64,000 nt of DNA, taken from the NCBI GenBank assembly GCA_025602905.1, contig JAHLKI010000004.1, positions 1,302,001 through 1,366,000 of the forward strand, read 5' to 3'. This DNA is from Phlyctochytrium arcticum (lineage: Eukaryota; Chytridiomycota; Chytridiomycetes; Chytridiales; Chytridiaceae). Under the pieces are notes generated by a model, which worked only from the letters and a program-made list of their open reading frames with translations, was not told the DNA's origin and made no database searches. This document shows, piece by piece, positions 1 to 64,000 of the stretch. Numbering within the stretch: position 1 is the stretch's first letter; the number at the start of each line of letters is the position of its first letter. The translations under genes were made by a program, and so were the position numbers.

Positions 1-546
1 GTTTGCAAGCACATCAAATAGAGAGTTCGCGAGTTACGTCCTTTGTGGGCTCTGTCATGGCTGCAGCGCGCACTCCCGAGGGTCAGCAAGTCATTGCGCA
101 ATTGAATGGTGGCCCAAGTGCAGGGCTGATCAGCATATCTGCCACTATCAGCATATCAAGTCCCTTACATTGTATCTTACGTGACAGGTCCCTCATCCAG
201 TGTGCCTCCCGTCCGCAACTTGCTTCCCAACAACGCTACCTCTTCAACAACGTCTGCGGGAAACTCTGCCCAAGGAAGCTCCGCCCCCGCAACAACAACA
301 ACAACCATCCCAACGCTAGTCATGGATCGTAACATCCATACTGTGAAGCAGGCATGGTTGGAATACGCCGAAGGTTTGAATGGCAATCCGGCCATTTCCT
401 TTATGGATGAAATGTACCAAGCCAGATGGCGAAAGGCAGGCAATGACCGCCAATGGCATTCGCGTAGAAGTCGTCTATGGAACGCCATCAAGGCAAGGGC
501 AGTCGCTTCCGGTCGCCGTAATGATGGATCAGGAACGGAAGTTTGA
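1..546 (+). CDS. Crypton-type element, 3' end (GCR1_C domain), partial at window start
   Basis: Two exons, about 1-117 and 188-546, with a 70-nt GT-AG intron (118-187) that joins in frame. The window edge removes the 5' part. The C-terminal 70 residues have the pattern of a GCR1_C (Gcr1-type) DNA-binding domain: VKQAWLEYAEGLNGNP, then MYQARWRK, then a basic stretch with WNAIKARA. An Ala/Ser/Thr/Pro-rich linker precedes it. In fungi this domain commonly ends the tyrosine recombinase of Crypton elements, and three more Crypton-like genes lie downstream, so this is most likely the tail of a fourth. It could instead be a host Gcr1-like regulator; the catalytic part is outside the window. Stop at 544-546. 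Confidence 0.55.
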
Positions 547-2754
547 CGGGACGGAACCCCGAAAGCCTGAAATTCCACTCGCGCATTACCAGAACGTGAT
601 TTTGAAACAAGTTGCGAATGATGGTACGTGGACTTGAAAAACCACATTGTTTGCGAACTGAGTGCTTATTGTTTGTCCACAGCTTGAATAGGTCGTCATT
701 TTCCCTCTCTTTCCATTATTTCTCTTGTCAACGTCTTGTCATCCTCTTTGTTTCTCCTTCAGCATCTTCAATGTTCTTCACGGCGTTTTGGCGTATCACT
801 CACGTTGTTAGACTAGTTTTGGGTCTAGTTTCTTCCGTGTCGGTCGTCATCTCTTCAGTCTAGTTCTTTCTTTTCAGTCAAGTTCTTTTTTCCCTCTTCA
901 TCTCTTTTGTCTCAGTTCTCTTCTTTTCCAATTTTTTGGCTTTCTTTTTTGTTCTTTCTATCTGTCTGTTATTGTCTGCTAGTTTGTACCCTCCATTATA
1001 TTCATTGTTTACTCGTCCACCGATTCTCGCAAGGCTGCAATGTGTATGTTGAATGTGTATGTGAGTATGCCAGATGGCGAAAGTAGATCTTGGATCTGGG
1101 GGAGCCAGCGGTCTGGGATAGTGTGGTTCTCAGGGTCGAGAAAACCTCGGTGACAAGGCTCAAGGCCGAAAAGACCTGGGTTTTTTGGGGGCTGAGAGTG
1201 TTTGTCTGATTGAAATCGAGGTTTTTTCAGTCTTGAGCAGGTGGCTGGCTGTCACCAGCGGTGACAACCCGCTTGTCACCGCGCGAAAATTCTGTGACTC
1301 TGACCTACAGGACTTTGACTTCCCCTTGAAGGGCTTGTCATTACCAACATAGTGGTCACCACAGGGACCGAGTTTGAATGCTTTTCCCAGGATGCCCACC
1401 AGAACGACGACGTATGGCGGGGAGCCACAGGCGGTGCCGGTTTGCAAGATAGCAGAATTGTGCAGACGGTTCCAGTTACATTCGAAGTAACTGAGTTGAA
1501 GTCAAAAGACGCGTCCTGTACTAAGCCACCGGTTCACCACGTTTTACTAGTCGCGTTCACAACTCGGGAACGCCATAACAGTTACCTGCATCTGAACTGA
1601 GTTTGATGAATAACTTCCTTATCCTTCTGCTTGAGTATAGAAAAGTTGGTCACTTCTGTAGGACCTTCAATGCAAGCTGCTGGTCACCTAAGCATATGCT
1701 ATAGATTATTTTCAACCTGGCTCGTTGTCGTCGCAAATCGCATGTCTTACGGCGCCCAGACAAATGATCTCAATTCTTTTCTGCATCACTGAGTCTCGCG
1801 GCACTGGCAATTGAACTTGAACTCTTGCTAGTCATTCATGCACGTAGTCCATGATTCCATGATTTAGGAATCTGTCCGTGTTGGATGAAAGACATCAGAG
1901 AAGAGGATTTACGAATTTGATAACCACTTAAAATCTTCATTCAAGTCAAGGTACTGAGTGGCAAAGCGCGTCCCGCGTTGCCGGGACTAGTAAAGGGCTT
2001 GAATGGGCCGCGTGAATGAAAACGATTATGTAGCATAACGTGAAATGCAGTCTTGTGCGCGCCATAATTCAAGCATAATCGAATCTCATTCAAGCGTAGT
2101 TTTTCGGCCATAGTAAAGTAAAACTAAGAACCGCGCGTTCGGGCCTCGGGCCGATGCCCGAATGAACAAGACTGCCCAAATGAACGCCTGGAATGAAAAC
2201 AAAAGATCTGCGATATGATGAGATCTCAACGCACCCAAAATTTTCAAAGTCCGACCGATGATTGTGTGCTGCATCTTTCCTGCAAACGCACACGGCTGCG
2301 ATCATGAAAAAAACTACTGAGGCCGCCTTCGGCGGCCTCTCAGAAATTGTAGGCGCTCGTTGTTGCATCCGTTGCTTGTTGGGAAGTTGAAGTTGTTGCC
2401 CACCCGCTGCAGACAAAATGTTACTGCTTCCTTCCTTCCCCGATGGAAATTTTACATGAACAAAGATTACAATGCCCAATCATGAAACTGAGACCACCAC
2501 TAGAGTAGATCTGGGCGTCATTTTGCCGCCTCCACAGCACCCGCTGCATGCAAAATGCAACGGTCTCTTCGCTTTCTGATGGACGGGAAGTTGGCACTAA
2601 CCCGTATCCGGGATCATACCCTTTGCCGGACAGATCTCAAAGTATGATTGCTGCTGCATGCAAAGTTTCATGAATCAATGTACAATTGAAGATAGTTCAT
2701 TACGGGATGTTGGCTCCAAGCAAGAGACGACGTCGTAAATTCTTGCGGAAGCTC
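547..2754. other. non-coding stretch without a supported gene
   Basis: No reading frame here has a recognisable domain. The first 500 bases are T- and C-rich on the plus strand (TTTCTTTT-type runs), as is common downstream of a fungal gene. One strong GC-rich hairpin lies near 2319-2339. The stretch just before the next gene (2700-2836) carries a TATA box and a run of C. Confidence 0.4.
2319..2339. repeat. GC-rich hairpin, 9-bp perfect stem
   Basis: GAGGCCGCC, loop TTC, GGCGGCCTC: a perfect 9-bp stem with a 3-nt loop, preceded by a run of A. It could be a structured transposon end or a transcript-end structure. Nothing ties it to a specific element. Confidence 0.5.
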
Positions 2755-2761
2755 TATAAAA
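2755..2761 (+). promoter_or_regulatory. TATA box of the Crypton at 2837
   Basis: TATAAAA, 76 nt upstream of the chosen ATG, followed by a C-run and a pyrimidine-rich leader (CCTTTCCATCTCTCATCAT). Spacing and sequence fit a core promoter. Confidence 0.6.
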
Positions 2762-2836
2762 GCAGGATACAATTGCCCCCCCCCCCCTACTCGCCCTTTC
2801 CATCTCTCATCATATTTGCCTTTCACAACTCTCATC

Positions 2837-5301
2837 ATGCCTAGCGCTACCAACAACACCCCCGCTACCGCTACTAATGTCTCTACTACCATCATCGGTG
2901 TTACTACCACTGATACCACCATTGATGCCCCAGCTACCGCCAAGAAAGCCAGAGGACGCAAAGGCAAAAAGGGCCCGGCAACTGACATGACCCCACAACA
3001 AGTCGACGAGGCCGCTGAGGAAACCGTTGGCACCCACTACCATTCTCAAGCTACCACTACCAACTATGAAGGACGCATCAAAAACTTCAAACAATACATC
3101 GCCGATACACGTCCCGAACTCGTGTCGTGCTTGGAGAAGGGAGGCCTCAATGAAAACACTCCCATAGCCTGCAAGCACTACCTGGCCAATGAGATGGAAA
3201 AAAAGCAACTGTCGTTCTCTACCGCGGACGGCGTTCGATCAGCCCTCAAAGGATGGTTTTAGTAAGTTTCATGTCATTCTCTCATATCTATATGACAAAG
3301 GTACTAACCATCCACTTTCCTCGTCAACAGTCATGCTCACGACTGCTACAATGGCGAGTACCACCTCGTTGCAGGACAATGGCGAGGAAATCCCATCAAC
3401 TCCAAGGTCTTCCAGGTGTATTTCGAATCGGTCAAGCGGAAAGCAGGCAGAAATGGTAAGTTATTCAGACCCTTCGTTTACTATTCGGTTCGGACCATGG
3501 ACTTACCACTTCCCATTCCCTCTAGCCGAACCGGACCGATGTGCGCCCATGCTACAAGAGCAGATGGAGGTCCTGGTTAGATGGCTGAAATCGGAGGACT
3601 GTAGCCTCAAAGGGTGGGAGGCGATGATGTGCCTGGCGTACTTCACGTCGGCATGGTATTTGTGGACGCGTTCGGAGGAACTTTGCAACCTCCAGGTGAA
3701 GTATATCAAACTGAACCAGGAGGATGCGAGGGCAGGCAGCGACTATCACAGTATCGAGCTGATTTGGCGGAAGACGAATCAGAACGACCCCCTAAAAGGT
3801 AAGAATGATATGGATATGAAGAGGTCAAGAACTTGTATTCACGCGTCCACAATCTCCATAGGCAGCACATACCGGATGTATCCCGCCACCGAAGAACAAA
3901 TGGCCTTGGACGCCTTCTACTACCTCAATGACTGGGTTGAGTATCTCAACAACAACTTTGCGAACGGCTTGCAACCGGACGACTACCTCTTCCCCCAAAT
4001 CACCCAAAATTCGAAAACAGGGGTGAGCCCTTTTCGGCGGGAGTCGCCCCTTACAACCAAGATGATCGGCAATTATTTACAAAAGTGCATTACCGGTAGC
4101 AACCTTCTCGAAACCATTGGAGCGGGTTACAAGTTCACAACGCACTGCTTTCGAAGGGGAGGGGCCCAGCACAGGTAACTATCATTTGGACCATTTCTTT
4201 CTTATGTTTGTCACTTTCTGACGCGTCTGCCTTGCAGGTTCATGTACGCCAAGATGCGCTGGTCACTCAAAGCGGTACGGTGGTGGGGTGGTTGGGCGAA
4301 GGGCGAGAGCAAGGATGTCATCATCAAGTACTTGTTGGAGGAACTTGGTAAGAATGAAGATGACTACGGTGATATGATGAGGCCAGGAAGGGCTCAGGAA
4401 AGTTCCCGACGTGAGTACTTCAGCCCAGAGGACGCGGAGGGTGAAATGGCAGTGACCGAAGAGCTTCAAAATATCCGCGCGGAGCTGGCGCAGGCCCGAA
4501 GGGATTTCGAAGTCATGGACTCCAAGTTTAAGGTTAGTTTGATGCTGTGAGACCTTTCCATCCGGTACATTTCACTGATGCTATTTCAATGCTTTCTTTT
4601 TCTTAGCCACTGGCCATGATGCCACGCTTGGCAAGCGACCTCCAATTTATCAACGCCTACTCACTACACCTACCTCCTTCAGCCCCATACCCTCTTCATC
4701 TACCTCCTTCAACCCCATACCCTCTTCATCTAATACAGCTACCCCTCCCCAAGCAACTACTACCTCGGCTGCATCTGGTCCAACTCCTCCCTCTGATATC
4801 GACGATCCTGACAGTGGTGCGTCCAGTGCATCTTTGGGAAACCGCCGCCGCAACAAGAGGTCGCGGAGGAACAAGAAGAGCACGGGCGCAAATCTTCAGA
4901 ACGGCAACATCCAGCATCCTCTCCCGACTATCAAATACTGGTTCGACGCTGTGAAGCAGTGGTCTCAAGCAGGTCCCGGTCTTGCCAACCCTCTCAAGAA
5001 CTGGAACGAGAAGGAACGGGCAGCGAACGGTGACAACTTCTCCAACAGGAAGCTTATTGCATTGGAAGTTGAATTCTGCGGGGGAATGGCCCGATTCGAC
5101 GCGATCTACAACGCAGGCCTACCTGATAATTCTTTTCAGCATGTGGAAAAGGTTAAGTATATGCTCTTTTCGAATCTTCTTAAGGCAATTTGGAAGAAAA
5201 GGAAGGAGGAGTCGCGGGCTGGTGAGGAAACGGAACGACAGCTTGTTCGATTACGCTTGGAACGGGCAGGCGGTGGGCCGCAGGCTGCTTCAACCTCTTA
5301 G
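2837..5301 (+). CDS. Crypton tyrosine recombinase with C-terminal GCR1_C domain, multi-exon
   Basis: Likely DNA cut-and-paste by a YR-type recombinase. The start ATG at 2837 lies below a TATA box. Introns with clean in-frame joins are 3262-3330, 3456-3525, 3799-3861 and 4175-4237; a fifth probably spans about 4532-4608. Catalytic signature: Arg in LWTRSEELCNL, the H-x-x-R box in THCFRRGGAQHRF, Trp in VRWWGGWAKGES, then a candidate nucleophile Tyr in VIIKYLLEEL. After a short coiled region and a Ser/Pro/Thr linker (two 30-bp repeats, 4672-4731) comes a basic patch RRRNKRSRRNKKS. A GCR1_C domain follows (PLPTIKYWFDAVKQWSQAG, PLKNWNEKERA). The frame entering the linker does not match the last exon with the splice sites I could find, so there may be a 1-nt lesion near 4530-4620. 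The catalytic assignment is by motif only. Confidence 0.75.
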
Positions 5302-6584
5302 CCATCTTCTATTCTTTACGGCGTACTGTTCTTCTGTAGTTTTACCTGTAGTCTTTTCTTAGTCTAGTTTTTTGTCTTTCGTAGTCTAGCCTTTTTAATT
5401 CTTCATTGTTATTGTTATCGCGTATCCATCATTGTTATAGAATTTTTCAATTCATCATCATCGTCCTCATGGTTTGGCACCTTGGGCGGAGCAACAGCAA
5501 CGAACATTTTTTGGCTGGATCATAGTTCATATTCTATTCTATTTTTCAATTGAAGAAGCTTGCGAATGGTAATGAGCAAAGTTTACGAAAATGCTAGCGG
5601 AGGAGGAGAGTAGTGAAGAGGAAAGAGCTCAAGAGATAGGTGGGAGAAGTAATCAATAGGATACGAGATGATGGAAGGATGATAGAGCCGTGCTTTGTGG
5701 ATATGTGATGGGACTATACCTGAATGAGAGTGGAATAAACTCTTGCATAGAGAAATTGAGATCGCACTTGTCAATAACTTCAAAGTTGATTCTTCACCAT
5801 GAATGGTACCGATGGGCGGTGTTTTTGGTTCCATTCCCACGGGACTTCGTTCATTTCATTTTTGTCTTTGCTTCCCCTTCTAAAAGCTTTATCAAAGACA
5901 GAGCAATGCTCATTGATGTTATTTTCTCTGAGCTATAGCACCATTCTTCTCTCAGTTTAATATTAGCCAACATCGGATTGATTTTATTGACGGGTTAGTT
6001 TCGTATTTCAGCTCCCCGGCTTTCAACAAACCAGTGCACTCTCATTGGCATTGACTCCCCATTTATTGCCTTATCGGGTTCATATGCTCTCCACTGCAGG
6101 CTCGAAGACTTCATTTTATTTCATCTGATTACGGTTTATTTTACTGCAGTTACCCTTGTCAAGTTCCTAGCACCTTCTCAAAAGTTCCCATCAAATGTCT
6201 GTGTGGTGTGGGTTGGCGGGGTAGGCTCTCCGTCAGTCAGTCCGCCCATCCGGCGCAACCCTAAGGCTTTTGCTATGCTTGAATGAATTTCATTCATGCT
6301 GAACGACGCGCTTGAATCAACTCATTTATGCGCAACATACAGCCTGGATCAAGCACGGACTACTCTATGGTTGCGAAAATACTCAAGCTCAAACCAAAAT
6401 ACAAGCGAAAGAGGTGAGATCTGGCTTATTGCATCTAAAATCCTGTTCACATACTGTACTGACAAAGGCATTCCAATCAAGAGAGGACGAGACGTCCAGC
6501 TCCATACAATGAGTACTTATCTGCCAGGCATGTCCTCAAATCAGCCCACTGTATAGATACAAGCCCCCTGCGGGGGGGCGGCGG

Positions 6585-7115
6585 CGTTGCCGCCCTATAT
6601 GAGAGATGAGAATAGTAGGTAGGGAGATTGTCATTGAAATGATAGTAGTCGCACTGTCATAACTGAAGGAAAAGGCCGATAGTTATTGAAAAAGTTGTAG
6701 TTGCAATTGAATAGGTAACTGAAGGAAAAAGCCGATAGTTATTGGAAAAACTGTAGTAGTCGCAATTGAATAGGTTACTGAAAGAAAAGGCCTATAGATA
6801 GTAATAGAACAAATGGAAAAAGCGATTGGTAACAGAGGGGCAATGGCATAGTTTAAGTAGAGCTGGATGAAAAAGCAATTGACTTGTGGTATAATGCAAA
6901 ACTTGAAAGCGATGCCATCATAGAAATTGAATAGGTAACTGAAAGAGAAAGTCAATAGTAATGGAACAAATGCAAGGAAAAGAAAATGCGTTTTGGTCTA
7001 CCGCCTTATGAGAGCAATAGGTAGGGATATTGGTCACTGAAAAAATTGTAGTCGCAATTGAATAGGTAACTGAACGAAAAAGCCAATAGTTATTGGAAAA
7101 AGTGTAGTTGCAATT
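6585..7115. repeat. degenerate tandem repeats, AT-rich
   Basis: Blocks of about 60-70 bp built around GCAATTGAATAGGTAACTGA and GCCGATAGTTATTG recur at least six times with many changes. A larger block beginning ATGAGAG...AGGTAGGGA occurs at about 6597 and again at about 7008. No coding signal. Probably an old satellite or the inside of a non-autonomous element. Confidence 0.55.
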
Positions 7116-7213
7116 GAATAGGTAGCTGGAAAAAAACGCCGATAGACAAATGAGAATGGCAAGAAAAGCGATGCCATCATAGCAATTGAAAAGGTAACTG
7201 ACAGCAATTGAAT

Positions 7214-7729
7214 TGGATATAGGCATATGGGCATGGCCAGCATTTGTAGCATGAATAACACAACAACAGGGAAGAAAGACAGCATTAAATAGGAAATTGA
7301 AAGCAAATGAAATGGTACTTGAAACCTTATTTGTAAAAAGGAGATTATGAAGGGAATGAAGTGCGAATGGCGCTTTCAGCATGAGAAAGAAAACCACAGG
7401 GAGTCAAAGGTCCTTGAAAGGAATCAAATTGGTAAATGGTGGCCAATATTAATGGAAGTGAAGGGCAATGGTAATGGCCAATTCATTGGGAAAGTCCTCA
7501 TAAAGTATGTGTAGCATGTTGTGCAAGGTGGGAAATGGGATGGAGCCGTTATATAGGCATGTGGGCATAGCTGGCATTTGTAGCATGAATAACACAACGA
7601 CAGGGAGGAAAGACAGCATTGGATAGCTAATGAAAGCAATTGAATTGGTACCTGACAGCTAATTTGTAAAAGAGGAGATCATTGAAGGGGATAAAGTGGG
7701 TATGGCGCTTTCAGCATGAGAAAGAAAAT
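7214..7729. repeat. about 180-bp direct duplication (7214-7391 and 7551-7729)
   Basis: Both copies run from ATATAGGCAT(A/G)TGGGCAT through GCATTTGTAGCATGAATAAC and end at GGCGCTTTCAGCATGAGAAA. They are about 80-85% alike by eye, with several small indels. Unrelated sequence separates them. Confidence 0.6.
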
Positions 7730-8498
7730 GTTAATGATTGTGAAGGCCAATGGTAATGGAACAAATGGACTGAAAAGAAAAGGCATTATAAATAAATCAA
7801 GTCACGGGGCACTACTCGACCCTGGCTTGTGTGCTTAAAGAGGATATCGCGTAAATATTACTTCAAGAGACCAAACAACTATTGAAAAGGTTCCAAAATG
7901 GTCTGTAAATTCACTCTGCAAAAGAGAGTTGTAGACTAAAAATAATCCATCAGATTATGCTTCTCGGCGCCAGGAATCCGAATCTGTTGTTGTTTTTTGG
8001 ATCCAACAAAAGATGGACGCTTGAGCGCACTGTGCATGAGACCACTTTTTCCACGGATATGTCCGGAAATCCTTGTGTAACCCCAGTTACTAGTGGTAGC
8101 TGTCAGAAAAAAACTGTAACGGTTTTTAAAAACATCACATGACCAGGCATTAAGTGATGGGCATGCCGAAGCGCGCCAAAAAGTCTTGGAGCTCCGGCCG
8201 GGCAGAAACCACCCAGCGAGCTTCCTTAGCTAAAAATATATTCAACAACATGTTTTCACACAATACAGACTGCACAACCACTACTATAAGCAGGACATCT
8301 ACGTTGCTGAATTATTCTGCAAGTCGGGGCTGATTTGATTGATTGATGATTGATGATCAAGAGAGCAGTGATGAGGTTTTCTAGTCTCAATTGTCGCGAA
8401 GTGCATCTTCACCAGACTTTCAACTGCATGCACAAACCTGAAAACATTCACAAAGAACAAAACACAAGTATATTGAAAACAAAAAATAAATAATTATA

Positions 8499-8602
8499 GG
8501 GGAAAGATACGCCGACACCGGGTCCCTCATTAAATGACTGTGCCTCTCCCATATAAGTGGAAAGGTTAAATTACAAAATATAATCTGGTCATATCATGAT
8601 AT
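8499..8602 (+). repeat. left TIR of MULE-1
   Basis: 104 bp, the reverse complement of 15371-15474 except for two transitions near positions 8510 and 8513. Preceded by the 8-bp duplication TAATTATA. Confidence 0.92.
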
Positions 8603-10087
8603 CACAGTATCATCCCGAGATCTGGATGCAACAGCTATAGATCGAAGGAGGTGAATTGAATTCAACACACTCATCGTACGTTGCCAAAGCCATACATTCT
8701 CACGGGTCTGATATCTGATCCAATGTTCACTTGTGCAGATGACAATTGTCAGTGAAGAACAAGAAAGTACGGCCGCGCCCGGAGGTTCGGCTTCCACTCC
8801 CTCAGGATCGCGAACTAGTCCTGCAATTGTCTATGATTTAGCCCCTCCCGAAGAAAAAGAGTACGGAAGTCTGGCTGAGGCGGAAGCTGCTGTTGAGAGT
8901 TGGGCCGTAGCTCATGGGTACGCCGTGATTAGAGGTCAAACCAAGAAAAGCGAGCACAAGAATCCGGTGGATCGATTTATTCGGAAAGCCTATTTGATGT
9001 GTGTTGCTAGAGGAGAGTACACGGACAGACGCGGTCTGGACAATGAAACCTGCCAGCGCGATCGGGGAAGCCGAAAAAGTGGATGCCCTTTTGAATGCCA
9101 CATCACGAGGACTGGAGACACTTGGGTGGTCTTTGTCAAGGAGGGTGCCCATAAGCATACTGAGGACTTCGATCATTTGGCATACCAGGAGGCGCGGTCC
9201 GTAGGCTTCACCGTATGTGTCATACCGAAAGACCGTCTTTTACCATATCTAACAGTAGTTATTGAAGGATGCTATTAAAGCCGAGGTCTTGCGAAAAGCT
9301 GCAGCCGCAACCCCGAGGAAAAGCATTATGGCCGAGTTGCGCACGGCATACCCTGACTTGCAGATCAATAAAAAGGATGTTTCCAACTTTCAGGCCCAAG
9401 AACGGATCAAGAAGCTCGATGGAAGGACGCCTATTGAAGCATTGTTGGACCATCTGAAAGAGAACAATGAATTTCATAAGGCAAACATCACGGATGACGG
9501 TAAGCTCCGTCATCTCTTCTTCATTCCCAAACCAAGCATGGCCCTCCTTCTCGAGAATCCGCACATATTTCTGCTGGATTGTACGTATAAAACAAACAAA
9601 TACAAGATGCCACTGATGCATATAGTTGGAATGACTGCTACTGGAACAACATTTTCTGCTGGATTCGCGTTCATGTCTCAGGAGAAGAAGGATGACTATC
9701 GCTTCTGCATTGAGCAGCTGAGGGCTGCCTTACCTCTGGGAAATGCTACGGTGAGGAAACAAACGTGATTTTAGATTTCGGTGACACCAATACTGTTTAA
9801 TGCATAGGTATTTGTGACGGATCGCGAGATAGCTTTGGTCAATGCATTGAAAGAGTTTTTTCCGAAACAAAAGCACATCCTGTGCATATGGCACATTAAC
9901 AAAAACATCTGGCAAACTGCAAGCCCGGCTTTTCTGAAGAGGACTGGACAGAGTTTTCGCGAGACTGGCAACTTGTGATACATGCCCCAACAGAAGACAA
10001 GATGGTAGCTGAATGGGAGACGTTTTCTGGAAAGTGGCTTACCGGACATTGCTCTGCGGGTAACTATATTCAAGACACTTGGGTAAC

Positions 10088-13000
10088 CTCAGGCGGCTAG
10101 TCCTAAAGGAGGATAAATGACGTGAGTCACTCACATAGTCTTTTCCCAAAACTTTTCTTTTTGCAAAATACCTTACGAAAACATTGCATACGGATCGATC
10201 GCTCGGCATAGCGCTTGGGGGATATGATGGCATTCGACTATGCTATGTTGGCAGACGCTTGTTTGTGGAAATTTCGACATTTTTCCTCATTGGAACGTTT
10301 CCCAAATGCTGCGCGAAAATCATGAATGAGTTGCTCTAAGGCACGATTCACGGTAGATTCGCCCAAAAGTTGGCTCAGTGAAGGTTAATATGTGTATGTT
10401 GGAGTCGATAACATTTATAGGGCTGCACATACCCTGTATGCGGGGTTTTTCCTGATTCCGCTAAAGCTTGTATTGTATGTGTCATTGAAAAAGATGTAAA
10501 AATGTATGTACTGTAAAAACTAGGTCAAGAGCTAGGCTAACTGCACTACAAGAACTCCAAAAGATGTGGGAAATAGAAGAAGACCGAATGACGACAAGAT
10601 ATGTGGGAAAGATGCAGCAACTATGGGGCAATAGACGCGCAGAACGGGGGGCATGGCGCGTGTGCAGCTACTCCGCCAGGAGTTCTGCAAAGTTCACATC
10701 ACCATCCTCGTCCTCTTCCAGCAAATCTGCCATATCAAGGGGAGCGGTCAGATTGCTGAAGTACCAGCTCATCGTGTTCTTGGCGATGTGCCGAAGAAAA
10801 TGATGGCAGGGCTGTTGATTTGTTGGTAGGCAAGAACATTCGGCCATCTTGTCTAGCAAGGTAGTGTGCATGTCTAAGAAAACGTCCTGGGCCGGTTGTG
10901 GGGCTGCATTTTTGTCGGCCAGAGCCTTGCGCTTCCGGGAAGCCGCTTTTCGGAGGGGAAAGTTGACTACTTTGAAATTGGTGATGTCGATCTCAGTGTT
11001 CAATCTCACATGTGGAGATTTCCAAACAGAGAAAGGGAGAAGCTTTTCCGACATTGAAAAGAGCGTGCCAAGTACCGGCTTCATGAACTTGGTCGTCTTG
11101 TTCTCCTTGCCGGAGGCTTTTTTCCGATTTGCTTGCTTATTGGCGAGTTTGGATGTTGCAGGACGTGCAGGCTCTGGCGGGCAAATCAACATGACTTTGT
11201 AAACAGGGGATTTTTTTCTAGTAGTAGCAGAGTGTTCCGCGTCATACGATCCTGCAATCACAATGGAGTTGGGTGGTCCCATCAGGTTCATGAACATTGC
11301 CAGCAAAGCATTGCTCACATCCTCACTTCGCTTCATGTAGAAGGATTGTGTTTGCGTTGGTGTGGCGGATCCTAATTCCATCTTGCTCATGAATGCCGCT
11401 TCCGGGCGCTTCCGTTCTTCCTCCTGCTTGCGCAACTCTGCCAATTGAGATAGAAAGGCCGATGCGGATTTGTTCTGACTAGCCGAAATGTATAGTGCTT
11501 TTAAAACGAGAATGCTGTCTGGGTCATGCGGCCGGGACACTGCCCTCAGTAAAGAGTGGAAAACCTCGAGGTCCTCTGAGCTTGCAACCGGCAGGAAGCT
11601 TTCAAGACCAGCAGCTCCTGCATCGTCTCCCTTTTGGTAGGCCCTGATGCTTCCCAGCAGAAAGAGAATGACGACCACGTAGTTCTTCTTATCGCAGCGA
11701 ATGAATAAAGGTAAAAGACGCAGCAATACCGCCTTGGTCAAGGATACGTTGCGATCAGCCATTGCTGCTGCGGCATCCAAGACCAAAGGTATATCTTCAT
11801 CAAAAAGACGGATTAGTGACTCAACAAATATTCTTTGCGTTGTCGTCCAAGTGGCTTTTTTCAGATAGTATGCTTTGATCACTTCATCTCTTACATGTTT
11901 CCAAGCCAGCAACATCATCGTCAAGATCATGACCCGCCGTATGGGACGAAGCTTCACCAGGTTTAGAGCCGCATCAGGGAATGCCGCGTTCCAGAGGGGC
12001 ATCACTACTCCAAAGGCCCAAGCGAGAAGAGCTAGAAGAACGACAGTCAAAGATATGTAACAAGGTGAATACAAATATCCTCAACCATCATACCTAGTTG
12101 GGCATTTAAAGCAATATGCATCATGTCAGGCCACAGAATGATCCGTTGTCGGGTGTCATTTGAAATGACGGTCGACTGTTTTCGACCAAGGTAGGCGAGA
12201 CGTTCTTGAAGTGTCGGTTCCTTTGGACGAGGCTCTTTGGGCGCCTCGGTAGCATCTAGCGACCACAAGAGCTTCATGATATTGCGGAAGACATAGAAGT
12301 CTCCTACCAGCCACATCGCTTTATCATAATCCTTCGTGAACTCGCAGGTATCATCAAGCAATTGCTTCATGTCTTTTGTAGATTTCATTGCGTTGGGGCA
12401 GGCTTGGAAGACATGGAATGAGTTGAGCTCGCCAGCATGTGTAGCCATGCTGAACTTGTACATGGTTTTTGTATATGCTGCTTTGCTTGCGACGCGTCTT
12501 TCCCAGACCAAGAAATACGGTTCTGCGGGCAAGTGAGCTGGAAGAGAAGTCAAATCTCGGTCGACGTTGAAGGTGACATGAAGGGAGTTGGCCGTAGATC
12601 TCAATCTGATTCCATCTGCCGCATCAGACGCCCATTCCAAGCCATTGACCACCCAGGCCTCCATCAAATCCATATTTGCGTAGAGTTTGTGAAAGTTGAC
12701 GCGGTCTGCCTTGACGGGAAGCGGGTGCATGGCGAAGCGGTCAGTTTCCTCTGTTGGTCTTAATGTATGCATCTTGATCGCCAAATGTGCCTGTGTGTGT
12801 AGAGATGAGAATCGACCTGCATTTGCTGAACCAGGCGTTCCCTGAACATGGACGCGATTGAAGTCATCCATTTTTAAGACGGGCACCATATTGCCCAAGG
12901 CCAACGCTTTCTTGATGTTGTCCAAATTGTCAACGATGGTGGCATTCATCTTCTGTCGCAGCATGGTTGGCGAATAGCACAAGTTGAACGCACTCAAAAA

Positions 13001-14200
13001 TCTTTTCGCGGAGTTGGATGCTCCCAGCAAAGGTGCCATAAATGTGTCCTTGATGTAATTGATCTTGCCAGTATGATCATACAATGCAGCATCATAAATA
13101 ACTGAAAAGACCAGTCCGCGCTTGAGACGTAAGGATAGTTTGGTATTCCAATCCGGGCCGTCGCCAAGAAAGACTGCCTTCTTGGTTAGCATTTTATCGC
13201 ATTTGGTCTCCAGGTGTTCGATAAATTCAAGAAGATCGGCAGCGAAGGGGGATGCCTTTAGGAAAGGTCTTTGTTGCAGCAACTGCACGCTGGCTTTGAA
13301 TGTGCCCAAGCCTTGGACAGGTGAGGCGTCGTCAGGAATGGGCCGGTCGTGCAGAAAAGTGATAACAGGCATATCTGCACTGTCTTCAGGTAGATCGGCC
13401 ACAAAGCCCATGAGTAGGGGGGGTTCTTCTTCCGCGGATGCGAGGGTCCAGGAAGGCTCGAAATGATGTCCCGGCAAAAGACGTTTGCATTTTAAGAGGC
13501 ATGCGTTGCAGAAGATCACCTTGAACGGCTGCCCCGCTTTCGCCTTGTTCCATAGCGCGTCAATTCCATTGTCGAGAATTTCAAACAAACTTTCACGGCT
13601 TCTCTCGTGGAATCTCGGGCTGCTCTTGGTGCCGCACATAACACAGCCGGGGTCATAGCGCTTCCCACCGGACGATATGGACTTGATATTGGACTTTGTT
13701 GATGTGAATCGGCCGCCACGACGACTCTGCAAGGTTGGGTTTGGTGCGGTCTTAATCCAGTTGTGACTTGACATTGAGAGGATGATACAGAGGTGGATTC
13801 ACGGTGAAATTCTTTGTAAGCCGGGCAGTGGACAGAGAAGATGGGTGGAAAGGTTTGGGAAGTTGGTTGGGCTCGGGGGTCGGGAAGGGGAGAAGATTAG
13901 CTTGTAGGGAAGATCTGGGTAAAATTCACCTGGACGAGCTGCACAAACCGGCTGTTCAAGCAGAGCTACGGACAAAAAAATTTAGTGGGATCTAATCAGA
14001 TGTACTGTATCCTGGGCGCGAGATTCCGCCGCTGGTTCGGTTCGGACAGAAGGAATAATGGGGGGGAGGTATATAGGAGCGGAGTTTGGCGACGTCGCCT
14101 TTGGACGGGACGCGAAACTCCGACCAGACTCCGACAAAGGCATAATATAACTACTTTGGGACAGGTTCATTTGTGCTGTTTTTAGGACTAGCCGCCTGAG
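10088..14200 (-). mobile_element. nested DNA transposon of unassigned family (20-bp TIR, 8-bp TSD)
   Basis: The perfect 20-bp TIR is ctcaggcggctagtcctaaa (10088-10107), inverted at 14181-14200. Directly outside each end is the 8-bp duplication TGGGTAAC (10080-10087 and 14201-14208). The host MULE exon is interrupted at exactly this point. The 4113-bp element holds a single large gene on the minus strand and no recognisable known transposase. Eight-bp duplications are seen in hAT, P and KDZ-type transposons, but the protein lacks the features I know for those. A 12-bp palindrome (GGCGACGTCGCC, 14088-14099) and a TATATA (14070-14075) lie near the gene's 5' end. Confidence 0.92.
10668..13774 (-). 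CDS. large protein (about 1014 aa), presumed transposase of the nested element
   Basis: Two exons, 13774-12094 and 12031-10668; the 62-nt GT-AG intron (12032-12093) joins ...LNAQL to ALLAWAFGVV in frame. The open frame is intact from ATG to stop. N-terminal Cys pairs (CVMCGTK and FCNACLLKCKRL) suggest a zinc-binding module. Central motifs are PVLKMDDFNRVHVQG, MWLVGDFYVFRNIMKLLW and ILWPDMMHIALNAQ. The region after the last is hydrophobic and helical, and the C-terminus is acidic (LLEEDEDGDVNFAELLAE) after a CxC-(x)n-CHH cluster (CSCLPTNQQPCHHF). The conserved-looking Asp residues (KMDDF, VGDF, PDMMH) could belong to a DDE/D-type nuclease, but that is inference. From memory it resembles a repeated, mostly unnamed protein class in Glomeromycotina-type fungi; I could not check this. 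Being the only gene between clean TIRs and TSDs, it is the best candidate for the mobilising enzyme. Confidence 0.8.
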
Positions 14201-15370
14201 TGGGTAACCCTGTGGAAGACCAAGTTCATGTCAGCTTGGTTGACAGACGTGAGGCATTTTGGGCATTTGTTCACATCGCGTGCAGAAGGCGCCCACGCCC
14301 ACCTGAAGAGCTGGCTGGCTACGTCCACTATGGACTTAAATCTTGTTTACGAGAAGATTCTTCTCTTTTTGGCGGAGCAAGGGGATACGGAAAAAAATGA
14401 GCACAAGAAAATGGCAGGACATACTTTACCTAGCCATCTTCAGGGAGCAGGGAAGGTCCTGTGGCAAAGTCTCAACCGTAAGATCTCATACCCTGCCTTA
14501 CGTCATTTGAAGAAGCAAAGAGAAGATGCTCTTAAACTGACGGACAAAACAGCTGTCACTTGCACAGGGGTTTGGAGGTACATTTATCGGTAAATAGTGA
14601 AGGTCATTAGTTACAGCTGACATTTAAATTTAGAGCAACAATGGGTCTGCCTTGTAAGCATGAAATTTACCACGCTATCAAGGCAAACATTTCTCTTCCG
14701 CCAAGCGATGTCCATGTACATTGGTGGTTAACCAAACCACTTGCGCCTACAGCTTCCCAGCCAAGCGTTGCCCCTCCCCCAATGCCGGACATTCTTGATA
14801 ACCTGAAAAATCTCTTCGACGAGAGTTCTCCTCACATTCAAAATCGCCTACAAGAAATGCTTGATGGGATTTGCAAACAGCCCACTCAGCTGGCTGTACA
14901 GAATCCGGCTGTTGTCAAGGGCAAAGGTCGTCCGACTGGCTCTGTAAACAAGAAGAGAAAGGGTGCTGGTGAGCCGTCTTCAACGCGGGATCCTTCTCTG
15001 TATGAGCACGTCGAGGCACAGATCGCTGAAGGAGCTGTACCGGCGAAGAAGCGGGGCAGGCCAAAGGGCTCTAAGAACAAGCCGAAAGCGGCAGCAAAGA
15101 AGGCAGAGACGAAGCGAGCGAAGGCCGCCTCCACAGATGAGGAAGTGCTGGAAGAATTGACAGAAATGCACTGCATCGTCTGTAATATTGAGGTTTTCGT
15201 TTGCTGCCCCTGCTGTCTGGAGCCGCTTTGTAATGTCCATACACAGATATCCTGCCCTCACTCTGCCATTTAAGGATGTATTATAGTTGCTATATACCAG
15301 ACAATATATGTGAACTCAGTGCCGGCAGTGTGTATCATTTGTGTGAGAACACGGATTATCCCAAGCACAA

Positions 15371-15474
15371 ATATCATGATATGACCAGATTATATTTTGT
15401 AATTTAACCTTTCCACTTATATGGGAGAGGCACAGTCATTTAATGAGGGACCCGGTGTTGGCATATCTTTCCCC
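15371..15474 (-). repeat. right TIR of MULE-1
   Basis: The inverted partner of 8499-8602, ending in CCCC and followed at once by the 8-bp duplication TAATTATA. Confidence 0.92.
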
Positions 15475-15576
15475 TAATTATATGCTATAGTAACTCAATC
15501 AAAAAATAAATACGCCAGTAATCAAAATGCTAAGAATTACGCCAAAAGGTGATACGCAACAATGGAATACAATACA

Positions 15577-17695
15577 CTACTGCCATTGGATTTCCGCCAA
15601 CCAATTACGCCGGGCCTCATTGTCAGTCATCAGAATGAGATTCATAGCTTGCAGTGTTGCGCCTTCCTTCAACTTCTTCCCCTTACGATATTCCGCCAGC
15701 CGCTTGCTTTCAAGACGTGCTGCGACCTCCCTTTCGGGCAGGTTTTTCTCCACGGACAGACGGATGATGTTTTCGATGATGAACTTGCGCCTGTACCACG
15801 TCTTTGAGTTCTTGGCACCTACTGCCCCTCTTCCATGCCAATTGCGGGTAGGGTCCTGCTCCTTCAACCGCTCCAAGTCCTTGATAGCTAGGCCTCCTTG
15901 GAAACCACTATCCCATTCTGTCCACAAATCAACAACCAAATAGATCTCGTTTTTCATCAGATACTGGCCGGTGGGCTGGGTGGGTGTTGTTCGGGCGGCG
16001 GATGCGGTCTGGGCGGAGGGGGTAGTATGGGCGGAGGGTGCGGTTTGGGCAGTGGGGGTGGTTTGGGCAGGGGGAGCGGTCTGGGCGGTGGGGGTAGTCT
16101 GGGCTGTGGAGGTAGTTTGCTGCTGCAGCCACTGTGTTGACATTTGTTGGATTTGGGTCATAAAAGTGGTCATTTGCTGCGGGCTTTGCTGCCCGACCGT
16201 AATCTGCTGGCCAAGTTGGTTAAGTTGGGGAAGCACTGCTTGCTTCATGTCGGCCAACGCCTCCGTCATCTGCTGCATGGATGTGTCGAACCGGGTGAAT
16301 ATGTTGGTGTTGCGTAGGTTGGTGGTGGCCATTTCTGTCTGCAGCGCACCGATGGCACCGCTCATTTCGGGAAGAACCAACAGGATCTGCATGATGGTCA
16401 GGCTGACGGTTGTGGACATGGCTTCTTGGAGTTCTCGTTCAAAGGTACAGTACAATTCTGTGGAAAACAATTGGTGGTTCCAGATACTCAAATCCCGGTA
16501 TTGCTGTCTGAGGACAACAGAGTCTTGAAGAAACACAATGGATAACCATTCCATAAATTCCACAAAACATTTGGCCTGTCTGTCGGGACTTGTCGTTTCC
16601 GGAATAGCTCGGCTCGCTTGTAGCTAGAATAACAACATAATTAGTATGAGAATGCACTTTCAAAACAAAATATATTGGTGAACTGTCATACCTTCGGGAA
16701 GACCATTTGCCACAATTCTCTAGGTGGGTCTACAAGTTGCCTTTTGTTCCGAGTTGCGCCTCCGTCTTTTGCGTATCCCGACAGGATCCGCACCGTTGTT
16801 AAGGACTCAGGGGAGAGGTAGCGATTCTGGAGTTGGTCTGCGGACCATCTGCCATGAATGCTTATGGCAATATCGGAACAGCCAGCAGTCTGGCAGATAC
16901 GAGCTGGCGATTTGCGAAAAGTGTGGGTAACCTTGCTCGTATAGATGTCGTTTTTGGCGAGGATTTCCTTTACAAATTTGCCGTGGACATTGTAATTGCA
17001 CCCAAATAATGAGATCTTGTACCATTTTTTGGGGTCGGAGATGTCGGGCTATGGCTGGTCTTGCATTGTGAATTTGTGGAATAAATAGCAGGCCAGAGCA
17101 TTGGGCAGGCACGCTATGGGATTTAGCGCTCACATTGCTGACCCCACTTGGATGCGCCCTTCGTTGTTGGTTTTGGATGACTTAACGTTCAAAATAACCC
17201 CGGTCATTTTCATTGGTCTTTCTTCAGGGTACTATGAAGGAAATAAAAGATGTTAAACTCATGTCTCGCCCACTTTTGTATATGCTTACTTTTTGTGTCA
17301 TCCAATCAGCTATCATGGCGGACACCACATCCTCTGATCGGCCCATAATGATATGAAGCATCATACAGACAGCCCTTTGATAGTAAGGGTCTGCATTGGC
17401 TGCTGCAACTCCCGTGGTCCTCAACATGAGGTTGTCACTGATGGTCAAGAATTTGTCCTTGTCGTAACCGTCTTTGATACTTCCAAGCGCCTTGTCCTGA
17501 TAAATAGCAGCTGCCATTTCCCCTTTGCTTCTCTTGAGCTTTTTCTTGAAGGCTTTCAAAAATGCCCCTTTCTGTGGGTCTGGGAATGGGGACATGTGAC
17601 CAATATTCTGATCCCTCCACAGGTCCTCAGCAGCCTTGATGTCGGTGTTGATATTTTCGAATCCTTGGTTGGGGTTATTTCTCTGCCACTCAAAT
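15577..17695 (-). pseudogene. Crypton tyrosine recombinase with GCR1_C domain, decayed
   Basis: Minus-strand exons 17695-17290, 17231-16692 and 16623-15577; introns 17232-17289 and 16624-16691 join in frame. Catalytic pattern: Arg in LHIIMGRSEDVVSAMIADW, Lys in VKSSKTNNEGR, the H-x-x-R box in VTHTFRKSPARICQTAG, HGRW, then Tyr in QNRYLSPES. The last exon holds FVEFMEWLSIVFLQDSV, also found in the Crypton at 39605-42470. It continues with a Thr/Pro/Gln-rich linker of repeating AQTTP units and a GCR1_C domain (VVDLWTEWDSGFQGGLAI, TRNWHGRG, KTWYRRKFIIENI). Exon 2 has two in-frame stops, TGA at 17132-17130 and TAG at 17051-17049, each explainable by one C-to-T change. The 5' exons are uncertain because the candidate donor upstream does not give one clean frame. 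Confidence 0.8.
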
Positions 17696-17741
17696 CTAGG
17701 TTATGCAAAATGGTGATAAAACTTTAAATCTTTTGAATATC

Positions 17742-18526
17742 TCAAACCCACAAGACCCTCTTCATTATTACCTGATCCAATTTTTTGCACACTAACGAGG
17801 ACCGCGCGTTTGTGGAGTTCGTCCATCGCTTCAGCACTTGTGTCTCGATCTTCTTCCGGAGTTTGTAAATAGACTTCATGGGCATAACGCAGCCTAAAGT
17901 GCTAAGTACAGTAAGTACCCAGTTAGCAACCCATGAAAGTAAATTAGTTGAGTGCAATGATTAAACTTACCATGAAACGAGTCTGTCTGGCATTCCAGGC
18001 TTTGTTGGTGCCTTGGGCTCGAACGCCACGGCGAATGTTTGCAGCATAATTCATAGTGTTCGTGAGAAGTGCTTGGGCATTCGGCGGGAAAGCTCGGTCA
18101 ACAGTCATAACAATCTTAGTAAATCTTTCCAATACATTGTCTACAATAAATAAATTCAATTGTAATGAGTGCAAATTCATATGGGGATTATATGAATAAA
18201 TACATCCCTGGAACATCCACTGCAGCCACTTGATTCATCGTGGTCAAAAGTGTCTCATCAACCCTTTCCATGAACCAAATTTGGATTTCTTCATTCGTCA
18301 ACTGACTTTCAAGAGGATTCAATGGGTCCGACTCTAATCTGCCTGGTAGTAGGGCCTGGTTTCCAGCTTTGAAAACAAAGACAATTTCTGCGTAACTTCG
18401 CTCAAAACATGGCAGGAAACAAATTTCTTGAAGATCACATATCTCGGGGTTCTCGTCCGTAACTACTTCCGGAGTTGTGGGGGTCGCTGCAACTTCCGCA
18501 AAAAATTCAGCATGTCCCTTCTCCAC
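17742..18526 (-). pseudogene. coding-like fragments, function unknown
   Basis: Three minus-strand stretches look coding but do not splice into one frame. 18526-18188 is acidic, with EIQIWFMERVDETLLTTMNQ. 18140-17970 has FTKIVMTVDRAFPPNAQALL and TNKAWNARQTRFM. 17925-17750 has RYAHEVYLQTPEEDRD and MDELHKRAVLVSVQKIGS. Intron-like borders exist (gtaagttt at about 17971, ...ctttag at about 17895), but the phases clash. They could be the 5' part of the Crypton at 15577-17695 or a separate gene with the helix-turn-helix frame just upstream. Confidence 0.35.
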
Positions 18527-18651
18527 TGATAGATGTATGATCTTTGGATTCCGAGTTGTTTGGCAACTTTGGCAACATTGCCATTTTTGAAAGAGAGATA
18601 CACAGCAGTTTGCTTGCGCTCTTTGTCGAATCGGCCTCTTCTGGGTCCCAT
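18463..18651 (-). CDS. small helix-turn-helix protein or 5' exon
   Basis: ATG at 18651. The frame of 62 codons starts with a basic head (MGPRRGRFDKERKQ) and then has a helix-turn-helix of the psq/transposase type: NVAKVAKQLGIQRSYIYQWR. Another open minus-strand frame (18526-18188) overlaps its end, so it may be a first exon or a gene broken by a 1-nt shift. Such helix-turn-helix motifs are common at the N-terminus of DNA-binding transposases. No catalytic part was identified. Confidence 0.4.
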   Translation of the reverse strand: MGPRRGRFDKERKQTAVYLSFKNGNVAKVAKQLGIQRSYIYQWRRDMLNFLRKLQRPPQLRK

Positions 18652-19619
18652 AATGTTCAGGTTGATGTTGATGGGGCAGTGGTTGATTGATGGAGTCGCG
18701 TCCAGAGCAGAGTCAGATGAATGTGAAGGAAGACGAAACAGACGAAAGAGACGAACGAGACGGGGGGGATGAGGAAGGAAAATGATACTTGAATGCTTGG
18801 GAATGTGGAAGGTGGTTGCGAGGATAAAAAAAAAACACCGTTGCACATGAATGCCCTACCATCATTCCATATCTTACTCTGTGGATGAGTTTTCCGGGAA
18901 AAAGTCTTTGGACCACAATTTACCACCACATCTGATTTTGAACAACATCGCACTATCTACAATTACAGTATCTTTTGGGCGAGCAACTAAAGGTTTGGTT
19001 TGTCCATGATTTTTTTTCTGGGGTGTCAGGGTTTTTTCCAGCCCAAAAAACCAATGTCTGCCATGTTTTCCCAGCTCCAATTAGAAGCGAGGTTTTTTGG
19101 TTAAAAACTACTCCGGCCGCGTAGTTTTTACTAATTGATTAGGTTAAAAACCTCCGGCCGCAAACTTCGGCCGCCAAGGGTTTGCATAGGAACGCGTCCG
19201 GCTTGCTTCGGCATTCCTCAAGAAACTGTGTTTTTAACTAAGGAGCCGGTGACTACCCTTAAGCGCTCCCACAATCACGGCTGTAGTCAAGTCGGCTCTT
19301 GCAGTGCCCGCTTTATCCTTCGAAAGCTTGAAATTTCTGCGGCAGATTTTGGCTGCACATTTCCCGCATGTATCATGGAACTTCAACCCATATCCAGTCT
19401 TCGTAACTTCGATAGTTTCGCAACGCCTAACGAAGTTACATTTTCCACATGGAAAATAAGATCAAGGAACACTTCCGTCTTGCATAAAATTGTAGATCCA
19501 ACCATTTCTTGGTTGTCAACACCTCCTCCGAGAGAAATGAAATTCGCGATCGCAGCATTGATCTCTTCATTGACGTCACCGAGTTCACCAGTGCTCTCTC
19601 TTTGACGTAGTTCTTGATG
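18652..19619. other. non-coding, rich in inverted repeats
   Basis: No gene recognised. From about 19010 to 19200 there are repeated palindromic modules: GGTTTTTT...AAAAAACC near 19030-19055, AAAAACTAC/GTAGTTTTT at 19103-19129, and several copies of TCCGGCCGC and TTCGGCCGC. It could be the remains of a small TIR element. Confidence 0.4.
19103..19129. repeat. perfect inverted repeat around CCGGCCG
   Basis: Arms AAAAACTAC and GTAGTTTTT (9 bp) around the loop TCCGGCCGC. The motif TTAAAAACCTCCGGCCGC repeats about 35 bp further on, giving a cluster of related palindromic units. Confidence 0.6.
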
Positions 19620-20209
19620 TTATTTTGCCCTGCTTTCCGCTGTCCGTCGAGCTTTCACTTTGTTGGCCAGTTTGTGGGTTATGGATGCAAGTTTTGCCTC
19701 TAATCCGGTTTGGACCCTTGCTACCTCCCTCGAAACCCTGTGATTGAGTGATGCCTTTCCGCTCTCCACAACCTCCGCAAGCTTTGCCTGGTATGTTTCT
19801 CCCAAAGCACTCTTCAAGGCAGCTTTCTCCTGCTGCGCTATGGTGAACTGTTCTGCGAGTTTCTTTTGAAGCGCTGTTACCGCCGTCTGTTTGCTTTGCA
19901 ATAACAACTGTGACGGGATAGATTGCTCTCGATTTTTTTGCTCTAGTATGGCTTCGCAGCGGCTGATCTTCACCTCAGAACTCTCTAAAGGTCCCGATCT
20001 TGCAGTTGGGCTTGAAGAGAAACGATCTCTGCTTTTTGTGAGGAAAGCAAATCTTCTGCTTGTTCTTGCTGCGGCATACCCTGGAGTTGTTCTGGCTCCT
20101 TGTCAATGATGGGTAAATTGTTGCTGCGCACATTGTTGAATCTCAAGAGTTCACTTGCTTGGTATCCAAAACTATTGGCAATTGTCTGTGGGGTTGGGGA
20201 AGATAGCAT
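19620..20209 (-). pseudogene. coiled-coil protein fragment, frameshifted
   Basis: Two adjoining minus-strand frames, 20209-19985 and 19973-19620, read as one coiled-coil protein broken by a 1-nt shift near 19984. The upstream part ends LSSQKAEIVSLQAQLQ. The downstream part is rich in Leu, Ala, Lys and Gln heptads (ALQKKLAEQFTIAQQEKAAL, ITHKLANKVKARRTAESRAK). No enzymatic domain. A coiled coil like this could be the tail of a Crypton or other transposon protein. The 922-bp Gypsy fragment lies immediately upstream. Confidence 0.4.
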
Positions 20210-20258
20210 TGCGAATTAGCTGATGAAGTGCATAAAACAAATGGGAAAACCAGCATAC

Positions 20259-21180
20259 CTCAGTGATTTTGAGATTGTAGCAACGCGTGCGTTATGTCAT
20301 GATGCAGGGTGGGAAACCCAAAGAGTGATATCAAACACACTCGCTGCTGTTTGAGCAGTGTTAACATGTTTGTCCTGTTTCGGAATGTTAACAGGCGCAT
20401 CAGGTCCGTGATTGACGGAGAAACACATGCTGTATTCCTGTTCACCACAACTTACGCACTTCTGCGCTTTTTGCGTTGTGATCAAATCAATGGGGCTGTT
20501 GCTGACTGACTGTCAGTAGCCACGGCTGGTTCTTGAGCCTTCTTGCGCTTTGCCGGTCGCGCAGATGGACCCTTCGCTACTGAGGGGTTTGCTGTTTCCC
20601 AATTTCTTAGTGCGTCGGTTTCCGCGCGGTTCTCACGCGGCTCCCAAGTCGCGTCCTCGGGCCCAAAGCCTTCCCATTGAACAAGGTACATCCGCTTACG
20701 GTGACGGACCTTCTAGTCCAAAATGCGGTCTACAAACCATAGTTCTTCGCTGTTAAGCAGCACAGGTTCAGGTGCATTCTTCGTGGCACGATCGGCCACA
20801 GAGCCTGGTTTGTGCCATGCCTTCAGGATGTCAACATGAAATGTCGGGTGTACCATACGCATTGAATGCGGCAATTCCAATGTGTAAATATTGGGATGTG
20901 GACCGGCTCCTTTGACCTTGAATGGGCCGAGCCAATCTTGGCGGAGTTTCTCCAGCAGCTTCCCTAACGCTGGGATATGAATTCTCTTGCGTTTAAGCAA
21001 GACTAAATCGCCTTCTTTGAACGCAAGCGGCCGACGACCCTTGTCGTGGTTTCTTGCTTGAGCATCCTGTGCATCGCGTAAACGCTGTTGCACAACCCGT
21101 TCAATCTCTTGGACGGACTCAACAAATTTGGAAACTTGTTCCTTTGTTGGCTTGGAAACATCCTTTAGACCTTCCCGGGT
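20259..21180 (-). mobile_element. 922-bp fragment of the Gypsy element (integrase tail and chromodomain)
   Basis: It matches 31804-32725 of the larger Gypsy copy over exactly 922 bp, with only scattered base changes and no indels. It covers the end of integrase (PHSMRMVHPTFHVDILKAWH), the TAG stop shared with the other copy, and the chromodomain (MYLVQWEGFGPEDATWEPRE). Both ends are abrupt, with no LTR or target duplication. It is therefore a truncated copy, or a piece carried by another event, not an element of its own. Confidence 0.85.
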
Positions 21181-21263
21181 CGCTGAACCCAAACTTCTCC
21201 AAGATCCCGATCGATCAATGGAATCGCACGAGGTATTTTACTCAAGTATGTGTATAGTGCCTT

Positions 21264-21677
21264 ATGAACCAAAAATTGAATTTTTCCCCTTTCAGTGAGA
21301 GCAGCAAAGTAAACGAGGGACTGCATGCAGACACCAACAGGGATTTCAAAAATGGCAGTCTGTTGCACTGCATTAGGTCTCGACACGAGTATGATAATCG
21401 TCGATGGCAGCAGCTCGAAGTTGGTGCAACAAAGGGTGTTCACTACAAAGCCCGAAAAAACGTTGTACAGGCCACCAAGACCCGCATCAAAGTGCGGGCT
21501 CGTAGTCACGCCCCCAAGCCCACCGCCGCCGCCAAACCACGGAAGCCTAGGAGGGCAATCGTAGGCATCATCTTGCCCAAACCGGTCATCAATTTGAAGC
21601 AACGAATTGCAATGTTGGAAGCGTTGCAAGAGGAGGAACGCCAGCTGTGGGAGCAGCTGTTAAGTCTTCAAGGCTAA
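21264..21677 (+). CDS. hypothetical protein, 137 aa
   Basis: ATG at 21264 to a stop at 21675-21677. Not recognised. The C-terminal half is basic then helical: AKPRKPRRAIVGIILPKP followed by a Leu/Glu-rich helix INLKQRIAMLEALQEEERQL, which could form a short coiled coil. The first 60 residues are ordinary. It begins just beyond the truncated Gypsy fragment and has no obvious promoter, so it may be the last exon of a broken gene. Confidence 0.35.
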   Translation: MNQKLNFSPFSESSKVNEGLHADTNRDFKNGSLLHCIRSRHEYDNRRWQQLEVGATKGVHYKARKNVVQATKTRIKVRARSHAPKPTAAAKPRKPRRAIVGIILPKPVINLKQRIAMLEALQEEERQLWEQLLSLQG

Positions 21678-23538
21678 TTTGTCTGTCACTGTTTTGCTTA
21701 ATTTTTTCATTCCAGTTGCATTTTCTCATTTAGTCATTTGCAGAAGGCCAAGGGGTGCTGCTGACTATTAGCTGCTCAAGGCATATTGGTCACATTGTTA
21801 CTCCCTCTCGACGTACTGCGAGTGCCGGGTAAGCATTGATTTTTTCTGCATGCAGATTTATCAGCTTCACCTTGTGCACTGTAGGGCGTTGATACAGAAT
21901 ATCTGTTGCCTTCAAAAATACCTAACCGTCCCTGACGCGGCATCTTCGACGACATGGCCACTGCACAGCTACGAGGTTTTTTTGACAACAAGGCACACCG
22001 ATGATCTGAACTAGCGGAGGGTCTTGAATGTTTGGACATGTACGGCGCACCGGGAAGGGCCGATTTGCTTGTCCGCAACCTGGAGAGGTAAGTCGAAACT
22101 GAACAGTAATGGGGTCGCGATTGTGTCAGATGGAAGGCAGCTACGTTGCACGTTTGTAGAAATTAGTAGCGGAACTGTAGTATAGAAGGTAGTTAGCTGA
22201 AACTTGTTTTTAATGCCGTACTGGTATAATACGAGTATAGTACCTTTGATGAGCGATCTCTGTCTTGTTGCAAGTTTCCACTTTGTTGCGTATTGCGTGA
22301 AGGGCATTTCAGCTACACACAACACCCAAGCAAGGAAAAATGTCAAGGCCCACAAAAGGGCACAGCATCTTGGAAGAATAACATAGACGCCCAACCAAAG
22401 AGCATTAGGATACAATAAATTGAACTGAAGACATCTCGGCTTATATATGGGTGAGACGCGCTACGCGTACGCGTAGACGGCTATTCGCGCATTGCGACGC
22501 GTCCGCGCGCTCCCACGCTCTAGATGCAACGGGTTTGTGCAAAGCCCTTGAAAGGACGTTCTTATTTCCGGGGACCATCTTTGGGCGAATTTCCGCCAAG
22601 TCTGTTTATGTTTCACTTTGGCCAATGCTGCGACGGGACTTTGACGAGCTAGAATATCATACTCAAGATTTTACAATACTTGTATGTGCGGAGTTTTTTT
22701 TTGGCAGAGAATGTCATCGCGCAAAACACTTTGACAGAGTACATGTATACAAACGTCCTCACTGATCCCAACATCGGGTGTGGACTGATGTGCTTAGGCT
22801 CTCTGGTGACTATCATGTCTTTCCCTGGTTTTCCTACCCCGCGAAATCTGACACGTATTTTACGAGTATGATACAGTATATGTAATGAGCCTGCAATGGC
22901 AAGATTGTTGCAGCATAGCAGAATTTAGCCTTCGAAATAAGAGCATACTTACAAAGTCATTAGGTGCTTTCCCCCCGCACGCTGGGCCAGCGTCTGGGGG
23001 ATATTTAGGATTCCCGGGCTGCTTTCCTTCGCCTGCCCAACACATGGCCTCTTGGGCAAGTACGCTATTGTAATCACATATAATATTCGACTTGCCTTAC
23101 CGGTATTCCTCTATTACTGATGTATAAATGCGCAAGGGCGATTCTCCATTTCCTTCCCCGGGCGCTGGGCGATCCTACTACCTTCTTTGCCCAACGGCCA
23201 GTGCCAAAACTGTGTTGTACAAAAATATATGATATGCGATCTATCTTCCTCGTTTTCCCATGTTATTGATGCACAAGTTGTATCAAGTAAAGTTTGTACC
23301 TGTTCCCCCGGGCGCTGAGGCCAGCGCGCCGAGGAAACTGTGGATATATGAACCAAAGGTTTTTCGTTTATTCTGATTAGCCATATACAGGTGTCTGACA
23401 AGATATAAACCGAAAGCTTTTCAATCCAGTGGTACAGTTTTTATTTGCGTTGAGCGGTTTTTTACGGTCCTCAAGTAGCTCCTTGCTTCAAAAATTTACC
23501 CTTTCCCCATTACAACTCGTTCCCTCTTTTTGGTTCGA
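21678..23538. other. stretch without a supported gene
   Basis: No recognisable domain on either strand. It contains a 16-bp perfect palindrome (22461-22476). It also contains two related GC-rich blocks, ...GCTGGGCCAGCGTCTGGGGGAT near 22980 and CCCCGGGCGCTGRG-type sequence near 23158 and 23308, which look like a dispersed short repeat. Confidence 0.35.
22461..22476. repeat. 16-bp perfect palindrome CTACGCGTACGCGTAG
   Basis: Self-complementary over all 16 bases and CpG-rich, just below a TATATA-like stretch (22442-22447). Possibly a protein-binding site or the join of a palindromic insertion. Confidence 0.5.
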
Positions 23539-23539
23539 A

Positions 23540-24252
23540 ATGAGTTCACGAGAAAACCGAGCACTAGCTCGAAATGCAAAGTATCATGCCGAGGATCGCA
23601 TTTTTCTTTTGGAGGCAGAGAAGAAGTCTTTGGACGTGGAGGTGGAGGTAGGTTGCCGGAGACCTGATTAAATGCAGAAAACAACTTATGTATAGTTTTT
23701 TGCCGTAAAGACTGACAGAACGTGTGAGGAATCTTGAGGATGAAAACAAACGGTTACATGACCAGGGTACAGAAATAGTAGATGCCGTGACGAATGTAAG
23801 TACTACTGAGTTTCTAGCATACTTTCAGTTCTAACTTAATTTGATAGAAATTTGAAAAGGAAATCACACATCTGAGATCGGAGAATCATAAACTGGCATC
23901 TGAAGTGATGGATTTGGAAAGTATTGAGCTTGACTTGAACTTGCAGGTGAAAACCCTACAAAATGAGCTGGAGCTGCTACGTGAGAACAAAAGTGGCGAG
24001 CAAGACGTTGAGGATCACGACGTAGAAAATCAGACTGGCATTCGGAATCGGGACGGAATGGAGGAAGACCATGAGAAAGAAATTGAGGATGAGCAGAACA
24101 AGGAGGATATGCAACACGGGGAAGAGTCTGAGGAAGATCTGGACAACATGAGAATAGATTCAGACTGTCAGAAAGCCAATTCGAATGCGCGGGGAGGAAG
24201 GAGGGGAAAAGTAACAAAGTTCAGAGCGCAGGGGTCTACCTCTGTTCTTTGA
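23540..24252 (+). CDS. small coiled-coil acidic protein, about three exons
   Basis: Start ATG at 23540 (MSSRENRALARNAKYHAEDR). Exon 1 runs to about 23648. A middle exon (about 23712-23795) carries ERVRNLEDENKRLHDQG. The last exon (23847-24252) carries ITHLRSENHKLASEVMDLES and LQVKTLQNELELLRENK, then a long Glu/Asp-rich tail and a basic end (RGGRRGKVTKFRAQG). The leucine heptads indicate a dimeric coiled coil. The first exon junction does not give a clean frame with the canonical sites seen, so either the structure is slightly off or there is a small lesion. No function assigned. Confidence 0.4.
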
Positions 24253-24469
24253 AGGGGTCCTAGAAACATTGCCCGCCTGCAAGAAATCGAAGAAGTGGAT
24301 ATTGACAAATTCACAGCAATCTTAACCAAATGTTTGGTAAGGTCGGGTTGATGAAAGATATAAACTTTTCTGACACCGCAATCCTCCCCATCAGACGCAT
24401 AGACCTAATCGAGCGAATCCAAGATGTGGGCCAAACAACAGAGCCATAGTCAATGCCATCAAGAGGGCG

Positions 24470-24658
24470 ATGCCGGACGTGGAAGAGCAACTCCTTGCGC
24501 CGTTGGCGCAAGGAGTAGGCCCGTCATTTATGGCGGAGGATGCTGCCAATGCTGCATTCCTGACCCTTCTCCAACAAGTGTTTGCCGCCGCCAGCACGGC
24601 CATCTCCTTCAGGCAGTTGGCTATTGAATGCCGTGATCAGTACCTTGCCAACAGATAA
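24470..24658 (+). CDS. coding-like fragment, unknown function
   Basis: 62 codons from ATG 24470; the same frame is open upstream to about 24440. Composition is coding-like and Ala-rich with a helical pattern (FMAEDAANAAFLTLLQQVF, FRQLAIECRDQYLANR). A preceding piece (24266-24330, ARLQEIEEVDIDKFTAILTK) may be an upstream exon, since gtaagg follows it at 24339. No family recognised. Confidence 0.25.
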   Translation: MPDVEEQLLAPLAQGVGPSFMAEDAANAAFLTLLQQVFAAASTAISFRQLAIECRDQYLANR

Positions 24659-24831
24659 TGTAAGCACGGAAGGCGGGTTGGACGGCGGAGTCTAAATTCC
24701 CAGTTTCTGACAAATCATGAGTCACTGGTGGGCATAACTTAACTACACAGCCACCAGACCACCCCCGCGCAAGCTCCGACCTGGCTGCCAAGATCTTGGG
24801 CAAAAAAATAAAGTTATAGCCTATAGCAGCA

Positions 24832-26289
24832 ATGCCCGCTGACCCTTCCAACAATGACATTGCTGCCCTTTGCCTGCTTGTCCAACAAAGTAGTGAAGCG
24901 ACCAGAAAGCTTGCCAAGAGACTGGATCTGTTGGACGCACGGCAACCAAGTGAGAGGAACAACAGCGAGTCTCTGTCCGAACTGTCGATTGATGAGACTG
25001 TAGAGAATGAAGGTAATGCATGGGTATTTGGCCTGCTACTTTCCTTCTATTGATGAGTCTTATGCAGCGCCCACCGGTAGTGCAGTTGTCCCCTCTTCAA
25101 CCGTTTGAACCACTACCAATATTATCAGACAGGAACAACCGCCCATTGATGGTATGAGAGGACTGAGAGAGATATGTAGACAAGTATGGCGTCTGTCTGA
25201 CATTTTTTTAGGTACTGATCCAACTATCTGGACCCCTCCACATCCTCCGGTCGGACCATTTGCAACATTTGAGGAGGCCGATATGGCTTTGAAACACTTT
25301 GCAATGGAGCAGGGATTTGCCATCACAAGCCTGCGTGCGGAGAGAATTAATGGTAAAGATTCTCCGGTTCATAAAGTATGGCGGCAGTGTGCATGCGCCA
25401 GGAAATATCAGCCGAAAGATGATGGGATCCCCCTTTGCATGAGCGGCAGCAAAAGATCTGGTTGCAAATGGCAAGCTATTTTGAAGGCCGAGGTGCTGAA
25501 CAGCGCTGTGGGGCCATGGAATATCACTGTCGGAGAGTCCCGTGCAACGCACACTGGCCATAAACAGCAAACGCGGGAGGGATTATCATCTTTTTTTCAA
25601 GCACGGCGGATCACTCAAACCCTGACATCCTGAACGAAGTAAACAATCTGATTGAAGCTGGGATGAAACCCAGAGAAATCAGAGATGCTATGAAACTTAA
25701 TGCGGCAAAACCGATGATAACTGCAAAGGATATCAAAAATCTGAAAGTGGCAAAACTGGACGTCTATCTGCAAGGCCGTACACCTCTTACTGCTTTACTT
25801 GCCAAGTTGGAGCAAAATGCCGCCAATGGCGCTGTGACGGACGTCATACATAACGACAATATGGTGCTGACCCACTTGTTATTTCAGACAGATGTAAGTC
25901 CGTGCTTTCGTGAATAGAAATTCATATTTCTCACTCCTTCTATGCTCGAATTCATAGAAAGATACGGCTGACTTGATGAGAAGATTTGGTGATGTGTTAA
26001 TAATGGATTGTACCTACGGGACACACCAACACAAGATGCCGCTCTTGCACGTGGTGGGGATAACGGATACATATCATTCCTTCTCCGGTGCATTTATGCT
26101 CATGGCCAATGAGTGTCAAAAAGATTATGAGCTCGCAATTAGCCGATTCACCCTCTCCCTTGGAAAACCTCCGTCTGTTGTAGTCATTGACTGTGACAAG
26201 GCTTTCATCAACGCCGTACAAGCGAAATGGCCAGCAACTTTGAGTATTCTGTGCAGATGGCACCTATTTCAAAACATCAAAAAGAATTG
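24832..26289 (+). pseudogene. MULE-2 transposase, 5' part (split by the Gypsy insertion)
   Basis: Exons 24832-25012, 25068-25151, 25212-25893 and about 25959-26289; introns 25013-25067 and 25152-25211 join in frame. A coiled N-terminus leads to a FAR1-like zinc-binding region (CACARKYQ...SGCKW...HTGHK) and the first catalytic blocks LIMDCTYGTHQHKMPL and VVVIDCDKAFINAV, followed by LCRWHLFQNIKKN. Lesions: an in-frame TGA at 25106-25108, and a 1-nt frameshift around the T run at 25586-25593. The coding sequence is then cut at 26289 by the Gypsy LTR and resumes at 37986. It is clearly related to MULE-1 but not a close copy. TIRs were not found. Confidence 0.85.
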
Positions 26290-26604
26290 CAGTGGGATCG
26301 GGGTCGGCTACTAGAAAGAGAGAGAGAGAGAGAGAGACAATGGACAGATATGCGGCTTCCCAGGCCTCGGTGAGTTTGGGTAGTGTATTCTCGCAGAGGA
26401 AGAGAAAAGTGTACAGTAAAGAACAAGAATACAGATGCGAGACGTGCTTTTATACAGAAGAAAAAGAAAGAAAATGACATCACGTGGAAAGGTCGTCGGT
26501 GGTTGGCTGGAACACCAAGACACTAGGACACTAAGATGTACTGCGCGACGCGTTGCGCAGCAGCGCAGTAGCGCAGTCACTCATCAAATCACGAACCCGC
26601 TACA
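26290..26604 (-). repeat. Gypsy 3' LTR (left)
   Basis: 315 bp. It contains an AG microsatellite near its left end and, at 26412-26418, the heptamer TACAGTA where the sister LTR has only TA. Confidence 0.92.
26412..26418. other. 5-bp transposon-footprint-like insertion (TACAGTA) in the left Gypsy LTR
   Basis: The left LTR reads GTG TACAGTA AAGAAC; the right LTR reads GTG TA AAGAAC (37795-37805). The difference is exactly CAGTA, a duplicated TA plus CAG, as Tc1/mariner-type elements leave on excision. Confidence 0.85.
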
Positions 26605-26752
26605 CCCCCCTCAGACTCGACGGTCTGAGTTCCTGGAAAGAGCGCGAGTCTAAAGATCAGGGTTTGTGTGTCAGCAACAAGATTGAAGTTTCCTTTTACC
26701 AGCGCAACCTCACCAGGCCTCTATATACAGTACCTCTCTCGCCAGACGTATA

Positions 26753-26925
26753 TGTTAAGGGATGCACTGCAACCATCAAGGGAGTTGGAATCAGCTACGG
26801 CTGGATTGGTTACAACGACCGCTTTCCCGTAATTAGATTGAAATGGGAATGATTCTGTCACATATAGAAGGATGAACACATCCTCCCCACTGAATAACAT
26901 TCACTCAAACCCATAATCCCTAACA
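26753..26925 (+). repeat. Copia-1 5' LTR
   Basis: 173 bp, TG...CA. It differs from the 3' LTR at two bases (AGATTGAAATGGG here, AGATAGAAACGGG there). Confidence 0.93.
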
Positions 26926-26984
26926 GGTTCTGAGCCCTGTTAGCGATTAGGAAAAGTCAATCCGACGCAAGAAAGAGTATCTTC

Positions 26985-27812
26985 ACCTACTGAGGACAGA
27001 TTCTTCAACCCGGCCGATCATCTCTACCAGGGCATCCCAAAGCTGACTACCAAGGGTAAAGCTGAGGATGTCAGCGAAAACCTACAAGAATGGCTGGCGT
27101 TCGCGAAGAATTGGAGGAGATTGGCCAGGTCCGAAGGCCAAGTGGAATTGCTACAGAACAAACTTGATAGACATGCAATGGCCCTTGTCGAAGATGCCAA
27201 AACCCCAGAGGAACTCATCGCAACACTCAAGGAAGCCTACGCAGCGAAAGGAACCGATTGCACCGTATTCCTGAAGCTTGTCGGCCTGAAGCAGACTTCC
27301 ACAATCACCATCTATAAACAAGAGTTCAATGAGTTGGTTCGGCAGCTAGAAGAGTCCCTTGTCGATTCTGTTACCTGCGGTCTCTATCTTGCGGGTCTCA
27401 AGGAGGAACTTCAGATCCCAGCCCTCAACGAATATAAGCTTGGCAAAGTCAAGAACCTCCGAGCACTCCAATCGTTTGTAGATTCGTACGAGACCAGAAG
27501 TCCAAGCCAACTCGCCCTTCCACCGACGTAGAGGTCCATCACAACCAGTCGTTCGCTCGCAGCCAATGCGACGTTTGCAACCGAGACAATCACAAAACGG
27601 CAAACTGCTTCTATATCCAGAAAGCGAAGCGTGCTTACGAAGAGCAAGGTCAACGGAATGGTCAGTTTGGCCAGTTCAACAAAGGGTCTCAAGGATTCAA
27701 CAAGCAGCGGGATGGCAAGCGCCAGCGAACTGAATCAGCAAACCATACCACGACCGGAGACGACGACACTTCTGAGGAGCAGGCCATGCACACCTACGAA
27801 CAGAGCGATTGA
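26985..27812 (+). pseudogene. Copia-1 gag, frameshifted
   Basis: The gag domain reads in one frame to 27531 (LQEWLAFAKNWRRLARSEG, CTVFLKLVGLKQTSTITIYK). The CCHC knuckle CDVCNRDNHKTANC is in another frame, so there is a 1-nt shift near 27490. The knuckle frame is the pol frame and is separated from it only by a TGA at 27810-27812. No convincing start ATG was seen; the left limit is approximate. Confidence 0.75.
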
Positions 27813-30803
27813 CTTGCTCCGGCACCGGCCTGGCTCCTAGACACCGAGGCATCCACTACCATCACACCCAACGAAAACGATCTACTCCAAGTCCAACCCT
27901 CCAATAGATCGATTCGTGTCAGTAACAACGAGTGTGTGGTAGCTACAAAGAAAGGGAAATTGCGCCTTCCCCTTCCTTCCTCGGTCGTCGCCTTGCCGGC
28001 ACTTGCGGCGCCTGGTATCTCAACACGTCTCATTTCCGTCGGTCAGCTAGCCTCTCAGGGTGTAGCCTCACTCTTCACTGATCGGGAAGCTATTCTTCTT
28101 CAACAATCCGCGGCTTTCAAGGATGTTCTTCTGTCTCTACCGTCCAAAGATATTCTTGGTCGGTTCCCCATCGCCAGTAATTTCACCTATCCTTTGGTCT
28201 CCTCTCCCGCTTCAGACGACAACAGCCTGATCGCTTTTGCAACAATCCATCGCTCTTACAACACCTGGCACTCGCGACTGGGCCATCCAAGCTTACGCGT
28301 TCTCCGTGCAATGGAGGATCGTGTAATCGGGTACCCCAACATCGATAGCGGGACGCTCCCGGCTGATGCTTCCGCCTGTTTCACTTGCGCACAGGCAAAA
28401 ATGACGGAGCTTCCGTTGGGCGTGGCCGAACGTAAAACGACAAAACCCTTTGAAGTAGTCCAGTGCGATTTTGTCTTTCCACCCAAAATTACGCCTGGGC
28501 CACACACCTGCGCCATGACTATTATCGATCGACACACCCGTTTTGCGTTCACGGAGCCCCTCACAAGCCGACATAAAGAACTCTCCCACAATGCTTTTCT
28601 TCGGTACATCGCGGATGTTGTCCTTGTCAACAAAGGCGCCATTTCTCTTGTTCGCTCGGATAAAGAATTCCTCAACGACTTGATGAAAAAGACACTTCTC
28701 AGTATGTACATCCGGCACGAGACGACCCAGACGGACAAGTCCAGCCAGAATGGAGTTAATGAACGCTTCAACCGGAGCGCAATGACAATCGTCCGCGCGT
28801 TACTCTTTCATGCAGACGATTTGCCCCACCGCTACTGGTCCTATGCCATCCAATACGCCACGGTCTTGTACAACGCTCGCCCCCACTCAGCACTGCCCAA
28901 ATCCATGACGCCATTTGAAGCTTTGACAGGCAAGAAGCCGGACATCTCCAAGTTCCACACGTTTGGCTGTTTCGCCTTCTACTACACCGGCAAGGACAAG
29001 AAGACCGACAAGTTCAGTACGCGGGCTCGTCGTGGGCAATTCCTTGGGTTTCCCACTGCTTCGGATAGCTACTTAATTCTGGATCCTGAGACGGACAAGG
29101 TCATCACTAGTCGCGATGTACGATTTCCGTTTCCCGAAGTCGCCAGCGCTCGCCTTTTAGGCACAACGGTTCACCACGCAAGGGTTGGCCGAGTTCTTTC
29201 CATCTCGGAGGACGTTCCGGAGCCCACCACGTATGCCGCCGCCGTGGACCCCAGCAACCCCGAAGCGCCACTTTGGCGGGCCGCTATCGAATCCGAACTG
29301 TCCTCGCTTGCTGAAAACAAGACTTGGGAATTTGTTGCCAAAGATACTGTGGGTCAACGTCCGATTACTTGCAAGTGGGTATTTAAACGTAAGCGGGATG
29401 CCAATCGCGTTGTAGTTCGTTGGAAAGCGCGCTTGGTTGTTCGTGGCTTTACCCAGCAAGAAGGCCTCGACTACAACGAAACGTTTTCGCCGGTGGTCAA
29501 GATCCAAACGTTACGACTGTTCCTCGCTCTGGCTTTTGCGCTGGGATTTCCGGTTCATCAAATGGATGTGGTGACGGCGTTTCTAAACGGTCTCTTGCGT
29601 GAAACAATCTACATGGTTGTCCCTGAGGGGGTGGACGCCCCGCCCGGTTCTCTCTGTCATCTGCTCCGCTGCTTGTACGGACTCAAGCAAGCTCCTCGCG
29701 AATGGAACCGCCGGCTCCATAAATATCTACTTTCCATCGGTTACCGTGTCAGTTCCGCCGATGCATCCTTGTATTTCCTGTTGGATGCGGACACTCAAGT
29801 TCCCACGGTGCTCATTGCTGTTTACGTCGATGACATCCTTATTGCTACCACCGAGGCTCTCATCGAGGGGGTGAAGGAACAGCTGCGCACCGAATTCAAG
29901 ATGACCGATAACGGATTGGCCAGCTACATTCTTGGAGTACGGCTGACGCGTCAAGACAATGAGTATCTCCTGGATCAAGCTGGATACACCTCGTCAATCA
30001 TCAAGAAGTACATGGGAGACCTTAAAGGACGGGCTACTCACGATACACCAGTTTCGATGACACCACAAGGAGATCCGGACGAGCCGATAACAGCAGATCA
30101 ACCATTTCGAGCAGCGATCGGTGCCCTAATGTACTTGATGACGAGCACAAGGCCAGACATCTCGTACGCGGTTTCAACGGCAGCTCAACAAATGGCAAAT
30201 CCAAGTCACCGAAATTGGTTGAGTGTCATCAGAATCTTCCGCTACCTCCAAAGGACGCAGGACCTAGCCCTACGAATAACAAAGCGCGACTTCACGCAGT
30301 CCCCGGTGACAGGCTTTTCAGATTCCGATTGGGGATCGGATGAAACGTCAAGACGATCACGAACGGGATATGTTTTCTTCTTCGGTAACGGCAATTCGGA
30401 AAGCAACTGTCTGTCCTGGCAGAGCAAGCGACAACCGACAGTGGCTCTGTCGTCAACAGAGGCAGAATACATGGCCGTAACTCAAGCAGCCAAGGAAGCG
30501 CTATGGTATCGGCAACTTCTGCAGGAATTGAAACTGTTACCAAACGAAGCCTCACCAATCAAGATTTTCATTGACAACGAACCTGCCCAAAGATTGGCGA
30601 AAAACCCCGTTGCCCACGACAGAACAAAACATATCGACATTCGACACCACTTTATTCGCGACGCCGTAGAACGTCAAGAAGTCGATCTGGAGCATGTTCC
30701 TACAATCGAAAACACGGCCGATATACTGACTAAGGCACTTCCAAGAATTCAATTCCAAAAGCTAAGGAAACAACTCGGCCTTGTCTCCAGAACAGAAGAC
30801 TAA
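27813..30803 (+). CDS. Copia-1 pol: protease, integrase, reverse transcriptase, RNase H
   Basis: An open frame of about 996 codons, normally the 3' part of a Gag-Pol polyprotein. The protease site reads WLLDTEASTT, so the usual D-(S/T)-G has Glu for Gly and is probably inactive. The GAG-pre-integrase finger is TWHSRLGHPS...CFTCAQAK. Integrase acidic residues are present (VVQCDFVFP, LVRSDKEFLND, NGVNERFNR). Reverse transcriptase includes CKWVFKRKRDANRVVVRWKA and AVYVDDILIATT. RNase H includes GFSDSDWGSDE and LSSTEAEYMAVTQ. All pol domains are in one frame to the stop at 30801-30803, which fits the near-identical LTRs. There is no start codon of its own; expression would need read-through of the TGA before it. 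Confidence 0.9.
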   Translation, partial: LAPAPAWLLDTEASTTITPNENDLLQVQPSNRSIRVSNNECVVATKKGKLRLPLPSSVVALPALAAPGISTRLISVGQLASQGVASLFTDREAILLQQSAAFKDVLLSLPSKDILGRFPIASNFTYPLVSSPASDDNSLIAFATIHRSYNTWHSRLGHPSLRVLRAMEDRVIGYPNIDSGTLPADASACFTCAQAKMTELPLGVAERKTTKPFEVVQCDFVFPPKITPGPHTCAMTIIDRHTRFAFTEPLTSRHKELSHNAFLRYIADVVLVNKGAISLVRSDKEFLNDLMKKTLLSMYIRHETTQTDKSSQNGVNERFNRSAMTIVRALLFHADDLPHRYWSYAIQYATVLYNARPHSALPKSMTPFEALTGKKPDISKFHTFGCFAFYYTGKDKKTDKFSTRARRGQFLGFPTASDSYLILDPETDKVITSRDVRFPFPEVASARLLGTTVHHARVGRVLSISEDVPEPTTYAAAVDPSNPEAPLWRAAIESELSSLAENKTWEFVAKDTVGQRPITCKWVFKRKRDANRVVVRWKARLVVRGFTQQEGLDYNETFSPVVKIQTLRLFLALAFALGFPVHQMDVVTAFLNGLLRETIYMVVPEGVDAPPGSLCHLLRCLYGLKQAPREWNRRLHKYLLSIGYRVSSADASLYFLLDADTQVPTVLIAVYVDDILIATTEALIEGVKEQLRTEFKMTDNGLASYILGVRLTRQDNEYLLDQAGYTSSIIKKYMGDLKGRATHDTPVSMTPQGDPDEPITADQPFRAAIGALMYLMTSTRPDISYAVSTAAQQMANPSHRNWLSVIRIFRYLQRTQDLALRITKRDFTQSPVTGFSDSDWGSDETSRRSRTGYVFFFGNGNSESNCLSWQSKRQPTVALSSTEAEYMAVTQAAKEALWYRQLLQELKLLPNEASPIKIFIDNEPAQRLAKNPVAHDRTKHIDIRHHFIRDAVERQEVDLEHVPTIENTADILTKALPRIQFQKLRKQLGLVSRTED

Positions 30804-30915
30804 TATAGTGTACATAGTTAGGCAGAAGCAAAAGAATCCTGTATCATATTTTTCATCAACTTATCTTTCAAATATCAACATTCTCTTTCTCAAATCGCCT
30901 ATGATGCACATGGAG

Positions 30916-31165
30916 CAACCGTCAACGCTATGTGCGAACAAACGTCAACGCTACGTGCGAACAAACGTCAACGGTACAAGCGAACAAACGGCTCTGCCTC
31001 CACAAACGGTCTCCAGCAAACGTCAACGCTACAAGCGCCAAACGTCCCTGACTGAGTGACTGACATATCCTTCGACAGCAAACGCTCTTGCAGCCAAAGG
31101 TGCAAACGTCCCTGACTGATCGAACGGAGCATAACCTGTCGCAGCAGACGTCAACGCAACTTGCG
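30916..31165 (+). repeat. short imperfect repeats in the Copia-1 3' non-coding region
   Basis: At least eight copies of CAAACGTCAACG or CAAACGTCCCTG, several followed by (C/G)TAC(A/G)(A/T)GCGAA, lie between the pol stop and the 3' LTR. Spacing is about 20-60 bp and irregular. Confidence 0.6.
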
Positions 31166-31280
31166 AACAAACGTTTTGTCTAGCAGATATGGCTTACCTC
31201 AAAACACGAAAAAGCAATCTCAAGATGATCAACTTCAGCCTACGCAGATCCCCACTGCCGATGATCGCAGTGAGGGGGTG

Positions 31281-31453
31281 TGTTAAGGGATGCACTGCAA
31301 CCATCAAGGGAGTTGGAATCAGCTACGGCTGGATTGGTTACAACGACCGCTTTCCCGTAATTAGATAGAAACGGGAATGATTCTGTCACATATAGAAGGA
31401 TGAACACATCCTCCCCACTGAATAACATTCACTCAAACCCATAATCCCTAACA
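31281..31453 (+). repeat. Copia-1 3' LTR
   Basis: 173 bp partner of 26753-26925, preceded by GTGAGGGGGTG, the likely polypurine tract. Confidence 0.93.
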
Positions 31454-32026
31454 GTATATAGATACCACGTGGTGCAAGTGAGCCAGACCGGACACACGCC
31501 AAGACGTCTGGTTATTTGAGTTGTGAAGGGGCACGTATCCAGCAATCTTGCTGTGGCACGAGTGAGTAGCTGTGATTGACAGCTGTCCCGGGACTCGCTT
31601 GCAGATTGTGCAAGTTCAGGTGTGTATGTGTTTCCTTACGTTGCAGGTTATAACGCGTAATAACGGGAAGACCTTAGTCTTGCTGTCCCGGTCTTTCATC
31701 ATCAATGCACTGACAATGCATCCACACGGCTCAGGCTGATCAGGCCTACCAGAGTCCTGACGGGCTAGACGCACCGTCAGCAAGAGGCAACCTTGGATGT
31801 AATCTCAGTGATTTTGAGATTATAGCAACGCGTGCGTTATGTCATGATGCAGGGTGGGAAACCCAAAGAGTGATATCAAACACACTCGCTGCTGTTTGAC
31901 CAGTGTTAACATGTTTGTCATGTTTCGGAATGTTAACAGGCGCATCGGGTCCGTGATTGACGGAGAAACACATGCTGTATTCCTGTTCACCACAACTTAC
32001 GCACTTCTGCGCTTTTTGCGTTGTGA

Positions 32027-35000
32027 TCAATTCAATGGGGCTGTTGCTGACTGACTGTCAGTAGCCACGGCTGGTTCTTGAGCCTTCTTGCGCTTTGCCG
32101 GTCGCGCAGATGGACCCTTCGCTGCTGAGGGGTTTGCTGTTTCCCAATTTCTCAGTGCGTCGGTTTCCGCGCGGTTCTCACGCGGCTCCCAAGTCGCGTC
32201 CTCGGGCCCAAAGCCTTCCCATTGAACAAGGTACATCCGCTTACGGTGACGGACCTTCTAGTCCGAAATGCGGTCTACAAACCATAGTTCTTCGCTGTTA
32301 AGCAGCACAGGTTCAGGTGCATCCTTCGTGGCACAATGGGCCATAGAGCCTGGTTTGTGCCATGCCTTCAGGATGTCAACATGAAATGTTGGGTGTACCA
32401 TACGCATTGAATGCGGCAATTCCAATGTGTAAATATCGGGATGTGGACCAGCTCCTTTGACCTTGAATGGGCCGAGCCAATCTTGGCGGAGTTTCTCCAG
32501 CAGCTTCCCTAACGCTGGGATATGAATTCTCTTGCGTTTAAGCAAGACTAAATCGCCTTCTTTGAATGCAAGCGGCCGACAACCCTTGTCGTGGTTTCTT
32601 GCTTGAGCATCCTGTGCATCGCGTAAATGCTGTTGCACAACCCGTTCAATCTCTTGGACGGACTCAACAAATTTGGAAACTTGTTCCTTTGTTGGCTTGG
32701 AAACATCCTTTAGACCTTCCCGGGTATGGTATCCAGCGGATACCTCGGGGAGACGACCTTTGTCAATCATGAACGGGGCATAGCCGGTGCTTGATGGTGT
32801 AGAGTTCAAGTGAAATTCCACCAAAGGTAGAATGTCAACCCAGTTCTGACCATCTCCGTCTATGTAGGCCTTCAGCACGTTCTTGACAGACTTGATCTTG
32901 CGTTTGCATTTTCCGTCTGTCTGCTGATGTCGAGCGGTTGCGACTTCTAGCTTGATGCCTAGTGCGGCAGTGAATGCTTGCCAAAATTCGGACAAGATTC
33001 TGCTATCGCGGTCGCTGACAATGACCTTGGGAGCACCTTCGTTCTTGAAGAAGTGCTGTATAAAGAGAGACGCGAGCTCTGTACTTGAAACCTCCACGTT
33101 ACAGGGGATCAAGTACACACGTCCTGACAGGTAGTCAACAATGACAAGGGCGGCATCGTAGTAATTGCCGTTATGGCTAGTCCTTCCCCCCCACCATTCC
33201 GTCCTTGGCAGTGAGACAAAGTCCATGCCAATGGTGTGCCAGCGCTTGTCAGGCACTGGGAGCAAGCGTAACAGTCCTACACCTCGTGCGGGACTACGGA
33301 ATCGTTGACATGTCGCACAAGTGCGGACATAGGCTGCAACGTCCCGTTCCATAGTGGGCCAATGGTATTTTTGCGATAAGCGACCAAAAGTTGTATGCTT
33401 ACCAGTGTGGCCACCGGTGACCAACGTATCGTGGTATTGCGCAAGCAAAGCACTACGTAGGGCATCGGGCACATACAGGCGATCCTCGTATTGGAGCAAC
33501 GTCAATGTTTGACCTGTGTTGCTTTTCTCCGGAAGGACTTCTACAGAGTATCGCCGTTCTGGAACGGTCATGGTCTCTGGCGCAGAAGCCTTGTCTTCGA
33601 GAGTCTTTTGCATCTGAAGAGCAAAATCGTATGTAAGTTACAATTCAGCCCAGATTGACATGTCTACCGGGAGTTTGAATTGTTTTGTCGCCTGTGCAAT
33701 CTGTTTCGATGCACGCTTTTTGGCACGCGCAGCATTGACCGTCACTACAAGACTAGACTTGTCGCGAGGTGTGCTGGCGGAATGCACGGCGATGGCGTTC
33801 AGGACCACGCGCTGAGCGCAGTCCGCACATTGCGGGGCATAGTATGGGTTTTGGCTCAACACATCGGCTACCGTATTCCATTCACCGGGGAGATACTCGA
33901 TGTCAAAGTCAAATTCCTGAAGCATTTTGACCCAATTCGCTTGTCGCCGACTCAAGTGTTGCTGATCCTGTAAATACATCAGGGACTTGTGGTCGACGAA
34001 CGCACGAAAGTGACGTCCCAATAGGAACTGTCGATTTGCCTTCAAGGTTCTGACCAGCGCGAATAACTCCTGTTCGTGAACGGGGTATCGTGTCTCCGCG
34101 TCTTGCATCTTTCGCGAAAAGTACAAGACGGGTCGCAGTTTGGGCAGATTCTTGAATCCGTGTATCATCGTAGGGAGAGGAGACGGCATCGGATCATCTT
34201 GGTCAACTAGTTGAGCAAGCCATCCACCGATGGCAAAGCCTGATGCGTCCGAGAACACATAGACTTCCTTCGCAGGATCAAACGGCGTCAACACTGGAGC
34301 CGTCGAGATTCTTTCTTTCAACGTAGTGAACGCTGAAATCTCGGCATTACCCCACTTCCACGGATTATTGCCAGATTGTAGCTCCGAGAGGGGATATGCT
34401 ATCCGTGCGTACTCGTCAATGTAAGATGACAAATAGTTCGTCAGTCCAAGGAAGGATTGAATGTCCTTGAAGTTCTTGGGCGTAGCAAAATTGTTGACCG
34501 CGGCAACTTTGCTTTCAGCAATTTGTGCACCGGATGCTCCCAACATATGCCCACAGAATTCAACCTCCTGTACTGCCCAGGAGCACTTGGATGGCTTGAC
34601 GTAAAGGGCGCTTGATTCAAGAGCAGTTCACACAGTTTCAAGATGCTTTTGGTGTTCTTCAAGCATATCTGAAAACACAAGGATGTCGTCAAGATACGAA
34701 ATGACGTAGTCATTGCACATGCTCCCGAAAAACTTGTTAATGATGCGTTGGAACGTTGCGGGTGCATTGGTCAAACCAAAGGGCATGGCAACATACTCGA
34801 AGTGTCCGAATCGCGTCTTGAACGCGGTTTTCTGGATATCACTGCCTCTGATTCGAACGCAGTGATAGGCATCCTTGCTGTCAAGAAGAGAGAAGTACTT
34901 CTTGCCGAAGGTACGGTGATGCAGCTCTCCTAGATGCGGCAATGGGGTACGGTCCTTCTTTGTGTGCTTGTTCAACCCCCGATAGTCGATACAATACAAC

Positions 35001-36071
35001 AACGCAAAGTCCCGTCCTTCTTGGCAGCAAATAGATCAGCTGCACCCCATGGACTTGACGAATGTCTAATCCATCCTTTGGCAAGCAACGTCGTGATCTG
35101 ACGCTTCAGTTCTTCCAGTTTGCTTGGACCCATAGACCGCAAGGGAGCTGACAGAGGCTTTTCTACCCCCTCGATTTCAATCTTGAAATCATCCTCCCTT
35201 CAAGAAGGTGGTAAGGTGCGTAGCTCTGTGAACACCGTCTTCTTGAATTTCTTGAGAATGGCCAACAGTGGGTTGTCCTCAGGAATGGACGCCAACGGAT
35301 CTTCATCCGGAGCTTTTGGTCCGTGAGCCGAACTATTGGTACCGGAGCTTGCAGCCACGGTAACGCGCGCGGAGGCTGGGGCAACTCGCACACGTCCATT
35401 TCCGTCGATCCACTCAACAACGTTGACGTTGATGGCAAAAACCGAAGCGAATTCCTTCTTCCGCAGAGCTCGAAGAAACTTCTCAGCCTTCAGGTGGGTC
35501 TAGATGTCCTTGACTGAAGCGAGAGGTGACTTGAGGCGGGGAGATTCGAGTGGGCAGTCGAACGTTCGCAGGTGAGCGGCATTGCAAGACGGACGTACTT
35601 CCTGACGTTTCCATGATACGGGTCTTGCTTTGCAAATCCGACGCATGCCGTCAAACATGAAAGACATGCGCGGGCGTTGGTCGACTTTATGGATTTGGAG
35701 TCCTTCAAGGTCGAGGATGAAAGGGAATCCGACAATGGCATCTACTCTGAGGGGCGCGACAATGAACGGGAGTTCACCAAACGAGCATTTGACGCGGTCA
35801 CAGTAGAGGTCCAGGTGGCCGATCACCATTCTTTCGGACTTGAAGGTTTCTCCATTGTCGCCCAATCTACTTCAATAGCAGAGGATGGATCACAACCTGT
35901 ATCAACGAGGATTCGTGCCATTTTGCCATTCAGCTTCGCATGAACAACAAAGGCATGTTCAGCAATTACTGGTTCAGGTCCACAAGTAACACGTCTTGGG
36001 GCATACCGACCGTCATTGTAGGAGGCATCAACCTGGGTTTGGATGTTCCATAGATTCGGGTTGTTTACCAT
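32027..36071 (-). pseudogene. Gypsy pol (protease, RT, RNase H, integrase, chromodomain), decayed
   Basis: Protease ARILVDTGCDPS near 35900. Reverse transcriptase near 35000-34630 with DYRGLNKHTKKDRTPLP, MPFGLTNAPATFQR and YLDDILVFS. RNase H near 34270-33850 with VYVFSDASGFAIGGWLA and FRAFVDHKSLMYLQD. Integrase 33613-32258 with an HHCC finger (GHTGKHTTF...CATCQRF) and catalytic Asp in IGMDFV and IVSDRDS. Where the third acidic residue should be, the sequence is TDGKCKRKIKSVKN, so the usual Glu appears to be Lys. Integrase ends at a TAG; in the same frame beyond it comes the chromodomain (MYLVQWEGFGPEDATWE). Several frameshifts separate the blocks. Confidence 0.85.
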
Positions 36072-36187
36072 TTGACGGTGAACCTGGGGTTTGAACTTTT
36101 TCAGTACAACTGGACACAGAGTTGAGGGAGACCGATTCTTTAGAATTGGAAGAATTTACTACAGAAGCTGGTTGAGCTAAATTAAGA

Positions 36188-37602
36188 CTAAGTAATTCTA
36201 TCGGTGCCTCGTTCAACGGGCGACCTGTGTCGGCTTCTCCCATCGAAGCTAGTTTTTTGGGTCTCTGTGCTTGGCGTCAGGGCAGCGAGCGGTCCAGTAG
36301 TTGCCGCTAAGCCCACAAATGTAACAATGCATCCGGGGATCATTCCCGTTATGTTGGTCATTGGGGTTCTTCTTGGCGGGCCTCTTGTCGCTGTCCTTGC
36401 CCTTGGAGCTGGAGGGTCCGGAGGTGGGGTTGCCATGGTTGTAGGGTTTGCCGCGCGGTTGCTGACATTTGCTGCGCTGACATTGGATTTGGGGCTCTTT
36501 CCTCCCCCGCTCTTGGCTGGCTGATTGAGCTCAGTGGTGGCAGTGGCAGGTCCCTTTCCCTTTCTGTCAATGGGTGCGCCAGCGATAGCGAGATATTCCC
36601 CATCGGAGTTGCATCCCCAGTCTTGCAAGTGTTGGGCGGCGGCGGTTTGGATTTGGGTTAAGCTTGACCCTCGATTACCCCCGAAAACATGTTTCACAAG
36701 TTAAGACCAGAACGGGCCACCGCGCTCAAGACCGTCGCGGAAGTACCGCCGAATCTCCTCCCGTCAGTTGCGCGGTCAGCTTGTTGAATTCGGCTAAGTA
36801 GGTCGAATAGTTCCTGCACGTCAATTCGTGCAGGTTAGCGAGGATGGATTCGCTGGGGTTCTTCGGCTCAAAGCGGTCCGGCAGCATAACTTCGAACTCC
36901 TGACGGGTCCGAGGGCGTTCCCTCGGTGTCATCGAAGTAAACCAGTCCTTCGCCGTACCCTCAAATGCTCGGCCGATGTAGTCCATGAAGGAGTCGCCGC
37001 ATTGTTCATTTGGGGTGGCATGGGACTTATCCAGGTAGTCGTAGTGCTTTTGAAGAAAATCACGGATAGCCGTGGCGCCCCCTGCACCTACTTCACCGGA
37101 AAAGCATGCCTGTGCAGCCCGATGCTGGAGGGTCTTTCTTTCATCCAACTGGAAGGAGGATGACGTACCCTGTTGATGGTCACGGTTTTCACCACCAGAG
37201 GCCGTCTGGGCTGCTTTCTCGGCTTCCAACGACGCCACCTGCCCCTTCAAGGAAGACGTGTCCAGACAAGGACATTCTAGCCATATCCTGCGGAAGGCTG
37301 GCTGAGCCTGCGCTGGTGTGTGGGTTGGTTGACCCGGTGCTCGCCACGTCCTTCTGGGGTTGGTCAACATACATGTTGTCACCGCCAGCGTGGGGGTCTT
37401 GGTGGGGAGCCGTAGCTGCAGTTTCCTCGGGGTTGGTCAATCCGCCCGCTTTTCCTCCTTCTTCCTGAACGGAAGTGGCGGCAGCAGCAGCAGCGTAAGT
37501 GACTTTTCCCGTCTGAGCGGGCTCTCCAGAGTCTGAGGTGCCTTTGTCAGTTGCTTTGCCTTTTCCTTTGGCTCTCGCGGAGCGGTTGTTGCTGGGTCCC
37601 AT
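36188..37602 (-). pseudogene. Gypsy gag, frameshifted
   Basis: Starts at ATG 37602 (MGPSNNRSARAKGKGKA). The frame shifts near 37260 and again near 36730, so gag lies in three frames. The middle part has the usual capsid pattern: FMDYIGRAFEGTAKDWFTSM, FEVMLPDRFEPKNPSES, and ILANLHELTCRNYSTYLAEF. The 3' part has a zinc-knuckle-like CYICGLSGNYWTARC in which the expected His is Asn. A stop follows shortly after. It cannot make functional Gag as it stands. Confidence 0.8.
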
Positions 37603-37671
37603 CGTGCAGTAGGAAGAGACAAAGGGGGAAGGTAGTATTGAGGTTCTAGTAAGCAACAAGGAGTGCTACCA

Positions 37672-37985
37672 TGCAGTGGGATCGGGGTCGGCTACTAGAA
37701 AGAGAGAGAGAGAGAGAGAGAGACAATGGACAGATATGCGGCTTCCCAGGCCGCGGTGAGTTCGGGTAGTGTATTCTTGCAGAGGAAGAGAAAAGTGTAA
37801 AGAACAAGAATACAGATGCAAGACGTGCTTTTATACAGAAGAAAACGGAAGAAAAAGACATCACGTGTAAAGGTCGTCGGTGGTTGGCTGGAACACCAAC
37901 ACACTAGGACAATAAGATGTACTGCGGGACGCGTTGCGCAGCAGCGCAGTAGCGCAGTCACTCATCAAACCATGAACCCGCTACA
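37672..37985 (-). repeat. Gypsy 5' LTR (right)
   Basis: 314 bp, the partner of 26290-26604. It has one more AG unit in the microsatellite and the uninterrupted TA (37798-37799) at the position of the 5-bp insertion in the left LTR. Confidence 0.92.
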
Positions 37986-39076
37986 AGAATTGTATGAAGA
38001 ACTTCGTTACGGACGAAGGAACACATGACGATGAGGCTTGCGATGAATTTAAAAAGTAGGATTGTTTGTTCATCTATCTGGTACTGGCTTCTTAACCATT
38101 CAATAGAGCTTGGATGACCGTCGAGCGTGCCCCGACCGAAGCAAAATATGAACAGCTGTTTCGAGCTTTGAAAGACCAGGTGGATGACAGTACTTACGGT
38201 TACCTAGTGAAAAAAAAGTATCCGCTACGGGAGCGTTGGGCCAGCTATGCCATCGACAAGTATCAATACCTAAACGCCACCGTCACCTCACGGGTAGAAG
38301 GGAAGCACTGGGCTTCCGTAAAATCTAACGGATCGGCGAACTCAACCATTTTGACCCTGTATTGCACCATTCGATCAAACTGCGAGACGCAAATGTCGGA
38401 CTACCGTCTCGCTGTGAATGTAGACGCAAACAAGGAGCACCACTTTACCAATGGAAAAGGCGGCCCCGTTCTACCACGTTGTGCAGAGGAAGTTGTCCAA
38501 ACATATTCTGCAGGAAATGGGCAGCCAATGCGTGAAAGCGGACAGAATTGAGAAGTCAACCGGCGATCCGGGGGCGGTTTTTATCGATGATTCCCCGGCA
38601 TTTGAACCTTGCAGCGGGCGCCATCGCACGGTAATGGGAATACCCTGCGCCCACGAGATCCTGGTCATGCGCAAAGAAGAAAGGGGTCTCCAAATTTCTG
38701 ATTTCATCAAGAGATGGCACTTGCAACCATCCTCTGTTGTCCAAGCAGAGATCCTTGCGCCAGCAAAGGGCCGCTACGTTGCCACCAGCCGTACTCGCCT
38801 TAATAAGCGTCTTAAAACAGGTGCTGAAAATGCGGAGGCCGAGATTCACGCAAGGGACCAGTGCTGCAGTATTTGCATGGAGCATGGGCATGGCCGCGAA
38901 GTATGCCCTGCAAATCAGCTGCTGGAACGGTTTTCGATGAGTTGTCAGAGGTTCAGGCATCGTCGCGCAGCACACCCCTACCAAAAGTGCGAGCAGCACC
39001 TAGATGTTCGTTCTGGTTGTGGATCTTTGGATCACAGATTTACAAAGTGTCCGTCAAAGGGAAGGCGTAACATTTG
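37986..39076 (+). pseudogene. MULE-2 transposase, 3' part
   Basis: Continues the gene cut at 26289. Exon 37986-38055, intron 38056-38106 (joins in frame), exon 38107-39076. It contains the third catalytic block, Glu in TSRVEGKHWASVKSNGS; a SWIM-type finger (CSGRHRTVMGIPCAHEIL); and a C-terminal CCHC knuckle (CCSICMEHGHGREVCP) plus a second Cys/His cluster (CGSLDHRFTKCP). A 1-nt frameshift near 38450 separates the region around SDYRLAVNVDANKEHHF from APFYHVVQRKLSKHIL. Together with the TGA and the poly-T shift in the 5' part, the gene is dead. Confidence 0.85.
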
Positions 39077-39079
39077 ATG

Positions 39080-39604
39080 GTGGTGTGTGCTGTTCACTGT
39101 CCTTGAAATGGTGCAGCTAGAGTAGATTTAGAGACTTATGCAGCCATTTTTAGCCTTTTCCTTTTATCTTGACTATATACTCATAGATTCTCATTGCTTG
39201 GACATAGATTTTATAAGTAACAATTAACAAACATTCGCTCAGAACATGCGACTCCCAGGCGATGGCTGTTGCCCGCAACAATCGTCGTCCGTACCGTCAG
39301 TAATAACCTCCCAATAAGGAAGGAGCGCGTCGCGGGACCGACAGGCTGGCTCTGGAACCGACAGACAGACAGTTGGGCGGAGATTCGACAGAGTTGACAG
39401 AGTCGACAGACAGAAAGCAGCACACACAATCTTGCAGAGTACTGCTGAAACCGTACCACAGCATAACAAATAAAATTGAATTGAACATATATACAAAAAA
39501 ACACCCTATGGCTAGTTCTAAACTACAAGTCTAATCAAAATACGATAATAGAAGATGGCAAAGACAAAGTCTAATCAAAATACGCTAGAACGGAGGAATA
39601 GAAT
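39080..39604. other. non-coding flank between MULE-2 and the Crypton
   Basis: No gene. It contains an 18-bp direct repeat AAGTCTAATCAAAATACG (about 39525 and 39565) and a stretch of GACAGA-type simple repeats (about 39350-39415). No TIR matching the 5' flank of MULE-2 was found. Confidence 0.4.
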
Positions 39605-42470
39605 CTAGAAATGATAGAGCGGGCCCGAATTAGCTAGCAGGTTTACCTTACACCAGGCTTCGAAGTTCTTGATTCCCATCCCGGTTCGAAACTGACCCAT
39701 CGCCATTGAAGTCTTCTTCTCCTCAAGCAACTGGGCTGCTTCTTCTCCTGTGCACCCCTTCTGTCTCATCACCTCCTTGACCGCCCTGTAGATGAAGTTT
39801 CTTCGGCTGAAAAGAGACTTGTTCCGTGGTGATTTCCTCCATCGCGTCCCCCATTGCTCCTCCATGGCCTTCACCCATCCAGATGGGAACTACACGCTCA
39901 TGGTCCCGCTGAAGCTCAAATGTTGGAATTGGTGGATGTGACGCTGGCGGGGCGGAGGATGTGTTGCCGGCGACGGAAGTAGCACCAGGAGTAGCGGTAG
40001 GAGTAGTGGTAGGAGTAGCGGTAGAGGTAAAGGGATTGGTCGGGGCATGGCTGCTGATGGGTGTGGGGGGAAAGGGTGAAGGTGATGCGGGGGTTGCTGC
40101 CATTGGTTGTTGATGTGCGGGAGGCGGCCACGCATATGGCATGTTTGGGAAGGGCGAAGATTGTGGTGGTGGGGCTATGGCGGTTGGGAACAAGGGGAAG
40201 GATAGAGCCGCGCCCGAAGCCGGAGTCAGTGAAGAGGACCCAGTGTTACCACCGCATACTTGCTGCATGAAGCCGCTCGCCATCATCGCCATCTGGTATC
40301 CAAAGTGAGCCATCCCGAGGCGTATGTCGTGCATGTCCTGCTCTTGCTGCGCGTTTGCCCTTGTGACTGCCATCATGAAGGCCTGGAAAGAAGTCGTACC
40401 ACATGTCAACATATGATTTTGAGAGACCGTCATCAAATTCACATACCATTTGTTGCACTTTTTCCGCGTCTGCCGAAATCGTGAGGTGGTCTATCTTCTC
40501 AGTCAGAAGCGTAATCTGCGCTTCCAGCATTCTGCTCTGCGCGAGACCCGCATCCCGGGAAACGGTGATTGCTTCGGCGATCACCGGCGCGCTTTGCCTC
40601 AAGGTTAACTGTGTGGGGTCCTCCGCTTGTGCCGATGCCGCTTCAGATGTCCGGGCAAAGGTTTTGTAAAGATCGCTTGTCCAAACAGGGTGCAGCCAGA
40701 TGGGGTGATTCGGATACGTCTTTTTGAATTCGACTGAGTCTTGCAAAAGAACGATCCGGAGGTGTTTCAAAAGGTCAAGAAAGCCTTTCCCAGAAATGTG
40801 TTGCGAGCTCTTTGTGAGATGAATAGAGTCAGTCTTAATCATATCGACTATGAAAGCAACATGCTCATTGCTTACCAATGCCTCCGCGTATTGTTTGTCC
40901 ACAAAGGGGAAGATTTTTTCCTGAAGTGCCGTTGGCGGGATCGCTGCCGCCCGGGCCAAGAAAAACGAGCCTGCTTTCTTTGGCCATCCAGAGACTACGC
41001 GCATGGTTTGCTGTGGGAGATTGTTGGTGTATGATAGGTTTTGCATCGTGGGGTTCCATAGTCCCTGTCGCTGAATTTGGGAGGCATCGGCCCCCCTTTC
41101 GTCGGCAATCTTGGCAGATGCCCCTCGGGTAAGGTGAGTGATTTTGGAAGTGTTGATGTTGCAAGCTAGTAAGGCTGACTTCGTCCAGCGTCGGTGGGCT
41201 TCGTAGGATACCATGGCGCTGTGGGCCGCCTTGCGTCTGGGATGGGGGTTTCGATAAGCTTTCAAAGATCCCTCCAACAACAGAGTTTGCTTCGTGTGAC
41301 CCTCGCCGGGGAGCAGTACTACCAAATCTTCTTCTTTGTCCCGAACTTCCTGATCCTGCTCCAAATGCAACTCCTCCTCACCAACATCCTCATCCTCCAT
41401 ATCCAAGTCATCCCCCACGTCCCCCTCCAGCTCTTCCTCATCTTCCCAGTCATCCGCATCTGCTTCAGCAGTACCCTTTCCCCTTCCCACCCAAGTGCCG
41501 TTTTTTGATAAAATACAGTAGATCAAATAAAATGTCTTTTGGTCGTTGGTGTTTGGCGGAGCCTCCCGCTCGATTTCCCATCTCCAGAAGAAGTAAAGCG
41601 CAATCGAGAGCATAGTGCAAGTGTCGACCTCTTTCCCCCTCATGAGGCCCACATGATCGGTCCGGCCAACCTTGTTTGTTTTACCCTCACGAACCGTCAG
41701 GCCCAACGCCCAGCACTCGGCGGGCCGCTCACCGTCCAGCTTTCTCGCCCAAATATGCTTGAGTTGTAAACGGCATACTAAAGAATAAATGAAAGGAAAA
41801 CAAATAGATGCGTAAGACCACGGTCTTCAAGATGCGCTGAAAACACAAGCATTTGCTTAACGTTATCGCTGCGGAGAAACGTAGAATGTTGCCACAAGAA
41901 GCCTGCCCGGTCCCGGAGTGCGTTCCCGTGGTTCCTGCGTCCCGGCTGATGCATCTAGTAGTCCACGAGACGCTTCAAGTCATCCGTCGAGTAGGTGTCA
42001 AGCGCCGTCCCAATGCTTGCGTCATGTAGTTGCTCTTTGGCGATCCTGGCCTTCTGCTGTTGAAAGCTTCCGACTAGCTTCTTGATGGTCAAGCTGGTGG
42101 GGTGGGGCAAGTCGTGCACCTTCATTGCCTTTTGCTGTTGCCAAAGGTCCACCACGGCCGCAAGATAGATGCTGATGGTTGCAAATGTCATGGCGTTGCC
42201 ACCGTCGCTGCCGTCCTTGTTCTTCTTGCGCCGCTTTAGCCCTCTTTCGATAGCTCTCCTGTCCGACTACAATGATCTCAGTGGCATTGTCAGTATCGTC
42301 TGCTTGGGCTTGAAGGACAACACGATCTTGGTCTTCAAGACTTGGTTCAGGACTGACAGATTTGTTCAGATCCAGAGCACGGATCACATTGTCACCCTCA
42401 ACTTCGTCGCCTGGAACAGGAGGCCGAGGGCCAGAAGTGGCCCTGAGCTCCTCGAATCCGGCCTGCAATC
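39605..42470 (-). pseudogene. Crypton tyrosine recombinase with GCR1_C domain, decayed
   Basis: Minus strand. The N-terminal exon region (about 42470-41955) includes VVDLWQQQKAMKVHDLP and TALDTYSTDDLKRLVDY, with one frameshift near 42250. The catalytic Arg is in WQHSTFLRSDNVKQM (about 41830). The main frame 41706-40246 holds REGKTNKVGRTDHVG, MLSIALYFFWRWEIE, an acidic insert (WEDEEELEGDVGDD), the H-x-x-R box ITHLTRGASAKIADERG, QGLWN, and the candidate nucleophile Tyr in LSYTNNLP. LLKHLRIVLLQDSVEF matches the Crypton at 15577. A Pro/Thr-rich linker follows, then a GCR1_C domain (KAMEEQWGTRWRKSPRNK, FSRRNFIYRAVKEVM) in a different frame, so there is a second lesion near 39870. This is the same lineage as 15577-17695 and differs from 2837-5301. 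Confidence 0.82.
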
Positions 42471-42926
42471 TATTTTCGATTGACCCCAGACGGTCATCTA
42501 TGCTGCCTGTATGCCTGTTTGCAGTGTTTCCTGAAGCATGCTCTGCATTTGTTGCAGTGCCTCCTGAAACAGTGGTAGCATTGCTGACCGTATTTGTAGG
42601 GAACGTTTGGAGAGATGGTAGTGTACTAGGCTGGGGTTTGGAATGCTACATGCATGTCTATCATATCATAGTCGGACATGAGCGGAGATCAGTGGCTGTG
42701 CTAAAAAGTTGACCTTATTTGGCCACATTACGCAGGTCACATGCCAAAGGTTGGATTTGGCTGAGACTGAGGTTGGATATAGTTGCCGCCACTAGCACTA
42801 GTCTAGCAGAAATTTGACTCATAAATCATGCACTGTGTCAGTGGACCCAACTTTGAAACCCCTTAATAGTAACATCTGATCTTTTAGCTTCAAGAATGAG
42901 AGAGCAGCAAGGCTGCCCCAATTAAT

Positions 42927-43191
42927 TGTTGGAGTTCACGACTACACGTGACGCGTTGGACGCGTCAAGTTGTGGTTGCCCATGAGCACTTGGAGATGGA
43001 GGAGATGGGCCGCACATTGTAACTTAGGGTAGGCTAGCCACCGTTGTTTGTAGTTCACATATAACCGACCCTCTCCCCCCCCTGTAAACCTGTTACCTTG
43101 AATTACTATTGTTTGACCACCAACAATACATTATACGTCTTACTGCACTCGACCAGACCACTATACGTTCAGACCTTTGCTATAACTTTCA
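42927..43191 (+). repeat. Copia-2 5' LTR (solo side)
   Basis: 265 bp bounded by TG and CA. The boundary is set by the adjacent primer site; no second LTR is available for comparison. It includes a TATAA-like CACATATAACC near 43057. Confidence 0.65.
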
Positions 43192-43254
43192 AGTGGTTAT
43201 GAGCCCTGCTTGATTGCACTGAACGGAACCAACCCACCTTCACTACAACATATC

Positions 43255-45914
43255 ATGGCGAACATGGATGACCCCGTCAAGGTCTCCGTGGAGAAGTTTG
43301 ACGGAGAAAATTACCATCTCTGGAAGCTGAGAATGACAGCATGCCTCGAGGCCATGAAACTATGGTAGAACGTCAGCGAGGACGTTACGGTGAAAGGGAC
43401 TACTGATTGGTCGGAGGAACAACTCTGGAAAGAGGACAAGGCGTATGCGACGATTCTGATAGCATTGAGCAATGCGCAGTTGGTACACATTCACGACAAG
43501 ACGACGGCGTTTGCAGCATGGCAGAAGCTAGAGGAAGTTCACCAACGAAAAGGAACTCAGCATGGCCTGTACCTACAAAGGAAGTTTCATACGCTGAAGA
43601 TGGCGGAAGAGGATTCGATCCTAACTCACATCAACAAAATCAAAATGATGGCTAGTGAACTCAATGCAATGGGGGCGACCGTATCAGACGCGGAATTAAC
43701 AAACACGGTGCTGTGCAGTCTCCCGCCAAGCTACGATGTGGTCATTACGTCGTTGGACTCTCCTGCCAAAGGACTGGACATTGAATACCTCACCACTCGC
43801 TTGTTGAGCGAGGAAGAACGTTGCAAGGAGGATCTCACGTCCGGAAAGGATACTCAGCAAGCCTTTCAGATGGAACATACGCGTGGACACGGACACCAGA
43901 ACAAAAATCATGGTGGGCAGAAGAAACGTGGAAGATGTCACAAGTGTGGCAAGGCTGGGCATTGGGGGAGAGAGTGTCCCTCCAAAGGATACGAGAATGC
44001 GCCCCAAGGAAGCGCAAACGCTGCTGGTCAGGAAGTCGAAGAATTTCTATATATGGCCGGAGCGGGTCCTCAACATGGAACGGAATGGATACAGTACTTG
44101 ATTCCGGAGCATCGCATCACATGGTTTGGGACAAAGGACACCTACTGGAGTTTACCAGTATGGAGAAGATCCCCATTCGACTAGCTGACAATCGCATGGT
44201 GCATGCGGTTGGTCGTGGAAAGTGCCGTTTGGTGGTGGAAGCGGGCACTTGTATTCTGCAAGATGTTTGGTGGGTCCCACAACTGGGACAAAATCTGATA
44301 TCAGTACCGCAACTTACCGACCTCGGCGCGAAAGTGAATTTCACAAAGGAAAGCTGCAAGATATCTTCCCCGGATCAGAAAGTCGAAGTCATCGGTGTGC
44401 GCAAGGGCGGTGCATTTATTCTGGAACCATTCACGAAAACTTCAGCGGTACCGACGGCGATGATTGCTAACGGAGGAGCTTCGGACGCCACTCAATTATG
44501 GCATCGTCGTATGGGACATTTGAACGCAACGGACTTGAGTCAACTATCAAAACTTGCCTCAGGAATGCCTCAGAAGATGCCGATCACCGAATCACCTTGC
44601 AATATTTGTGCCCTTGCCAAGAGCACGAGGGTCAAATTTCCAAAGAAGTCCAAGACGTCAACGCATCAACTACTGGAGATTGTTCACTCGGATGTCTGTG
44701 GTCCTATGCGTACGTCGACTGCGAAAGGCTATCGCTATTTTGTCACCTTCATTGATGACAAGTCTCGGGCTGTTTTTGTTCAACTGATGAAGAAAAAAAG
44801 CGAGGTATTTGGGCATTTCAATGATTTTGTCGCGTGGGCTGAAAGACAGACGGATTGCAAGGTCAAGACACTCCGCACAGACCACGGTGGTGAATATCTA
44901 TCCAAGGAGTTTGATGCATGGAGGAAAGAGCATGGTATGCAGTTGCAGCTGAGTGCTGTAAACACGCCTGAACAGAACGGAGTGGCGTAAAGAGGAATGA
45001 GGACACTAGTGGAAATGGGGAGATGCCAACTCACCCAATCTGGTTTGCCTCACAGCTACTGGGGTGATGCGGTAGTAAATGCAGCATACCTCAGGAACCG
45101 TTGCCCAACAAAGAGTTTGGATGGTGCCACTCCCTACGAATGTTTTCACGGTCGGAAGCCAGACTTATTGTACCTACGAACTTTTGGCTGTATCCGGATT
45201 CAGACAAATCTTGAAAAAGTAGCGGGGCAAACTGGACGGGAAATCAAAACGGTCACTTTTCTTGGGTTACGGTACCACAAGTAAGGCTTACCGGATGAAA
45301 GATCTGGAGACTTCACGGATTGTCGAATCGCGTGATGTGGTGTTCCATGAACAGACTTTCTTGAATTCGCCCGGCCCAGGAACGGTCGTGAAGGACAAGG
45401 AAGTCGCTGCGGACATTTTGGCAGGGGGAGATATGTTCAATGAGGATGTACCTCCTCGTGATGATGCCAAAACGGACAGCGAGAACAGTGGGGGCTCGGA
45501 TGAGGAATTGAACGGCGATACTGGAAGTGTTGACCGCTCTGTGACACCCCCGGCATCCGAACCCGGTCACCAAAAACCACCTCCGGCACCCGCCAAGAAC
45601 AAGACTCCTCACCCTGCTGCAACTCGTGCATCTACCCGTACTCGTGCGCCTAGGGAATTCTGGGCATTCGCCTCGCCGGCTTTCGCGTACCTTTCGGCAC
45701 GTGCAACACACTTGAACGACGAACCGCAAATGTACCAGGAGGCTATTCAATGTTCCGATGCCGCGAAATGGGAGGAAGCAATTGCTTCTGAATACAAGTC
45801 ACTTATGGAGAACAAGACATACACTCTTGTGAAGCGTCCCCCTGGTGCCAACTTGATTGGCTGCAAATGGGTCTTCAAAGTGAAAAGAGGTCTGAATGGC
45901 GAAATAGTTCGCTA
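43255..45914 (+). pseudogene. Copia-2 gag-pol, broken
   Basis: ATG 43255 (MANMDDPVKVSVEKFDGENY). Gag has a CCHC knuckle CHKCGKAGHWGREC. Lesions in order: TAG at 43366-43368; a 5-bp insertion TACAGTA at 44090-44096 that shifts the frame exactly at the protease active site (the frame beyond has DSGASHHM); TAA at 44988-44990 right after the integrase motif NTPEQNGVA; and a 1-nt insertion near 45270. The integrase finger (WHRRMGHLNA...CNICALAK) and the Asp residues (VHSDVCGPM, LRTDHGGEY) are intact. A Ser/Pro/Asp-rich linker leads to the start of reverse transcriptase, where the element ends. Confidence 0.88.
44090..44096. other. 5-bp footprint-like insertion (TACAGTA) at the Copia-2 protease site
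   Basis: Gag is in one frame up to here and the protease DSGASHHM in another. Leaving out five bases places Trp-Ile-Leu directly before the DSGAS motif, the usual Copia arrangement. Confidence 0.88.
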
Positions 45915-45944
45915 CACACTACCGAACAAATGAGAGCCATTATG

Positions 45945-46086
45945 GAGCGCGAATGGTCATAATGAAAAAATATGAAATATTATGGCCATAAAAACCTCAT
46001 ATTTTCCATTATGACCATTCGATTTCATATTTTTCCATTACGACCATCAGATTTCATATTTTTCCATATTACGACCATTTGCGCTC
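45945..46086. repeat. 142-bp inverted-repeat (MITE-like) block
   Basis: The left arm 45945-45978 starts GAGCGCGAATGGTCATAATG. The right arm 46051-46086 is its near inverse and ends TTACGACCATTTGCGCTC. Between them the unit CGACCAT..GATTTCATATTTTTCCAT repeats. It lies about 30 bp beyond the point where Copia-2 stops. No target duplication was seen. Confidence 0.6.
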
Positions 46087-46385
46087 ATCTTGTTTTCATC
46101 TCTTTCAATTATGAAGAAAAGCAGATGGAAATTTATTTGTACTCGAAACATGAAACATAAACCTCAAAACATGAAACATAAACCATAAAAATAAAAAATG
46201 AAACATTTCTTGAAGCAAAGGCGACATGTGGGACATGCGCTTGCCCGAAAATGACAAGATTTCAGGCAAAGGAAAATGTCCAGAGTTTTATATATGAAAG
46301 GAGCCTGCTGCGTTGGACGCAAATTTCAAATTCACAACTTTACAAGCAGATACATCTTTAAACAATTAGGGATCCCAATGTCAAT

Positions 46386-49255
46386 ATGGCAACATGTCCC
46401 GTGCCTGGATGCTCAACCAGGATCAAGGTCCACGAAGGCAGTTTTTCGAATCGTTACAAACACATCGACCGTTGCTTGCGAAACTCCGGACTGCCTGTGT
46501 CACAAGAAGGATACCTCTGCCCAATATGCCATGATTCGTTCCCAGCTGAGAGTTTCCGCAAATTCGTGCGGACCCATTATCCAGAGCATGTCAGAGCCCG
46601 CAACCATGGACCAGTACCGGCACCTATCACGACTCAAAGAGACGAATCCAGCCCAGATACGAACCAGGACACATCAAGCGAAATCCATGGTAGGAGAACA
46701 TTCGTATGGCTCTTCGAGCCGTCGTGACTGATGTCACTTCATGAACAGGATCCGAGTTCCACTTCATGAATGAGTCGAGCCTGGGTGGTGCTCAAGAGAA
46801 TATGGATGTCGAAGAAGAGGAAATGCCTGGTAATGTTAAAAACCATTAGTAATTGACTATCCAGTCTAACGTAAACATACAGCAGCCCAATTGTCCCCAG
46901 AACATCACCCTGCATATAGCGATCATGACCTGGTTCATCGCCAGGCTTGATGGATGAAGCAGTGGCTGATCTGCAGGAAGCGGCACTCTTGGAACTTGAT
47001 GATTTCGAACTGGGCGGGGAGGACCAAGTTGTCACTGATGGAAATCATTTAGTTACTCAGCAAGTCGCGATGGAACAAGAAACCTTCTGGGAGCCGACAA
47101 TGACTTATCCGTTGGTTCTCGACGTTTTGGATGGGATGTTTGCCGAGTTCATGTTGCTTACGCTTGACGCGAAATGGACTCGGGAGGCATACAAAAACTT
47201 TTTTGCGCTACAAGTGATGACCCAAAGTGGCCTGCTTGGTGACCACAAAATATTTCCGAGACACCAAGTGACAGCGAAGCTCCGATTGACGAAGCTCATC
47301 TCCCCAGTTCCAATCGTTCAAAAGCTGGAGATTGATGGTGTCAAAGCTCCTCTTCCGTACGTCCCAATCACCAAGGTGGTGCAGTTGTGGTTCCTTCAAC
47401 CACTGCTAGCGAAGATGATCCTGTCGGCCAACCGTGATCACACAGACGACCTATTTGCTGACGGCGTATTGGACATGTCTACCGATGAAGTGAAAGCCTA
47501 CTACGCCCAAAAATACCCAATCAAGACGGATGCACATTCGGGGTATCAGTGGGCAACCAGTCTCATCGCCACTCGAGATAGCTGGCACGACTTTTACAGC
47601 CAAAACGAAGGGAAAGTCCTGTTTGTCCATCTGATCGTCTTCTCCGATGCCTTCCGAATCTACCGACGGCGGTTGACCCACATGCATATGCTTGGCACTA
47701 CTTTGGCTGAATTTGGGCATGGAACTCGCAACCGCTCCAATTCTCACGCCTTAGCGCCCCTCAGCCTCCTGGAATTTGTCCATTCGCGAAACGTTGGCAC
47801 AGAATTCCGGGTGAGACTAATCCAAAACGAACTGGAATGCCTAAGCCGCGGATTCGAAGTGTACAATGCAGCGACGGGGGGCATCAGCATATGTGTTTTG
47901 GTATTGCATTCCGTTCTGGGCGATGGGCCGGGGCGAACGGCATTCCAGGGCTTCAAATCTAGCTCGGACATGGCCATGAGAATGTGTCACGATTGCGGGT
48001 TGCTGGAGGAACACTACCTGGAGTCATTCTTACAGCACAACGCGCATGCACAAAGATGTCAATGCACGAGCCATCGCTGCAATGACCAAGGCAACGAGAC
48101 AGCGGAGGTTGTGGCCGAACTGCGCGCAAGCTGGGACCAAGTGACGCATGCAGACCATGCTGTTCGTGTCCTTGCAGATTCATATGGAATCAGCTTCCCA
48201 AGTGCCGCTTGGAGTTGGCCAGGTCTCTCGCCTTGCTGCTTGACTGCAGTGGATTTTCAGCACGCGGTTGGTGAAGGGGAGGTGAACAAGGAGTGGCGGC
48301 AATTTTCCAACGCCCTTGTGTTGGAATATGGAGAGGAGGCATTTTGGTCGCAATTTGATACAAAGTACCAGGAGTTCTCAACCCGACCTTGTAACAGGGT
48401 GTCACAACCGCGAATCCCCGGATGGAACCACTGGCGGCTGGGCCCAACGCACGAAAACAAGCTCACTTTCATCGTGCGGTCGATTGCCATTGTCCGGTCA
48501 TTCATTGAAGACAACTAGAGTGGAGATCATGCTCCGCCATCACATACCCCAAGAATTCCTGGCGACTTTATATTTGGCGACGGTAGATGGGGTTCGCTTG
48601 GGATTGCTACTTTACGGTGCAGACTTCTTGAGCATCAATTCCCACTATTGCACACATATCCCGGAACACACAATGCGGTTCGGCTGCCCTCGAGAATTTT
48701 CCACATTTGAATTTGAATCTCTAATATCCAAGTTCAGTATGGGGAGAACAACCAACACCAACCATCAGTCTTTGGCCAACTCAGCACTCACCAACTTCTG
48801 GTTATCCCGTGTGCTCCAAATGAACCAGAAACCGAGGGATGGTGTGCATCAGATCGACAACTGGCCCGTCGATTCCCACCTCGCAGCACCCATCAACGAA
48901 GGCCTCATCTGGGAAGCGGCTGAGCCGTACTTCGAAAACGACTGGAATTTATGTGGACCACCCCGATGACCCGGTTCTGATCAATTACACCAATGTCCGT
49001 TTTGGCTCGGTAGTGCAAGCCATCCATTCACCAGACGAAACCATTATTCTCTTCCACACCCTACCCCAAACAACCGTCGACCATGTTACCCGCTTACCTG
49101 AACTATCTTTGCACCTAGGTCCCGTAGGCATGGTGCAATCGTCTTGTGTTGTTGGTCGGGCCGAAATCTGCGCTCTGGAACCGTTTGGAGATGCTGATGA
49201 TGTTGCGGTTGATGAGATGGAGAGATTTCTGGTCGTGCATATCAACGGACTGTAG
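46386..49255 (+). pseudogene. TNP2/CACTA-like transposase with N-terminal zinc fingers, decayed
   Basis: ATG 46386. Exon 1 (46386-46689) has two zinc-finger-like modules: CPVPGCSTRIKV...H...C and CPICHDSFPAESF...H. Introns 46690-46748 and 46830-46882 join in frame. The long frame 46947-48518 resembles fungal TNP2-type transposases: KVLFVHLIVFSDAFRIYRRR, a Cys-rich stretch (MRMCHDCGLLEE, CQCTSHRC), and LTAVDFQHAVGEGEVNKEW. The C-terminal part (48520-48970) has LLLYGADFLSINSHYCTH and FSTFEFESLISKF. Frames change near 46930, 48520 and 48960, so it is not functional. Family placement is by pattern from memory and the catalytic residues are not assigned. A KDZ-type relationship is the main alternative. 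Confidence 0.6.
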
Positions 49256-49322
49256 CGTAATCATTAATAAGACCCTTTTTGAGTATGTCATATATCCGTA
49301 TTCAGTTTTTTTCTGCCTCGCG

Positions 49323-49330
49323 TATAAAAA
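49323..49330 (+). promoter_or_regulatory. TATA box of the gene at 49432
   Basis: TATAAAAA 102 nt upstream of the ATG, followed by a leader with three CGACC(C/T)AC(A)A-type repeats. Confidence 0.55.
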
Positions 49331-49431
49331 GGGTGCCAAGATCATCTTCCACCCTTACAAATTTATTCACAGTAAATCTCGGATTTACACGACCTACAAC
49401 GACCCACAACGACCCACATACAACGAAAGAC

Positions 49432-52217
49432 ATGCCTTCTCACCGATCAGACAAGCGAAGCGCGCAAGCAGCGCATTTGGTCTTGCAGTCGCAGACCGCA
49501 GGTTTAGAAGAAGATGCCGCGACTCCCCCATTCTCCTTGACGCGCGGTCAACCGAAAACGAAGAGATTCCCCCTCAAACGAGGAAACTTGCCGATAGCGT
49601 CCCCATCCCCGCCCCCTTTCAATACTAGGCAAGTTGATTCTCACAAACCGGATCAGCACTTGCTTTATGAAAACTTTAGGGACGATTGCCGTGACATCCT
49701 TTGGGAGGAGTTGCGATCAGTCTTGCAGGAGGAGTTCGATCAGATCCTTGAAGAGAAGTTGCGGCATTTAACCAAACACATCACACAGAGGGTTTCTGAA
49801 CAAGTTGGCCAAGCGATCGATGGCAAATTTGCGGAGATGCGAATGGCAAACCAGAGTTCACTAAAACGCAAAACGCCAACTGCGACCATCAGAACGGTAG
49901 CCAGAAACTTCCTCATAAACTACATGCCTCACTATGCGAGTTTGGAGGACTATAGTCAATTGACTTTGTTTGGGAAAGGCAGAAGCGCAGTCCCCCCCTT
50001 ACTAGCTTACCTGGTCGAACTCCCACAAGACCAACCGGCAGCCACCGATTTGTCATTCCTTGACAGGATCGTCGACTACGCCTCATTGACCTACCCCGCC
50101 GTCGCCTGTTTCACCAAAAAAGACTTCTATGACACCATCAAGGACATTATTTATAAACGATTCACCAATGACAAAAAAAGGCAACAGAAGCAACCTCATC
50201 AGACCGTCACCCGGAAGTGAGGGATTATACACCGCCGCTTGCTTCGCCCACTCCCTCCTCATCACGCCAGCCTCAAGATGCCCGCCGTACCTCTGCTCCC
50301 GGTATCAGATCATCCGATGTCCCACATGCCCAGCGCACCAAGTCGTTTGATTCCCAACGTACCCCCCGCGCCAACACCTCTGCTTCCCAACGTACCCCCC
50401 GCGCCAACACCTCTGACTCGCAACGTATCCCCCGCGCTAACTCATCTGACTCCCATCGTATCCCCCACGCTAACCCATCTGACCTCGAACGTATCCCCCG
50501 TGCTCACCCATCTCATCCCCAACGTGCATCCCCTACCATTTCATCGCATCCCCGCCATTCCCGATAGTCTAACTCACATCCATCCCAGGACAAGGAATCT
50601 GAGGCACCCGCTTCACCAGACCGTAGAGCAACAAGGAAAAGTAAAGTTCTAAAGCCGACACTTTACATTGAGGAGCCCCGGTCCTCCGATTCGGAGAGTG
50701 ACACCCCACTCGCTCCTCGAAAACGCATACATCCGCGTGCGCATGCGGAGGATTCCCAGTTGCCCCAAAAAAAACTGTAAGAGCCGGTAACTATTTTCCC
50801 TCGTTGCTGAGCCTAATATCGCTTCTAATTTGTTAAACAACAGCTTCAGCGCTCCCTCCTCACCCCGTTCATTGCAACATGACTATTGCCTGCCCGCCCC
50901 GACGTCTTCTTCTTCTACCTCTTCATCTCTAGATTTTCCTCATAGGACAAACACAAGCAGGCCTCCAAGTCGTCCCACCTCATCTCTTCAAGAAAATGCC
51001 TCATCACACGCGAATCGAGTAGCTAACATTGCAGCAGAAGTTCAGGCAGATCTCGCCCGCAAAGGCAAAAATTTGCCCAAACAAGCGTCAGAAGTATCCT
51101 CATTGAAATTGAAGCATGTTTCGGACCTCATTTTAGATCTTGCGACCACAGACGCTGCCGATCGCACACTCAAGACTGGCCTCATCAAGTACAAAGACGC
51201 CTCATCCGTTGTAAAATATCTGGAAAAAACTGACGGATGCCTCTCCACCTGGCCCAACACGCTTGCCGGTCTCGTTCAACTTTGGAAGCTTCTATGGACT
51301 GAAAATTTTTCCCGGTCGTCTTATCCTCCCTCCCCCAAGAGCGTCATTTACAGTATTGGCATCATCCAAGTCGGTGGAGTCATTGCCGAATCCATCATCC
51401 CTCTCGAAAAGATAAGGTCAAGTTTATTTCTGTGTTTTTGCGTAGGCTATTATACCTCATTATTCACATAGCATTCGTTGTGGATCGCGGAATGGATGTC
51501 GTTGTGGACGAGTTTGACGAACTGAGTGACCTTTTCCAAGGTACGCCTGATGAGCATCGACGTTGAGTGCGCATTTACTGATTCTTCTTGATCTAGGCCT
51601 CTTAGTTATTTTGAATCCAAGCGCACCCAATGATCGTTTCAAAAGTCTGTGTCAGGATCTGTTCAAGAATGCGCAGAAACTGGACTACCTCATCTATACC
51701 ATCCTGGACCTACTTTGCACCCTCATGGCCCAACCCCTCAACCTACGCCAATATCCAGGTCGTCTGGAGCGTGTCCACACCAATATTTTCGACCTCATTT
51801 ACGATTTCAACGAGCTGCCCAATCGCAATGCGTTGACAGCACACCGCGCTCTCACCCGCCTCATAGTCGCCGGCACAAGACCACTCCGCCCGGAATTCAG
51901 TGTTGGAAGACCTCATTTCAAGAATACAAGACACACGGAACGGGTTGCCTCATATGAAAGACTACAAGAAGTTGCTGGACCACTGGGACGTCACATGGGA
52001 CGGCATCCAACTGTTCCACCAATGTGCCTCATATATCCTCGCAGGCTATTTCGGCCAGTGGGACTTCTTGTCCCCTGGTGTCAAGGCGGGGGTCTTTGGC
52101 AACATTGAAGAAATCTTCACCATCCCATCCCGCAAGGCCGTCAGAATGCGCCGTCTCCTCGACAACTTTCCCACACAATCCTATACTACGTCGGCCTGGA
52201 AACCTTTACCTCTCTAG
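49432..52217 (+). pseudogene. multi-exon gene of unknown function, broken
   Basis: ATG 49432 (MPSHRSDKRSAQAAHLVLQS). Introns 50777-50843, 51418-51446 (only 29 nt) and 51541-51596 join in frame. The N-terminal third has a coiled helix (EELRSVLQEEFDQILEEKLR) and a globular block (ARNFLINYMPHYASLEDYSQ). A Ser/Pro/Arg-rich middle is encoded by about six 30-bp repeats (about 50350-50530). The C-terminal half is globular (LKTGLIKYKDASSVVKYLEK, DRGMDVVVDEFDELSDLFQ, HWDVTWDGIQLFHQCASYIL). Lesions: a 1-nt shift near 50216, TAG at 50565-50567, and a 1-nt shift near 51897. I do not recognise the family. It abuts the 3' side of the Helitron and may be cargo, a separate transposon protein, or a dead host gene. 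Confidence 0.5.
50350..50530 (+). repeat. 30-bp tandem repeats, about six copies
   Basis: Units of the form CCCAACGTACCCCCCGCGCC followed by AACACCTCTG recur with increasing change, encoding 10-residue Ser/Arg/Pro units in the gene above. Confidence 0.75.
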
Positions 52218-52295
52218 ATCACTACCTCATTCATTTTATCTTGATTTCATTTTTGTTTCAGAGTTGGTTTTTGTACATAGTTACAAGTCTGACCC

Positions 52296-52311
52296 CAGCG
52301 CTTCCGCGCTG
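52296..52311. repeat. hairpin 3' of the Helitron gene
   Basis: CAGCGC TTCC GCGCTG, a perfect 6-bp stem, about 150 bp beyond the helicase stop on the minus strand. Helitrons end with a short hairpin followed by CTRR. Here the downstream minus-strand sequence gives only CTAT, so this is a weak candidate for the terminus. Confidence 0.3.
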
Positions 52312-52461
52312 TTGTCAAAGACACAGAAAACACAAAAGAAGAAGACAGGACAAACGGAGACAGGAGAGAAAAAACATGTAGAAATGAACAGAAGAACAGA
52401 GGTACTAATAAGCTAGAATAAGTGGTCTAACAGTAAGTTGAGTTTTCTATAAGTTGATAAG

Positions 52462-55400
52462 TTAGGTTAAGTTGTCAAGAAGTTCAGTAAAGACAACAGT
52501 ATGTGTAAATGGAGGAGCGTCCTTCTCGAATAAGAGTAGGATATCAGACGAGGCCCTTACGCGGGACAAAGCCGTATAGAGCTGACCGTGTGCAAAAACA
52601 GAAGTGCAAAGATCTACAACAATCCGGTTCAGCGTCAGTCCTTGGCAACTGTTGAATGTTGAAGCATATCCCAGGCGTAAAGGGAATTGTTTCCGCTTGA
52701 TGGAGTAGGTGGAGCTTGTCGGTTTGAAAATGAAAACAAATCTGGGGATAGAGTATGTGGATGCCGGGTGATTGGGATTTGGATTGGGAAGGGAAACGGT
52801 GACAGTGTGGGGGAACATGGCAAGAATCTTGACTCTAGCATTTTTGACCAAGCCGAGCTCAACAGAAATGTTACGCATCAAAGTAGCTACCATTCCCACT
52901 TTGAAAGACAAGCAGTGACTCGGAACACCAGGAAAACGGAGTGCGGAAATGTAATCCGGATTACAGATGGGATGATCATCAGCCAGGTGTTCATTTTCAA
53001 CGACATCATTGAAAGAATAGTAGTGTTTGGGCTCCCCGGGGAAGGCATCAAAAAGCAAATGGTTAAATTCGTCGACGTGGATGTTAAGGCAAGAAAGAAA
53101 GGAGCATTGGGAGGGAGCGGCGGAGGTGGAAACGTCGGGTGAAAGGGATGGGAAAAGGAACTGTTTACATTCCTCTATATCATCAGTGTGGGCCAAGAAG
53201 GACAGGTCCAGATATTCGGAAGGAGAAACGCCGACATGGTCCAAAAAACAATCGAATCGTTCGTCATTTGCGGCGCGAAAGGTTTGTCGAAGGTGGGAGA
53301 TTTGGAAAAGGGGCCACAAATGGGAGTTCCGCACACTCAATGCAACGACCTGAGCCCTGCCGGCATTAGGTACAACAGGAGCAACCTGACGCCAATCGCC
53401 AACCCCAGTGAATGCGCAGCCTCCAAACGGCAAATCCAAGCCCTTGATTGATCTCATGAGGTTATCGGCGCACTCGACAACGGGTCCCGAACCCATGGGA
53501 AGTTCATCCCAAATATTGAGCATTGCGGCATTCAACAGAGCTGCCCGGTTCGTCCCCAGCCCAACCGAGGAACACAAATTCCCACCAGAGTCGGCCTCGA
53601 TGGGAATCTTGAACAAAGAATGAGCGGTGCGACCCCGTTCGTAGTTCGAAGCGGCCGTTGCCGTGGTAGCAACGATTAGAACAATGTGCCCAGCAGCCCG
53701 CAGATGGTTGGCGATGAGATTAAGTAGGTATGTCTTCCCGGTTCCAGCTTTGCCTTGCAGGAAATGAAGATTATTTGCGGAGCTGTCGTTCACTCCAGTG
53801 ACTATCCGATCAAAAAAATCGCGCTGCTCGCCATTCAAAGTTGAAAGGGCGAGGGAAACCTCACGCAGGAGGTCAGGCTGACGTCCCTCAAAAGCGTCTC
53901 GCTCGTTTTCCAAGTCACGAGAAACAATATTGGGTAGTGGTAGGCCGAAGTCAGCGCATGTTTGGGAGCTTGCAGCGAAGTGCTTGTTAATGTCCAGGAG
54001 AGCGAGATTGTAGCATTTTCGAACATTTCGGTGATGCAAGTCCAGATAGTCAGCCGCCAAATCATCCTTGAAACGCATCCAGAGTGATGGAGCAGGAGCA
54101 CCGTTCAAAACCAACTGTCCGCAAAGGAAGCGCAGCTGAGAAGGCAAGCGCAAATCGGCAATGGCATCCTCCATGGCCACTGTGGGCTCCGAGTCGTTGC
54201 TAAAAAGATTCAGGGCGTAGGCGGCCTCTTGGAAGGTAGGATAAATGACATTGGCAACTGTGCGAAGGTTCTCATACGAACGGCCGGGCATAACTTGTAG
54301 TATGGAACGAAGATAGAAAAGTTCCCCCAATTTGGCACCAATGGTCTGAATCCTGCGCACATGAGGAGATTGAGATGTACGGGTAGAGATGACCCATCGA
54401 GAGCCAGGGTGTAGGGACTCTAGATACTGGTTGTTGGAAGGCGCTTCTCCAGACCAAGGCTTGTGGGTAAACCTCTCGTAATAATCCAGATAGGTGATGT
54501 TGTCGAAAAGGTCCTCTGGTGGGCGGAATAGTAGGTAGCGAGTCAGGGAGGAAAAGGTGGAAGACTCTTTGTTAGAGCCGTACTTATAGAATTTCGCACC
54601 CGCCAAATGACAGACTAAAGTTTCAACCGCCGGAATTTTTCAAGAAACAGAAAACTGAAAAATCCGCCAAGCGCACTCAGGGGCGGAAAGGTAACGGCCA
54701 TTGAGGTAATCGTCAATTTCATCAGTGGGCCTTGCGCAGTCGGATGAAATGTTGTACTTGACTCTGTCCGGGCCTTTGTATAAATATATGTACAGGTACA
54801 TAAACACGTGCACTGTGGAGGCAATTTCGACATTGACGTGGCAGTCCAATTCCAACAGAAGCAGCGGTGAGTAGGGAACGACGCAAGCGTCCGCGACAGA
54901 CCGGCGACGGTACTGAACGTACCCTCGATCGTCGACCCAGGTAACCGGATTAACAGGTTTCGGATACCCGTAGATGCATTTACCATCCCTGAGGCATCTC
55001 GAAGAATGGGAGGAACTGTGGATCATGAACTGTTTGACCTTCGCCGCGAGTAGGACACAGGCAGGGTCGGTACCTGTGGGAAGCTCAGCTGAGATGACGG
55101 AGTTGATGGAGGAGGGAGGTAGTTCGGGGTTGCACTTTAAGATGATGTGTGCGTGGGGAAGACCCCGCTTTTGGAACTCGACAACCCAGACAATGTAGAC
55201 GACTTGGCCAAAGACAGTCCGCAGAAGAGAGATGCATCTGGAAAGTCTTGATTTGAAAACACGTACCACCAATGCAGGCTGGTCGAACGCTGTTTGGCCG
55301 GGGAGCAACTTCGAAGTAATCTCCGGCCATTTGGGGTTGGCGGTCATTGTCACAAAGAAGGAGGGAGGGCCGAATTTTTGAGCCAGAGTTAAAGCGCAGG

Positions 55401-56753
55401 CCACCTGGTCACTGCACCATTTCTGAGAGCCGTGAAAGGATTTGGGAAGGAAGAGATGTGATTCTTCCTGGGGTCCACCATCTACATCATCGTTCATAGA
55501 ATGGCGATTGTTGAAGATGAAATTGAGTTTTTGGTCCTCAGTCCTGGAGAACATGTCCACCAGGTATTCGCCGGCCAGACGGCCCAACAGAGAAAAGCGC
55601 GGTTCTTGCAATAGTCTGATGCGATACCAAATAATCTGAGAAACCCCGAAGGAATTGTCCATTGTCCAGCCAGGGGTGCCATGGGGGAAGAGAATCGGGT
55701 ACTGCAATGGTTCGTAATGAGAGCTCAAAATTGGCACGAATGTGGGAGTGGCATCAGAGTGCATCCATACTACAATGTTGCGATCCACCATAGTAGCCGA
55801 GTCGGGAGTGCCAATGACAGCCGCGATTTCAGAGTTGTGAGTGTCTTCATTTAAATGAATTGAGTAATCCGGACGGAGTTGCTGGACGTTGCCCGCAACA
55901 TGAACGGCACGCGAAAATTGGGACACGTATGGATTGACATCGTCCAGAAGGTTTTCAAAGACCGCCACAATGTTTGAAGGCACATTGTAGTTGCTGGCGA
56001 CAGAGTAGCGCTCTTCCGCATCATACAGAAACCAATGCATTGAATGCCCCGGAGAAGCGAGCGGTAGCATGCGGTGGTAAACCCTCCCAGATATGCACAC
56101 TGAAGAAGGACCCCGGAAATTTGCGAATTTGCCCGTAACACCGATTGCCGTGAAGGAAAAGAGGTTATTAAGGCGGCGGGACATTTGTGAGACGTTGGCG
56201 GTAGTCAGTACGTTGGCGATAGGTGGAGGATAGGGAGGGAGACGTGGAAGAGTCCACCGACCAGCGTTGCAACAGAAAGCTTGCCGTTCCGAGGACAGCA
56301 GGAAGACACCGCAGAATGAGCAGGGCAACAAATTCCAGACAGCGTTGTGGCGCGAAGGTAAATGAAGTACACAATGTGCGGACCACCATTGGGGAATGCG
56401 AGCTGGAGAATGACATTGGACCTGGATGAAGTATACTTAAAATCTGGAAGTGTGCAGTGAAGAAGATGAGTAATATTTACGTGCGCAGTAGATGTGTGGG
56501 AAGGCGCATGGATCCCGGAAGAGGAAAGCGAATGAGGAGAATGGGCGGCAAAGGCCGACGGAGGCGAAACAGAGGTTTGCAAGGAAGATGTAGACTGTAA
56601 CAGAGTCAGTGATGCGCTGCAGACCGTGGGGAGGAAACAAATACATACGGACTGAAGGACAGATGAAATCATGCGTTGCTTCTTCAAACGGCGTGTTTCG
56701 GAAGCCCTACGATGGATTTCACGGCGCTTGGCAAGGTAAGTTTGGGCGTCCAT
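52462..56753 (-). pseudogene. Helitron Rep-helicase (RepHel), intact apart from one premature stop
   Basis: Rolling-circle transposase. Start ATG 56753 (MDAQTYLAKRREIHRRASET). Two introns near the 5' end (about 56646-56595 and about 56484-56405) give in-frame joins. A Cys-rich region (LLPCSFCGVFL...CCNAGRW) precedes the Helitron helicase-like/Rep region with the HUH motif GLPHAHIIL and the Tyr motif YLYIYLYKG. At 54642-54640 an in-frame TGA follows AWRIFQFSVS; the same frame continues with conserved-looking sequence, so the stop is a single lesion. The PIF1-type helicase has Walker A FLQGKAGTGKTYLLNL, Walker B NIWDELPMGSG, GVGDWRQVAPVV, and motif VI QLYTALSRVRASSDI. It ends at 52462. An OB-fold-like gene is divergently placed at 58028. 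Confidence 0.9.
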
Positions 56754-56889
56754 GGTGGGGGGAGGAGGGGGGGAAGGGGGGGCTACAGATGGATGCGGGG
56801 GAAGAAGAAGGGAGTGGCCATTTTAAAGGGTTCAGGGAACAGAGAGGCCGTAACTGGACAGTTAAGCATGAAAGAAAAAATAACAGAAT

Positions 56890-57900
56890 GAACCGCAGCG
56901 CAGATAGGTACATCGGAAAGTAAACAGCCACCCATTCAAAATGAACATGGACGTGACAGTGAAACGCTCATAAAATTAACATGGAAACAACAGCGAAACG
57001 CCCATCAAATTTATGAGACATGAAAGAAATGGCGTTGAGAAAAATGCAATATAAAGAAACAACCGCGAACGCCAAGTGGGTCAATGTGTTAAGTCTTCCA
57101 AAGAATGAGGAGGAAGATAGAATTGATGAAGGTAATCAGATACCGGCAAACACGCGTCGCACGGTTAGTGGGAAATTGACGGAAACATCCCCCAAGTGGT
57201 AGAGAAAGATATTACAAACAGAGTGGACAGAAGCATTCAGAAAGCAGATTTGGGTAATAAGATAAACAGCAAGGAAGAAGGAAATAAGAGGAGAGGAGCG
57301 AGATAGATAATTAGGACGAATGGAAACACAACAGATGGTATGAAGGTCTGGGAATTGGACGACAACCATATTGAAGTTTGAAAAGGAGTAAAGAGCAGAG
57401 ATAAGATCGGCAATGTATAGACGTAGTGTGTTTATGAGAATGAAATAGTTTCGGGAAAAATGCAATAGAAATAAACATGAAAGAATGAAACGCAGCGGAG
57501 ATAGGATCATCGGAAGGTAAAGAGCCACACATTCAACGTGAATATGGAGCAAACGCCCATCAAATCAAGGGGCGTGAAGGAAATGGTGTTGGGAAAAATG
57601 CAGTAGAAAGAAACATAACAGTATGAAACGCGGCGGAGATAGGTTCATCTAAAGTAAAGAGCCACACATTCAAATCAAATCAATGGGCGTTAAGTAGTGG
57701 GGAAAAATGCAATAGAAGGAATGGACCCCGAACGCCAAGTGGGTCAATGTCATCAAAAGAATGAGGAGGAAGATAGAAATGAAGAAGGTAATCAGATACC
57801 GGCTCACACGCGTGAAGGCGATGCAGATTTGGTGGCAAATTGACCGAAACAGCCCCCAAGTGGTAAAGAAAGAAACAACAAACAGAGTCATGAAGAAATG
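56890..57900. repeat. large imperfect repeats in the Helitron spacer
   Basis: Three partial copies of a unit of about 250-350 bp. Shared blocks are ATGAA(A)C(C)GC(A/G)GCGnAGATAGG, GCCACnCATTCAA, CGAACGCCAAGTGGGTCAATGT and GAATGAGGAGGAAGATAGAA. Others include GAAGGTAATCAGATACCGGC and CCCCCAAGTGGTA. Copies lie at about 56890-57240, 57480-57600 and 57625-57890. No coding signal. They occupy the spacer between the divergent RepHel and OB-fold genes. Confidence 0.7.
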
Positions 57901-57921
57901 AAGGGGAGGGACGGAAAAAGG

Positions 57922-57929
57922 TATAAAAA
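57922..57929 (+). promoter_or_regulatory. TATA box of the OB-fold gene
   Basis: TATAAAAA 99 nt upstream of the ATG at 58028, preceded by A/G-rich sequence. Confidence 0.55.
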
Positions 57930-58027
57930 GAAGGCACTGTCGGGCGGCCCTCCTAGCGAAACATCTTCAACAAAAGACAGTAACAACAATCACCGCAAAG
58001 CACCACTTGAAGCACACACAACTCGGA

Positions 58028-58804
58028 ATGTACACCATCACTAGCACATGTTTTGTCACGGACATCATCAAGATCGACCGACTCTCATACGACATTAGTG
58101 TCATCATCCCCATCGGAAACGCGGAAACCGCCGAAGTCGTTGTCAATGTATTCGCATGGCGCCAGCTCCAGAAACCTATCATCGGGGACAACTACTATCT
58201 GATAGCCAGCGCGGCATATGAGCCCAACACCTTCAAAGCAAGCGCGTTCAGCGGCAGCAAGATTTGTATGGATGACTACGACAGCGGCATATTAGATGCC
58301 GTGGCAGCAACCTTCAACCTCACAGGGAAAGTGTCCGGAGTACAGGGGGACACAGTTGTTGTCCAGTACAACGTATGGCATGACGTGGATCGGCGGGAGA
58401 TAGAGCGGCGCTGCACCATCAGCATGTCGGGAAAGTACTGGGAAAAAAGGAAGAACAAAGTGAAGGCAGGGCTGATCGTGAACGTGATTGGAACATTGGG
58501 GGACGGAGGGGTGTTGAAATCGGAGCTGTTCTGGATCCCCACTGGGCAGTCAGATGTGGACCGGCTGATCGTGGCACCGGCGACACCAACCTCGACGGCG
58601 GGAGAAGCGGTGGCATCTTACTTTGGAAAAAGGCTCAGTCCCAAAAGATTGAGGACGGCAGAGGAGGCCAACACGGGCATGGTGCAGGTAGAGGACAACA
58701 TGTTCGCGACAGCAACCAGCAGCCAAGCCGGCCCCAGTGTTGTCGGCGAGGACTTGGAGGAACCGGTGACACCACCTCGAAGCAAATGCGGCCGCCCTAA
58801 GTGA
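58028..58804 (+). CDS. OB-fold-like single-strand DNA-binding protein, Helitron-associated
   Basis: 258 codons, intact, no introns. ATG 58028 was chosen because it lies 99 nt below a TATA box and begins the first beta strand (MYTITSTCFVTDIIKIDRLS). The pattern of alternating hydrophobic strands (YDISVIIPIGNAETAEVVVN, FNLTGKVSGVQGDTVVVQYN, VKAGLIVNVIGTLGDGGVLK) fits one or two OB folds, like replication protein A subunits. It ends in a Ser/Thr/Pro-rich tail with a basic end (RSKCGRPK). Many plant and animal Helitrons carry RPA-like genes that could protect single-stranded intermediates. The divergent arrangement with RepHel supports the same role here. Fold and role are inferred; no diagnostic motif is certain. 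Confidence 0.6.
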   Translation: MYTITSTCFVTDIIKIDRLSYDISVIIPIGNAETAEVVVNVFAWRQLQKPIIGDNYYLIASAAYEPNTFKASAFSGSKICMDDYDSGILDAVAATFNLTGKVSGVQGDTVVVQYNVWHDVDRREIERRCTISMSGKYWEKRKNKVKAGLIVNVIGTLGDGGVLKSELFWIPTGQSDVDRLIVAPATPTSTAGEAVASYFGKRLSPKRLRTAEEANTGMVQVEDNMFATATSSQAGPSVVGEDLEEPVTPPRSKCGRPK

Positions 58805-59054
58805 TCGAAGAACCGGCCGAAGGGAACTGGGAAAGCCGTAGCGGAGACAGATGACGAAGACAGTGATATGTAAACAGTTCTGAAATATTTGAAATACATG
58901 TTCATAAGAATGAGATAGTTACAATTTCGTAGCGAAGCTTTTACAAAGTCGATACAGGTCCGTGTATACAGGCAAAGGGCAGCGGGGATGGGAATGACAG
59001 GAGCAAAGGTGCAGGGTAAGGAGCTGTGTAAGGTGAAATGCAGTGTCGAAACGG

Positions 59055-59096
59055 GCCAAGTCCGATAGGCCAAGTCCGATAGGCCAAGTCCGATGC
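59055..59096. repeat. three tandem 14-bp repeats
   Basis: GCCAAGTCCGATAG repeated three times (the last copy ends G instead of AG), between the OB-fold gene and the virus-like block. Confidence 0.8.
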
Positions 59097-59240
59097 AGAT
59101 GAAGCAAGAGGGGAAGGAAAAAGCAGAACCGAGGACACGGAATACGGGGTGAAGGTAGGGTTCCCAGTCACGGGGGTTGATTCTGAAACATTTTGAAGTT
59201 GAAATCTGGTTTTCTGAAAATCATAAATAGGATCAACAAC

Positions 59241-60144
59241 ATGAGATACAAAGACATTGAAGACATTTTGAGCAAACTCCCAAAGGACGTGTTGCTGAGT
59301 CCCTACGGGAACGAACTTGGAGATGGATCCTTAATTCTCCATTAAAATAAAGGGCTCTCATGTAAAAAAGGCGACTTGAAATCCATTGCGCGACTCTTTG
59401 ACTTGGAAGATCTTGAAACTGCAATATTGATAATTCCAAATATATTTTGTCACCACCGTTCATTTGCAAAACATAACAGTTACGGCTTGAAGCATGTGTA
59501 CAAGAATGTAGGAGGTCGCCACATAAAGAACGGTACATTTGTGTTGGCAATGTTGCTTTGCGATTATACGGTCTCGGTCAAAGGTGGATTGGTGAATGCA
59601 AAAATCAAATGTCGCGTATTGAACAAAGAACACTTATCAGCAAAATACTACATTTCAATGCAAAATGATCCAATATCGCGATATTTAGTTGATACTAGAG
59701 AAATTGCCATCAAATGTCCTTTTAACACAGGATGGCAACGAATACGGTATAGATTTGTTTAAAGTCGAAAAAACGATGAGTTACTCGTGTGATAAGAGTG
59801 ATACATATAAAAACGCCATCCTATTCAATCCATATGACATCGAAGAGGCGATGAATATTATTCCACAAATATTTGAAAAAACACATAGTAAAGTAAAACT
59901 TGCGCATTCACGGAATATTTACATAGACATAATAAGAAGGCCAATTTCATTAGGAGATTGGGTCATCGCCCTGATTTGCCTAGATTACAAGGTGTATTTC
60001 AAAAATAATTGTGTAGTACCAGAGTGTTACCTTAGAACTCGAACTGTTCATGGAAAAAGAGTCCATACAATTAAGAAACAATCAGAGAATATATATTCAC
60101 AGAAATCGTATGGGACAAAGGTTATGCGATTTGATTCTTCTTGA
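59241..60144 (+). pseudogene. tandem pair of related small proteins, virus-like, broken
   Basis: Two similar units. Unit 1 (ATG 59241) has DILSKLPKDVLLSPYGNELG, then an in-frame TAA at 59343-59345, then AILIIPNIFCHHRSFAKHNS and VLAMLLCDYTVSVKGG. Unit 2 (probable ATG 59658, in the frame of unit 1) shifts frame by 2 nt near 59690. It has KLPSNVLLTQDGNEYGIDLF, EEAMNIIPQIFEKTHSKVKL and ISLGDWVIALICLDYKVYF. The shared order (KLP.nVLL....GNE, then IIP.IF, then .LA/IAL.CLDY.V) shows duplication of one domain. A pattern of this kind (Lys-His, then NG-x-F-[IV]) occurs in uncharacterised proteins of giant and related viruses, from memory. Function unknown. Confidence 0.55.
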
Positions 60145-60165
60145 TTCTATCGATAGAACGGATGA

Positions 60166-60173
60166 ATATAAAA
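60166..60173 (+). promoter_or_regulatory. TATA-like element
   Basis: TATAAAAG 40 nt upstream of the small ORF at 60206, in otherwise AT-rich DNA. It may serve both that ORF and the overlapping endonuclease. Confidence 0.35.
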
Positions 60174-60205
60174 GGACGAGGTGTTCCCGACTCCCCGCCC
60201 CCAAA

Positions 60206-60319
60206 ATGCATTCCCAACATATATTCGTCATCCTCGTATTCACCCAGTTCTTTGGAATAATAGTCCTTTCATTTCTCGTGCTCTTTCTCACCAGTATCAT
60301 TCAGTCACTCGAGACATGA
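60206..60319 (+). CDS. small membrane protein, 37 aa
   Basis: ATG 60206, stop TGA 60317-60319. After a short head (MHSQH) nearly the whole chain is one hydrophobic helix (FVILVFTQFFGIIVLSFLVL), so it is probably a single-pass membrane peptide. Its stop overlaps the start of the endonuclease gene (ATGA), a compact arrangement typical of viruses. It is short, so it could be chance, but the TATA-like element and the overlap support it. Confidence 0.4.
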   Translation: MHSQHIFVILVFTQFFGIIVLSFLVLFLTSIIQSLET

Positions 60320-60842
60320 ATATTCCAGAAATAACGATTACGACTGTGGACGGTTTGGAGGTTTATCCAGATCGCGGATTGATCAAGAATCTCAAGACTG
60401 GATATTGTAACAAAACCGGAGAATTTATAGGGAGTGATAATGGAGCAGGATATTTACATTTCGGGAACAATAAGAAAATGATCAGAAACCACCAATACAT
60501 CTATGAGACATTTTACGGAATCAAGTTGAAACCTGGAGAACAAATAAATCACATTAATCATATTCGAACGGATAATAGAATCGATAACTTGGAAATTGTG
60601 ACGAATCAACAGAATTCACAATGGCGCGAAAAGCAACTGAATAATACCTCGGGGTACAAAGGAATATACTGTATTGGGACAAACAACGCAAGAAATGGCG
60701 TGCCAAAATTAGTTTCCAGGGAAAAAAGTGTCACATCGGATACTTTGATATCAAAGAAGAGGCGGCTAGAGCGTATATAGAGAAAGCCCAAGAGTTGAAT
60801 GACAAATATGGCATGATGTACAAACTCTATGAGATAGAATAG
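60316..60842 (+). pseudogene. HNH endonuclease with AP2-like C-terminal domain, interrupted by a 5-bp insertion
   Basis: ATG 60316. The HNH core is in the middle: HQYIYETFYGIKLKPGEQIN, then HINHIRTDNRIDNLEIVTN with a trailing Gln-Asn. The C-terminal domain has the AP2-type DNA-binding pattern of phage and giant-virus homing endonucleases. Its first part (NNTSGYKGIY) is in the starting frame. Its second part (KKWRAKISFQGKKCHIGYFD, EEAARAYIEKAQELNDKYG) is in another frame and ends at the stop 60840-60842. The frame change lies exactly at TACTGTA (60667-60673). As it stands the protein would run into unrelated residues after the HNH core and end at 60780. Such enzymes are usually mobile themselves. 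Confidence 0.8.
60667..60673. other. 5-bp footprint-like insertion (TACTGTA) in the HNH-AP2 gene
   Basis: The two halves of the AP2-like domain differ in frame by exactly these five bases. Confidence 0.85.
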
Positions 60843-60871
60843 TCTTTTTCTGTAATGTGTAAAGTAATATA

Positions 60872-62874
60872 ATGTCGGGCATTAATAGTAGGAATGCGTC
60901 CGGGTTGCGTACTCTAAATGACACTATATTAGAGAATAGTTTCATCAGTGGGCAATTGAAAGGCTCGGATGAATATTCCTCTATAAACGTTGCCAAATTA
61001 TCAAATGAGAATGGCGAGTTACTTGTGAATGCCATAGAATCAAATGATCCGATTGAATCAACGATTCAAAACGGCCATGATAATATCTCATTGAATATCG
61101 ATTCATCCCGCCTCGAATTAGACACAAATAATGAATTGTCCACTATAGATGCCACATATTCGTCTCCAATAGAATACAATGATCACAATGTCTCACTAAG
61201 AATCAATGATGATACATTATATACAAATGATGAACATGAGTTACAGGTGAGAAGTCCAGATCCTCCAGAATTAGATTCTCCTCTTTTTTATAACACTTCG
61301 GGAAAGATCGAACTGCAATATTCAAACCATTTTCAGGACAATAGTGGGTATTTTGAAGATGGTACACTATTTGCGAAAGGATTGGAGCTAAAAATTGCCT
61401 CCCCTCTAAAATACGATGCATTCAACTCACATCGCTTGACTTTGAATATCGATGATGATACGCTTGATATTCAAAGTGGAAAATTGACCGCCGTCATACC
61501 AGAGAAAATGGTGTTTCATGAACCACTAGACGAGATTGATAATGAAGTTCATTTGAGAATCGATGAAGATTCACTTGAAATAAATGATGGTGTTCTCAAG
61601 GCCAAAAAACAAGATGTGTCCAATTCGCTCAAAGGTGCCGGGGCGATTTCTGTATACTGTATACAGATATATCTGAATATCTTGACGGCTCATTGGTAAA
61701 GCTAGACGTCGACCATAATAACTTTCAACAGACGGGAAACAAATTGGCATTCCGTTCCACTGGCTTAGGAGAGATACCTTTTGACAGTGGTTTGAGCGGA
61801 TTGAATCGTACTTCAAACTTCACGTATAATGAGACGCTAAACGAACTAAATGTTGGCCATGTTTCTCTCAATCCGAATGCGACACCTTCTTCTAATGAGG
61901 CGACAACTGCCTCCTATGTTCAAAATCTCTATTCAGGCGGTGGCGCAGTATCAATTACTAATCAAGTTGTCGAACTAAATACCGATGCAACATTGGCGTT
62001 GGACGTAAATTCTAGTCTCGGAGTGAATGTCAGCCCGCTAGTTGACAACAGTACCATACGAATCAATTCTGGAGGTAAAATAGCGTCGGGTTTGTTGTTC
62101 CAACAGGCGAATGGGCTCGGTATTAATAACAATGACGTTTTCTTAGATATTCAAACACAAGGGAATCTCGAATATGATGGCAACATTCTATCCGATACTA
62201 GAACATTTGGACAAGGACTCCATGAAAACTCAAGTCATGAAGTCTCGCTTGATCTTTCGGTTTCAGGGGCACTGGAAATGAATTCTACCAAAACAAACAT
62301 CACCGAGAATCTCACTTGTTCCAATGGAATCACGCGAGTCGGCAATGACATTAGAGGCTCCTATTCAGCAGGGAACAACATATCCATAAGCAGATCAACC
62401 ATTTCATGCACTTATGACCCTGAACCAGAGCAGCCATATGTGGGTGGCAACGGAATCACTGTCGCAGGGAAGACGATTTCGAATACCATTTCTCTTGTAG
62501 CTGGCACCGGTGTCATTGTAGTTGGTACGCCTGGTGGTCCATATACGATATCTTCAATTGATACATTCCAACAGAAAAAAGCAGAGGACGCACCTAATGA
62601 AGAAACAACCGAGGGAAGTGAATCAAAAGTTCTCAAAAGTGGCGGGGGTGATATTATTCAAGTGACCGGAGGCTTGACCGGGGTATTGTCAGGATTGGGT
62701 AGTATCTTGGGAGGCGCGGGGGCTGCCATTGGAACAGCCTCATCTGCAATAGGCGCGATTGGTGCCTCCGGTGGGCTACTAGGAGGCCTTGCTGCAACGG
62801 GCGGATTCATCAGTATTTTTGGCCGAGAACGTGAGCGGAAACAAGACATCAACGGCGATCCTATACTAGATTAG
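60872..62874 (+). pseudogene. fibre-like beta-repeat protein, interrupted by a 5-bp insertion
   Basis: ATG 60872; about 665 codons if counted across the break. The first half repeats a strand-turn-strand unit: VSLRINDDTLYTNDEHELQV, LTLNIDDDTLDIQSGKLTAV, VHLRIDEDSLEINDGVLKA. That resembles the triple beta-spiral shafts of trimeric viral fibres. The second half has similar looser repeats and then a Gly/Ala-rich hydrophobic segment (about 62640-62830: LTGVLSGLGSILGGAGAAIG and following) and a charged end. The frame changes at TACTGTA (61655-61661). The head or attachment function is unknown. Shaft-like structure is inferred from repeats only. No sequence is reconstructed here. Confidence 0.65.
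61655..61661. other. 5-bp footprint-like insertion (TACTGTA) in the first fibre-like gene
   Basis: The upstream and downstream frames of the gene differ by exactly these five bases. Confidence 0.8.
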
Positions 62875-62903
62875 AGCCCGGATCAAACGTGGTCATTGTC
62901 ACA

Positions 62904-64000
62904 ATGCCGCATAACACAGGATGTGATACAACGAGATTACTTTTCGACACCCCTCCGGACTGCTCCTATTTAGGTATAGCAGGTGAGTACCCTCAGCAGG
63001 CGGTTAACTGTCAAATGCTCTCAGAATACGACAATCTCATTATTAAACCATCCACAGTGAGCCTAGTTAGCGATCTGGTGAGTCCTATCAGCGAGACACT
63101 TGGTATCCAAGGTTCATTGATTGAATATATAGAATCAGATCTTATCAAAAGTTACTGTACCAACCAAAGATCACAGGAGACAACAAGATCCGATATTCCT
63201 TGATATCCGGTACCCCAAATTTGAGTGGGTATGCAATTACTTCAGATATCGCAGCAACTTATGTCTCTAATACAAATCTAGGAACGACACTATCTGCGTA
63301 TGTGTCAAACACATCATACGCGGCCGGTATGGCCTCGAAACAGAACATTATTACTAGTGGAAGCAAACTTGACTATGCATTGCTATCAAATGTACCAGAC
63401 CATACAATTTACGCTCTTAATTCGGCATTAACGAGTGAATTGGCAGGAAAAGTATCACAAAGTACCTATGATACAAGACAAACAACGATTGACACTGCTT
63501 TGACATCCAAAGTTTCGCAAAGTACCTATGATACAAGGCAAACATTGATTGACACAAACATAGCCAGCAAAGTCTCACAAACATCATATGATACGAGGCA
63601 AACAACCATTGATACAAACATATCCAGCAAACAGAATATCATCACGTCAAATATTCTACTAAGTGGTGTGGATACGACAACTACGACTCTTTTGACCGAT
63701 GATTTCACAACAACGCCAACAGGAATGTTGACAGGCAATGCAACGCATGATCCAACAAATATGTACGTAGCACTTCAGGAAAATAACCAGACATATAGCA
63801 ACGGGTCTCTGACTTATAATATTCCAACACTAGGGAGATATTGGACACTTCAATGCGATTTATTATATTCATCTTTTCGAAATGATGAAGGTATTAGTGT
63901 GAATCTCGGAGGCTACATCGCATCGTTCTCAGGATATTTTAACTATACTCGTCTCTACACACCAGATGGCACGTTTACGGAAACTGCAGCATCATTACCT
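62904..64000 (+). pseudogene. second fibre/tail-like repeat protein, 3' end outside the window
   Basis: ATG 62904, 29 nt after the previous stop. The first frame is open to 63203. The frame used from 63160 onward is fully open to the window end. The switch lies at TACTGTA (63153-63159). From about 63450 to 63640 a 20-residue unit (KVSQSTYDTRQTTIDTALTS type) repeats three to four times, a pattern of trimeric tail-fibre stalks in phages and giant viruses. Beyond it the sequence becomes more globular (GRYWTLQCDLLYSSFRND, GYIASFSGYFNYTRLYTPDG), perhaps a head domain. The 3' end is not in the window. Confidence 0.65.
63153..63159. other. 5-bp footprint-like insertion (TACTGTA) in the second fibre-like gene
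   Basis: Upstream frame open to 63203; the frame used downstream is open from here to 64000. They differ by exactly these five bases. Confidence 0.8.

Follow-up and report, generated by a model that had tools for sequence, protein, structure and literature searches.

The window analysed here (the whole 64-kb stretch, C4:1302001-1366000, of a 31.48-Mb genome in 91 contigs) raises the question of whether its TACAGTA and TACTGTA heptamers are scars left by transposons that have jumped out, and, if so, which transposons made them and over how much of the genome. The original prediction named five such scars, at 26412, 44090, 60667, 61655 and 63153. The window contains 15 heptamers of this class, against 4.6 expected from its trinucleotides (Poisson 9e-5) and 8.4 expected at the mean density of the genome (4,110 in 31.48 Mb; Poisson 0.024), and of the 32 TAnnnTA classes in the window this one shows the largest excess (3.2x). 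Thirteen of the 15 could be compared with paralogues, a count that leaves out 6452 and 51349, and 11 of these were 5 bp longer than the TA-only state, as judged by DNA alignment for ten of 12 heptamers and by protein frame for one (44090). The paralogue search for 51349 gave no copy covering the position. Paralogue alignments showed that the heptamers at 14003 and 16446 are not gains, the first being present in the copies too and the second differing from its copies by substitutions only. All five heptamers of the original prediction were found in place, and comparison with paralogues or reading frames showed their 5-bp gains relative to TA to be real. The five therefore stand, but the true set is one of eleven, with the addition of 10509, 17907, 18964, 22872, 26726 and 41514. 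These scars, two degenerate ones and an empty sister site, none with an assigned strand, are as follows:

10509-10515, scar TACTGTA in a repeat with a 99.4% identical copy; both copies compared (L088 and L094) are 5 bp shorter.
17907-17913, scar TACAGTA; L089 and L090 are 5 bp shorter and L091 has a further 3-bp change.
18964-18970, scar TACAGTA; L089, L090 and L091 (3/3) are 5 bp shorter.
20428-20434, degenerate scar TGCTGTA, common to 31973; six of six other copies have TA only.
22872-22878, scar TACAGTA; the sole copy, L092, is a net 5 bp shorter with the gap split 3+2, and the direction is unpolarised.
26412-26418, scar TACAGTA in the gypsy long terminal repeat (LTR) 26288-26604; the five bases are absent from 16/16 other LTR copies.
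26726-26732, scar TACAGTA between the gypsy LTR and a nested copia element; six of six copies are 5 bp shorter.
31973-31979, second window copy of the degenerate scar; TA only in the same six copies as for 20428.
37672-37985, sister LTR of the gypsy element, with an empty TA site at 37798-37799.
41514-41520, scar TACAGTA upstream of an NDC10_II match in the frame 40249-41826; L099 (77%) and L100 (74%), 2/2, are 5 bp shorter.
44090-44096, scar TACAGTA at a frame change of a copia element, on frame evidence.
60667-60673, scar TACTGTA in an HNH-type frame; L034/L035 (80%) are 5 bp shorter.
61655-61661, scar TACTGTA in a fibre-like frame; five paralogous places are shorter by five.
63153-63159, scar TACTGTA, the weakest case, with a single paralogue, L041 (65%).

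The gains were specific to the motif. Within window alignments at >=65% identity, with the window's own loci left out, a counterpart 5 bp shorter was found for 10 of the 12 CAG/CTG heptamers and for 1 of the 64 other TAnnnTA heptamers (Fisher 7e-10), and this lone exception, 22867, overlaps scar 22872. Indel calls made blind to the motif gave the same picture: at >=85% identity, all six distinct 5-bp insertions were CAG/CTG at TA (five exact, one with a single-base change), whereas none of the five 6-bp and none of the five 4-bp insertions fitted the motif; one of the 4-bp set is the 26412 event, viewed via copies that have an additional A. With the threshold lowered to 70% identity, the proportion was 6/7. 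A gap was passed over in these calls if another gap lay within 10 columns, if an alignment end lay within 20 or if its flanks were poor; for this reason 22872 and 26726 fall outside the motif-blind six and were judged by copy alignments instead. Neither the 5-bp difference seen with L002 at 70% identity nor the complex one at window position 14443 (77%) is a scar. Five scars, 297 substitutions and 21 gap openings were counted over 9,303 aligned bases in window segments selected for holding heptamers, with all indels included. Seven further regions were compared, two of which served 41514, the other five being without a scar; seven additional copies had none either, and a 5-bp gap at 79% identity (TCCTGTA versus TA, L098/L106) was left uncounted.

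What these comparisons reveal is the pattern of a Sleeping Beauty-type footprint, TAC(A/T)GTA opposite an empty TA, as a property of this motif and not of 5-bp gains in general. The paralogues have TA only, which speaks against the seven bases as the ancestral state, and the gains at TA, far from lacking a preference, are nearly all CAG/CTG, both as the original prediction would have it. It is barely conceivable that the heptamers arose by chance or slippage and that the paralogues lost five bases between two TAs: 14003 and 16446 are no gains, and the direction is unpolarised where a site has one paralogue, but the TA state is common to several independent copies at 26412, 26726, 18964, 61655 and 41514, and the absence of a 5-bp shorter state for the other TAnnnTA heptamers contradicts such a loss, so chance heptamers were rejected on the paralogue alignments and the 10/12 versus 1/64 contrast. 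We conclude that the heptamers were very probably left by the excision of cut-and-paste transposons of the Tc1 type, with CAGT...ACTG ends. An element of this kind would insert at a TA and duplicate it, and the transposase would then cut the element out but leave three of its end bases; the CAG/CTG overhangs, once rejoined by end joining, would yield TA-CAG-TA or TA-CTG-TA. The position of the cut and the route of repair are presumed here by likeness to Sleeping Beauty.

One case lies in the gypsy element, which is bounded by the LTRs 26288-26604 and 37672-37985 and a target duplication, AGAAT. The five bases at 26412 are missing from all the other LTR copies, the sister included, and are therefore a derived gain; the empty sister LTR, put forward in the original prediction as proof of this case, is thus joined by the rest of the 16 copies. 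The gypsy element, which bears the scars at 26412 and 26726, also harbours a nested copia element (26748-31459), the LTRs of which (26753-26926 and 31281-31454) are 99% identical and have GTATA flanks. For the other copia element, no paralogue covering 44090 was found at the DNA level. Its gag-side homology runs in one frame to ~44078 and the Pol_BBD side starts from ~44095 in the next frame, whereas six of six related copies, chosen from 77 matches, continue in a single frame across this point. The break is thus placed where five bases explain it, as claimed, and a programmed copia frameshift was rejected on the continuity of the same six copies.

Two large minus-strand frames, neither with a Pfam match, lie in the repeat at 10300-14203, of which C5:619965 and C4:161789 have 99% identical copies. 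This repeat is enclosed by 106-bp inverted repeats (8497-8602 and 15371-15476), which are 98% complementary and 6.8 kb apart. The minus-strand frames at 15580-16623 and 40249-41826 have GCR1_C and NDC10_II domains, and we take them to be Crypton-like. The copies with TA only opposite the degenerate scars at 20428 and 31973 are L010, L012, L015, L016, L022 and L025. The reverse case was also encountered, L092 having TACAGTA where window position 22230 has TA.

The AT-richer, virus-like insert (window ~57900-64000), with HNH-type and adenovirus-fibre-like frames, holds three of the scars. A 3.3-kb part of it matches 28 stretches of the genome, itself included, and most of its frames could be assigned to no named family. 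The 5-bp gains predicted here were borne out by shorter paralogues in one distinct alignment at 60667, five places at 61655 and one paralogue at 63153. At 60667, L034/L035 are two places with the same alignment, and L044 (69%) shows no clean 5-bp difference. The paralogues at 61655 are L036, L038/L039, L042, L049 and L055, with the gap split in L038/L039 and L049, and L041 at 63153 is five shorter, with the gap split 4+1 and one continuous frame.

The original prediction called for a transposon family with CAG...CTG ends, and intact, recently inserted copies of such elements are present in the genome. A PF13358 profile search of the genome gave 29 places, including two related families of intact Tc1-type elements, A and B, with transposases 75% identical to each other and the ends TA-CAGTGACT[A/T]CC...GG[T/A]AGTCACTG-TA, hyphens marking the element boundaries. 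A 17-base end pattern, present 23 times, picks out nine two-ended copies. Family A is represented on C25 and on C61 by copies that are 100% identical over 1611 bp. Contig C83 matches C4:943000-947400 exactly on either side of a family A element, and has a clean single TA in the element's place; the TA target is duplicated, with one TA at the C83 empty site and one on each side of the element on C4. The absence of the element from C83 may be read as a sign of recent insertion; together with the 100% identical copies, this difference between twin contigs makes up the signs bearing on transposition of A and B, all of them drawn from sequence. The transposases have PF01498 (Tc3-type HTH) and PF13358 (DDE_3) domains with a D-D-34-E signature, and match chain 5cr4_A (Sleeping Beauty SB100X) with E values of 6e-55 and 2e-62. 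In the Sleeping Beauty IR/DR group, each terminal repeat contains binding sites as direct repeats. In family A, and likewise in family B, the subterminal repeats are inverted relative to the terminal ones, so these families are relatives of Sleeping Beauty outside the direct-repeat definition of that group.

It is likely that families A and B, rather than an extinct family with the same ends, made the scars. This attribution falls short of proof because no site filled by an element in one copy and scarred in its counterpart was met by chance among the copies compared. Certain observations, this one included, weigh against the excision reading itself: only about nine two-ended copies with these exact ends are present in the genome, the other copies sampled seldom carry a scar (1 in 126.9 kb), 22872, 60667 and 63153 each depend on one distinct paralogue, no clean five is seen in L091 at 17907 or L044 at 60667, and the differences at L002 and 14443 do not fit the motif. 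A third Tc1-type family, C (ends TA-CTCCTCTG), has two copies, L075 and L076 (C6:833900 and C28:205800), which are 99.7% identical. This family, with its TA-CTCC ends, may be a donor; the corresponding TACTCTA/TAGAGTA class is represented by one heptamer in the alignments, with no gain. We consider it unlikely that the scars come from other CAG-ended, TA-targeting elements (pogo/Tigger-like, MITE or an extinct Tc1 family) instead of A and B. The residual A and B copies are few, the pogo-type profile PF03184 is found at 20 places in the genome, and Tigger-like elements with TACAG ends are reported from another genome in the available text of PMC4678618. However, among the ten PF03184 loci and the other loci sampled, TACAG...CTGTA ends (16/20 bases matching) were found in only six elements, all of family A or B, and the best pogo-like family ends in GAG-TA. 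The search for short non-autonomous elements covered one 17-base end pattern. The near-identical pogo-type (PF03184) elements L064-L067 and L070 have frames of 383 to 560 residues.

If the scars are footprints of Tc1-type excision, their distribution bears on a further claim, that a CAG...CTG family has been excising often in this genome. The element family and the motif-specific gains support the claim, but "often" does not follow, since the scars are skewed to the window copies and the heptamer excess elsewhere is mild. At >=85% identity, six scars were found in 17.2 kb of the window versus one in 126.9 kb elsewhere. In two polarised blocks, the window copies have four scars to 46 private substitutions (about one scar per 11 or 12), and the other copies none to 232 (p 0.0009; 0.043 without the distant copy L091); these counts exclude an alignment-end artefact, there being 9 private window substitutions in the corrected alignment, which gives the same p 0.0009. 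The heptamer excess, 3.2x in the window, is 1.67x in other loci, versus 1.15x over all classes, and ranks fifth of 32 there, once the window, overlapping and transposon loci (22 of the 105) are set aside. Given the skew to the window and the mild excess elsewhere, a genome-wide mutator is only possible.

The skew may reflect a regional hotspot near the C4 contig end, local hopping, relaxed selection or the choice of the window for its scars. Whether the scarring is a regional phenomenon, tied to the contig end, to local hopping or to relaxed selection, rather than the work of a genome-wide mutator is, in our judgement, an evenly poised question. All three contrasts between window and elsewhere speak for a hotspot. 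However, scars were the reason for picking the window, many of the copies sampled elsewhere are young, near-identical or coding, and the genome count of 4,110 exceeds the window expectation of 4.6 per 64 kb scaled up, codon use being uncontrolled. Genome-wide, TAGACTA occurs 1,578 times and the reversed control 5,751 times, but these counts carry little weight beside the 4,110, because stop codons deplete the TAG control in genes. We would suggest only tentatively, and with some doubt, that Tc1-type excision is a leading source of small insertions in this region, a few elements repeatedly breaking retroelements and integrated virus-like DNA; if so, the motif-tagged scars would be a map and clock of past jumps.

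This kind of event is well known; what is unusual is its local density with internal controls. The available text of PMC3432063 gives the Sleeping Beauty footprint in human cells as TAC(A/T)GTA, as does that of PMC4378557, whereas PMC2874221, in the part accessible, prints it as TAG(T/A)CTA; we found no TAGACTA heptamers in the alignments. The scars resemble those of Sleeping Beauty in having TAC(A/T)GTA at a former TA, and the A and B transposases match SB100X, but here the genome is a natural one and excision is read from its sequence alone, and the subterminal repeats of A and B are inverted, those of Sleeping Beauty direct. Footprints of 0-3 bp are given for the related ZB element in the available portion of PMC7913693. 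As in a comparison of rice genomes (PMC4423477, available text), excision is recognised from filled, empty and scarred sites. Only eight of 94 DNA transposon excisions are called "perfect" there, whereas the scars here have the clean 5-bp form, although messy excisions would escape the present method. The internal eliminated sequences of Paramecium are likewise TA-bounded with Tc1-like ends, TAYAGYNR (PMC3464196, accessible part), but they are removed precisely; ciliate-type elimination was rejected because, according to the same text, it leaves no extra bases. No paper on a native genome with an equally dense footprint record was found in the literature searched, of which coverage was partial.

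This genome thus offers a native, apparently recent Sleeping Beauty-like family together with a dense record of likely excisions, with empty-site controls. It would allow the rate of excision to be measured against point mutation, and would put to the test whether local hopping and scarring cause retroelements and endogenous virus-like DNA to decay. A further lesson is one of caution, since clustered frameshifts in such genomes may have one common cause. Elsewhere in the window, the minus strand at 52465-56436 carries Helitron-type frames with Helitron_like_N and PIF1 helicase matches.
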